NCBI GenBank assembly: GCA_030765065.1 | Contig: CM060990.1 | Location: forward strand, 415,161,198-415,225,197 | DNA from: Deroplatys truncata | Lineage: Eukaryota; Arthropoda; Insecta; Mantodea; Mantidae | Direction of reading: 5' to 3' | DNA length: 64,000 nt | Shown here: positions 1-64,000 of the stretch, piece after piece | Layout of the letters: each line of letters starts with the position of its first letter | Position numbering within the stretch: the stretch's first letter is position 1 | Notes under the pieces: model-generated | The model's input: the letters and a program-made list of their open reading frames with translations, nothing else | The model's database searches: none | What the model was told of the DNA's origin: nothing | Program-made: the position numbers and the translations under genes

Positions 1-81
1 CCTGCATAGCCTCGGCATCCTCCTCTTCTAGAAAGTGAGCTGCTATACGGCAGAAGCCATCAAAATTCACCTTCCCCGTTC
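1..81 (-). CDS. TpnC: Troponin C, internal exon (EF-hand II loop and linker), runs off the left edge
   Basis: Read on the minus strand from 81 to 1, this exon encodes TGKVNFDGFCRIAAHF followed by an acidic LEEEDAEAMQ stretch, which is the second half of EF-hand II and the start of the central linker of insect troponin C. An AG acceptor lies at 83-82 behind a pyrimidine-leaning tract. The first two bases (GA) complete a glycine codon begun by the single G at the end of the exon at 41757, giving the family-typical DPEGTGK. Troponin C is the calcium sensor of the thin filament in striated muscle, partnering troponin I and T. Loop position 12, normally Glu, is Gly here, so this site probably does not bind calcium, as in the stretch-activation (F1/TnC4) isoforms. 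The exon continues beyond the window. The match is from memory of the family, not from a search. Confidence 0.88.
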
Positions 82-802
82 CTATAACATTATAAATAAG
101 AACAGAAAATTAATCAGGCTTATTTGATTTTCACTAAGTATAACAATCAGCAACATCTATAAAGTTTACATTTCGTTATTGCGGAGTAAAGTCTAGCGTG
201 AAATTTTAATTTGCAAGCAGTCCCTCAATATATTTGCGTTTTATTCATTGTCTGTCAATATTCTTGACATTAAACCTTAAGGAAGTCTACTGACTGGAGA
301 GTTAAAAAATATCCCTTCAACAGCGAATGACAAGAAAGTGACATTCAAATAGTTTTCTTAAATGTATAAATGTGTTCGGAATTTCTACATGTGTGTAACT
401 TTCGGATGTGCTTAAGGTTGTACATATTAGCGGTGTCTTTTCTTGAAAAGTATAACTCGTAAAATTAAAAGATTCTTGATTTATTTCGCTACGCATTTGT
501 CAGCACGTTTATACAGATAATATAAATAACGCACACAAGATTCTCCCATATCCTCATCCACTTCTTGAAGCTATATCTCGTAATTGCTCATGGCGTGCCG
601 GTATTGTTGGTTGTATATTGCGGGGATTTCACGGGTGGTACAAAATTAAATCAGCTGCGAGTGTCTTATCATAACCCTTTCGTTAAAAACCCGCAGTCCT
701 AACCACTCTTACAGAAAGCCCATCTGGGGATACATGGGTCATATAGGCTACTTAACACCTAATCCTGAGGAAGTTCATGATACACGCGACGTATTATTAT
801 AC
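82..802. other. Intronic AT-rich sequence, nothing recognised
   Basis: Apart from the splice acceptor and a plausible branch-point region near 95-115 (minus strand), I see no coding or repeat structure. Confidence 0.5.

Positions 803-876
<74 letters not shown>
803..876. repeat. (TTA)n microsatellite
   Basis: About 24 uninterrupted copies of a TTA/ATT triplet. It produces a spurious poly-leucine reading frame. Confidence 0.97.
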
Positions 877-1079
877 TCACTGTGTATTAGAAAATATTAC
901 ATTAGTGATCGTATTATAAGCATACTACTTTAATAAGAATAGGTCAATTAAATCATTCAGATTAATTTAACAGTCTTAGTATACAAAATGCACATGTCTC
1001 TTAAGCTGTGACAAGTGACTAGCATTACCGAACGCTTTTAAATAAAACAACCAAAGCAGAGGCTGCAGGCCCGGCTAAA

Positions 1080-1560
1080 GATTTAATTAGAGCGTATGAA
1101 TGGATCTAACGAGCTTACTGGGTTCAACTAAAGGCCAGAGTGCAACAACCTGGCGAGACCTTGTAGGAAGAAACCATGGTGGTTGAGCGAACGATACACC
1201 GGCCTTTGATGTATATGTACCATGCATTACCTCCATGGAGGCAACCAACGCATTTATCAGTCATAAGAGACCGGGCGAAACAGCAGCTTTTACTAGCGGA
1301 ATACCGATACATCAAAGATGGCCTTGCGCCTACCCTCCTCATTGAAGCGGCAAACGATGACCAGAAGAGCTACACCGGTGCCGTTCAGAGAAGTGACAAT
1401 TGCGAATGGCGGTAGCTGCCACCGAAAGCAACAACTTAATCGCGGTAGAAGTGGAGCTGTGAGTGAAGAACTCGGATTCATACGGCCGGACTACAGGCGT
1501 ACTTCGGCAGAAGATTAGGAAAACCGCTAAGGGCCGGCGTGAAGTGGGACATGTTACCAC
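1080..1560 (+). pseudogene. Gypsy gag remnant
   Basis: Plus-strand frames here give short blocks resembling the C-terminal half of a gypsy Gag: a basic, proline-rich stretch, an alanine/glutamate-rich segment (IEAANDDQKS) and a basic tail ending near GHVTTVINFP at about 1550, where a CCHC zinc knuckle would be expected. No intact knuckle is visible. The assignment depends mainly on position directly upstream of the polymerase remnant. Several frameshifts and stops make it non-functional. Confidence 0.4.
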
Positions 1561-2029
1561 CGTCATCAACTTCCCCTAACTTCACTTGAACATCGGAACT
1601 GGGAACGGCGAGGTGAACTAATAGCATATGGATGGTTTGGGTCCGTTGTTATAAAGTTTCGTTTTAGGCGTCACACATTCCAGCTGGGCCACAACAAGAT
1701 CCTGGCGAACCATTCGGAGAAGAGGTTGCAGTTGGTGAGACTCCTTACGTGTAGAACGACAGAGAGGCCAGTGTGCGCATAGAGAACTCTAACAACAATT
1801 TGATCTTGGACGGAAAAGAACTACACCAAAATGGGTTTTACTCACTAAATGCTATTTCTGGCTTGAGAAATTAACCTAGTGCGGCTCCTTAGCGCCAAAA
1901 ATGGGAACAATATCCTGTTTAGCGAATCTGTTATGGTAAATTATGAGCCAGCTGCCTATATAACACCTACGATCGGAGACACCGATAGCCAATCGAAAAC
2001 CGCGGAACTGGATAACCCTCATCAGGTTG

Positions 2030-2710
2030 TGTTTGAGAACCTTTCACCAGGAGGGAAGGATTAGATCGTAACTTGTTAGCCGAATTCCAGCACACCTTCA
2101 GCCTATCCGACAATAATTATGGTCATTTCTATAGAATGAAGCATTGTATCGACACCAGCGATGCTCGGAAAATTATACAGGAGTTTCACCGTTTCCCGCT
2201 AGCAAAGCGGAAGGAAGTTGAGAACGGAACACAGGACATGTAGATCAAGGGTATAATACAGCAATCCGATAGACTGTGATCCTGGCCGGGAGTACTAGTG
2301 AAAAACAAGGATGAAGATCTGCGACTCTGCGTTCACTACCGGAAGTTTCATGACGTACTAAAAAGACTGATGTCCATTATCAAGGATTAATCATACCCTG
2401 CAAAGCTTGGTGGGACTCTGTAGTTATACATGCGGGGCCTGAAGACTGGATATTGTCAACTAACACTTCCTCCCGACATCAATAAGAAAGCAGTGTTTTC
2501 TTCTAAGAATGGACTGTGGAAATTCATGATAATTCCTTTACGAATTCGCAACGCCCCGCAATATTCCAGGGAGTCTTGCAGTCAGTAATGACGGTCCTTA
2601 ACTACGACGCTTTCCCACCCTATCTTGACGATATTGTTACAAGAAAAACACTCGAGCATCAGTTTGGGAATCTAAGAAAATTGTTGAAAACGCTTCGCCA
2701 AGTCTACTGA
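2030..2710 (+). pseudogene. Gypsy reverse transcriptase remnant
   Basis: Successive frames carry the Ty3/gypsy reverse-transcriptase signature: LLAEFQHTFSLSDNNYGH and IDTSDAR before the fingers, a VKNKDEDLRLCVHYRK block near 2300, the region equivalent to GYWQ...KTAF near 2450-2510, and the catalytic palm box YLDDIV at 2621-2638, followed by LEHQFGNLRKLLKTLRQVY. In a working enzyme this domain copies the element RNA into DNA in virus-like particles. At least four frame changes and several stops show it has long been dead. The catalytic Asp pair itself is intact. Confidence 0.8.
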
Positions 2711-3009
2711 AGACAAAGGCTATGACAGTATGATCTAATCTCGGATCGCCGGGCAGCTGATTTACCGCGTATTTCCTTTCCAAAGACTGTACCAGGAAAA
2801 CTGTAGCTACTGCAGGAAGGTGAAGAAGAGGCGCAAATGCGGTAGAGAAGATGAAAGGAATTTGAGAAGCGAGCACTGTGTGTCTACCCTGACGGTTAAA
2901 AGTATAGCAAACAACGTGCGCGTACAAATGTCACTCCCAGAATCCAGATTTCTAAGAGCTATTAGGCGCAGTAGAACATCCAGTTTGTCAGGAACAGTGT
3001 GCTGAAGGG

Positions 3010-3990
3010 AGCGTGGGAGTTTATAGAAGGGAAAGTGAATTTTAACATCCAGTAGTACCGATGCCTGATGTATAGGAACTTCTTGAGGAGGCCCATTCCA
3101 GTGCTATCGCAGGGCACCTTGGAGTGAATAACACCCCAAAGAAGATGTGTCAATGATTTTGTTGGCTACAACGGCCAAATGACGTAGAGTGTGGATGCCA
3201 AAAATGCTACATTTGTGCTATAATCGTGGGCCCCAAACACGCAAACGGGGCGGATTGCTATAGTACACTTACAAACGTCCTTCGAACGACTAATCACCAA
3301 CATGGAAGTCCCTCTCTCTAGGCGAGACGCTGAATATCGCTACCTATTACTGTGTATGTACAGTTTCGGTTCTTACTGACTTGTTGCTGAAGAACCTCTT
3401 CTGTCGGTTCTGTGGACCAATTTAGAATCCAACCTCATGCAAGATCTCCTGCAGCACCTCGAGATGTACAACTCTCCTTCATCCCCAGTAGAGCGGGATA
3501 ACGGGACATTACACCAACACGATTGAGGACTCTTCTGGAAAGTTGTATTAAGCCATCAATGGGTTTAGGAGTGTGGAGTTGTTTCTCCTGTGCCAGGAGA
3601 AATAGCTGACATATGATCTGTTGTTTGGTACGCCCCCTGATGCTGACCAACCGGAAAACATTACGTCGGGGTCGTGATGTAATGGCTAGAAGACATCTAC
3701 GATCTCTCCAGGGAGCACCTGAAGTTAGCCAGCTAACGGCTGAAGGCACTATATGACTGTTTGGCGAACAGTGCCGGGTTACAGGAGGATGACTTCGTAT
3801 GGCTTTATCGTCCCATGAGGGCTAAAGGGAAGTAGCCAAATCTGCAACCTTCTTGTGACGGCCCGAATAAGGTGAACACCTAGATCAACGTAGTGGTATT
3901 TAGTATCCCCATTAAGAATCAAGGGAAGCTGATGATGGCGCACCCTTATTGTCTTGAGCTATATCGCAGAATTCCTCCGGATGACCACCA
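3010..3990 (+). pseudogene. Gypsy integrase remnant
   Basis: The zinc-binding HHCC domain is visible near 3085-3230: AHSSAIAGHLGVN, then CQKCYICA. The catalytic core is scrambled. The C-terminal part returns near 3630-3990 as LLFGTPPDADQPEN and DDFVWLYRPMRAKGK, ending in a HPYCLELYRR motif matching the chromodomain-proximal tail of gypsy integrases. Integrase normally joins the element DNA to the host chromosome. Multiple stops and frameshifts interrupt every block. A reading frame of about 84 codons at 4013-4267 lies at the element's 3' end and is not recognised as protein. Confidence 0.7.
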
Positions 3991-4390
3991 GCTCTGAGAA
4001 GCGAGCTATGTAATGGAATCTTATCCGGCCTTCCGCGCCGTGGATTCCAGGTGCCAACCGGAACAATATTTGTTGGAGAGAGAAAGGGGGGAAGAAATTC
4101 CTCTTTCTCAAAATGCCTGGAAAGTTTATCAGGATTTAAGCAGCAACTTTCAGACCTCCCCTTCCTCTCCTTCTAGTGAAACTTTGCGAGGTTCGGGACG
4201 GTATAAAGGGAGGGATCACCGCCATCAGAGTTGTTCTTATAAGATTCAGTCCACTGCTGTCTGCTGATCACTCAACGAATTCTTACCTGCGTGAGGCTAG
4301 AGTACGAGTTCGATGCTCAACGCGTCAGTGAGCGGTAGGAAGAATTAAATTGATATTTATTTATGGACGCTCTATAACTAAATAACTACT

Positions 4391-4634
4391 ATGGTTCTTA
4401 GCATCCCATTCTATACTGGGCGTGAACGGAAATGTTGCTCTGAAGCTTCTTTAGCAGGCTTGAGGTTCCTTACGTATCATAAATCTACGGCATGGAACAT
4501 CCGTTTTACCTCCCTTCTGTAGGAAGCCATGTTAAGGATTTTAAGCCCGAAAAAATCCATCGCCCTCCGCCGAGTTTGAACCCGCGATCTTGGAAATTGG
4601 AGGCTAGCATTGTACACCTAGACCACGCAGGACG
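4391..4634 (-). mobile_element. tRNA-headed SINE, family A, copy 1
   Basis: On the minus strand, a tRNA-like head with box B GGGTTCAAAC is followed by a body containing TAGATTTATGATACGTAAGG and a tail CAGTATAGAATGGGATGCTA. The same order of blocks recurs at 11722-11961 and 56678-56920, which defines a family of about 240 bp. Confidence 0.75.
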
Positions 4635-5459
4635 ATACGGTCGGAAGAGGGAAGTGGCTAGAAGGTGAATGCTGCTTTTGACATATAAGTGTGCGACAGG
4701 AAGACAGAAGAGGCTGATTTGCTCGTCGTCCATTGCAGCTCTAAATGCAAGGAAAAACTAAAGAGTGACTACGGGAAAAGCTGATGAAGTCATGATATCT
4801 GGACAGAAATATATTTTTTTCCTCTATGAAGATGTTCGTAAAGTGCACAATTAATACGTATATGGGCATAACGAGTACTTTATCATGGTAGCCGTGTCAA
4901 CATTAACCAGAAATTTGTTCCTCTGGTAAAGATTTAGAAAAGGCAAGTTTGTGTTTTCAGCCGAAGATGGAAACCTAATATCTGTATGCTTATCTTTATT
5001 ACAGCATGGATTATGTACAATATCAAAAAGGTAACTTTAATACAGTCTTTTCAGTACATTTGAAAAGGGGCAGCCATTTGTCGCACTTAGGAAACACCTG
5101 ATCACTCTTTTGAAATTACAACTTAAGATTTACAAATGACTTCAGTATTAGCTTCCTGGTTACCATCTGCGTATTTATTTCCTTTATATCTTTGTGTTTC
5201 ATCTGAATAAATTGATTATGACAGAAAGCTAAATCTAGTGTTAAAAAGTAAATGAAGCATTTGTTTGACTTGGTTGTGTTCGCTTCTATATAACCTTTTT
5301 TTTTCTGATATGGCTTTTAAACTAATTTCCTGCACTTTTCGCTCTTGTTTAACGCATGCTTTGTTTCTCCAGAGTATTTCATTATCTTTTTTGTGTTTTA
5401 ATGCGGATAATTTAGCCATTGCTTAGCCTTGGCTGACATACAACATACTTCACTTTATC
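4635..5459. other. No feature recognised
   Basis: AT-rich intronic sequence. A 67-codon open frame on the minus strand at 5216-5419 has no recognisable domain. Confidence 0.4.
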
Positions 5460-5508
5460 ACAGGAAACCCCGGGACTCACTTAGGGAACGGGATTGGTGT
5501 AAGCCGTT

Positions 5509-5820
5509 GTGCAGACCTGCCTTGGTTCCATAGGCTTCCAAACTAGTGCCTGTGCTGAACACGTTTCTCCTCTACTGGTTACTGCACAAATTGTAAAATC
5601 TTTCACAATACCAGCCTCAACCTCGGATTCAATCTCTGGAGTAGTTATCGATCTCCCCAGTCACCAATGCTCTATAACTCGTTCATGGGTCAATCTTGCT
5701 TTCATTCCAGAACTCGAACAATCTGCTCCAAATCCGCTAGCAGCGATGGTGGCACAGAGGGATTTCAGATTGTTGGACATCCTAAATAGGGATGCAGCCC
5801 TATTCGAAAGAAAAAGATGA
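5509..5820 (+). pseudogene. LINE ORF1 C-terminal remnant
   Basis: An open frame of about 100 codons (QTCLGSIGFQTSACAEHVSP...) ends in a basic LLDILNRDAALFERKR tail. It lies about 100 bp before the start of the endonuclease, the usual place for the end of ORF1 (a Gag-like nucleic-acid-binding protein). No zinc knuckle is visible. The assignment is by position and composition, so it is tentative. Confidence 0.35.
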
Positions 5821-5920
5821 AGGTCAACCGACCCACTCCGCCTAGTAAATAACCGATCATACTTTGCTTCCTTCCGGCGAGCGCTTACGAGACATTCCTT
5901 TCTTCCTGGCTTTCATTATG

Positions 5921-8250
5921 AATCCTCATTGGAATATACGTGGTCTCGGCACAATGAGCAGAGTTGGATAGGCTACAGTGTACTCATTCACCCCTAGTCG
6001 CCTGTCTGCATAAGATCATGCTTCGCCCTCAGGAGACTTCTACCATTCGTAGATACATTGCGGAGCTCTTCGATCTTGCACCGGAGAAAGTTTCTCCTGC
6101 CTACAGGAGTGTTACAATTCTTATTCGAGATGACTTGTGTTAACATCGTGTTCCGCTCACCACGCCTCTGCAAGCTGTTGGGATACATTTATCCCCTTCT
6201 GGGTTTAGTTACTCTGTCTGTAACTTCGTTTTCTTCCTTCTTCTTCTCTTGCACAGGTTAAACTCGTGTTATTGATTTTACAGCACCCTACCTCTGATAT
6301 GCCTGGGGGAATTCATTTCGTATCACTCTATTTGGCGGACCCTAAGGCGTGCGCGAGGGAAGGGGTTTTGTCTAGTTTTCTGCATCAACATCACTTTCAG
6401 TTCTGAATACCGGCGAATCCACTTTTCTCACCGATTTCACCAGCACATTTTCCCCTCTGGATGATAGCCTCTACTCTGCATAGCTTACTCACCGTTTGAA
6501 ATGGCATGCCATTGCTGATACGCACTATAGCAATAATTTCCCATGTGTGGTTAGTCTACTGTCATTCCATGTATGTTCCATTGGCCTCCCTTAATGTCGG
6601 TTATGCAGTCTGACCGGTTGCTCTTTCCCCGTCTGACCCGAATTTCTCATTGCGAGATATGCACAGCGGACCTCTTAGTGGAGCATCTAAATCTGTAATT
6701 TTAACTCCTTCGTCTACGTCTTTCCACCCCAGACGTTTACCGGTTCCTTTGTGGGCCGGAATATACGAGAGCCGTTTGTGTAAGAAGGGGTGTTTTTCGA
6801 AAGTTTAGGTGTTATCCTACGCTCGATAATCCAGTGAATTATAAACAACTACGCGCCAGGGCTCGTAAGATAATTTCCAATAGTAAGAAAGGCTTCTGGG
6901 AGCCCTATGTAGCTGGTTTCCATTGCTCTGAACCTAAATCTCTTGTTTGCTACAAAATTAATCGCATCGCCGGAGAACTCTGTTTGCTTCTATCCACGGT
7001 CTACGGGTGGACACTGATACTTCTTTTGAACCACCTGCTATTGCTGACGCCCTAGGCAAAACCTCGATGGCATCTCCAGTTCAGCTCGCTATCATCCGAC
7101 TTTATTTCTCACAAGGTCACGGTGAAAGCTCATGCAACGTCATTTGCTTCAGCACCACGAAGAGATAACAGACCCTTTACCTTTCGCAAACTAGAGACAC
7201 CTTAGTGTTTAACCATTCAGCTTCTGGTATTGATTCTGTACACATTGTGTTCCCCCAAAATCTTTATTCAGCGAGAAAGCACCTTCTCCTTTAGATCTAT
7301 AACCGCATTTGGCAACCTGGAAATTTTCCCACTAGTTGTATCTATAATTTTAACGAACGCATGCGCAACTGACGTTTGACATGGTGACTTGAATATCGGT
7401 AGCTTCTAGCGAATCTCTTACCGACGTGACGTTCTTCTTTGCAGCTATGCTTATTATTTAGCCAGTATACCGATGCACCCGGCCTACTCACACCCAGATA
7501 TTCCTTTCAGTCTTGATTTAACGTGCATGCCGAAGTCCAGGACACCAATCCGGTCCTCCGTGTAGCTTTCGCAAAGATTTCGTTGCCATTTTGTGAGTGT
7601 TTATTTATACGGATGCTCAAAGTATGATCATAGCGTAGGATGTGCCTTCGTGTTTGGTGTAGAACGTTGTCTACTGTTTCTCGGAGCAGTGTTCAATTTT
7701 TACTGCTGGACTCCTTGCTGTGTAGCAAGCAGCTTCCGAAATTGAGATTTGTGTACGGACACAATAGTCTTTGGTGATGTATGCTCAACATTCCATTGTG
7801 CAGCGTAACCAGTATTTTACTCAACTGCTTACCAATGCTGGATTAAGCTTATTATTTGCTTGGGTCCCTGATCAAGTTGGCATACCCGGAACTGAGGCCG
7901 CTGTTGCCGCCGCAAAGGATGTTCTTTTATTCCCGAGATATTTTAACTCTTATGTTCATGCGGACGATTTTAGTAATTCTCTATGAAGGGCCATACGATC
8001 TCGTTGGTGTAATGAGTGATCCTCTATTCAGGGTAATAAGTTACGTGATATAAACTCGCTCCCTCTACCTGGAATACGTCTTCTTTCCGACATTTCAGTG
8101 GAGAGGAGGAGGTCATTTTATCTCTCTTCGCATAGGGCACTGTATTTTTAACCATCGTCATTGCTGCGCGAAGAGCTGGTACCCATTTGACATCGTTGTG
8201 CCACATCTTTAACTGTGCGGCATGTTTCAGAGGAGAGTCCGTTTTTAGCC
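5921..8250 (+). pseudogene. Jockey-type LINE ORF2 remnant (endonuclease, RT, RNase H)
   Basis: The copy opens with NPHWNIRGLGTMSR near 5920-5960, equivalent to the QWNIRG start of the APE-type endonuclease. At 6800-7010 it has YPTLDNPVNYKQLRARARKI and a long in-frame stretch matching the endonuclease-RT linker. At 7590-7930 an RNase H region is readable, starting VFIYTDAQS and ending FAWVPDQVGIPGTEAAVAAA (family norm: WVPGHVGI.GNE). A degenerate C-terminal cysteine region follows near 8190-8250. In life this protein nicks chromosomal DNA and reverse-transcribes the LINE RNA at the nick. Many frameshifts and stops make this copy inactive. It lies antisense to the troponin C gene. Confidence 0.72.
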
Positions 8251-8560
8251 TTTATTCGTTGACCCTTGGACTGGGGTACTGCATTGCCCACCATTTTTGC
8301 GGATGACCTATTGGCTTTATGGCGTGTTTAACCTTTATTAGACGCAGCAGTATGCTTGCCAACATTTGACTTGTGTTCGCGCTCCTTGTTTGCCTCTTTT
8401 ATGTGCTTTAGACCAGGTTGCTTCCACTACTTCGATTTCAGATTGGCGTTCTTCAGCCGCTGACACTATGTACTTTAATTTTTTTGGCTGTGTTTTATGT
8501 TTTATTCTATTGCTTTAAGCATGCTACTATTTTAGACTGACTTTTTTGTATCGCAATTTT

Positions 8561-9435
8561 TCTGTTCGTTTCCGTTTTTAACTTTTCAAGGGTGCTAATG
8601 TTCTTTCCGGTTTTGCGTCCTAAAACCCCACTTTACTCATTCCACAAGTAACATGGATTTCATAGCGTTCCATCTTCTGTTGTCTTTTATTAATGACAAA
8701 TATTTAATGAGAATATTTTGGATCCTAACTGCCGTAAAACTTTTCGGTGGTAATATTCTTAACAGATGAAACACATGTGAAAGGAAATTAATGTCATTAA
8801 ACTTAATTCTCAAAAGAAAAATTTCAAGCAAGGGTTTATTCACAAGCAATACTGATTTTCCGCATAATTTAATGTACACATATCTTATGGCAAATATTAA
8901 TTCTAATTATTTGAAGCAACTTTACTTTCTCGTAATTCAAATGGAATACTGTTTAACTCAAAGTAAAAAGATTTTGCTTGCTCACTTTTAGAGCAGATGA
9001 TGTATGGATGAAATGTAACTGCTATGTCTGCTACAAACAGTGTTGGTGATACCACGATATTAAAACATTGGGAAATGGCTTTCTTTTCCATACACTCGGA
9101 TTTATAGTTCAGCATTTAAAATCGTTTTATTCTTACCTAGTATACTTTGTGCAGTTGGCAGTATTTTAATCGGTTATATGATTATGTGTTTAATACACCT
9201 CATATACCACAGTGTTTCATGCTTAAGCTTTGTCCATATTATTGACTGCTAGCAAACCAGTATGTGTTGAAAGAAGTGTTCATTCAATGCACTCTCTGAT
9301 TAGTATAATTATAATTAATTAGGTGAGCTGGTTGAATTCTGATTAATATCTTATTTCCAATCGTGACACCTGTTCGGTCGCCATTTTATTACAGTATAAT
9401 TTATTTCCCCTCTCACCCGTCAGTGATCACTATTA
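8561..9435. other. No feature recognised
   Basis: AT-rich sequence with only short overlapping open frames on both strands. Confidence 0.4.
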
Positions 9436-10060
9436 TACCGAGCGGTATGGCTCAGGCGGTAACTTCTGTGGCCCGCATTCGGGAGGTCTTGGGTTCGATT
9501 CCCGTGGCCGATCTTACTGAGTCGTGATTTTTTCGGGTTTTCCCCGGGTTGCCAGGTAAATGCTGGGTAGGATAATTCTATCCCCCGAATTTCCTCTCCC
9601 TCCATTTCATTTCCATTCTCATTTCACTTCACCTTTCATCTGCTTGGCTTCTTTCAGGGTTGTAAGTGTCGCCGGGAGATTTCGGTGTGTACATGACAGG
9701 GGAGGAAAATGCTGTGTGGAAACATTCGTTCTCCTGACTGTGAGCGGTCTCCGAGCTCCGACCTCCCAGGGGATGTGTAAGCAACAGTCTGCATCCGGTG
9801 AGTTCAAATCTGTAAATGGTAGGAGCCCTGCCCTATGCCTGTCGTGCCTCTTGGTCCGGCCGCCCTGTGTCACCTCATCCCTCCCTTCCGGGGGCGCCCA
9901 TCATGGGCATAGGCACAAAAGATCTGCGTAGATCTAGGGCTAAGTCCCCCTCCGCTTCTAGTCCTATCCTGGCGCTGGTATTTATTGCATTGGCGCTCAC
10001 ACTACGTTACATAACACGGTTCCGTTGGCTGCTGAGGTTACTCTCGTTACGCCATATTTA
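9436..10060 (+). mobile_element. tRNA-headed SINE, family B
   Basis: A tRNA-like head spans 9436-9510, with box A TGGCTCAGGCGG and box B GGTTCGATTCCC. The body contains a GGGTTTTCCCCGGGTTGCCA block and a pyrimidine-rich stretch (9580-9640). The sequence to about 10060 is clearly more GC-rich than its surroundings and may be the rest of the same element, but that end is not defined. Confidence 0.65.
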
Positions 10061-11721
10061 GTGGCACGATCATAAACCTCCACCGTGCGCCACAATAGTG
10101 TTTAGATATGCTACTCCCGATCCAGGGTTCGTTACCAAATTCTTCCTTGTTATGACTGTATAAGAATAAACCAAGGATACAGTATCCACAACAACACGAC
10201 TAAAAATGTTGTTGCTTAATGGGTTTTACCAAAATTCTCATATAAGACCATAAAGGTGCCAATATACGTACAAATAAATGAAGTATTAACAATAAACACA
10301 ATTAAAATTATTGCTAATAATTCGCTTTAACATTTCATTCAATAGCTACTTATCTGTTGTCTATTTTGGTCTGGAATCTGCAAATCCACATGTGCTCCAC
10401 TGTACACTTACGTACATCTAATGCACTATGGCCCCTTCGAGCATTATAAAATAGGAATGTCCTAAACCACACATTCTCCCATAGTTTATTCAGATGGAAG
10501 CAGCTCTTAAATCTATATAAGCAACTGGATAGAGCTGGCCTCTTAAAAAAGAGTAACTCCCTTGCCTAATTACTTTAATTTGCGCATTACACGAGATCAA
10601 AATAACCTCGTGATATTGCTCCTTACATTAATAAAGGTATCTAAATCCACGTTTACTTCAAAATCATGCAAATGCAAAGTACTATAAGTGGCTTCGAAGT
10701 TAGGCGTTAACTTTATGTTACTTTCTGTTTTTACAAAACGTAAATATAACAGCAGTACTGCTCGTTCACTCTTAACGGTAATCCTTCTTATTATGTAAAT
10801 ATCTCACATATTGTAACGTTTATTCAGATTAACCTACATTTCAATCATGAGATTTCACGAGGTATGTGGTCAGTTACACTGCCAGGGCTGTCACAGTGCG
10901 AATAAAGAAATACTTGTCCTTCCTTTTGGATTTCCATTACTTTTATTCTGATCAGAGAATTACACTACACTGAACCATACAGCACTTCACATGTTTTGGC
11001 GGAAATGATAACACAGACGACACAGCGTCCTAGAACGCTGCTACAGAACCCCATGAATGACCACTCGTTAGGACTAATCTCCTTCACACACACTACTACT
11101 GCATCGTAAAAAGTTCCTAATCGGCGTAAGAATTTACCATTTCACAGCTTCACCTCTTGAAATCCACAACATACTCGTGGTGGACATTTTCTCGCAAACT
11201 AGCACAGCGTAGCTCAGACATTCAAAACAACCCAATGAATGTTAAACAACTGCCCGAATGACTGACTCTGCTCTGTTGAACTAACTCGGATACATGCTGG
11301 CTTAACATGATCTCGAACTTCACTCGAACCGTCTCGTACCTCGGCTGAAGTACCTCACCCGGGAATTGACTTTGACATCCGATTTGTGTTGTTATTATAT
11401 TTCCCTAATCTGACAGAAAGTGAACCTAATCTGACTTTGACTGACCTCGAATGTCACCCTGCATACCCTTGATGACCTCTTACAGATTTTAACAATCAGA
11501 CAACGTTACGCCTCTTACCAAGTGCACCAACCTGAGAGCTACAATTCCACTCTGGCCTTCCGTGGCACTCGAACCTTCGAGGGAGAAGTAAATGTTATTC
11601 TCGGGTAACTATTTTCGTTACACAAATCACTCTCTGAAAGCTCCAAATGTTTCTCACCAAGGGACAATGTAATATGTTACCGTACGCTCATGTTTAAAAT
11701 CAGCCAGAAAAATAAAGGTGC
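10061..11721. other. No feature recognised
   Basis: No conserved coding blocks on either strand. The segment 10900-11640 is less AT-rich than its flanks and rich in short ACTCGAACC-like words. It could be the end of an unidentified retroelement, but nothing proves it. Confidence 0.35.
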
Positions 11722-11961
11722 TACATAATTCTCATCGCTATGGAATTCGAGATCGCGGGTTCAAATCCGGCGGAAGGCGATCGGTTTTTTTTCGGGCATA
11801 AAAATCCTTACCATGGCTTCATTCGGAAAGGGGAAGTAACGCCGAAGGTCCCGTGTCGTAGATTTACGGCACGTAAAAGTACCTCCAGCCTGATATAGAG
11901 GCCTGTTAGCAAAATTTCCGGCCTTTAACGCCCAATATAGAATGGGTAGCTAAGAATCATA
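11722..11961 (+). mobile_element. tRNA-headed SINE, family A, copy 2
   Basis: Box B GGGTTCAAATCC is followed by the ATCCTTACCATGGCTTC and TAGATTTACGGCACGTAAAA blocks and the CCAATATAGAATGGGTAGCT tail shared with the copies at 4391 and 56678. The 5' half of the tRNA-like head is shortened. Confidence 0.78.
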
Positions 11962-13326
11962 GCGTATATAAGAAGCTATTAAATTCACAACGAAGTAAAT
12001 AAAAGGACAAGTATGTCAGAAACACTTAACTTCTCAAATAATGCAAATTTAAAAAGTAAATCTTGTGCCGGTAGAGCTCACACGCGGCCTAGGCCTGTCA
12101 AATCGAATGCAGGGCTCACGGACACTTACGCACGGCAGAAGTGGACGATTATCCAACATCTTCGGAGAGGTAACGTGGCCAGCATCACACGTCCCCCAGC
12201 CGAAACGTAGGCTGACGAGGCCAGGACCGCTGCCTATCGCAGCTCCTGGCTTTCCTCGGTGGGCATCTGTCCTCAACCCGGGAGGTGATCGAACCGCCTT
12301 CCAATGGAGGGGATCGAATCTGAACGCATTCTATAGTCGGGAACCAGACCTCCGCGCTCTAGCTCACAGCACCAAGACTCGCCTTTCTACTTCATTATAT
12401 TTTCAGTCAAACATACCCTCATCCTTTGTTGTATCCACTGATGAGATGAAGGTGAGGTCATTTTCACTTTGACAAAGGTAAATATTTTGATTATTTCTTT
12501 AGTTAACAATACGAAATCGACCCATCTTTCCATTTATTCCATTACTTCAATGTAAATTTGCAGTACCTGTTAAGAGTTGATAATTAATTATCTTAAATAG
12601 AGAGCATAGAATTCCGTGAACCTGATCCGACGAAAACATGTTTTCATGAAAAAATGTTTCACTTTTGTGCTTCATATTGTACAGAACTGAGGACTAGCAA
12701 CATTGAAGTAGGCTGGTCAGGAGGATATGCTTATTACTTTTGCTGAAAATAAGAAGCTAATCCTACAGAGTGTTGCAAATAATTTGTAGATTATATGCAT
12801 TTGTGCTAATGTTCCGTAGCCTTTTAAGTAAGTTTGCTTGCATTACGGCTATGCTTCTTAGCATTAAAGTATGTGATCAGCATTGTCATTATTGTTCATA
12901 TTGAATTTATATAATAATATGTTCATCAATACATTCATTCCTTCAAATGATCACAGTTTTCATACTTGATTTATTAAAAGAAGTTCTGTAGCAGTAGTAT
13001 TATCATAATTCCTATTTCTTTAAAGTACTTTTTCCTTAGCTAAAAAAATATGCCTATTTGTTTTCTATTGGCTTCAATTCACTTTGAATAGTCAGACATC
13101 TAAGCTTTCAGGAATGAAGAGACAGTGTGGTGCAATTTGTCTTCTGAAATTCCAAAGCCACAATCCAGATGGTAATCAAGTTAAGCTCATTGCCTGGGTA
13201 AATAATTTTGCACTTTTTATATTACAAAGCTGTCATAATTATTCGAATTTTGAAACTAATCGTCTTGCAGAGTTGCTGAATAGCTTTTAGTGGTTAACAT
13301 AGTGTGAACCTACTATAGGATTAATT
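11962..13326. other. No confirmed feature
   Basis: A GC-rich segment at 12060-12370 gives open frames on both strands with no recognisable domain. A 68-codon frame at 13084-13290 includes a possible exon-like piece ending at a GTAAAT donor (about 13199), but I recognise no protein. Confidence 0.35.
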
Positions 13327-14347
13327 GTGATAATATATACTAACGACATTACTCTTGGACGTATCGTGGGTATATGGGAGGTTGGTCGCACTGTTACAGC
13401 AATTGCAACGGCAGTGCATAAACGTATAGCAAAACACTGGATAAGGAAATGTCGGGAAAATGGGGAAAACGGTCTACATACTCGTCAGAGAGCCGGAACT
13501 CCCCGTAAAACATCCGCAGATGATGATATTCATTTACTAAATGCAAACAGAGAGAAACCGTTCCGACCGGCGACTGTGTTACGGCGAGATTTGCAGTTAA
13601 ACTGCGAAAACACCACTGTGAGAAGGCGCCTCCCTGAAGGAGGAATTCGGCATAGAAAGGCAGCTAAGAAAGTAAATATGACAGAATACCATCGGGAATG
13701 CCGCATAGGCTTCGTACTTGAGTTTCTTAGCAAATCTGATAGCTTCTGGGAAACTAGTATTTTCCGACGAGAAAGATTTCTCATGTGAAGAGGACGGAAG
13801 ACTTTCATTGTGGCGACCAGACAACACGCGATATGCTCCAGAGCACGTTCTAGCCAAGAACAAGAGCGCTCGATTAAGTGTGGCTGTGTGGGGTTGGATG
13901 ACATCTGTTGGAGTCGGGGAAATGCATCAAGTTTCACACAGAATGAATTTTGTGGAGTGCACTCAAGTCCCTCAACACTGTATGCTCCCTAGCGTGCGCG
14001 TAGTTTATTCCGAAGAGGAGATGACTGATATTAGTTTTGTACAGGATAATAGCAGTGTCCACACTGCCCGAAACACAAGAGGTTGGTTACAGGCTCATCC
14101 TTATATATTAGCTGTAAATTGGCCATCCAAAAGGCTCGATATAAATCCCATTGAGCAAGTATGGGCAATAATAATAAGGGAATGGGATCCTAGGCCAGAG
14201 CGGAGTAAAGAGTCCCTTTTACAGCACGTGCCGGAAGTGTGGGAGAGTGTCAGGAGAATACCTGCTATTTGTGCGTCCCTTGTCAACTCTATGAACAGAA
14301 GGGTAAATGCGGCCATTGATAATAACGGATGGTGGACGCAATACTAA
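13327..14347 (+). pseudogene. Tc1/mariner-superfamily transposase, DD35E type, one frameshift
   Basis: This is a near-complete Tc1-like transposase of about 340 residues. The N-terminal part (13327-13752) has the helix-turn-helix region GRIVGIWEVGRTVTAIATAV and a second basic helix block with RRRLPEGGIRHRKAAKK. The catalytic part continues in the next frame from about 13753. The three catalytic residues are Asp in FSDEK (13766-13768), Asp in FVQDNS (14045-14047) and Glu in INPIEQVW (14153-14155). Exactly 35 residues separate the last two, so it is DD35E rather than the DD34E of classical Tc1. It ends at TAA 14345. The only clear lesion is the frameshift near 13753. I could not see inverted terminal repeats. 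Such an enzyme would cut and paste the element at TA sites. Confidence 0.88.
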
Positions 14348-14389
14348 TGCAAACAAAAGCTGCAAGTGATTCAGTGATAGATATTTAGA

Positions 14390-14434
14390 ACCACACACCC
14401 GCACGCACACGCACACGCACACGCACACACACAA
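14390..14434. repeat. (CA)n / GCACAC microsatellite
   Basis: Alternating CA with regularly interspersed G (GCACAC units), about 45 bp, just after the DD35E transposase. Confidence 0.93.
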
Positions 14435-15375
14435 AACTTGCCATATATGTATGCTAAAGAGGAAAACTTGTTATATTATATAGGTGCTTAAAAACCTAAT
14501 TGAAATCAAGTGGAAACAACAGTATTGAGTATAACTAGAGAAATATATGTTTGTATATAAGGATTTATGATTTATGTGATATATTTGTGAGAATAAGGAT
14601 CTCCATGATTAAATAAATTACTCTTTTGTTACAATTGAATGATCATGTTTAGAAACTAGAGATAAATATGTATATGGTTTACATGAATGTGATGTACATA
14701 TTGTAGCAATAAAATTGGGTGACAGCTTTGCCTATAATTCTGTTGTATTCCTAAGATCAGCAGTATGTTAGTAAAGGTATATTAACAATCATAGTTTAAA
14801 TTAGAGGGAAAACGTGCTACTTTATTTATTTATTATTTAGTTATATTAGGTTCTATGCAGCAACAAGCATTGATATTACTGTAAGAATACAGTTCTGTTT
14901 ACTTTTTTCTTATAAAGTATTGTCTTGTTATGTATTTAACAAAAATCATTCAAGCTTTAATTTTAACCCCCTGAAAATCTTCTCACACTGCAGATTCTAT
15001 ATTTCGCTAACCTGGGTGCTCATTAAGCTTTCCCCTCAACTTTTAACCCCTTGAAAGGCGTGTCCTGCACCAGACGATAAGGTATGGCTACCAAACACAA
15101 TAGGAGGTCTGTATGACAAATTGAATGCACTCACTCTACTTCTTTCTCTTTTAGCCAATACTATCGAGAGCGTAAACGTATATTTCGTTACTACGCCATT
15201 CTGTAAACTTTGTTGTGGTTATTGGTGTAACTGTTTAGCAGAAAGAGTTGTGCACCCTTGCACCGTGGCCCAAAGCAGCCAATGAACTGGCCATGGCTTC
15301 GCAAGGCCACGTACAACGATAAATAATGTAACATAAACTCGAGGCCCAGCGAAATTTTATTTGGCGCTCTTTGTA
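14435..15375. other. No feature recognised
   Basis: AT-rich sequence. I see no coding blocks. Part may be the 3' flank of the DD35E element. Confidence 0.4.
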
Positions 15376-16070
15376 CTACAATATTAAGAGATGTCTGTAA
15401 TTGTGAGCAGCAATATCTAGTTCGTAGTGGATGGTAAATGTGGCAATATCCTCAGCGTGCATGGCGATGTTGACATGTGGTAAAAGAGGTATGTCATAGG
15501 TGAAGACATTGAGCAGCACAGATGCTGTAATGGAACCTCGAGGCACTCCAGACATGAGTGACCGCACAGAGACCAGATTAGGACCTATCCGTACTCGAAA
15601 AGTACGACGTGAGAGAAAGCTAGCAATCACATGATGTTCCGGCAACCCAATGCTTCAAAGTTTGTAGAGCAGACCGGCGTGTCACACGCGATCAAAGGCC
15701 TATTTGAAGTCCGGAAATGCCGCGACCGTGTGTTGTTTAAGCTATAAACTGCGAGCAATCGCTTGAATGAATCGCAGAATATGAGGGTTGTAGAGTGGTT
15801 TCTGCGAAATCCAAATAGTTGTGGTGAGATCACTGCGTTGTTCATTAGAAATTTGCTTAATCGTTTGTGCATGACTTTTTCAAAAAGCTTGGCAAGTGTA
15901 GCCAATAGGTTAATAGGACGATAACTAGGGAGCGAAGAAGGCGATAATGCAGGTTTAGAAAGAACGATAATCACAGCATGTTTCCATGATAATACAAAAT
16001 ATCCAAGCGTAAGCAGCATTAAATATGGAGGTCAAGTAGGCCGGAGCCTTAGCCGTAAGGTGTTATAAAA
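15376..16070 (-). pseudogene. Jockey LINE reverse-transcriptase fragment
   Basis: On the minus strand, from 16070 downwards, the sequence reads WKHAVIIVLSKPALSPSSL, SYRPINLLATLAKLFEKVMH, FGFRRNHSTT, then after a frame change LPEHHVIASFLSRRTFRVRI and VSVRSLMSGVPRGSI. These are palm and fingers motifs of a Jockey-group reverse transcriptase. The catalytic YADD box is degraded to HAED near 15460, and stops and frameshifts break the frame. No endonuclease or RNase H is attached, so this is a truncated internal fragment. It is the only LINE piece in the window on the sense strand of the troponin C gene. Confidence 0.85.
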
Positions 16071-16238
16071 GAATATTTTAATAAGAATGGACAGAGTTTG
16101 CACCTTGTGATCCAACAGTGCATTTGACATTGATAAGACAGTGCAACATTTAATTCTATCTGAGCTTACAAATGTATTACCTATAGCTGTGGACCAACTA
16201 TTTTGGATTCTTGTTGGAAAGCTTACTAAACTCGTTGC

Positions 16239-19120
16239 AAAACTCGTCTTATCCAAAAATTAAAAAAATTCAGTTAGACATGGGATTCAATACTTCTTGC
16301 AGTTCTCTACGAACTGGTGACTTTAGGTTTGAACAAAATTCATCTAATACTCCTTCAAGAGAGCCCATAAAACTGCTGTTCAATGCAATACTCTAATCCA
16401 TCTTACAATTCAGAGTAAAGCTTGCCTTATCCAATATTTGTTCCAATTACAATTGTGCTGTGTGAAGAGTAAAGCTCGCCTTATTCAGCAGTAAGAAATA
16501 TAACAGTTTCGCTTCTCTGTGTCCCTACATTGGCAGTCCTGTGTGATTTCAACTGTTTTAGTATAGTTTTGACTAGTCTAAGGTGCAGACGTGTTATTTT
16601 GGAGTCCTCTGATATCTCGAAGTTGGTGGAAAGGGTAGAACTAGGAAACGGGCATCCAGTGAATCGAAACGTGAAACAGAGAAGAGGGAAAGGTATGTAT
16701 GATCGAATTACAATTAAGTAGTATTGTCTTGTTGACAAATATGACTCATATAGGAATAAGCAGGTTTGTTTACAATACAGTCTCAATTGTTAAAGGCATT
16801 CAGCAAGCCTCGGCCCACGCTTGCCTGCCTGCAACAAAAAACAGCAAGTCATTTCTATGCAGTAACATGACATAAAAGGACATAAGGAAATTCCGCGAAG
16901 CCTTCTACAGCTGCAGTTCTAAAATTAAACGAGACTGCATTATAATGACTTACTGTTCAACTGACATACCTAAACAGCAGTGTGCAGTCAAAGAGGATTT
17001 TCGGAACGCTTTTACAACGCAGTATTGCGTGAAACGTGTACAAGATCTGCCAGTTCAGGTGTGTCAGAAAACTTTTCTGGGCATTTTGCAAATATTAAAA
17101 GACAGAGTACAAAAGACACCTTGAAATTGGAGTGGCGCCAAATGAAATCCGAGATGGAGACAGGGTGTCACAAAACATAGTTATAAAAAGAGAATCTGTA
17201 ATTAAATTCATACAGAAGTTTAAAGTACTTGACGTCCATTATTGTAGGAGTAAAACATTAACACGGCAATACTTACCAAGGGAATTAAGCTTTAATAAAA
17301 TGAGGCGTATGTATAATGCAGAAGCATCTAATTCATTGAAAGTGTCTAAGAGTTCCTTTTGTAATATTTTAATGCGAAATTTAATATAGGCTTCAAAAGC
17401 CCTGTTTCTGATGTATGCTCACTTTGTCTTTCTTATGATGAGAAAATAAAATTGTAAACAGATAAAACTAAACGTTCTGATTTGCTGATAGCTAAACGAA
17501 TGCATACGCTTAGAGCTAAGGCATATTTTGATCTTCTGAAAGAAGATAATAAAGTAGCAACATTTTCATTTGACTGTCAGAAAAATATGGTACTGTCAAA
17601 AATACAGGATCAGCAGCATACTACAGCAGGCACTTATACAAGTATAGCTTTTCCATTGTGCAGGATTCATCCAAGACAACACTGACAAATCAGAATGTTT
17701 GTAATTCTGTTTGTACAGAAAATGAACGTCCCAAAGTTGAAATAAAATTGTGTCAGCAGTATACGGTCAACTGTGCAAATCCGATTTTTCTGGAGTTAAG
17801 AAAGTAAGGCTATTTGCAGATGCCTGCTGTGGAAAAAATAAAAACACCAGTATGATAGGCATGTATAATAAATGGCCTGCTGTTCAAGCACTACGGAACG
17901 TGCAGGTAATATAAATGATCTTTCCTATTCCTGGCCATTTACTCATCCCTGCAGATTGTGTTTTCGGGCAAATAGAGAAAGAAATAAGAATGAGAAGCAC
18001 TAACAGTAGTCTCAAGAATGTTTTGAAATCTATAAAAATCATGGAAAGGTAATCAGCCTAGGAGCAAGTGTGTTTGTACAAGATTGGAAGTATGCTGCAA
18101 AGGAATATTGAAATCACTAGGATCCTGGCATTTTAAATTTAAGGCATCTAAGCATATTATTTTACAACGTTCTACCTCAGGCAAAGTTCTAGTTAGACGT
18201 AAGGCAAATTATCGGCCCGATTTGTGTGTTAGCAAGACCATTCTGAAGCGAGGCAAAACCTTAGAAATGCATACTGCAAGGCATTTAGATGTAGGTGTAA
18301 AAGTAAAGGAGGGACGAGAAGACCCTATAGAGTTTAATATATAAAATAATTAATTAAGTTAAAAATGAATTTTTTGTTATTGTGAAATATATTTAAAGTT
18401 AAAAGTTAAAGATGTGAAAGTTTATTAAAAAACATTTGGTGTTAAATGGGAGGAAAATGTAAGCCTGTATTTTAGAAGAATTTAATATCTAAAAGCAATA
18501 TTGCCAATGACGATAAAGAAGTAGATGCTGTTTGTGAGAGTTTCTTGGATAGTGAGGAAGGACAACTTAGAATTTGATATGTTTGTTTTTGAACATTGGT
18601 TATTAGTATTACAGTTTAGACATATGTAAATTTTACAAGTCATAAGATGTATGTGATATGAAAACTCGTCAATTTTAGTGAGCAAACTCTGAAACGAGTG
18701 CTTCATTGATATGCTTATGCGAAATGGGTGAAAAATTGTGAAAATTTAGTTTTTTGAATGAAAATGAAATCAGAAATGGTTATAATTGTACAAATATTGC
18801 AATAAGTCATTTATTAACATTGTCAAACACAAATATTAAGAAGTAAATCCGAAAACGTTTGCACTTAATTGTAATTTAGTATTGTGTTTCCACCAAATCT
18901 CTCCAAATCCACTACCGTTGTGTGGAAAACTCGCCTTATCCAAAGTTAAATTTTGATTTACCGCCGTATTATTTCAGACTAATTTTCAAGAGAATACAAG
19001 CATCTTTAAGGGTCTAGTCCGAACATTATAACATTGATAATTTTAAGGTTCTGCTGTTTGCCTAATATTAGTTTTCTACATTTTCTGAAAACCTGCTTTA
19101 CCTGAATATGGCGAGTTTTG
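16239..19120 (+). mobile_element. Decayed DNA element with repeated end motifs
   Basis: A motif close to AAAACTCGCCTTATCCAA occurs at 16239-16257, 16416-16434, 16470-16488 and 18925-18943, and in inverted form at 19103-19120. These bracket a decayed coding region at 16.98-18.34 kb, which suggests terminal and subterminal repeats of a DNA transposon of about 2.9 kb. Exact ends and target duplication are not resolved. Confidence 0.5.
16980..18344 (+). pseudogene. Decayed multi-copy arthropod protein of unknown function
   Basis: Readable blocks, in changing plus-strand frames, are SFDCQKNMVLSKIQDQ (17567-17615), RLFADACCGKNKNTSMIGMY (about 17808-17870), IFPIPGHLLIPADCVFGQIE (about 17922-17980) and a tail GSWHFKFKASKHII (18133-18175). 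I associate this order with a large repeated arthropod family whose spacing of Asp and other motifs resembles an RNase-H-fold (DDE-like) enzyme, possibly the family catalogued as DUF7869; that name is from memory. The motif repeats at both ends fit a transposon-borne gene. Numerous stops and frameshifts mean it is not functional. No biochemical role is known to me. Confidence 0.5.
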
Positions 19121-19260
19121 TACTTGACGGCATCATATGTTTCATGTGGTATATTGCAAATAAATAGCCAAGCTGTTGCCTTCGAAGACTGGATGTAAAA
19201 TGATCAATTTTTATATCACCACATACATTAATTTGTTAAATGTTAGTTAGATTCCCAATG

Positions 19261-19430
19261 CATGCCATGGTTTGCCTTTGGAGCTTCCCTGCTGTTTGGT
19301 GCTCTTTCTGGCGCAGTAGTTGCTTTCATCACAGCTACTAATTGAATGCCACAACCGAGGTTTGAAACATAGGTCTTCAGCGTTCGGTGCCACTGCTCTC
19401 ACCAACTAAGCTACCATGGCAACCTACAGC
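19261..19430 (-). mobile_element. tRNA-headed SINE, family C
   Basis: On the minus strand GCCATGGTAGCTTAGTTGGT (box A region) is followed by CCTATGTTTCAAACCTCGG (box B region), then a short unrelated body. The head lies at 19352-19425. Confidence 0.6.
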
Positions 19431-22033
19431 CATCTTAAGTACCCGAACTTTGCAAGCGGTTGTAAACCTGTACTAAAACGAAAAAAATTGTAAATAAAGT
19501 TACTACTTTTGAGATATATCAGGAATGAAAGAAAATTAATGAATAGTAGTTGTCGTGTGGTGAGGACCAGAAAATTACATAATAAGGATGTGAAAAAGCG
19601 AGAAGAGCATAAATCTACCGAGGTACGACTTCGTTTCGGAGGAAGGAAAAAGATGTTATGAACCTTCGGTTTCGAAAGTATAAATCAGCAGAAGGGATTC
19701 TGAACTTGAATCAACATCTACTATTTCCCAGCTTCGCCTGCATTTACCAAAGTTATTTTCAGTAGCCTTCAGGACAGGCGTCTCAAGGTGTATGGACTCA
19801 AATAGCAACAGTTGCATTACAAGGCTTGGAAGTAAGGTCCTCTGAGAAATAAGGTATCAAAGTTAATAAACGGAAGATCTCGAGAGAAATTAAGAAGATT
19901 ACAGATAAAAAGACGGTTACAAGCTTATTCGGGGCCTTTGTTTTAATAACCGTAAACATAAGCTGCTAACGTAGGATAAAATAGCGATCAATGACATTAA
20001 CTTCTGCAGGAAGGTGAATCTGTAACTCTATTAGAAGAACCACATTAAACATATAGATGGACAATTTGTTTCCCTTCCTTCTGCACATGGACGCAGATTA
20101 CAAGGACAGCTTCTACTTTTACAAGAAAGAAATTTTTATGCCTGTATCACAACTAGCAGCGCTTGGTTGTGACAGTATCCCTATAAAAACGGAAGGTAAG
20201 GACGGAGTGATGATGTGGATAAGAAAGAAATTAAGATGCTAATCCCAAAATTAAATTTATGCGAATAAACTCCTACTTCACCATCCAACGAACCGTTTTG
20301 CTGGTAATAGAATAGGTCCAGGATCATCTGCATAATCTGTAAGATAAGTGCTGTTTGGGAAATAATATATGCGACATATTTTCAGGTAATAAAAGCATCT
20401 TGGCTCAACGCATGCAACACGGAATAAGTTCTTAATCTTAGCATGGATCAGAAACTTGTTCTCCAAATTTGTCCAGCTGTTCATTGTCCTTCAGACATTG
20501 AAAGGAAGACACCGGAGCTATTTGTGCAACAATCGCTGGCTTGCAGGATTATTTGCGTCTATGCATGCTTCAAAAAATATAGTATACTAGGTTTAAAATG
20601 CATTAAAGTATACTATCCACTCCGGTTTATCTTCACACAAGTTCCATCCTGTTGTGAAACAGGGCGGACATCCGTGACGCCTAAACCAACTGTCCTGTCC
20701 CATCCTTCTAAATAAACAAGAATGGTGTTGATTCCGTTATCAGTGGAAATTCCACTTCTATTCTGAATACTTAATAATCGCTATGAATGCGGAAAGAGAA
20801 GGAACACCCTTATCAGTGGTTGGAAGAAACTCAAAGAAGCTCGGGTAGTACCTACAATTGGTGCTGTAAGAATCTCAGATACATTAATTACATTTGAAGA
20901 TGATGATTATTTTGCAATAATATTACTGGTAAGCTATAAATTTCACTGAGCCACCCCTAACTACATATTTGAACGATAGAAATATAGAGCAAAATATAAA
21001 ATTCCAGGGACAGAATTTACGGATCTACATTGTCAAATACACACTTTTGAAAGTCGTGTTGGATTTGTGAGTGATGAAGCTAAGTCATTTTGTGGGCAAG
21101 ATGTTGGAGATCATTACATTTGGGCTAGTTTCGGATCAATGAAGAAGTTCCATGGGTCGTAAAATTCTATGTCGCGTTAAAGTTCAATTTGACAACAATA
21201 TGCTATAAAGCCTGCGTAGAAAGGTAGCTTTAAATGTATTACATTTTCATAGAGAACCATGCTTGTTTTTCTGAGTGTGAACAGAAATAAATAAGTGAAG
21301 ACTCTACAGTAAACGTAGCTTCCAAAACCGTGCAAGAAGCCTCAAGAGAGCTTAGGGCTGACACAAAATACAAGATTGTGTCGAATTTTGGTGGTCTTTA
21401 TTTTGCCATGAATGACAACTTTTCAAAACTAGCCATCTTCATTTTTGGGAAGCAAGATGATTTTAGATAAGCCCTATTGTATCCAGAACCTTCGCTCAGT
21501 TTGTATGACGAATATTTAGTGACATTTCGTTTAGCATCCTATAACTCAGTTGCTTTAGTATTTATATATGTAACTCAGCGGTTTGCCGTTAATGCAACCG
21601 GTGATACCGGTGATAACACCGAAAAAACTAATGTAAATTTTTCCTTATTATGCAACTTCAACTAGTTAAAGATTAAAAGTATGAATAGCGTTGCTTTAAT
21701 GTTGTCACACAACATACAGTTAATCTAGGGAGCAACTCGCTGATGTAAAGAAAAGCCGCTTTACCACCCAGTTCGACCAAAAACATAGCTTACGCTAAAT
21801 GTTTGCTACACCCTGACACTGATTCAGCTGCAGTATACAAAAACCATGTTACGGTTTACAGCTACCGGTACAGTTCCTTTTCCTTCTTACGATGTAATAC
21901 TCTAGCTTAATTTTGTATTTGCAAATGTAGATAGTTTCGGGTAAAAAAGGAGTGAAATGTCAGTCTTCCACAGTTCTGGAGTTAATATAGAGTTCGTCAA
22001 CAACACACGTATGTGTGTATATGCGCATATATA
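19431..22033. other. Unannotated sequence with coding-like remnants
   Basis: Open plus-strand pieces at 20057-20242 (LHMDADYKDSFYFYKKEIF) and 20990-21160 (FESRVGFVSDEAKSFCGQ, GDHYIWASFGSMKKFHGS) look like decayed protein coding rather than random sequence, but I do not recognise the family. The rest is AT-rich. The last 30 bases before 22034 are a TG/TA-rich low-complexity tract. Confidence 0.3.
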
Positions 22034-22657
22034 TATACCAGGTGAGTCAGCTGTGCCTATCTATTTTTGAATTTATGCAACGTGCTAAGCGACATATCTG
22101 ACTTACGCCTTTCTTGAATGCCTTCTAATGGATGATTTGCATAACACTTTATAGAAGAGGGATATATAACTCAGTTCATAAGTGTTTTACGGGACAGAAT
22201 GCAATCGCTATGTACGTCGATACAAAAAAACATCCCACCCTGATACTAGGAGCTGCAGTAGCACTTTTAGCCATTTTACAAACTTTTATTTAGCAAACAT
22301 TCATGTACACCTTTGAAAACGCCCCTGAAGAAACAACCTATCACATGCATCGGTTGGCAAAACCATTTGAAAACATAATGGCATATCTACGCAGTGCGAC
22401 CAATTGGATTTAAACCGTTAGTCAATGTACAGCCTTGTCAAAAATGCTAAGTATTAGGTAGATAATTTCTCTTATTTCACAACCTGTGGCGCATTTCTAT
22501 CACACAGTAATTGTAATGATTGATGGGGTTTATTTGTTTAAATTAAGACTACCAAACCGAGCTCAAAACACTGTATGACGCTGCAAAAAGCGTGTAAAGA
22601 TTCGAGGTGGGGTCCAGTTCTGCGATTACTATTTCGTGTAGGAACCTCAATTCGCAA

Positions 22658-22735
22658 GGTAGCATTGGCCGAATGATTTTATCGTGGTTGCTTTAACACT
22701 GTATCACTTCAGTTGGGGTTCAAATCCTTCGGGTT
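22658..22735 (+). other. tRNA-like module near the left end of DD41D unit A
   Basis: A box-A-like segment (GGCCGAATGATTTTATCG) and box-B-like GGTTCAAATCC are about 50 bp apart, resembling a degenerate class II (Ser/Leu-type) tRNA. The same module is at 53387-53462 in the second element and inverted at 25515-25592 in unit B. Confidence 0.5.
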
Positions 22736-23069
22736 AAGTTAAAACACCTTATTACCTTTTGTTTATCTCTCTCGGCTTATAATTCGATACTGTGATATAA
22801 ATAAAAATTTTATAACATTATAAGCGTATACAAAATAGAATAATCCCCATGTTTCCCACCGGTGGCAGGTGGAAAATTTGTATTTCGTAGTAGGTGTTTT
22901 TTTGTGGTTAGTATTAGCGTGACCAGCTCAACCAACTTTAAAACACTTCACACATGCAAAGTGGCTTTAGCTATTTCGCCTGCGTCTATGCTTCGCGTGA
23001 ATAAATAAGTCTCTCTCCATTATCTTCCCAGTATCTGAAACCTTTCTACGAGAAACGGCTGCTGTCATA

Positions 23070-24162
23070 ATGTATACAAACGACGAGTATGTAGACATGC
23101 TGTTGATCTATGGAGAAACAAGGTTTAATGCCCTGTCAGCAAAGCGCCTGTATGAAGAATGGTTTCCAGGAAGGAGGACACTTTTCGAAGGGTTGAAAGA
23201 CGCTTTCGTGAAACAGGATACTTTGGAAGAGCACCACCTGCTTGCGGAGCTCCAGTAACCTCTGGAGGCAATGAAGAAGCTGTGCAAAAGGCAATAGAAA
23301 ACAATCCACATACCAGTTCAAGGGCAGACGATCTGTACATAAGTCAGTCCTCAGTGATGCGCATATTTCACCGTAATAAATATCATCCGTACCATCTACA
23401 ACTACACGAGGCTCTGCATGGATAAGACTTTCAAGCGAGAGTGATATATGCAAAATGGCTACAGCAACGAGCCCAAATGGATGCAGAGTTTTTAGGAACT
23501 TTTCTCTTCAGTGATGAAGACACATTCCAGAATAACGCAACTGTTAGCCGCCATAATATGCACTACCGGAGTATAGGCAATCCTCACTGGATGAGAGAAC
23601 TGCACTCCATGTACAGTGGAGTATCAATATCTGGTGCGGAATATTAGCAGGCCAGCTAATTGGACCATACTTTTTGAAGGTAACCTCCAGGACCACGGTA
23701 CCTTGCATTTCTGCAAGAAGAATTGTCATTGCTCCTAGAAGATGTGCCAGTGGTGAAACGAACAGGAATGTGGTTCCAGCAAGATGGAGCTCCTGCGCAC
23801 TGGTTGCTGACTGTAAGGAATCACTTACATAGAACATATCCGCAAAAATGGATTGGCTGACGGGCCCAATCGCATGGCCACCTAGATCACCTGATCTCAA
23901 CCCAATTGATTTCTTTCTGTGGGATCATTTAAAGGAACGGATCTATGCTCAAAAGCCACAAAACCCAAATCATCTACGTGAAGAATGCAGGCAGATTACA
24001 CTGCGCATGTTACAGCATGCAAGAAGGTCTCTCGTTCAACGTACACAAATGTGCATTGATGATGTTGGTCGTCATTTGGAAATGACGAAATCCACGCTGT
24101 TTAACAATTTATTATACTGTTTACACGTGTACTTAGCACATTTACAACTCCTTTGTGAATAG
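23070..24162 (+). pseudogene. DD41D mariner-like transposase, unit A
   Basis: The frame opens at ATG 23070 with YTNDEYVDMLLIYGETRFNA, an N-terminal helix-turn-helix found in insect transposases (DUF4817 by my recollection), and continues in a second frame with VERRFRETGYFG. Catalytic blocks are FLFSDEDTF (about 23497-23525), FQQDGAPAHW (Asp at 23783-23785) and SPDLNPIDFFLW (Asp at 23908-23910). The last two Asp codons are 125 bases apart. Allowing one lost base gives 41 intervening residues, which agrees with the uninterrupted count in the copy at 53.8 kb. At least three frameshifts and several stops make it dead. The family moves by cut-and-paste into TA-containing sites. Confidence 0.82.
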
Positions 24163-24443
24163 AAGAAGTGAAACATAAGGTTTAAACATGCAACAAAAAC
24201 TGTTAGATTTAATATCGTCGATATGCGCTCAAAAGAATGAAAGCTAACTACGTAACGCGATTTGCAACACCAGATACGGTACAGATTATTAGGGTAAACA
24301 TGATACACAATTATCTGAATGTAATTCTTATGTCTTTGGCTCGCAGGAGAGCAAGTAATAAAAATAAAGAAATTAGTACACTAAAATACAGAAAATAAAC
24401 ACAAGGAGATGGAAAAAAAAGAACCAAAACGATTTTGTTTGTA

Positions 24444-24506
24444 TGAGATTCGAACCTTCCGCTTGCTTCACCGCATTCCGGCAGCTAAACCACTCGGGCA
24501 GAACTC
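24444..24506 (-). other. tRNA-like module near the right end of DD41D unit A
   Basis: On the minus strand CTGCCCGAGTGGTTTAGCTG precedes, about 40 bp on, GGAAGGTTCGAATC (box B). It is inverted with respect to the left-end module. Equivalents lie at 24806-24876 (plus, unit B) and 55145-55206 (minus, second element). Confidence 0.5.
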
Positions 24507-24763
24507 ACGCAGTCTACCCCGTTCTTCGGGAAAACATTCCTTTATCTCCTTACAAGCATTATATCATTGAAACGCCGTCTTTTTTTTTTAAGGCTTTCGC
24601 AGTTCCTTGGTTCTCATTCAGGCCTTTAATCATTAATGGTGATTGCGTATAGTAACAAATAGAAGAGCAGAGCTACAGTATTAGTTTGTTTGCTAAAAGG
24701 GTCAATGTTTTCACATTAGACTCTAAATTCCGGATTGCATAGATATGAAATACCTAGGGGCAG

Positions 24764-26210
24764 CGATAGAGGAATGTTTTCCCGAACAAGGGGTAGAATA
24801 CGGGGATTCTGGCTGAGTGGGTTAGCTGCTATAATGTGGTGAAGCAAACGTTAGCTTCGGAGGTTCGAATTTAATGGGAACATCAAATACTTTCGCTTCC
24901 TTTTACTTTCTACTTGTGTTTATTTTCTGTATTTTAGTATACTAATTTATTTATTTATTTCTGTTATTGGCTCTCGTGTAAGCCCAAAACACAAGAAATA
25001 CAAGTAGATAATTTGTATGTTTACCACAATAGTCTGTACTGTATTTGGTGTTGTAAATCGTGTTACGTAGTTAGCTTTCATTCTTTGGGGCGCATATCGA
25101 CGATATTAAACCTAACAGCTATTGTTTCATATTTAAAGCTTATGTTTCACTTCTTCTACTGACATAGGAGTTGTATATGTGCTAAGTGCATGGGTAAGCA
25201 GAATAGTAAATTGCTAAAGAGCGTGGATTTCATCAACGAAGTAAATATTCAAAATTACGACCCCCTTCATCACTTAACATTTGTGTACGTTACCGGAGAG
25301 GCCTTGTTTGTTGTAACATGCGCGGTGTAGTCTGCCTGCATTCTTCACGTATGAGTGCCCGTAGATGATTTGGGCTTTGCGGTGGAAAACATGGCGATTA
25401 TACTATTTTGTACAAACTTATAATGTTACCAAAAATGTTATTTGTATCATAATATCAAATTATAGGCTCAAAGAGATAAAACAAGGGGTAATAACGAGTT
25501 TGAATTCAACATGAATAATTCGACCCCGAACTGATACGGCACACTATTGAAGCAACCGTGATAATACCATTCGGCCAAAGCTACCTTGCGAGTTGCGGTT
25601 CCTATACGAATTAGTAATCGCAGAACTGGGCCCCACCTCGAATCTTTACATGCTTTTTGCAGCTTCAAGCAGTGTTTTGAGCTCGCTTTGGTAGTTTTAA
25701 CTCAAACAAATAAACTACATCAGTCATTATAATTACTGTATGAACTGAAATGTGCCATAGTTTATGACAGAAAAGAAATTATCTACCTAACACTTAGCAT
25801 TTTTGACAAGGCTGTACAACGTTGACTGATGTGTTAAATCCAATTGGTCGCACTCCATAAATCTGACATTTGGTTTTTAAATGGTTTTGCGAACCAATAC
25901 GTGTGATAGGTTGTTCGTTCAGTGGCGTTTTCAAAGACGTGCATAAATGTATGCTAAACAATAAAAACTTGTAAAATTGGCTAAAGGTGCTTCTGCAGCT
26001 CCCAGTGTCAGATTGGGATGTTTTTTGCATCGTCATACATAGCGATTGAATTCTGTCCCGTAAAACACTAATGCGCTGAGTTATCTATTCCTCCTCTATA
26101 AAGCGTTACGCAAATCAGCCATTAGAAGGCATTCAAGAAAGTCGTAAGTCACATATGTCGCTTCAGGTTGCATAAATTCAAAAATAAATAGGGGCAGCTG
26201 ACTCGCCTGG
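24764..26210 (-). mobile_element. DD41D unit B, inverted and internally deleted
   Basis: Read on the minus strand it has the left terminal region (26210 down to about 25390), then jumps directly to the 3' end of the transposase (CCCAAATCATCTACGGG, about 25380) and runs on to 24764. The missing part corresponds to about 22862-23965 of unit A. The two flanks share a short CCACCG-like word at the breakpoint, fitting deletion by microhomology. Its tRNA-like modules are at 25515-25592 and 24806-24876. Confidence 0.8.
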
Positions 26211-26214
26211 TATA

Positions 26215-28506
26215 GAGCGAGAGAGTATTTTCCAAATCTATCTCCACCTATATGTCCGAAACGGAATGCTTAAGTAATCCTCCAATAACATTCACCTTAT
26301 GTATGAAGGTATTTAGATTTAGAATTCACATTTACATATTTGTTAGATGAGCGAAACAAATAATAGTGATAAGTTGACTCGGCATTAAAGTTTATATTTT
26401 AATCCTGATATAATATATGTTTTATTTCAAGAAATATGTAGCATTATATCAAGTAGTGAGATAGTTAATTTAAATAATCGCGTGTGCAGAATATAAAGTA
26501 TGATTCTCAAGCTTATAGTTTGAAACCTGCAGGGAGAAAAGAAACTCTGAATGTAAAAAAATGATCTAAATTTGAGTACGGGACTGAAAGTCCAGTTTAC
26601 TTATGGATGAAATAAAATAGTTTATATTATACCCAGGTATCATCTTTAAAACCCTAAGGATTGCATTGTCTTGAAACACAAACAATAGATAACATAGGGT
26701 TGATAGACTTGTATTTTGCATAATCATAATACACAAAAATGTATATTTCACCAAAGTTACAGTTTATCACTCAGAAACCTTCTTAGCCATGGCTCCACTT
26801 CCACAGACGCAAACCTGTAGACCCATATTAATAAATGCGGTTGCCCTAGTGAAAGCATTTTGAAACAGTCTACGGTTCACGTTTGTCACTTTGTATTGAA
26901 GGTACTTTCAGTTCATTAAATCTCACAACAAAAGCAATAATGGTTATAATAAATATTATAATAAACAGGTGATAAAAATGTAATAATCGCGACCTTATGG
27001 TTATGCATTTGGAACTTTTAATTGGTCCTTCTGTTTCCGGAAGAAAAAGCATGGAAACGAAATTGTATATTAAAAAGGTACCGAATTGTGTGAGTATGGT
27101 AAAGGAAGTGAATGTTCTCAAAAGCAGTGTATGTGATGTAAGGAAGTTTGAGCATTCTCTCTTCATTTTTAAGCCAGACCTTAGAGTTCGCCTTTGTAGG
27201 CATAACAGCGCTAGGTGTATGAGGTTCCCTACGAAATTACTCTTTCTCTATTTCTTCAGCCTACTTTCACCATACTGTTCATCAAAATGACTGAAGCAGC
27301 ATTTGCATGCAAATGTCTGTTCTGTGTGCTTGGTTTTCTGCCCTCGAATGAGTGTAGCAAACTTTTTTCATATATATGCATAGTGATTGCGGCTAATAGT
27401 ATCACCCACCAGAAGAAGATCACGATTATCAGGTGCCCATTTATTCACTACGTTTATATTTACCGGATTATATTTCTCATACAATACAAACACATTAATA
27501 GATGTGGTGTTCTTTTCTTCAAATATGTTCATGTATTTCAGAAAAGTAGGAAATATGATAATGAGAAGTGGTACATACCTTTAAACATACTACATTTACT
27601 GACTCATTGAGCACTCTTATCATTGCAGTTTTCTGGGACTGCATACATAAAACATTTCTTACCCTTAAAATTCTGTGGAATTATACAGTCCTTAGCTTCC
27701 ACAGTTGGCGGTAGCGAAATACAAGTATCAAAGACGGATATACTTATCAATTCTAAGATGAACCCCCCAATGTAATGCTAAGACTAATTGGTGCCCTTAA
27801 GCTGACATTCCTCCATTTCTGAAACCAGGTTCTTGAATTTTGTCTGTAATAAGACACTAAATCAGTCTGTAGAAACAGAGATTACTGTTTTAAAAGGATT
27901 TGCCTGTAATATTACTGTTAGCATTAATAAATTGGCGTCAACCATAATGCTATTCTTTACAGATTTATGAATCCTCAATTATTTCTGAACTGATTCAGTT
28001 ATTTGTTGTTTTAACTCTTATAGGTATGAGTATGTCATTAGGCGTGTTAACGCGAATGAAATATGTATTCAAACTTCCTTCAAATGCTGTCTCGTAATGT
28101 TTCATGTTACATTTTTCCGTTATCATCGTCTGCGGCTATGTTTTTATTTTCTTCCTAGCAGTGATTAATCTGCATACCTCTTTACGCCATTGCTTCTTGT
28201 AGTTGCTCTTAAGGAACCTATAAAAATAATCTCGTGATGTCTCTTGCCATAGCTCCTCTGAAAGCTTTTTCCACATTGATTAAAGTTGTAGCAGGATTAG
28301 TATTCATAAATATTTCTTGGAATGTGCTGCTTTGCATCTCTTTAATCCGCTCTATATATGAATCTAAATCTAGACGTATACAACTGCATGTTTAATGAAG
28401 CTTATATTAAATATTGTGTGAATATAAGTATTAGTTGTAATACTATTTAGAGATTACGTCTTGTAAGATGAAAAGTTTAATAAAAAGTTATTGGTCAAAT
28501 ACACAC
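26215..28506. other. AT-rich, no feature recognised
   Basis: The long open frames at 26870-27610 overlap on both strands and show no domain. I regard them as chance frames in low-GC DNA. Confidence 0.4.
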
Positions 28507-28811
28507 AGGAGCTTTTATTTAAATTGACTACATATATATAAAATGATTAATAAAATTCCGATCTATATATGCTTGATGACCCTATTGAATTTATATACAC
28601 CTTCGAATACTTAAAAGCTTTCTAAATCTCATTTGCTATACCGCTAATCAGGAGCATTTATTTGAGTTGATTATATAAATGTTAAATATTATTAAAAGGC
28701 TGTAAAATGGTTACTAATACTGATCTGCGTACGGTTGATACCCTTATTCAATTTATATACACTTTCAACTTGTTAAATTCTTTCTGAAACTTAGTTGCTA
28801 TACCGTTAATC
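28507..28811. repeat. Imperfect tandem duplication of about 150 bp
   Basis: 28507-28649 and 28650-28811 both start AGGAGC(A/T)TTTATTT, share AATTTATATACAC(C/T)TTC and both end TTGCTATACCG(C/T)TAATC. The second copy is about 19 bp longer. Confidence 0.8.
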
Positions 28812-30599
28812 AGAGTAGTATCATACGGACAGAATGCTAATAATACAATAGAAATATCATTTTTAGGGAAGGCGAAGAATGTTCTAGAGTTTAATGGGAG
28901 AAGAGTAAGCTTATTTCGCCCAGATAACAGGTATGACAAGGGCAATAAGAAGGAAGGTGTGTCCTTACGTAGTGAAGTTTGATTGGAAATTCAAGGGAGA
29001 GGTGTGGTAGAATCACGCATAACACCTCCGTTACCTGAGTGACTGATAAAATGCTGGCTATCACTGACAGGAAGAAGGTAGTTGATTAATTGCATGTCTG
29101 AACCATAGAAATTTCCGAACCAACAGTTTGAGGGTGACAATGAAAAGTTTGGAAAGGGTAATGATTTCTTTATTGAAGTTCTTGGACTAGATTACGTGGC
29201 GATTCTAACACCACATACTGACCTCTAAGTAGGTACCTCGAATTACACATTTAGCTACTATGAATTGTTGGAGTCGTAGGTTGCAGAACTGTATAAAATT
29301 TAATTTCATATGTGCTTAACAATTTTTAGCAAGATATGTGATAAAATTAGGGCCAGTTTCTCTGGAACAGCAAATTATTTTAATAATAATCATTTTAATC
29401 AGAAAATACCAGAGTTCCTTCTCCCTGCGTGTTTAACATCGTATATTTCCGGATAAAATTTCGTTAAAGTGCTCTCTAATTACGAAGAATCATTTTGCTG
29501 ATGAATTTCATTAAGAAATTAGTGGACTCTATTCACGAATTTTCAATTTTATACTGCATTATATAATTATTGAACTTTTATGTTTAGGGTGATTAAAAAT
29601 ATTAGACATTTTCTGCTTGCATGGAAAGGAGGGTCAATTAAGTGTCTACCAAATGGATTTTAATCCACTCCCGAAGAGTTGGTTTCAAATATTTCTCAAA
29701 TTAATTCACATAGAGAGTCAGAAGACGGTATTAACAGCGGAATTTAGCACAGAAAGCTAAGTAGCATATATTTTAAGTCAAAATGAATATGGTTACATTC
29801 CAGAGCTTTCAATTACCCTTTAACTTCTTCACCTACATCACAAACTTTAATACTTGGAGAAATGTCATAAATTATAATGGTATCCTCCGATTTTAAAACA
29901 GCAATCTATTAATAGCTCACTATTCCTTTCTAGGACTAAGAAGAAGGAAGGAAAAGAAATATTGAGCAAATGAGTAAAAATCATCATAATGTTAGACTTG
30001 GCAGTAAATTTAATAAACCTTTATTAAAATAAATAATATTGGTTTTTAAATAATTAATATTAATTAAAAGAAACGACACAATATTAGCATTGACAACGCT
30101 GTATATGGTGGTAGTTCTAGAGATAGTACTGACACGGTGTGGAGGGAGATAATACATGAAGGGACAATATGTTCTGACAAGAATAACTGCTACAGAGCTC
30201 CTCTCCGTTCAGGAGTGATGTCATACGAATCAAGTTATCATGTACCTACAATGCTAGAGGATGCATTAAATATAATGGAATGTTAATATATATTGAGTTG
30301 TAAGATACTATGCTTCGGGACAGCTTATATAATCGTTGTGAAATAAGTTAAAATATGTACATAAAGGTTTATGTTAAGCCTTGATAGGAACAACCCCAGG
30401 TGCGACCGGAGGCGCTGTCCAGATCAACGCCCAACTTTGGTTATGGCATCCAGCGTAACTTCTGCTCTAAGGTACTAGGTAACCAGAAACTGATCTTTCT
30501 CTTAATTAATTCTATTACTTAATTCTGAAATGGTTTCCTTGCTCACTTTCATTGGCTCTACTTGTTTATTATATTAAATGTACTTTATCGTTTTTGTTA
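28812..30599. other. AT-rich, no feature recognised
   Basis: No coding blocks, tRNA-like boxes or repeats were found. Confidence 0.4.
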
Positions 30600-31196
30600 A
30601 TTGTGTCTTGCTATTCAGAGTTGCTCACCAGCGGTTAATTCTGCTACGCTACGAAATTGTAATGTCTTTACCCATTCTAAAGTGGGGCGTTACAATATAA
30701 CATCACTGGTTTCCTCGGGCGGCCATGCCGTAGTTTTAAGTATTACTCCAAAAATTCAGGCCTTACTGAAAAAGAAGAAGCCAAGGAGCAGCCTGAACAC
30801 CCACCAGACCCAAGTCAGCACACCGAAACTGCTCACAGGCCAATGGTACAATCAGGATTGCTGAGGAACAACCCACCTACCACTCGGCTCTTCTTCTGCC
30901 ATGATAAAGCATATCACTGCTACGGATCACTTCCGCTCAGGCCACGGTCCTCATTTGTGACAAACTCAAGCGACACAACATGAAGATATAGCACGACAGA
31001 AACAACCTCGTCATGGTAATGTTCCTTAGATTGCTGGGAAACCCAGATATTATTCTAGGCTTGAATTCCTTTCAGGAACATGCCACTTGGCTGTTGGAGA
31101 AGCGTTCCGTACCGAACTGCAACCCGCTACACAACTTTCACTGTATAACCAGTTTCATAAATGTACTATCACAATTATGCATTAATAACGTCCAAT

Positions 31197-31922
31197 GAAT
31201 AAATGTAGCATACTGAAAAAATATGCAACCTATCCGCAAATATTAACAGAATGTTTACAAAGATTTTCTATACACATAGCGCTACTAAACGAAAAATATC
31301 TAGGACCCGTGGGCCACTTTTCGGTCCCATGCTGTGGCCCATATAGATGCGACAGAAATGTAAGAGTCGTAAGCACCGCTATAGTAAAAGAAAAATAAGG
31401 CAACACCATCAACTTTTAATACCATAGCTAAAGCGAATGGATGTTACAGCAGTAAACGTTAGATGTCATAATATAGAGGTAACGTTTATAGCCGCTTACA
31501 ACCCCTCTGGCGATAGACACACGGACAGCCTATACACGCTAATACGATTAGAACGTAAAGTAATAGCTGCAAAAAACCTTAGTGCAAAACACCTTCTCGG
31601 GAACTGCAAAATGACCAGCATTCTATGTAATAAAATATTAACTTACATTAGCATTGCCACCAGTGTTTTAACTGGACCGGACAAAAACAACATTCATATC
31701 GAGAGCAGAAAATTACAGTTCCGACATACTTGACATTGCACTACTCAAAGACATGCCCTTCAACACATGCGTAATAAACAACTTGACCTTAGATCTCCTC
31801 CCAGTGTTACTGGAGATAGAAGCCCCATATAACGTTCAAATGCGAGCCTGTTAGGCTTAACTATATACAAACTGAATGGTCAGCCTTTGAAACAACGGTG
31901 GACTGCTTAATCGAAGTAGCAA
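31197..31922 (+). pseudogene. Jockey-type LINE endonuclease, 5' part
   Basis: The copy reads FSIHIALLNEKYLGP (endonuclease motif around the catalytic Glu), then VTAVNVRCHNIEVTFIAAYN, RLERKVIAAKNLSAKH and SDILDIALLKDMPFNTCV, which are the successive conserved blocks of an APE-type LINE endonuclease. The catalytic NETY-like box is altered to NEKY, and GDLNAKH is altered to KNLSAKH. Stops and frameshifts break the frame near 31398, 31733 and 31853. It ends at the piggyBac target site. A functional version would nick target DNA to prime reverse transcription. Confidence 0.75.
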
Positions 31923-31941
31923 TTAACCCTGCTGTTATCTT

Positions 31942-31960
31942 TGGGTCAATATGACCCGAC
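31942..31960. repeat. Subterminal palindrome GGGTCAATATGACCC
   Basis: This palindrome near the left piggyBac end recurs at 32119-32135 (GGGTCATAATGGCCCGA) and near the right end at 33742-33760 (TCGGGTCATTATGACCCGA). Confidence 0.85.
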
Positions 31961-32368
31961 AAGAAATATATCTTTCTATTACTAATTTAAATTTGATAGC
32001 TGATACTTGTAATTTTATGCATTTCTTTCTCTTCATATGTACTACTCATAAAACCTGAATTTTAAAGAAAACTTACATTTGTTTTTTTATAATTAAAATT
32101 GTTACACTTGTGTTCTTTGGGTCATAATGGCCCGATTGCTTTTAAAATGAATTTTAACATTTTTTCCATTAAGTTTCATGTCGCACTGTATCTAAAGCCA
32201 TATGTATGTCAATTCACACAACAATATAGCAGCCAATTGCTTTTGTAACAATGGGCAATACATTGTTGATGAAGTAAACGCAGGAGAATACATATCAGTT
32301 ACATCTGATTGACTGTTGAAGGAGGATATAATTTTACTTATCACAGTGAGTGGTGAAATGCTTTTATC

Positions 32369-33516
32369 ATGGCAAATCGTTGCCCTACCGAAAGTGAATT
32401 GGAAGCTTTTGACAATGTATCTGATAGTTCGGAGGATATTTCAGAAGACGAAAACCATACTAGTGAAGGTAGCATTTACCCTACGTCGGAATCAGAAGAT
32501 TGTTCTTCAGACAATGATGATAGAAGTGACAATTTTCAAAATGTGGAAGTGTTTCAGTCGAAATATAAAAACATCAATTGGAGTTTAGCAGCCTTTCCAT
32601 AACATGGAAGAGCATCCAGAGTAAGAGATATAAAATCTTATTTTCAAGGAATTATGAACAAAACACTTTGCAGTATTGTACTGAAAATGACTAATACTGA
32701 GGCCCGAAGAGTGTACGGTGATAAATAGGAAGATTTAGATGAAATTACCTTAGAAGCATACATTGGTGTACTATTTCTAGCTTGTGTTTATAAATCATAT
32801 GGCGAATCAACAAGAAGCTTGTGGGATCCAGAACGAGGTGGAGCCATTTTTCCTGCTACAATGTCACTAAAAAGTTTCTTTTTCATTTCTTGAGTGTTAC
32901 GTTTTGATGACAAATCTGATCGACGGGAACGGAGAGCAAATGACAAACTAGCACCTATAAAGGACTTGTGGGAACAGTCGGTGGAAACACTTGCAAAATT
33001 ATACAATTCTGGATCAAACTTAACGGTTGATGAGCAACTGGTGGGTTTCAGAGGTCTCTGCCCCTTCAATCAATATATTCCAAGTAAACCCGCCAAATAT
33101 GGAATAAAAATTTGGACACTATGTGACAGTGCTACTTCATAATATGCTCTGAAAGCACAAATGTACACAGGGAAACCACCAGGCATAGCACGTGAGAAAA
33201 ACCAAGGTATGCGTGTTGTCATGGATCTGACTTATGAGCTAAGAGGACAGAATGTTACATGTGATACTTTTTTTACACCCTATGTATTGGGTCAAGCACT
33301 TCTCAAAAGAAAACTCACAATTTTGGGGACATTGAGAAAAAACAAGGCTGAGCTCCCTAATTTATCAAGCAAAGAAGAGGTCCACAGTTAAAAATTCTAT
33401 TTCAAAAAAGATACCACAGTTGTATTCTATTCTCCAAAGAAGAATAAGAATGTTGTAAGTTATGATAAAGGTTTTACTTCAGAAAAAATGAATACTCTTC
33501 ATTTATTTATAATTTG
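32369..33516 (+). pseudogene. piggyBac transposase, C-terminally truncated
   Basis: One plus-strand frame holds the protein throughout, interrupted only by stop codons (about 32600, 32726, 32891, 33140 and 33389). It starts ANRCPTESELEAFDNVSD with the acidic N-terminus typical of the family. It has the first catalytic Asp in LTVDEQLVGFRG (about 33022-33057), followed by QYIPSKPAKYGIKIW, and the second in the VTCDTFFT block (33253-33276, usually ADNWFTS). After PKKNKNVVSYDKGF the sequence runs into the right end, so the third Asp and the cysteine-rich domain are absent. It therefore cannot move itself. The lack of frameshifts suggests point mutation after the truncation. Confidence 0.88.
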
Positions 33517-33805
33517 ATATTTTTTCTGAAAATACATTTATCCATTTTTATTTTATTGTATATTGAGACATGCTAATTAAAAGGAAGGAAAAAATATAAT
33601 TATATTCAGTTTCTCTGACTGTATTTCGTCCAATACCAAAGTTACATTGCATAGTAGTTCTTAAACGGTATTAAGAAAGAATTAAATGCAATTAAAAGAC
33701 ATAAAAATGTTTCCTTAACAGATATATTAGGATTTTTTTTATCGGGTCATTATGACCCGAAGGTGAAAGAGTGTAAACTATTTTTAAGGAGAACAGAAGG
33801 GTTAA

Positions 33806-35535
33806 ACAAGCAACAGAACAATACGTTCCCGTTAGGCACCGAATTACAGCAGCTATAGCCTTCCCTCGCAACACTGGATTAATAATTTAAGGAAGAAGCC
33901 GCGCCGGAGTAAAATGGCAAAAATACGGAAACTTTATATATCCCAAAGAGTACATGGAACTATGGACTCAATCTAGTGAGCTTATTCAGAAATTTACCAG
34001 ATACGTTATAAGTCTTCGACCCACAAAACCAGACCATTTGGAACATAGCCAAAAGCTGCACGCGAACTTACACACACCTACTGACCCCTCTATACAACAA
34101 ACCAAATAGCTGAAAGTACCCGAGACAAGGCAGAAACTTTTGCATATGTCCTTACAGAAGTGTTTAAATCGAGTGCCGTTCCGTGCGAACATCTATTTAT
34201 GAAGGAAACAGAAGCAATGGCAGATATGATAGGAAGAGTGCAGACACGCAAAGAAATGCTTAACACAAATGCAAGGTAAATTAAGTGCATCATACCGCAT
34301 CTACTGAAACACCTTCCGATTAAAGTGTTACAATTGATAGTATGCATCTTCAATTATGCAATAGAGAAACGCAGCTTCCCTCACATTGGGAAAGGCAAAA
34401 TTACTATTCTTTCCTAAACCGCATAAAAAACCAGTATTTACCCTAAAATTGCAGACCCATTTGCTTATTAAATACTATGAGTAAAGTGTTATAGAATATA
34501 TGACTAACACGCATTAGCACACATATCAGAAGTAGCATGCTCATTAGTAAGCACTTTGGATTCAGAGCACAGCACTCGACAACATTACATCTCCGAATTA
34601 CAACAAGAGGGTTTTACATGAAAATATCATCTGGAGCTATCCTTTTAGATACAGAATACGCCCTTGACCGGATTTGGCATTCCGGTTGACTCAAAATAAC
34701 TTATCTGTTTGGAATATATGGACTCTATTAGCTAAAAGGCTACCTAACAAGTAGATCACTCTGCACTGCAGTCAACAATGAAGTCTCATCATGACGCCCA
34801 ATTAGGGTGAGGTCTCCCAAGAAAGCCTACTAGGAGCTACAGTTTTTAATCTACATATAGACCATGTACCAGAGACCGCAAGGGTAGACAAGTATGCATG
34901 TGCTGATGATACGGCATTCGTTACAGAATCAACAACACTACGTATAATACAAACAAGGTTAGAAAACGCACTTAACACCCTTCAGATATGGCTCATGAAA
35001 TGCAGAGTATAAGTAAACGCTAGGACAGGTAAAGACCGATAATATATACAAAATGACACACTCATTGTCACAAAAGCATGGACTGCATCCAGTTACATTT
35101 ACACTGAAGACTATCGAATAGAAGACCCAGGTTACCTAACTAGGTAAAACAATGAACCAGAGTTATCCATGAAAGCAACACATCAACTTTGAAAGAGCCA
35201 AAGCAATCGGACAACTAGACAAACTGCCCAATTATAAATCCCAACTGTAACTTAAAGTTAGAAATGGGAATAACACTTTGTAAAATACTAATTAGACTAA
35301 TTCTTACATAAACTGCTCCATATGGAGACATAATGCTAAAAGGCGTATTAAAAGGCTCCAAAATGCAAAATAGAATACTTTCCATCATTGCGAGATTATC
35401 GGAAGTGGCACCGGGTTACTTGCTACATAAAGGGTTAAAAGTGCATTTCATAAAAGAACATATGGAATATTTCAGCTGTAATCTACACGAGAAATGGAAC
35501 TATCACAATGAACTTATTAGAGCAGCAGAGGTCTA
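33806..35535 (+). pseudogene. Jockey-type LINE reverse transcriptase, 3' part
   Basis: Immediately after the piggyBac it resumes with KQATEQYVPVRHRITAAIA, then WQKYGNFIYPKEYMELW, HLPIKVLQLIVCIFNYAIEK, HFGFRAQHSTTLHLR (fingers/palm), LDTEYALDRIWHSG, the catalytic CADDTAFVTES near 34890-34930 (usually YADD), and a C-terminal block KLEMGITLCKILIRLIL with RILSIIARLSEVAPGYLLHK. No RNase H is readable. Frameshifts and stops are frequent. It lies antisense to the troponin C gene. Confidence 0.8.
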
Positions 35536-35560
35536 AGACATTGCTTATGAAAAGCACCCA

Positions 35561-37295
35561 CGTTAATATCCCTATTTGAGAGAAACATATGTATCGGGAG
35601 TCGGAAGTTGGTATACAAAAATACTTTGACAACTTAGTTATATGGTTATCTACACTTAACTACGAGCATTCACACATATACCACACAGTTCATTAGGAGC
35701 AGCAGTAGCCTTCAAGCTCTTCTGCTACACGGTCAATGCCATGCCGTGGAATGAGGACCTCCTAACATTTACCGCTCTAGTGTAGCTAAGCTGTTATACT
35801 GGGAGGACTGCTTATTGGTGTGGCCACCTAAGTGCCACTGGCAAAATAAATGACAAGAATTGGCACCTTAGAATAAATAAATAGTGTACATAATTATATT
35901 GTAAACGTATATATAAACACGTGTAAACAGGGGCTACATTCGAAACTGCATAGTTTACCTTAAACTATGCATGATAAGTTTTGAGATCAATAAACATGAT
36001 GCAAAACTCAGTGTGGACAAACGTAGCTGCAAACCGCAGCCATGCGATTAGAGGTAAGACAACGCAGTGTCATTGATGCAACCCAAACGGCAAAGTACAA
36101 AAGCCAGGTACTCATAATTTTACACATCTGCCACTAAATATTTGAGTCTACCGGTTAACAATGCAGTAAAGAATAACAGAAACTTTATACCAAAGTAAGT
36201 GGATAATAGTGGCTAGGTACGCAGTAAATGGGTAGTACGCATCTTTACGTCCGATGTTCAGGTCTCTAATACACACCACACCAGAAATCTTCTATACGCG
36301 CTAATTAAAGCACATGGATTACCCCAGGCGTGACGCTGGATGTCGGCTGAGAAAGTTGAAAGGGCCTATTGCATGCGTACTGCTCTTCCATGCACTGCAT
36401 GGGAGCCCTTCATCTTTCTCCACCAACTACTGGGGTCCAAAGTGGTACCCAAACACCTATCTCCCATCACTGTCCTGCATGCGGTATACTATTTACGTTA
36501 GGAGGCGATGTAGAGCTTTCTTGGTTGATCGCCACTCCGTGATCCCGCTCTCCCCCGTTATTGGTTAGAAAAAGAAAGTAGTTCATAGGTAAATACACTC
36601 AACGCTCTTGCATTCGTTACCATCAAAAGGTTCACATGTGCATGTATTGTGAGTTGTCACCTCACCTAAAACCAATGCATGGAACTAGCGTTATATGGCT
36701 TGAAATCAGTATAATTTACAGTGGACGACATTTTGCTATATACGCATATCCTCCGGGTATTTCACAGGACTTTGCCCACCAGCAACACTCATGAATTAAC
36801 ACTCGACGCATTGGTGCGCAATACCTGCCAGAATTTCCATCATTCGATCTATTAATCGAGGTGCCAATGCAGGCCGAGACAAGGTACGTCAAAACAGTAC
36901 GAAAGATCAAGATTAATCTTCTGATTCATTCTCTTCCTTCTCCTCCTCCTCCTTTCCTTCTTCCTGAGATTTTCATTTTATCATAAGCATTCTATGTGTA
37001 ATATTCAGTTCTGGTTAGCGGTACAGCAACTGAAGTTTAGGAAGTTTTTAACACTTGAATGACATTATTAGGCTTATATATAGATCAGTATTAGTGAGCA
37101 TTTTTACTGCATAATTAAAAATTAATATTTATAGCGTCAATACAATTAAAAGCTGCTGTTTTATAACATTTAGGTTTTTAATAAACCCTTCAGGTTACAA
37201 AACCTAATTGTTAAAATAAACAATATTACTAGTAATACTCATACCAGAACAATGTACAATATAAGCTTGATTAAAAATTCAGAGTTGTGAACATT
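35561..37295. other. No gene recognised; one polypyrimidine tract
   Basis: The open frames at 36314-36568 and 36716-36910 match nothing known to me. A CTTCTCC-rich tract lies at 36930-36966. Confidence 0.4.
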
Positions 37296-37500
37296 GAATC
37301 GGGTAGGTGAGTTCATTAAGGCACGCGCAAGTAAACGGAAGATGTGCGGTTCAAATAGCAAAAGGGTGGTCGTCCCAGATTGTGGGTTTTGTGTTTGTTT
37401 GTCCTCATAACTGGCTAATGCCGGGGAGGTACGTTGAACTTAGGCCGGAAACGTTTCCTTCCTAAACTTCCTTTCCCAATTATCACTTCATGTCTCAACA
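37296..37500 (+). mobile_element. Possible tRNA-headed SINE, family D
   Basis: GGTGAGTTCATTAAGGCACG resembles box A and GCGGTTCAAATAGC resembles box B, about 35 bp apart. A unique body including GATTGTGGGTTTTGTGTTTG follows. Confidence 0.45.
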
Positions 37501-37535
37501 ATGTGCACCGCTTGCGGTACAGTATGCAGTAAGAA

Positions 37536-39685
37536 GTGGCGTTAAACAGTACTCATAAATATTTTCGAATGTGTTGTTTTACGTTCTCAACCCACACCAC
37601 TTGCACACCCAATCCTAAGGTGAGTTATACAGCACCATACGACAATCACACTCTGCCGAGCTTTTGTACCAATGTGAAACCTTCACAATTGTTTGGTGAC
37701 CGAGAAACCGATCGCTCTTCTCAATCTTATGTACGTCGAGGTCATAATACAGCTGAGAGGTTTGTAGAGTATCTAACTCTTCTTGTAAAAACATCAGTCA
37801 AATATATAAACCTGCAGTTATTGAAAATGACAGATGAACAAAAAAAAATATTCGGACTCATCTGCTGTATGCTACTTGTGTGATAAAGAGTTCACAGAAA
37901 CACAGCTAAAACATAAGAGAATGTAATCATATCAGTATATAATATCGTGGGAGCCTACATAATAGGGGTGTAACCTAGCTTGTACAAATTTATATTATAT
38001 TCCAGTTTTCATGCATAATCTGAGTGAATATGCTTCACATTTTGTTATTAGTCAGTTTGGTTCACACGTGAGCGATTAGGTATAATTACGAATTCAGAGG
38101 AAAGCTACATTTCATTCTCGAGGTATGTTGGTGATATCAAGCTTAGGTTTGTATACGGGTTTCTGAGCAGAAGCCTCGATAATTTGGCAGAAAATCTAAT
38201 ACCATATCCTTAAATACTGCAGTACTTCGGAGAAAAGAAGTTGAGTTTGATGGCACATAAGGGAATATTTCCGTATGATTACACTGCTTCATGGGATGCA
38301 TTGAACGAGAAACAAATTACCTTCAGAGGAGGCGTTGTATACAAAAGTTAATGCTCAAGACCTTGAACATACTATAAATGTATGGGAACAGTTCAAGACG
38401 GGAAATTTTGGTGAATGCAGCTATGTTTACCTAACCTCAGATGTTTTTATAAACATTCATAGACAAAACCCTCTAAACTCATAAAGTTATCAGGCAGATT
38501 ATTTCACATCTCCTGGACTTGCGTGAGATGCCAGGTTTTTATACATAGGAATTGAGCACGAGTTTCTCAATTACGATTAGTTAACTAGTTGGATTACAAT
38601 CAGCTTCTCATGGAGGAATCTGTTATAGGAGGTTTATGTCAGTGTCCTCACCCTTACACTAAAGCTAAAGGCTGGCACACGGAACAGTTTGATGATCAGA
38701 AACATCCTCAATATGTTATATACGAACACTAAAATTAACATTATGGACGAGCGAGCGCCGGGGTAGCACAGTGGTTTCATTTGCGAACTCGTACTGCGGA
38801 TCCGGGGTTCGATTCCCGTATCTGGAGTAGCGATTTTAAGTCGACTCTATCCACGCCTTCACCTCTGATTTGCTCATGTGAAATACCTCCATGCCCCAAC
38901 GTGGTTCGCAGTCCTTAGTAAAAGCAGTAGATACTCTGATTCCAATGCCGTTCTCATAATCACCCTAGCATCGGAGGCAACGAATTCCGTCCGCTGGGTA
39001 CCTCCACCTTGTAAATGAGTCCAGTCATCGCTTGCTGGAAGCTCATCCCCGAAGGTCATAGGCCGTATCGGGAGTGTTAGAAAGGACGATGACGTTATGA
39101 GCGGTACTTCATGCATGTTCTTATGGCGGATTTCAGTGTGTTTCTCCAGAAGATGCTCACTTAGATTCGCTAGCACAAGATGATTCTCTCGAATATATTT
39201 TAGGAATTGATGTCCAATATTCCTCAGAACTCCATGACCTGTATCATTATTTACCTTTCCCGCCAGAGTGCATGAAGCCTAAGGGGTCGTCTTCAAATAA
39301 GGCAATTACTCATCTTGGAGGTCGAACTCGGGAGAGGTGTGTAGTTTATTATATGGTCGTGAAACAAGCTCTTAGTCGTAGAAAAGTACTATCAAAAGTT
39401 CTTGGTACAACACAATTTCATCCGTCCTTGTGGTTAAGGTCTTACGCTGAGATTCATAAGAATGTACGAAAGCATGCTGAAATTGATTTTGAAAGAGATT
39501 TATGTAAGCTATTTAATACTGCAGTTTCTGGAAAAACCATGCAGAATATTCGGAATAGTATAGACATACATCTTGTGACGGACAGTAAGATGGTAGAAGA
39601 GCTCCTAGCAAAACCAGCATTTATCGATAGCATCATATATGGATTTAACCTAGTGGCTCTTCATATGACTTTACGTAAAGTCTAA
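37536..39685 (+). pseudogene. Polinton/Maverick-type DNA polymerase B remnant, plus strand
   Basis: A protein-primed family-B DNA polymerase is recognisable in order: ERFVEYLTLLVKTSVKYINL (37760-37815), YLCDKEFTETQLKHK (37868-37915), MHNLSEYASHFVI (38013-38050), SLDNLAENL-like residues (38170-38200), FPYDYTASWDALNE (38270-38310), the YFTSPGL-like block (38500-38525), then after a SINE GFQCVSPEDAHLDSL and GIDVQYSSELHDLYHYLPFP (39205-39263) and a 137-codon frame with FERDLCKLFNTAVSGKTMQN (39490-39550). The DTDS motif and C-terminus are absent. Many frameshifts and stops. Such polymerases replicate large Polinton elements. No integrase or capsid genes are visible next to it. Confidence 0.8.
38753..39120 (+). 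mobile_element. tRNA-headed SINE (family E) inside the polymerase remnant
   Basis: The head CCGGGGTAGCACAGTGGTTT (box A) and GGGGTTCGATTCCCG (box B) lie at 38757-38820, followed by a SINE body. It separates two adjacent conserved blocks of the polymerase, so it inserted after that element. TTATGG appears on both sides (38741-38746, 39121-39126) and may be a short target duplication. Confidence 0.68.
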
Positions 39686-39904
39686 AGAGTAACGCGTTCA
39701 GTTAACATAACCAAAACAATCATTTTTTCTTTTAAACTTAAGTATAATACACAGTATCAATTACAAGGAGAGAGTAGATCTCTGACACCTGCTGGATAGC
39801 CGAGACTGCAAACCTCGCTGGTATACCAAGTTGAGAGTTTACAAATAATGTTGTAGTTAATTTACCGGAAATATACTATGACTAACCAAATACCGATACA
39901 CTCC

Positions 39905-40910
39905 TCTGCAGATCAGCCACATATAAAGCCACATCTCTCTAAGGCAAAACCAAAAGTCAATGTGTCATATTAATTGACCTGAATGAACAACTGTGCTTTC
40001 TTGCTTTCCTGGTTAAAATAGCATGTACAGCTAAGATATACATCCCAACTAGTGTGTTAGTTTAGGACAGGTTAGCTTTTATTGGTTTAGATTACTTACA
40101 TTTCTCACCGATCAAGTATTATTTATATGTTAATATGTAAGATTTAATGACGTTATAAACCGGTTAGGCAAGTTTACCCTGATCATCCTTACCCAAGTAG
40201 ATGTAACAATTCTGTTAGATCATCTCTGCAATATGATACTACAAAGTATGTTGTGGTGTTAATGATCGACTGCTAGCGTTCCTGTTTAGCATAGCATGTA
40301 TACCTAAGACATCGATTCCCATCTCGTGTGTTAGGTTATGTTAGCTTATGTAAGGTTAATTTCATTTTTTGCTGGTGAAGTCTTATTAATAATGCAGGCT
40401 AATGTCATTGTCAATATTTCAGGTGAAGTTACTCATCATTATTCTATCCCAACTAGACTTAGCAACACTCTTACATAATTTATGTAAGATGACACTACCA
40501 ACCATGCTGTAAAGTTTATGATTGACAATGCGTTTCAGCGGCATTCCTGTTTAGCATTCCATTATATACAAGACATCTGTCCTATCTCGTGTATTAGGCT
40601 GGTTCTGTGTGAACTCATAAATGGAGACTATCTTACTCTCTCCTACCTCTACCTAATTCTCTATAAATTTTACCATGTTGCACACTGATCTCCACCTCAT
40701 CCCAAGTCTTTCATGTTTCCTTCCTTAGAGTCGTCATCATCACCTTCATCATAACTTAGATATCATTATCCTACACTTACCTAAACACAACCACCCGCTT
40801 ACAGATCTGTAAGACTACAAAACAAGGTGTCAGGTTTATGATCGCCTATAACTTCTAACTTATGGTTAGCCTGATATACATACCTACGATATCAGGTCAA
40901 TATTCGAAAC
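39905..40910. repeat. Degenerate tandem repeat, period about 270 bp
   Basis: A block like TTCCTGTTTAGCATAGCATG...CATCTCGTGTGTTAGG occurs at about 40012, 40278 and 40547, with a faint fourth copy near 40860. Between them lie related TCATCATT...CCAACTAGA...TGTAAGATGA segments. Spacings are about 266, 269 and 310 bp. Confidence 0.65.
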
Positions 40911-41756
40911 AGTATGGAAGCACGGAATTCAAGAACAGCTCATTTGAAACCGTGTTAGACTGATTGAAAATAAAATTACAAAGGGATATCTAACGTACAA
41001 ATCCAACTGTGAACAATATTCCGTGTTTGTCAAGAACGCTGAACTAGATATTCCAGAGGTTCTGGATCGTATATAGTGCTGTTGAATTGTTATTCAGGTG
41101 GCTTAAAAGATTCATTCGTCGATAAATGCCTTCACTTACGAGCTCATCGTTTGTCAATAGCTAATGAACTAAGCATAACAGTGGAACTCAGTCGTTGAAC
41201 TGGACAGAAACGTCTCCAAATTGTGATCCTAATGAAGACGTTACTCTGCGCATGCTTATGTGCGCAGCTGTTAGTAATATCCAGCGGAGCACTCTTCCTC
41301 AACATTTAAGTATGTTATGAACTATCTACGGTCTTGAATGAACGAGGATACGAGGATACTACGTGACTCTTCTTGCCATTGAGTCCGATCTAATCTGCAG
41401 TATTTTTGTTTTTATTTGGTCATTAACGACTTTGCAGCTCAGAGGCCAAGCCGAGTTAACGTTTAAACCTGCAAAAGAAGCCATAGTCGTATAGTACACA
41501 AGTTAGTGATATTTGTTTTTCTACAAGCGCATAGAGGGGCGACAAATACACGAGTGTCTTTGGGCAGGAAGCTTCCAAAAATTAGCCTAATTACGGTATC
41601 TAAGTGTCACATAACTCCTGTGCCTGGGTCATTAGTTTTGCTAGCTTTTCACCCTCAAAATCCTTTTTGTTATGTATCATTTAAGTTTTACTTTGCATGT
41701 TAAAGCAATATATTTCCTTGTCACAAAGCATTTTGCATACAGTGAAATATACTTGC
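40911..41756. other. Intronic sequence next to the troponin C donor
   Basis: No repeat or coding block was recognised. The GC donor and its GCAAGTATA context are at 41756-41748 (minus). Confidence 0.45.
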
Positions 41757-41900
41757 CTTCTGGGTCTGTTTCATCAATGAGGGCCTGTAATTCATTGTCA
41801 TCAAAGAGTTGTCCCATTGTGTTGAGTATGGTGCTGATCTTCATTGTCTCAATGAACCCGCATTTTTGAGTATCGAACATCTGGAATGCTTTGCGCATGA
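41757..41900 (-). CDS. TpnC: Troponin C, internal exon (EF-hand I and start of II)
   Basis: The minus strand encodes MRKAFQMFDTQKCGFIETMK then ISTILNTMGQLFDDNELQAL and IDETDPEG, which matches insect troponin C closely, best the TnC4/F1 type (KISTILNTMGQLFDD). The exon is exactly 144 bp with phase 1 at both ends: a pyrimidine-rich tract ending TTTTTCAG before 41900, and CAGAAG|GCAAGT after 41757. It has no stop, frameshift or damage, unlike everything around it. EF-hand loop I (DTQKCGFIETMK) lacks the usual acidic ligands and probably does not bind calcium. The downstream exon is at 81-1. The upstream exon with the start codon was not found, and it may be a very short exon or lie beyond the window. 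Confidence 0.95.
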
Positions 41901-43199
41901 CTGAAAAACAAAAAAGAAAATAGTAAGTAGTCGTCCAGGTATATAAAAATGTCTGTACATTAGTTAGTTCGCAATATATGATTGAAACTTTAAGAAACAT
42001 TAACAGAAGAGGCTAGGATTGTACATCTTTCATTTAGAAAGTTGTAGGAAGACATTCGCACTTCAGCAGTAGACACATTGATTTCATACTACGATTTCGG
42101 TACTTTATCATCTTATAAGTGCATTGCAATATTCACAAAAGGGGCGACTATTTTCTCAAAATATGAATAAACTAGAGAAAATTTAAGTAATGATTTTATA
42201 TGTAAATGCTGTATTATATGTTTACCAAATGTCATTCTGTAACAAATAATTTACTGCCAAAGAACTTTAATTTAACATATTGTACACTCCTGGTAAATCA
42301 AATTACTTGCTCAAAAGCAAAGAGATACTTCCAAGCTTAACACTTAGTCTAAGGCACGTTCTGTAAAACTATGGATAGGTTTTACTAAAGCTTTAGCGGT
42401 TAGGGTATAAATAAAGGACTACATTATAATTTAAAAAGTTACTTTCTACTGAGGTAAAAATATAGAACCTTCGTTTCGACGCATGTCATTATTACAGGGA
42501 CTTGCTTGCCCTACACTGCGCTGTTTCTAACCGACACTCTTTCCTCTCTGCTTTCGCTCTTCTTCGTGTGCTGGCTAATCGGTTGTCTCTAAGTCTTTGT
42601 ACAGAGGTGGGTACGTTTTTGGCACCACATGTTTCAGTGTTATACTGTGTTAGTACTGCAATAATGCCAAAACCTCCGTGTAATTTGGTACGCTGCATCT
42701 TCATAACCGATTCCTATTTGGCAAAAAGCTCTTGTAGAGAAGCGAACTAACGATTTATACACAGATTCTCTGCCGTTCTTGCACATCAGAGAGAAACGTT
42801 TCGTAATCGGATGAATAGATTTACTTACTTGATTACCTAGTCGTCGTACCCTCCGCGTAGGTAGAGCTTACACTCAATGGGTCTTACAATCGTGCCTAGG
42901 GTCAAGGCCTGTAGAGGAGCAGACGAACATTGAATCAGAGAATTAAGAACCCTGAACCATAGATAGTTAAGAGAGTGAGAGAAGATGATATACAAGAATG
43001 CGAAACTGAATAGATTTAGGGAAACTAAATCATCACTGCCCGGTCCCCTCGGAATATTTCGGTATGGTAGGGGAAACAGTTGAGCGGCAAGCGAGCACTC
43101 TGGCAGGTGGTGGATAGCCAATTCCCGTTACTAGGAGGCGACCACCAGTTAACCTCTCAGGGCGGGTTTTCTCTACGGAGACCGCGAACCAACTCCCCA
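41901..43199. other. Probable upstream troponin C intron, no further feature
   Basis: Starts with the strong polypyrimidine tract of the 41900 acceptor (41904-41925). The overlapping open frames at 42492-42750 have no recognisable product. Confidence 0.45.
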
Positions 43200-43299
43200 A
43201 TCATAACGTGTAAAGTGCGGCGTAAGCCTTAGTCCGTGCCGAAAGGATGAATGACACCAGGGAATTGTGTATCTAACGGAACCTCAAAGATACCAGGCG

Positions 43300-44350
43300 A
43301 CTTCCCAGAGTATCACAGCCTTGCTGGGTCATAGCGGTGCTCTGCCGCAGTCGACCTTAATAGGTATTTCCCGCTACTCGTGGGACAAAATGGAACGAGA
43401 TGAAAATATACAACTAACCCAACAAGGAGGCTTCTTTTCTCAGACTTATGAATGGAACTTTCGGATCTAGCGGCAGAGGTTGTAAAGAAAGTGGTTCACT
43501 CCACAAACCCGTCAACCAGTTCCGCCGGTCCAGTGAAAGAAGCTAGAACACCCCGAGGAGGTTTTAGTGTCAGGCGTCAAACAGCTGAGACTGAAAACTA
43601 ACAGGCGTTCGGGGGCCCAGAGTAAAAATACTCGTAAAAGAAAGGAAAATGAAAGAGGGAACCTCGGCTATTGAGAACCCGGCCAATAAGACCTCTATTA
43701 AAGTGAAGGGAACTGAGCCCAGTGGAGGAAAGAAAAGACCTCACTCAGACTCTAGTATCCCTACCCAGCAGTACCTAAAGACAGGAGGTCACAGCAGCAA
43801 AATATTTCTTTTAAGGAAGGTTTGACTGGAGTAGAAATGGCCATCCCAGTTGTGTGGACCATAAAATCAAGTTTGATAAGGCACAATCAGAACTGATGCA
43901 ATAAAAAATCTTGGAGGTTGCGGACACCAAGTCTCCGGAGCAGGTAATTCCGCAATTTGTAAATACTATTTTTTCGCAGGGGATACTATAGATAACCTGT
44001 GAAAACGCAGAAACGAAGCAGTGGCTGGTAGGCGATGTTGCCGGACTTGGGGACTTTTGGGAGTGATTGGCATTGCAATTTGCAAACGCCAAGGACTTTC
44101 CGAAGAGATCAAGGAAATTTGTATGGATTCCTGTAACTGTCGGCATTCTAACCCTCATGTTGAGGATGAGAAATCAAAACACAGGCCTCAACACACACGA
44201 TTGGCATTTTCTGAGCTACAAGGTGACTGAAAAGGAGGAAAACGGTGGCCTTATCACTAGATTTCCACTCGTTTAGATAGCTGGAAAGTCGTAATTTCAA
44301 CGATTTCTGGGGGTTCGGAAATAAGGACTTTCGACCCCTGAAGGAAAAGA
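43300..44350 (+). pseudogene. LINE ORF1 remnant
   Basis: The basic, charged stretch GTEPSGGKKRPHSDSSIPTQ (43710-43770) is followed by blocks matching the nucleic-acid-binding ORF1 protein of this LINE group: SQG-like FFAGDTIDNL (43971-44000), EAVAGRRCCRTWGLLG, DFPKRSRKFVWIPVTVGILT (44080-44138) and QNTGLNTHDWHFLSYKV (44174-44224). The blocks sit in two or three frames. ORF1 proteins coat the LINE RNA. Recognition is from memory of related insect LINEs. The start of the ORF is not defined. Confidence 0.6.
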
Positions 44351-44639
44351 TGATGGAGAAGACTTCAGGTCAAGACGAAGCTACTACAGATTTACCTCCA
44401 CTACAGCTGGGCTGTTCCCGCTGCCTTGTGCGTGCCAATGAGGGGTTTACGATGTGGCCCTCATATAAGAACCTTGGTTTTCCATGGGGGACATTAGAGG
44501 TCGGAAATAGGTAGGTGGAGAAATAGTTTATAGTAGATCTAACGAGACTCCAAGGACCTGCATCCTTGCAAAACAAGGAATAAGGATACTGCCGCTTATG
44601 CATCTCTGTTCCAGATATCTGACGGTAGTAAAACTACAA

Positions 44640-47600
44640 TAATTAAATATGGAAGGACCGATGGAGGTTGTCCTCGGATCGACGTACCTTCCATATGATG
44701 ACCCAGAACCTCCTCCTCAAAGCAAGTTGAAGGGTTGGTAACCGGGTGCTTAAAGGACGACTTCCAATTAATCTATGGATGTGATGCAAACTCCCATCAT
44801 ACTGAATGGGAAGAACTAATATCAATCAAAGTGGTAAGAATTCCTTCAATTTTATTATGTCTTGTATCTTAGATATAATGAACGTAAAAAGAGGCCAAAT
44901 TTTGATATAGCCAATAGGAATGAGCTTTTAGACACAATAAAAACTGCCAATTATACTGGTAACTTAATAAAGTCATTGCATGTATCTGATGAGGTAGGTT
45001 GTTCAGACCACAGATACATATACTTTGAGTGTTCTGTTTTTCTCCAACAATTAAAACGATATAAAAATCGTAGGAAAACTGGCTGAGATTCCTACAGAGA
45101 AACCTCAGCTCAGGATCTCAGAGCAAAATTGATACTGAAGCTGATAATTATGCGGACCTACAGATGGCCTTTAGGCTTTTTCAGGAGGAAAAACTGAAGC
45201 CTTCAGTAGCAGCTATCCTCGTATGCACAGAGTTCACGTAAGGATGTCCCTGGTGAAGTAATGACTTAGTGCATAAAAGGAAAGATATAAGAAGACTCTT
45301 TAATAAAACAAAGTATTCAGGCTCATGGACTGAATACAGGAATGCTTTAGCTCAATATAATAAAGATTTAAGGACGGCCAAGAGGGATTCTTAAATGGAC
45401 CATTGTGAGGAGATTGGTCCGACTCCTGACTATGCCAGACTCCAAAGAATTCTCTCTAAGTGAAGACCAAACCCAATTTCAACTGTTTAAAAAGATGATG
45501 GGGAATTCACAAACTCTGCTGAGGAAAAGTAACCACTAAGAACTCATTTCCCCGCCTCAGAACCTCTAACAGAGCCTCCTGGGGACTGGAGCGGTTTAGG
45601 ACTGAAATTCTCATCAGGGTACTCAAGGAAGGATGACTGGCAAACACTTAAGATGGTAATATGCTATGAAAAAATAAAATGGGCTGTATACTCATTTGAA
45701 CTCTACAAATCCCCTGGCAGATATGGCATTATGCCTATCATGCTCCAACACGGCTTTGAACTCTATAGGATCTTAACACAAATTCTCAGTGAAAGCTTGG
45801 CACTGGGATATATTCGATCAGTCAGGAGCATGTTAAGGTGGTATTTATACCACAACCCGGGAAACCTATGACCCGGCCTAAGTCCTACAGACCATTCAGT
45901 CTAATGTCATTTATGACAAAAACTTTGGAGAGACAGCTGGATTGGTGAATCAGGGGAGGTGTTTTGGTAGCCAAATCTTTACATCAGAATCAGTTTGCTT
46001 ATAGAGTATGATATTCCACAGAAGCTGCGCTTTTCCAGATGTTCACAATATGGAAACAACTATGGGACTTGGGGAAGTGGTGTTGGGTCCCTTCATGGCT
46101 ATTAAGGGAGCGTTTGACAATACATCCTTCAAGGCAGTTTCAACAGCTGTTAGAGAGCGTGAAGGTGATGAAGTCTCTTGTAGCTGGATAGAATTCATGC
46201 CCAACACAGAGTTGTATATGCATCCCTTGCGGGCAGAAATGTTTGCTGCAATAGCGCATGGAGCTATATCTCCTCTCCTGTGGAATCAGGTTGTAGACAG
46301 ATTGCTGGAAGTGGTGAGCGGACTTTGCTACACAACCTATGTCTATACTGATTAAATGTTCATCATAGTTCGTGGAAACCTTTTAAATACTCTTAAGGAA
46401 CTCATGCAAAGAACACTTTATAAGGTAGTACACTAGCTAAATTCTGAGGCGCTAACTACTGGTCCCCAGAAAACATAGGATTTTCCTTTTCTGGTCTCTT
46501 TTCCCAGAAGAAGAAAGTTAGAACAACTTGGGCCTCTGTTTCTCAATGGTGACCAATTAAGTATGTAGGAAGAGGTTAAGTACTTGGGAGTAATTCTCGA
46601 CTCCAAGCTGGTCTCGAAGCAACATATAGAAAAACACATAGAGAAACCATCACTACTTTTTCTATAGTAAGACGAATGCACGGTAAGAAATGGGGACTAA
46701 AACTTAGACTGCTACATTGGCTATATACTAGGGTAATCAGACCATCATTACTGTACGGTGTTATAGTCTAGTGGACTAAGACACGAGAATTAAGCACCAA
46801 GACAAAACAAAACAGGATCCAAGGGATGGACTGCATAGCAATAATTGGGGCAATGAGTACAACCCATACTGCAGCAATGGAAACACGCTTGAGTCTGAAC
46901 CCTTTGTATATTTTGGAAAAGGAGAAGAACAGAATGGCTTCCCATAGACTGAACAAACCAAAACTACTAAGAATTCTAGGATTGTATCAGGAATCTTATC
47001 CGTAACAAAGGAGGCAGTGGATCCGATTTACAAGACGTGAGGAGACTACCTCGGAAAAACTTTACATTATCATAAGAAATTCAAGATATCGATAATTGAA
47101 CAGAACTTATGGCAAGAATCCTATCAGAAACTGCCTGAGTGTTCTTTGATCTGGTTCATAGACTGCTCAAAAACAGACTCAGGAACGGTTTCTGGGGTAT
47201 TTGGTTTAAGGCCCAGGTATAGCTTTAGTAATTTATTGGGCCTGGTAGCCACCGTATTTCAAGCCGAAGTATTTGCCATTCTACAACGTGTAAAAGGAAA
47301 TCTTAGAACTGAGTATATAAATAAAGAGATCTTCATCCTTTCTGACAGTTAGGCAGCACTAGCGGCTTTAAACAGTCCTTTATTTCCACTAGGCTGGTAC
47401 GTGAATGTATTGCTGCCTTAACCAACTTGGCAGAACATAACAAAGTTTGTTTGTCAAGGATCCCGGGCACAAACAAATTGAAGGCAATGAGAAAGCTGAC
47501 GAACTTGCAAAGCAAGTATCGCACAACTGAAACCCAAACCAGAGCCACCTCTAGGTACACCTAAGTGTTCCATTCGAGTGGCCATTACAAACTGTTATAA

Positions 47601-47900
47601 AAATACTATTTACGCGAAAGGGAACTCCAGAAATTCGGCATGGGAAATTGTTTATCAAAGAACCATGCAAATCTCTAACTGACAAACTGCTTAAATTTAG
47701 TAAGTTTCAGTTAAAAGAAATAGTAGCCCTTGCCACTGGGCATGCACCAATGAGAAAGCACCTACACATAATAGGAATGTTTCAGGGCAGCACAGATTGT
47801 ATGGTTGTGAAACTGAAACAGCCTATCACATATCATGCCCTGTGAACCATTAGCATCAAGGGAAATTATTTATGGAACCAGAGGACCACTACCGCTACAC
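44640..47900 (+). pseudogene. LINE ORF2 remnant (endonuclease, RT, RNase H)
   Basis: Endonuclease: VVLGSTYLPYDDPEPPPQSK-like residues and CDANSHHTEW (44665-44815), FDIANRNELLDTIKTANYTG (44900-44960), HVSDEVGCSDHRYIYFECSV (44978-45040). Reverse transcriptase: KIKWAVYSFELYKSPGRYGI (45668-45728), the block GPFMAIKGAFDNTSFKAVST (46088-46145), SPLLWNQVVDRLLEVVSGL (46271-46327). The catalytic YADD is broken to YTD plus a stop at 46345-46355. The LGVILDSKL block follows near 46590. RNase H: FQAEVFAILQRVKGNLR (47260-47310) and ILSDS at 47338-47349. Many stops and frame changes. Confidence 0.82.
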
Positions 47901-47950
47901 ACAATTGGGCTGGTGTAATCTGGTGAGGGACACAGGACTAACGTGAACGG

Positions 47951-48810
47951 GTAGCGATTATTACAGAGTCAGCACAATAAGCCTTACGGTACAGTACAGC
48001 CGGAGTTTCTGCAGACGGGTCTAATTCCTAAAACAATTTCATCACTGAGAAAACTAATTCCGTATTCGGAATTAATGCCATAATTTGATTTGGTTATGGG
48101 TCTTATGATTGGCTAGAAAAAGGTTAATATTCAAATCCCTTCCATTCAGCGAAAAACTGTTTTTGATGCGTGAAGTCATCTATATATCACGCTACAAAAT
48201 TAACCTCAATTGTAGTTTAGAAACCTTATTTGGAAGGGGTTTATTGCTTAATAAAGCTTAAAGATGAAGGTAACTTATAAAACAACGTTATGAGAAGTTA
48301 ACACATGCAAACAAAATTTAATGGAAAACAAAAAGCTAATAAGTAGAGAGGTGGTGGAGTGTAATTGCTTTTATACTTTACCAGGGAAAAGGTAAAAGCT
48401 CGGATGAGATCAGAGTAAAGAAAGGCTATGATGAACCAGTAGGTTGTGTAGAAACTCAGAAACTGTATTATTTGATGTACAGGATAAACTATATTCGGTG
48501 CTATTTATGGAACTTGTTCAGGAGTAAACCAGTAGGTTATATAGGAAAAGGATAGCACTGAAAATTGTGTTTATGTGGGAAGATTCAGGGAAAAAGAGGA
48601 GAGATGCTAGGCTGATCTGGTGTTAGACGGCAGAAAATGCATTTATGTGGGAGAGATGAGAATAACGAGGACAGGTGCTAGGGCTAGAGGTTGAAGGTGT
48701 ATAAGGGTGGCTCTAGGAACAATTTAGCGTTTATTGGAGGTAGATGAAGTAGGAGTATGCGTGGTGATACGCTGGAGATAGGGTATATTGTATTTCTGAC
48801 GCTGGAAGAT
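47951..48810. other. No feature recognised
   Basis: GAG/AGG-rich in the second half (48340-48800), grading into the minisatellite that follows. No coding block was seen. Confidence 0.4.
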
Positions 48811-49850
48811 ATCTTTAAGTCATTTTACGAGCTTTTTAGACGCCTTAACAGGTGCTATTATGCGCTCTTACCGCCATTTTGAACACTTTTAGGAAAATTT
48901 AGGAACTGTTATGAGACTTTCGGTCATTGACATACGTATTATGAAGGGTTATGTTAGGAGTATTTCAGACACTTCAAATATATTCTGGGCTTTGGATCAG
49001 GGATTAGTGCAGACGTTGAGGGCTTTTTGGAACACAAGCAGGGCAAGTTTCAGACATTTCAACTTACTTTAGTAACTGAAGCTATTATTCTCAGCATTGG
49101 TACAGGTTTTTAAGACTTTTAGAACATCTTGAACGATTGTATGTAGTTTTAAAGTAGTTTGACACTGTTGTAAGCATTTTTGCGGGGTTACGGTGGGAGC
49201 ATTTTAGGCTCTTTGAATGTATTTTATGCTAGGTATTAGCACAGGCGTTTTGGGAGCTTTAGATTACCAGCAGGGGAAACTTCAGGCATTTCAAAGGTAC
49301 TTTGAAATCTGGAGGAAGTATTCTCAGAATATTGCTACAGGTTATACAATCATTCATGACATCCGGAAGGTATTTTGGGAAATTTTAAGGCTAATTTTTA
49401 GGATTAATTCAAGTATTTTGGGCCCATTTCATGGATAATTCAGGCATTAACACAGGTACGTTAAAGCAATTTCATGGATAATTGTTGCATGAACACAGGT
49501 ATTTAGGCTCAAATTCATGGGTAATTCAGGTATTAATACAGGTTCTTTGGCTCCATTTGATGGGTAGTTCAGGTGTTAACACAGGTATTTGGACTAATTT
49601 TCATGCGCATTTTGGACACCTTGCATACGTATTTTGAGCACTTCTATGGGCATTTCGTACACTGTCATAGGTCTTTGGACACCTCTATGGGCAGTTCAGA
49701 GTCCTTTGACGGTATATTTGACTATCTTATAGGCATTTCGGAATGCTTCTCTGAGCATTTAGAGCCCTGGAACAGACGCTTGGCATACCCTTTAAGGCAT
49801 TCAATTATGTTATATAGAGATTTTCTCTCGTATTGTACATGATTTGTGAT
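48811..49850. repeat. Degenerate minisatellite, unit about 43 bp
   Basis: Best copies are at 49414-49620: consecutive units read like TTTGG-CCATTTCATGG, then GTAATTCAGGTATTAACACA, then GGTA, with joins every 42-44 bp. Units become more diverged towards 48811 and 49840 but keep the TTTTGG-, ATGGGCA(T/G)TTC- and -ACAGGT landmarks. About 20-24 units in all. Confidence 0.75.
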
Positions 49851-50220
49851 GTTATGCAGTCATTTCTCTCGTTTTAAGGTCATATTGAATCCATTTATGA
49901 ACTAATGTATATTCCAATGTTAACATGCGATAAACTATGTATGGGTAACAGCCTTTCTAATACATATAGAACAAGTCTAAACAAACCCATCCTTGTGTTT
50001 TAGGAGATTGTTATAACGCTTTATTCAGTTTAGTTGTTTTATGTCCTCACTTTTGTATGGTTACGGTGATGACTTCAATAGTTTCATTTAGGTTCATATA
50101 AAGTTTATCGGTGGGTCATTAGAAAAGGATTGTATGGGTAGGCACCTCTGGTCTTTATCTTGGCTTGACATCAGCATTATAAATCAGTCATACTGGCAGA
50201 TGTTATGCCTTCCTTTACCC

Positions 50221-50254
<34 letters not shown>
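50221..50254. repeat. (TAT)n microsatellite
   Basis: Eleven uninterrupted TAT/ATT triplets. Confidence 0.96.
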
Positions 50255-51430
50255 TCATTAGATGTGTTCTAGGTTTACACGCAGCACTTTTGTAATCCGT
50301 ATTCTATAACTGTAAACTCATGAAGTAAATATATATCTTGAGATCCATGTCGGATTCTCTTATCACTGTTTACAGCGCTGTACTGTCCATATGCATATGT
50401 TGATATTCTGACCTCTGTAATGCCTGTTTTGTTATTATGAGACGTCAACGTAATTTTATTCACTTCTACTGACAGAAAAATACGCTGTCCTGACAGGATC
50501 AAATTCATGGGTGTTATTATTATTTTTTGGATTTAACGTAGTCCGCACAGCTATCAAATCTGATGCACTGCATAATGGCACCACGATTTATACCTTTAAA
50601 ATGTTTTCATTACAGAGCCATGTATATCTAGTGCATACATCTTAGGTCGTAAGCCAATAAAGCAATAGATAATTTTACCATTAGCGTCATCTTTAATTTT
50701 TTCTGAAACGTTGCTGTTTTGTGTGGGCGATGTATACGCCTTGCAGGTAAATCAGCCGTGTCTAAGTGCTCAAGAGAACGTAGCTTGTCCTCGTGTACCT
50801 CTCTAGTTGTCATTCGATGGATGAAGGAATCTGTATCCATGTACATAAGCTTCAGATTTTGAGCTCAATAATATGGCAATAACACATCGCAATGATAGAG
50901 GTAGACTTACGTCTTAGAAATGTCCAACAGGCACATTCCAATTTATGTAGTTTTGTTGAATACAATCCCTTGCGAGGCTGTATGTACAGCAGCTAGCTTA
51001 GATCCATATATAGTTCTAACGGTGATTTTATGATTAACAATCAACTTTTTCAGGTTATTCTTACTGTAAGAAGTCCTATATGCATCGGATTACGTAGGTT
51101 CTCCATGTTTTCTCCAAATATTGCTATATTAGAAAGTTTATAGAGATCCCTCTCGAACATATTTGCAACCTGTTATCATAGCCGGTTATTAAATTCGACC
51201 TAAGGTTTTAACCACTGTGACTGTCAGAAGTGCGGCACACGATGGATTTTCCTTATACGTAGTCCCTAACTAGGAACTGGCTTCAAGGTCAGGTAATGTA
51301 CTACATGCATATTTCAGGTTCAAGATGAGGAATTAGGTACCTTGTAGACAACTCATTGGGCTTCAGGCACTCATGCAGAAAAGTTAAAAGTTATGCAGGT
51401 TGTGGAGCTAAGCAGGACACGCAAATATTA

Positions 51431-52742
51431 CGAGGGCGGTTCGAAAGGTATAGCACAATATTTTTTTAAAAAAGTTTAATAGTTAAAAAAACCACAATAG
51501 CAAATGAACTTATACCTTTTACCTACTTTTCGACATAGCCAACAAGTTTCTCAACACATTTATCCCATCGAGATACCAGTTTCAATATGCCCTGTTCGTA
51601 GATGTCCGTTTCCTTGAAGTATAGCCATCTGCGGATTGCTGATTTCACTTCCGCATCTGTCGCAAGTGTTGGCCGGCCAGGAATTTATTCATGGGACCAA
51701 ACAGATGAAAGTCCGACGGTGCAAGGTCCGGACATTATGGTGGATGCTGTAGCACCTCCCAACGAAGTTTTGTGATTTTCTGATGAACAGCACCAGCAAC
51801 ATGGGGGCGAGCATTCTCATGAAAAATTTTGACATAGTCAGCATCCATGTTGCGTTTGTCACGAAGGGCACGACGCAATTTCACCAAAGTTTTCATGTAC
51901 GCTGCAGCATTCGCAGTGGTCCCGTGTTCAGCAAAGTCCACCGATACAACACCATGCATATCCTAGAACACCGTCACAAGCACTTTCCTAGCAGATTGAG
52001 TCACTTTGAATTGTTTCTTCACCGGGGAACCTGCATGTTTCCACTCCATACTTGCCTGCTTGGTTTCGGGCGTGTAGTGGTATGCCCAGGGCTCATTACC
52101 AGTGACGATACCTTTCAGAAACTCATGCCTTTCTGCGGTGTACCACGTTAGGTGATTCAAGCTCCTCATCATTCGCTGGCACTTGTGGTTGTCTGTCAGG
52201 TACTTAGGCACCCAACGCGCACTAACGTTACGAAATTTCAACGTGTCATGGACACTGCACAATAGGAAATGTTGAATTGTTGCGACAAGGTTCGTAGTTG
52301 CACACGCCGGTCGTTAAAAATTTCTGCATCAAAGCCTCTGACATTCTGCAGGCTTGCAGCTCTTACCGGCATCCCGGGGCGTGGCGAATCACTAAGGTTT
52401 ACACAGCCCTCTAGGAAGAATGCACACCACCTGGAGACATTGCTACGGTCCATACAATCATCCCCATATACGCCATGCATGTCGCTGTGAATATAACTCG
52501 GTTAATGGCCTTTGGCTCACAAATATCGAACCACACTTCTCTGCTCTTCACACGTGGACGATAGTAACATGCGCGCCACCCTTTTTGCGTAGTTTACGCT
52601 TCTCTCGCTAGAGCAGCACATGAAAAAAGAACTACACTCTGTAGTGAAAACTTCAAGCTATGTGTGTGTGAATTTGCAACATTCCAGCTTCAATACCACG
52701 GCAGAAATAAATTATTGTGCGTTACTTTTCGATCCGCCCTCG
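51431..52742 (-). mobile_element. mariner element with TA target duplication
   Basis: Inverted ends CGAGGGCGGTTCGAAAGGTA (left) and CGAGGGCGGATCGAAAAGTA (right, reverse complement) are flanked by TA at 51429-51430 and 52743-52744. The length of 1,312 bp is normal for mariner. Confidence 0.93.
51520..52500 (-). pseudogene. mariner transposase with two catalytic Asp lost
   Basis: On the minus strand: MDRSNVSRWCAFFLEGCVNL and DSPRPGMPV (helix-turn-helix linker), NDRRVQLRTLSQQFNIS, FRNVSARWVPKYLTD, then the catalytic region IVTGNEPWAYHYTPETKQAS, VSVDFAEHGTTANAAAYMKT, FHENARPHVAG, CPDLAPSDFHLFGPM and a C-terminal end near VSRWDKCVEKLVGYVEK. In active mariner the first two sites are TGDE and HDNARPH. 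Here they are TGNE and HENARPH, so the first two Asp codons are Asn and Glu. The third Asp (PSD) remains. Four frame changes also break it. The family is the classical DD34D mariner type. Confidence 0.9.
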
Positions 52743-53386
52743 TATATACACCAGGTGCGTCAGCTGCCTCTATTTAGTTTTGGATTTATGCAACGTGCTA
52801 AGCGACATATGTGATTTACGCCTTTCTTGAAAGCCTTCTAATGGCTCATTTGCATAACACTTTATAGAGGAGGGATGGATTACTAAGTGCATGGGTGTTT
52901 TACGAGACAGAATGCAATCGCTATGTATGTTGATGCCAAAAATATTCCACACAGGCACTGGGAGCTCAATAGCACCTTTAACTGATTTTGCAAACTTTTA
53001 TTCTTTAGCATACATTCATACATGCCTTTGAAAATCCCCCTGATGGAACATTTTATCACATATATCGGTTGAAAAAAGCTATTTGAAAACAAAGTGGCAT
53101 ATCTACGCAGTGCGACCAATTGGATTTAAACCCTCATCCAACAAAGGTTCGTTGTACAGCCTTATTAAAAATGTTAAGTATTTGGTAGATAATTTCACTT
53201 CTGTCACGAGGTATGAAATCTTTCAGTTCGTACAGCAATTGAAACGGCTGATGCAGTTTGCTTATTTGAGTTAAAACTACCAAAACCAGCTGCAAACGCA
53301 GGATAAAGCTGCCAAAATTGCGTAAAAATTCGAAGTGGGTTCTGAATTCTGCAATAATTTATTCGTATAGGAACCTCACCTCGCAA

Positions 53387-53462
53387 GGTAGCATTGGCTT
53401 AATAGTATTATCGTGGTTGCTTTACCACTGTGTTACTCTAGTTCGGGTTCAAATCCTTCGTG
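53387..53462 (+). other. tRNA-like module, left side of the second DD41D element
   Basis: Box-A-like GGTAGCATTGGCTTAATAG and box-B-like GGGTTCAAATCC, matching the module at 22658-22735. Confidence 0.5.
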
Positions 53463-53791
53463 TTGGTTCGAACTTTTTATTCACTTTTGTTTTCTCTCTT
53501 TGGGCCCATAATTTGATATTATGATCCAAAGAACAATTTTGATAACATTATAAGTGTATACAAAATAGAACAATCGCAATGTTTTCCACTGCCAGGTGGA
53601 TAACCTATACTTCGTAGTAGACGATTTGTTGTGCTCGCTATGATGTTTGGCCCATTCAACCAAGTTTAAAACACTTCATACATGCCAATTGGCTTTAACT
53701 ATATGTTCCTGCGTCAGTGCTTGGCTGAATAAACCCTCCATTATCTACTGAGTATTAGGAACGTTTCTAAGAAACACGGCTGCTGTCATAA

Positions 53792-54840
53792 TGTATACAA
53801 ACAACGAGTATGTTGTCATACTGTTAATCTATGCAGAAACAAGCTGTAATGCACTGTCAGCAAAACACCTGTATGAAGAACAGTTTCCAGGAAGGAGGGC
53901 ACCTACTGCAGGCACTTTTCGAAGGGTTGAAGGACGCCTTCGTGAAACAGGATGATTTGGAACAGCACCACCTGCTCGTAATACTCCAGTAACCTCTAGA
54001 GGCTGTGCGAAACGCAATAATAGACAATCCACATACCAGTTCAAGGGCCATAGCACAAGATCTGTACATAAGTCTAAGTCCGTCCGCAGTGATGCGCATA
54101 TTGCACCGCAATAAATAGCATCCGTACCATCTGCAACTACACCAGGCTCTCCACGGACGCAACCTTCAAGCGCGAGTGGTAAATGCACAGTGGCTACAGC
54201 AGCGAGCGCAAATGAATGCATTGTTTTTAGGAAGAGTCCCCGTCAGTGATGAAACCACATTCCACAATAACGAACTGCTGACCGTCATAATATGCACTTC
54301 TGAGAATAGGCGATCATCACTGGATGAGAGAAGCTGCATTCCAGGTGCATTGGAGCATTAATGCCTGGTGGGAAATATTAAGCGACTAGTTAACTGGACG
54401 GCACTTTTTAAAGCAAACTCACAGAACAATGGTGGCTTGCATTTCTACAAGAGGAATTATCATTGCTACTAGCAGATGTGCCACTAGTGAAAAGGACAGG
54501 GGTGTGGTTCCAGCAAGATGGAGCTCCATCATACTGGTCACTGATTCTAAGGAATCACTTGGATAGGACATATCCGCAAACATGGATTGGCCGAGTGGGC
54601 CCAATCGCATGGCCCCCTAAGTCACTTGATCACACCCCACTGCATTTATTTCTGTTTGATAATTTAAAGTAACGGGTCTAAGCTTAAAAACAGTAAAGCC
54701 CAAATCATCTACGGGCGCTCATACGTGAAGAATGCAGGCAGATTACACCGCGCATGTTACAGCATGCAGGAAGATCTCTCCGGCAACGTACTCAAATGTG
54801 CATTCATGAAGGGGTCTTGATTTTCAAGATTTACTTCGTT
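53792..54840 (+). pseudogene. DD41D-type transposase with third Asp changed to His
   Basis: Begins at ATG 53792 with YTNNEYVVILLIYAETSCNA and continues GTFRRVEGRLRETG, FLGRVPVSDETTF (first catalytic Asp near 54244), then a single open frame 54463-54672 with FQQDGAPSYW (second Asp at 54517-54519), RNHLDRTYPQTWIG and WPPKSLDHTPLHLFLFDNLK. The codon at 54643-54645, where the third Asp belongs, is CAT (His). It lies exactly 41 residues after the second Asp, with no frameshift between, so the DD41D spacing can be read directly. Three or more frameshifts lie upstream. Non-functional. Confidence 0.83.
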
Positions 54841-55144
54841 GATGAAATCTACGCTCTTTAACAATTTATTATTCTATTTACCCCTGAAATTAGCACATTT
54901 GTAAATCCTTTGTCAGTAGAAGTAAAAAATAAGGTTTAAACATGAAACAAAAACTGTTAGAATTAATAGCGTATACATGTGCCCAAAAGAATGAAAGCTA
55001 ATTACTCAACACAATTTATATTTGATTGTAGCTCCTGCGGCTTTGGTTCACAGGAAAGCCAATAACAAAAATATGTAAGTTAGTGTAATAAAATACAGAA
55101 AATAAACACAAGGAGAAGGGAAAAAGAACCAAAACAATTTATAT

Positions 55145-55206
55145 TTGAACCTTCAAAGCTATCTTTTGGTTCACCACATTCCGTCAGCTAACCACCCACT
55201 CGTCCA
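55145..55206 (-). other. tRNA-like module, right side of the second DD41D element
   Basis: On the minus strand GACGAGTGGGTGGTTAGCTG precedes GAAGGTTCAAA (box B). Inverted relative to the left module, as in the other element. Confidence 0.45.
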
Positions 55207-56677
55207 GATCCCACGTAATCTGTCCTGCTTTTCGGGAGAACGCTCCTCTAGCTCCTTGCATGCATTATATCTACAAAAAACGTCGTTCTTAAGCCTTTCG
55301 CAGCTCCTTGTTATCATTCATGCCTTGAATCATTAATACTGGTTGAGTATAGTACCGAATAGAAGGGCATAGCTTTGTTTGATAAGGGAGTCAATGTTTT
55401 CACAGTAGACTATGAACCCCGAGTTTTATAGATAGGATTACCTATGGGCAGTTGACTCGTCTGGTATATCATCTTCTGGTAGTATTTCTAGATCGAAATC
55501 TGAGGAGAAATCCAGCATAATGGAGACCGTGCACATTACACAACCATATTAGTTATTTGCGTCTTCATATGTCATAATATAAAACGGTATTAGTGGTTCA
55601 AACTTCTCCATGTAAATGTTGTTAACCTCTACGTAACGATAGCACCTGGAGTTCAATTCCGGTGGCACGGCATGGCAGTCCATGTAAGTCCTGGAGAGAT
55701 TAAATAATAAGCAGGATCAACTTTATGCATTTTCAATGTCTGAATATATCAAAGACATCAGTTAGGAGAAGAATATCGGAGATTAAGTAGAGATCACTGT
55801 ATTCACCCAGGTTTGTTATATTAAATGGCCTTCATGCTTTTTCAGCATGCTCGTTATCAGCACACTATCTTATTCTCTGTTATGTTTATTGTAGATGTCT
55901 TTCGTCAAAGGCAGACATGTATCGCTCAAGGTATCCCACGATGTAGCATGGTCATAGGGAAATACTCCTTTACGAGTCATCAAGTACAACTTGTCCACTC
56001 CGAAGTACATGCATGTCTCATGGTATGCTGTTAGGGTTTTCACTAGCTTAACCAGACTGGCACTCAGGAAACCATAGGTGTCCACAAACTGGAGCTCAAT
56101 ATTTACATCGTACTTACAGAATTAGATGTAGCTTGCTTGTAAGCTCGAAACTACCTCCACTCTTTCGCTTGTAAAGTCAAGCTCCTTAATGATAAAATGC
56201 GAATTATATCCGCGTAGGTTATGCATAAAGGCAGGCGTGTATTCAGGTGTTTTACGGGAAAAATTGCACTTATTGTGCTGACTTCCTCACTATTCGCTTC
56301 TGATATGGTCATGGCAGCGTACTTTGTACTTCAGTTCTGCAAATCCTTTAGCACATAAATAGCACTTTGTAAAAGACCCGGTAATCGTTTATGCTTCATT
56401 CGTAGGTTTCATCAGCTTAACAGATTTGTATATGCTGTCGATCTTCTTCGCAATGGATGTTAGGTATTCCATGAACTTCTCATGAGCATCACAACCACGA
56501 TATGTATAATGCTGAATAGGAAGGCCACTTTACAGAACTTTAACAAATTGGCCAGGTCCTACATAGGCCTTTAAGCGTATTGGAGAATGCTTCTCATACG
56601 GAAGTATATAGGAAGACTCATGATTAGTTTTTGAGTACTTTTGTTTGCTTTTAACTTGTGGATGCTCTTTAACTGAT

Positions 56678-56920
56678 ACAGTTCTTAGCTTCCCATACCA
56701 TATTAGGCGCGAAAGAACGGACATGTTTCTCAGAGGCACCTTTACCAGGCTTGAGGTTCTTTTACGTGCCCAAATCTACGACACGGGACCAGCGGCCTTA
56801 CTTCCCTTACCAAGGAAGCCATACTAAGGATTTCTTACTCCCGAAAAAAATGCGTCGCCCTCCGCGGTGTTTAAACCCGCGATCTCGGTTTCAGGATTAG
56901 CAGAGCATGCATGATACGGT
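56678..56920 (-). mobile_element. tRNA-headed SINE, family A, copy 3 (inside the polymerase)
   Basis: On the minus strand GATCGCGGGTTTAAACACCG (box B region), then GTAGATTTGGGCACGTAAAA and the tail CTAATATGGTATGGGAAGCT match the copies at 4391 and 11722. It separates exonuclease-motif residues of the polymerase from the following block. Confidence 0.78.
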
Positions 56921-57148
56921 ATGAGAATGCTCCACAAAATCTGCATAGATGACGTAAGGAAACTTCAACATTTTATACACTTTTAAGTCGAACGGTAGAG
57001 TTGTCCTTGGTAGGAATCAACTGTCCTTGCAATATCATGTTGACTGCAGATATTGCAATGTTCTTGGAGTGTTTCCAAAGCGCTTCTGCCATACCAGTGA
57101 TCAAAATACGTAAACCAACGCTTGCATGTATATATATAGCAAAAGGAA

Positions 57149-57437
57149 TTCGGGGTTATATTCTGAAATGTACAAGGATTGTTTGAAAAGTTAAAGAACA
57201 GAGAAATAATGCAGATCTTAAGATTAGGTGATGTGATAGGGGTGGTAGAGACTTGGTTGGCAAACGACTTTCTTGTGGAAATAAGCGACTTTGAGTTCTA
57301 CGGGAAAAGTGGAACAAAAAAGAGCGTAAGAGAACGAATGTCAGGTGGGTTAGGTATATTTGTTAGGAAAGATTTGAAATGCAAAGTGAAAGTGTGTAAA
57401 GATTTGGGAGAAAATTCGGTGTTGTGGTGCGTATTAA
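57149..57437 (+). pseudogene. LINE endonuclease, part before the piggyBac
   Basis: The domain begins at 57149 with V-I-F-stop-N-V-Q-G-L, where the stop (TGA) replaces the Trp of the conserved FWN start. It continues KLKNREIMQILRLGDVIGVV, ETWL (catalytic Glu region), GGLGIFVRKDLKCKVKVCKD and SVLWCVL, which ends exactly at the TTAA target site. From 57179 the frame is open. An APE-type endonuclease of this kind nicks DNA to prime reverse transcription. The upstream ORF or untranslated region is not recognisable, because polymerase remnant lies directly before it, so this copy may be 5' truncated. Confidence 0.85.
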
Positions 57438-59869
57438 CCCTCCGTCAGTCGCTAGGGGCCTGAGAGAACCCTGGCATTATATATATGTTATAATTTTCGA
57501 ACGAACGCACCTATGCAATTGCCTGGCTAGGACATCTAACATTACACCTTGCGCGATTATTTGCTGCAGCGATAACCTTATCTGTTTATTTGTTTGGCTC
57601 GAGGAATGGATAATCAGCAGTTACGTGTCGCACAGGCCAACCAGGCCCCGCGCGCCTGCTCTCGTTACATATTGTAGACAGATTTGTTTCTCATTAGCTT
57701 TTGTGCAATATTGCTTTGCTATTGCAAGGAGCTGTTACTGCTTCATCATGAATACGAGTGAAAGGTACGATCTACAAAATCCGAATGATTTGGAAGAAGT
57801 ACATCGCCTACTTTGCGATGATGATGCCTTGCCCGTGAATGACAACTTATATGAATAAGATGACTCTGATTCAGAAGATAAACTCGAAACGAGATCTTTG
57901 GATTCAGAAACGGACCATGACGATGAAGAGGAAGACTATGAAAGCAGTTGGTGTGATAACATGGATTTTATAGGTAACATCATATGCGTATCATAGTAAT
58001 TCTTCTCTTTCTTCTTCTTATTATTATTGACGATACATTCTGATGGTATTCACAGGAAGAGATGGAACAAAATGAAAAAAACACTTTTGAAAATAACACA
58101 GACAAGGGCTCAGAATATATTGACCAAACTTCCTGGTGTGGTAGGAGCTGCAAAAATGCCAAAACGGAAATTGATTGCTGGAACCTTTTTTGTTAGAGAA
58201 GATATACCTAGTTGAGTTGATTGTTGAAAGCTCAAATACTTACATTAGCAGTCTGCGGCCCAAATTTGATTGTGAAAGAGACAGCAGACCTTGTACCTGG
58301 CAGGAATTTTTCGTGGTGGACGCCAGAATATTCACGAGTTTTGGAGAACCAATCTTGGAATTCCTCTGTTCCGAATGGCTATGTCCGAAAAACGATTCAG
58401 TTTTCTAATACGCTGTATTCGCTTTTATGACAAACGCTCAAGACTGGAGCGACGAAGATTGGATAAATTGGCTGCTATTAGAGAAATGTTTACATTGTTT
58501 CAAAACAACTGTCGGAACCATTATTCTCTTGGATAAAATGTCACTGTCGACGAACAGTTGCCGGCATTTCGTGGTCGATGTGCTTTTAGACAATATATAC
58601 CATCCAAGCCAAACAAGTATGGCATAAAGATATTCTGTTTGAGTGATGCAAAACTGTTTTATACAACTAACATGGAGATTTATTGTGGACAGCAGCCGGA
58701 CAGACCATATTTGCAAACTAACTCGGCAGAGGCTGTAGTGCTGAGACTAACTGAACCAATCTCTGGCACTGGACGAAACGTTACTGCAGATAATTGGTTT
58801 ACCAGTGTATCGCTGGTGAATGAATTACGCAAAAGACAACTTTCTTTCGTCGGTACAGTGCGAAAGAACAAAAAAGAGTTACCCACTAATTTCACTTCTC
58901 CAAAAGATCGCAGACAGTACGAAAGCATGTTTGGCTTCTCAAAAAATAAAACCCTTGTTTCATATGTTCCAAAAAAGGGTAAAACAGTAGTTTTGCTCTC
59001 ACGTCTACATGGTTCATCCACACAGTTATCAGAAGGTGCTGAGAAAAAGCCTGAAATAATCCTGCATTACAACGACACTAAATGTGAAGGTGATGCAGTA
59101 GATAAATTGTGTGCTACATACAATGTAACCAGAACAACGAAAAGGTGGCCCATGGTAATTTTTGACCATATTTTGATCATTGCAGGTATTAATTCTAGAG
59201 TTATCTTCCTTGGAAACCAAAATAAATATTCCACAAGGCAGGAGTATTTGAAATCACTATCTTTAGCTTTCTGTTGCAACAGCTACAAAGGAGAGCAACA
59301 GCATCAAATCTATCCGATGATTTGAAAGGACTTTTGACAAAATATAAACCTGAAGAATCCGGCGTAGATGAATTGTCAAATACACCACTATGCACATTGA
59401 AAAGGAAACGATGTGAACCCAGTAACAAAGACAAAATGAGCTGCAAAACTAAATATGCATGTGGGAAATGCAACACCCCCCCTGTGTTTGAGCAAACATG
59501 CTAAAATTATTTGCGATAGTTGCTTAGTCGGGGAAAACACGGGTGAGATAGTAGATGATTCTGAGCAACTGAACATTTTTAATTACAAGTTGTATGTATA
59601 CCTGGAAATGGCAATGTATTTTTTTATACTTACTGCAATACACTTTATAACGTATATGTACTCATATTTTAGCTTGTATTTTTATGTTGTAAGATAATAC
59701 CTATTAATGAAAGCCTAGTACGCTTAATCTAAATAAAGGTAAAACAGGGAAAAAAGAAAATAAACGAAAGAAAACAAAACTACAAACAATAACAACAAAA
59801 ATATAGCGCGGGTCTACTAGGCCCCGCACGACTAACGGCGTTCTACCAAAGCGCGCGCCTGACGGAGGG
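57438..59869 (+). mobile_element. Full-length piggyBac element with TTAA target duplication
   Basis: Inverted ends CCCTCCGTCAG are at both termini, with TTAA at 57434-57437 and 59870-59873. The length of 2,432 bp is typical of a complete piggyBac. A GCGCGCGCC / GCGCGCC word follows the right repeat and appears inside the left part (57644-57655, CCCGCGCGCC). Confidence 0.95.
57748..59690 (+). pseudogene. piggyBac transposase, nearly complete with several lesions
   Basis: Starts at ATG 57748 (NTSERYDLQNPNDLEEVHRL) with the acidic N-terminus, a stop at 57856 followed by an acidic DDSDSEDK run. The conserved region starts near 58107 (RAQNILTKLPGVVGAAK), shifts frame between 58150 and 58290, then reads YLAGIFRGGRQNIHEFW and on to 59325. 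Catalytic Asp residues are in TVDEQLPAF (about 58540-58566), TADNWFTS (about 58784-58807) and EGDAVDKL (59087-59110), all present. A TAA at 58534-58536 lies three codons before the first. A frameshift at about 59280 leads into LQRRATASNLSDDLKGLLTK, and an indel in the C-run near 59475 splits the C-terminal zinc finger (KTKYACGKCN, HAKIICDSCL). The enzyme would integrate and excise at TTAA. Confidence 0.92.
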
Positions 59870-59873
59870 TTAA

Positions 59874-62800
59874 GTGTAACAGGGGAGAAGAAAGAGATAT
59901 GTCTTGCAGTGGTATATAACTCGCCAAGTGCCTCGGATTTTTATAATCCAAACTTACTCAATTTAATTGGACAGGATATTGAGGAGTTATCAAACAGATA
60001 TTTGGACAGTAGCTTTATGATAATGGGTGATTTCAATACCAGAGTAGGAGTAAGTCAAATAAAGCTAATAGATCCTGAGTATGAATTAATGGGGGGAGAA
60101 AAAGAGATGGTAAGAAGAATGAGTAAAGATAAAGTAATGAATGGTGAAGGAAAAAAGCTGGTGGAATTTTGTGAGGAGTTCAATATGGAGATGTGTGATG
60201 GGGTAAAAGGGAAAGATGAAATGGGGAAATTTACCTGTGTCAATTATAATGGTCAGAGTGTGATTGACTATACGTTATACTCAATAGTCTTAGATATAAA
60301 TATTGCAGATTTTGAAGTCTTGAATACAATATGTTCTAGTAACCATTTCCCATTAAGGCTAAGTTTTATAAGTACATATAAGAATAAACTAAAACGAGAA
60401 CATAAAGGAGGAGTTAAAATTGATAAATATAAATGGAGGGATGAAGAGACAGAAGTCTTTATGAAGGAATTAGGGTCAGACATAGGGGTAATAAGGGAGA
60501 AAGAGGCAGAAGAACTGCTGAAAGAAAATAAAACGGACGAAGCAGTTTTAAAGTTAGAAATGTTAGTAAAGTATGCAGGTGTAAGGATGAAAATGAAAGA
60601 TTGTATAGATAGGAAACAGAAGGGATGGTACGGTGAAGAATGTAGGAGGGCAAAACAAAGAGTTTTAGGGGAACTAAGAACTAGGAAGAATGGCAAAAGG
60701 ACAGAGAGGAGTTCTTGATTGCAAGATGGGGATACAGAAACTTGTAAGTAAAGAGGAGAGAATGGGCAGAGAGGATGAGTATAAAGTTACATGAGGCAGC
60801 AAAAGCAAATGATAGCAAAGCAATATGGATGTTGGTGAAAAGAATGTATAAGGTTAGAGCAAGAGAAAATAATATAAGTGCGGAAGAATGGTTCAAGGAT
60901 TTTAAACATTTGCTAGGAGGGCAACATGATAACCAAACAAATTGTGTAATGGAAAATAACAATTATGTTGAGCAATTGGATAAGACGATAGATGTAGGGG
61001 AAGTGAGGGAACAAATCAATAGATTGAAAAGGTACAAAACATGCGGTATTGATGGCGTACCAGGGGAGTTTTGGAAAGCTTGGAGTCTAAATGAAAATCG
61101 ATTAGAATTGTTGGTTAGGATATTAAATGCTATATTTGAAGGGGGAAGGTTCCTAGGGGTTGGAAAACAGCAATAGTGGTGCCAATATTTAATAATAAAG
61201 GGGAGGTGGATAACCCTGGAAAATTATAAGGGGATTAGTTTGTTATCAGTGTTAGGTAAAGTTTATACAGGGGTTTTGGCTGAAAGATTGCAAAGTTGAG
61301 CGGAGAAAGAGGGAAAAGTATCTGATCTACACGTGGGATTTCGGAAAAACAAGAGAGCAGTAGACAATATTTTTATAATATCTTCAATGGTAAATAAATA
61401 TTTATCAAACAAAAGGGGAAGATTGTATATCTTATTGGTTGATTTAGAAAAAGCTTTCAACACAATAATTAGGGAAGCCTTATGGACCAAATTGGGTATG
61501 AAAAGAATGAGTAACAAGTGTATAAGAACAATACAAACAATATATGAAAATAAGGATTTTTGTAGAAGATTTGATAAAAATGTAAGGACGAAGGAGATTA
61601 AAAATTGTATAGGTTTAAGAAAAGGCTGCAAGTTAAGCCCTATATTATTTAATTTGTTCATTGACGATATTCTAGATATAATTAAGTTTGAAAATGGTCA
61701 CTCTCCAATAATTGGGAATGAGGAGATACCAGGGTTATTATTCGCGGATGATTTGGTTGCAGGATCAATAACTACTGTGGGATTAAACAAAGTAATTGGA
61801 GCAATAGAGAGTTTTTGTAACAAGTGGAGTCTTTGGGTTAATACAAGCAAAACAAAAATAATGGTATTTAAAAAGGGTAATAAGTTGAGAAGGGACGAAA
61901 AATAGAGTTGGAAAGGTAAGGAAATTGAGGTTGTCAGAAATTTTGATTATCTGGGAGTAAGACTAAGTAGCAACGGTAGATGGGGAGAACAAAAGAAACA
62001 GGCTTTACCAAAAGGAAAAGTGGCAATGAAAGTTATTAGAGCATGTTTGGATAAAATACCTGGGATGCACGTAAAATGGATAGAAGGAGTATATGGAGCA
62101 GTCGTTGAGACAAAAATGCTGTATTGTGCAGAGATTTGGGGTGTTGAGGAGGGGTGGGAACAGATAAATAAAGTGCATAGGAGCTTTTATAAAATAATTC
62201 TGGGTCTACCAAGAGCCTCACCTAATCGGATTGCATAAATGGAGTTAGGGAGATTTGGTAGTAAGGCGAAAATTATTTAAAGAATAGTGAAATATTGGTT
62301 GAGAATTGAGGAATCAGAGAATAATACTATTTTAAAACAATGTTTGGAGGTTCAGTGCAAATTAAATAAAGAGGATACTTGGTATAAGCGCCTAGAAGCA
62401 ATTCTCAATGAAATAGGGTGTGGGTATATTTGGAAATATAGACAATTACGTGAGAATGGATGTTGGAAAAGAGTTAGATTGAGGATTGAAGATAAGGAAA
62501 GACAGGAAATAATTGGTAGTTTTAATTCAAAAAGATCATTACATGTATATACAGAGATTAAAATTACATGGGAGAGAGAAAACTATGTTGATGTTTGTAA
62601 TAAAACAGCAAGAGAGGGCTTTGCCTGGGCTAGGTCAGGGGTGGTGAGGTTAAAAGGCATAGGAGAAGGAGAAAATGAAGGCAAATGCCCATTATGTAAT
62701 AGAAAATTTAACAATTACTGGCATTTAATGTTAGAATGCGAAGGAACAATGAATATGAGGTAAAAATTACAAAGAAACAATTGGTCTAGATCACCAAATG

Positions 62801-62926
62801 AAATTATAGGTAAAAGGTTGTTAAGAGTTAAATCCAAGGAAAGTTTATTTGAAATAGGAAAATATTTAGGTGTAGTGAGAAATAAATGGTTGAAAAAATT
62901 AGAAATAGGGAATAGAAAGAAAATGT
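59874..62926 (+). pseudogene. LINE endonuclease end and reverse transcriptase, few lesions
   Basis: Resumes in phase right after the TTAA: VVYNSPSASDFYNP, FMIMGDFNTRVG (catalytic Asp/Asn), NYNGQSVIDYTL and SNHFPLRLSF complete the endonuclease (59909-60370). After one frameshift near 60720 comes the reverse transcriptase: YKTCGIDGVPGEFWKAW (61036-61086), SLLSVLGKVYTGVLAERLQ, VGFRKNKRAVDNI, LLVDLEKAFNTI, GLRKGCKLSPILFNLFIDDI and the catalytic LLFADDLVAG (61735-61764). A C-terminal CPLCNRKFNNYWHLMLEC motif (62686-62739) is a C-x2-C-x7-H-x4-C nucleic-acid-binding finger. Lesions are a pair of compensating shifts at about 61145 and 61225, TGA at 61297, TAG at about 61903, TAA at about 62236 and 62278, and TAA at 62761. 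No RNase H. Confidence 0.9.
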
Positions 62927-63207
62927 AGATTGTTGAATCATAAATTAAATAGGACCCAATGACTCGACAACCATGGTGTTGGATGTTTGCGGGCCGTTAG
63001 TAATGCAGCAACTTAGTGAAAGTGATATGCAAAGAGTAATGTGTAGAGATAAAATTATGTATTATAGATCTTATATGAGAATTATTTTATGTAACTAACG
63101 AAGTGAAATGAAATATATATCTATCTAATAGACAGACAAAATCTTATTGCACAAAAAATGTAGATCTTGTTAAAGCACACAATTTGTGGTAAATAAAACT
63201 GTTGTGA

Positions 63208-63223
63208 CATATATATATATACT

Positions 63224-63262
<39 letters not shown>
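63208..63262. repeat. (TA)n microsatellite
   Basis: Two TA runs (63208-63221 and 63227-63254) joined by ACTTAC, ending GTATATATAC. Confidence 0.95.
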
Positions 63263-63266
<4 letters not shown>

Positions 63267-63316
63267 CACTATCATATTTTGTTTTCTGGCATTGATTAAG
63301 GTTCTCAAAATTCTTA

Positions 63317-63359
<43 letters not shown>
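63317..63359. repeat. (TA)n microsatellite
   Basis: Uninterrupted TA run of about 21 units. Confidence 0.96.
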
Positions 63360-63364
<5 letters not shown>

Positions 63365-64000
63365 GTGGCGCAGTAGCGTCTCTCAACAGTAACAGGCCGC
63401 AATGGTCAGATAGTTCAGTATTAACAATCTTTACGGAAAACATTTATTGTCTCTCATTCAGGCACAGAACGCTAACAGACATACTGTTGAGAGCTTTTCA
63501 TACTTAGCGAATTGAGCCAATGTTGTAAGGTAAGAAAAACGGGTGATGCTGTACTTATCTTCAATATATTTATACTTTTTGACGCGTTATGCGTTCTTGT
63601 CGCTGAATTTAACAAGGATAGCATACATAAAAATTTGTGTCTTAGTTCTGGATTTTTACACGGACTTTTCTTGCTTGAACAGATGGCGGTAAATGTAGGT
63701 AGCTAAACGCTTAAACTGGATTTTAGGTATGGATACGGAGTCGACTTCCTTCCATAGTTAGTAAGGCCCAGATGCTCCCTTTAATTTGAAGTTCTTCCAT
63801 TTCTGAGTTGACTGTCTTCAACTTTGTCCAAAACGTGGCGTCTAGATGGGCTTCTAAAACCACGGGATGAATTCGTGTTCTGAATATTTCATCAAACGTT
63901 TCCCCAATAGCGTTCACAAATCGGCATTCCAGCTGTAGCTTAATTGTCACACTTTTTCAAATGTCCAACTCTCTCTAAACGTCTTGAATTTACGCTGGCT
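63360..64000. other. No confirmed feature at the right edge
   Basis: A 75-codon minus-strand frame at 63723-63950 (KLQLECRFVNAIGETFDEIF) looks more protein-like than its surroundings, but I do not recognise it and see no convincing splice sites. Confidence 0.3.

Follow-up and report, generated by a model that had tools for sequence, protein, structure and literature searches.

The locus described here raises the question of whether two short coding segments that lie 41.7 kb apart belong to one troponin C (TnC) gene and, if so, how the sequence between them would be removed from the transcript. The window, i.e. the whole stretch of 64,000 nucleotides that was analysed, comes from the mantis Deroplatys truncata and corresponds to C16:415161198-415225197 in an assembly of 4,289,915,091 bases and 818 contigs. 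It does not contain any N. A preliminary description had read the window as the inside of an insect TnC gene, filled by a single intron rich in transposons, the size of which would make accurate splicing a puzzle. Our analysis, which is based on genomic sequence, makes it very probable that the locus is part of an insect-type TnC gene, in which two exons, here termed A and B, would be joined by the removal of a 41,675-bp U2-type GC-AG intron. The label "insect" derives from the resemblance to insect TnC and from the size of the genome.

The two exons and the intron between them

The features that define the gene within the window are the following:

41901..64000, minus strand: region that precedes exon A and probably belongs to the previous intron
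41757..41900, minus strand: TnC exon A, encoding EF-hand I and the first part of EF-hand II
41751..41759, minus strand: 5' splice site AAG/GCAAGT (exon/intron), with a GC donor
82..41756, minus strand: EF-hand II intron, GC-AG, 41,675 bp
82..120, minus strand: 3' splice site TTATAG and branch-like CTGAT, whose A (114) lies 33 nt before the end of the intron
1..81, minus strand: first 81 nt of TnC exon B, encoding the rest of EF-hand II and the linker

Exon A (41900-41757, 144 nt) is directly preceded by the strong acceptor TTTTTCAG, ends with GAAG and has phase 1 at both ends. The first base of exon B is position 81, which follows TTATAG, and the exon opens with GAACGGGG. Phase 1 of exon A matches phase 1 of exon B, and the codon split between them encodes the glycine in ...DETDPEG-TGKVNFDGF.... 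When joined, the two exons encode 75 residues that are recognized by the Pfam models EF-hand_9 (E 1.7e-12) and EF-hand_7 (E 7.3e-10). Residues 3-72 align with calmodulin-type chains, and in the five alignments listed they do so without any gap through the junction; therefore, no residue is missing between exons A and B. Coordinates, reading frame and EF-hand matches agree with the preliminary assignment of 41900-41757 and 81-1 to consecutive parts of TnC, and the exact phase fit across the EF-hand II loop was found as described there. The reading of the window as the interior of an intron holds for positions 82-41756, but not for 41901-64000, which lie upstream of exon A. When the two exons and three EF-hand proteins were used as tblastn queries against the window, the best hit outside exons A and B had an E of 0.17, and hence no further EF-hand exon was apparent, neither a duplicated nor a mutually exclusive one in the intron.

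Further information on the intron is provided by related genes in the same genome. A search with a Drosophila-type TnC yielded at least 35 matches; 23 of the 35, together with one from another search, were grouped by position and strand into the window gene and seven sister genes. Stop codons were present in three of the grouped matches of the genome search, while the exon-sized pieces contained none. The 12 matches that were left out comprise calmodulin-type loci on C12 (1) and C3 (2) and distant matches on C2 (2), C5 (5), C7 (1) and C13 at 49.78 Mb (1). The sister genes, all of which have an A-B-C exon layout, and their homologous introns are:

C6, 134.99 Mb: one gene, intron of about 5.2 kb
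C13, 22.5-22.9 Mb: five genes, introns of about 5.9, 3.0, 6.4, 4.2 and 12.3 kb
C13, 50.19 Mb: one gene, intron of about 19.9 kb, versus 41.7 kb in the window gene

The loop II intron is found at the identical place and in phase 1 in all seven sister genes, which indicates that it is old; its position is ancestral to the TnC family of this genome, as seen in all eight grouped genes. This same-position intron also supports the single long intron, the TnC identity and the exon pairing that had been proposed from the window. The sister genes resemble the window gene in exon layout, in the phase-1 loop II intron and in their sequence identity of 56-67% to it. They differ by having GT donors and shorter homologous introns, and six of the seven retain the glutamate at position 12 of calcium loop II. 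The five genes at C13:22.5-22.9 Mb are located on one strand and are 80-92% mutually identical over the exons compared.

The GC donor and the removal of the intron

The one small oddity of the locus is its GC donor. The intron combines a GC donor and an AG acceptor with U2-like flanks and a branch-like site, as judged by the consensus for U2-type GC-AG introns. In a survey over several kingdoms, such pairs make up about 1.07% of the splice-site pairs examined, provided that the respective column refers to GC-AG, as we read it (PMC7072748). With an approximate matrix, the donor flanks score 8.79 out of a maximum of 8.87. Because the seven sister genes all carry GT, the donor of the window gene would have changed from GT to GC, and the near-perfect remaining flanks would compensate for the C at position +2. 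Alternatively, a sequencing error or an allele could account for the GC. The nearest GT, located 4 nt downstream of the donor, scores -0.64, and its use would shift the frame, with a stop codon following only a few residues later. A GT with flanks as good as those of the GC donor was not found in the sense strand of the intron; since it was likewise absent from the antisense strand and from nine out of ten shuffled sequences, this absence is uninformative about selection. Strong donors (two in sense versus six in antisense and five to seven in five shuffles) are too few in number to be used. According to one study, human GC-AG introns, and also the inner ones of mouse, are on average shorter than GT-AG introns (PMC7242645). 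The window intron shares with GC-AG U2-type introns the GC donor with strong flanks but differs by its length, and, when set against these averages, a long GC-AG intron appears a little unusual, albeit as a sample of one.

Recognition of the intron would probably occur through exon definition over the 144-nt exon A. The simplest account, as we infer, is that exon definition acts together with a strong GC donor, because the intron shows neither a recursive site with a pyrimidine tract nor an excess of loose sites. It is rather unlikely that the 41.7 kb contain an additional non-homologous or very short exon, or that they are removed stepwise via zero-length recursive sites. Such stepwise removal has a precedent in Drosophila, where 63% of the introns longer than 40 kb carry a high-confidence recursive site (PMC6110457), and the sense strand of the window intron contains four loose YAGGTRWGT sites, e.g. 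near 40783 and 16972. The opposite strand, however, contains three of these loose sites, and a ratchet site with the required pyrimidine tract is present on neither strand. An additional exon is difficult to reconcile with an A-B junction that has lost no residue in comparison to calmodulin, and under the thresholds set here the sense strand contains one pseudo-exon, which has no open frame.

We consider it very improbable that selection maintains the GC donor because it acts as a splice switch, slow or regulated, which together with the 41.7-kb intron delays or tunes TnC output. The two genes that lack the position-12 glutamate of loop II possess the longest homologous introns (41.7 and 19.9 kb versus 3.0-12.3 kb). 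If a splice switch of this kind existed, a TnC without an N-lobe calcium site would be made only in certain muscles or stages.

The rest of the gene and its relationship to other EF-hand proteins

In the genome, exon A occupies C16:415202954-415203097 and exon B occupies C16:415161198-415161278 and extends past the window edge to approximately 415161157 (...EELKEAFRLYDREG). A C-lobe exon, which was located by similarity to a TnC sequence, is present at about C16:415153791-415153922 on the same strand, approx. 7.2 kb past exon B. Paired EF-hands are thus found in both lobes, in the N-lobe by the domain models for exons A and B, and in the C-lobe by the exon that follows on this contig in the same orientation. 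The TnC gene is intact across the three exons seen.

Searches for the terminal exons had no positive control and failed equally in the sister loci. No convincing first coding exon was found in the 122 kb upstream of exon A, of which 22 kb lie inside the window and 100 kb beyond it, nor was there a convincing N-terminal exon in the sister genes within 19.8 kb upstream for the C6 gene and 1.0-1.5 kb for the other six. The best-scoring candidate, 109.5 kb upstream, was dissimilar to a TnC N-terminus and was rejected. Two pattern searches for the last coding exon, covering the 10-kb locus L029 and the approx. 1.5-kb flanks of the sister genes, did not find one. The terminal exons that were not found and the GC donor could be taken as signs of a dead or misassembled copy with a non-functional intron. 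This is very unlikely, because the three exons are in order on the same strand of one 707-Mb contig, their frames are open and their splice-site flanks are present, and N is absent from the window and from locus L029.

In an alignment of 133 columns, gaps excluded, the C13:50.19-Mb gene shares 67% of its residues with the window gene, and the values for the other six sister genes are 56-62%. The identity to a row for the calmodulin of the same genome, part of which was entered by hand, is 38%. FastTree, with one calmodulin-type locus each from C12 and C3 as outgroup, placed the window gene and the C13:50.19-Mb gene in one clade with a local support of 0.976. Linker residues are kept in the window gene where calmodulin shows a three-residue gap, and the window gene is nearer to the TnC genes, a family named here by an insect TnC yardstick, than to calmodulin. 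The linker of the C13:50.19-Mb gene shows a one-residue gap in the alignment. Although the best 60 of 369 matches of the joined exons among solved structures are all calmodulin entries, the derivation of exons A and B from a calmodulin-like gene is highly improbable, as it conflicts with these identity values, with the linker residues and with a loop I that, unlike in calmodulin, lacks the position-12 glutamate in the window gene and in all seven sister genes.

The preliminary description had anticipated that a protein search would return insect TnC, and among the matches listed this was observed for exon B. Among its 19 matches to solved structures, Lethocerus TnC (chain 2jnf, which we take to be the F1 isoform) ranked sixth with a weak match (E 0.047), after four centrins and a calcineurin-B homologue. 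The joined exons gave no TnC among the best 60 of 369 matches. Naming the gene by solved structures alone was abandoned, since calmodulins, centrins and the calcineurin-B homologue outrank TnC. A 20-residue query had no match among the solved structures, the joined exons had none in NCBIfam, which is a prokaryote library, and a text search of the literature for a TnC peptide found no paper.

The calcium loops of the eight genes differ at position 12. In loop I, this position is occupied by K in the window gene and the C13:50.19-Mb gene and by M in the other six genes, while in loop II it is G in the window gene, S in the C13:50.19-Mb gene and E in the other six. Loss of the loop I glutamate is common to all eight genes and loss of the loop II glutamate is confined to the pair. 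As in F1-type TnC, the N-lobe of the protein encoded by the window gene would probably be unable to bind calcium, because loop I and loop II both lack the position-12 glutamate, a loss expected of that type. For loop IV, the first 11 residues were read; the 12th falls in the next exon, which was not located. The closest described functional type is the flight-muscle F1TnC of Lethocerus, in which one calcium ion is bound, namely by EF-hand 4 (PMC4965559). The likeness consists of the N-lobe loops of the window gene that lack the position-12 glutamate.

Transposable elements and the length of the intron

The window contains 147 stop-to-stop ORFs with a length of 75 amino acids or more, of which 78 lie in the intron, 68 are located upstream of exon A and one overlaps with this exon. 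Pfam models were searched in 60 of them, 38 from the intron and 22 from the upstream part. Transposon-type domains were present in five of the 38 intron ORFs, two had weak matches to non-transposon domains (8640-8906 and 39101-39682) and 31 had no match. The elements in the intron are:

13303..14347, plus strand: Tc1-like transposase remnant, HTH_Tnp_Tc3_2 and DDE_3, two ORFs above the cut-off
15630..16031, minus strand: reverse transcriptase remnant, RVT_1, 29.0 bits versus a cut-off of 29.6
22034..26214, no strand assigned: DNA transposon in two truncated head-to-head copies, 22034-24763 and inverted 26214-24767
32894..33139, plus strand: piggyBac-like transposase fragment, DDE_Tnp_1_7, E 1.2e-17, above the cut-off

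The two copies at 22034-26214, in which DDE_3 reached 17.2 bits versus a cut-off of 28.6, belong to the same family as the element at 52747-55468 (73-79% identity in blastn) and have TATACCAGG-type ends. Four elements are thus supported in the 38 of 78 intron ORFs, two of them above the cut-off, one just below and one weakly. The earlier count of at least fifteen transposons was not reproduced in these ORFs. Further elements may be present among the remaining 40 intron ORFs and in non-coding repeats.

Several other repeats were observed in the window. The copy at 52747-55468, upstream of exon A, is 2.72 kb long and likewise carries TATACCAGG-type ends. Immediately next to it, at 51429-52744, is what may be a mariner-like element; its inverted ends measure approx. 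39 nt, and its Transposase_1 match stayed below the cut-off. Inverted repeat pairs number 29 in the whole window, while the three shuffled controls yielded 4-6. One of the 29 pairs, near 51429-52744, is flanked by direct repeats of 2 nt or more; since a single pair in one control out of three was flanked in this way as well, this duplication alone is no evidence. Further upstream of exon A are pieces of a piggyBac-like transposase (58276-59325) and a retroelement that encodes both an endonuclease and a reverse transcriptase domain (59807-62763). At 49396-49610, a 43-bp unit is repeated in tandem, in about four degenerate copies. The ORFs at 39101-39685 and 50628-50864 presumably resemble the protein-primed type B DNA polymerases of Polinton-like elements, a reading that received no support from Pfam or NCBIfam. 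The window contains no tRNA and has no Rfam match above the gathering score.

Because transposon remnants lie inside the intron and shorter introns occupy the same place in the sister genes, the intron would probably have grown by transposon insertion in this 4.29-Gb genome. An intron of 41.7 kb is long for the TnC family but ordinary for a genome of about 4 billion bases. In a locust study, the mean intron length is 11.12 kb, the upper quartiles for leader introns are 34.6 and 46.4 kb, and the authors favour exon definition for these leader introns (PMC8011201). Introns are longer in a stick insect as well, where they lengthen the gene models (PMC5691397). The window intron is inside the range quoted for locust leader introns and does not differ in kind from these long introns. 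Insects with large genomes thus commonly have long introns, and the splicing puzzle that had been drawn from the size of the intron is therefore weak (PMC8011201, PMC5691397).

The finding leaves current understanding unchanged. Eight duplicated genes have retained an old intron at the same position, with lengths that differ approx. 14-fold, and one donor would have changed from GT to GC. The locus thereby offers a convenient case for comparing how muscle genes of insects handle transposon-swollen introns.
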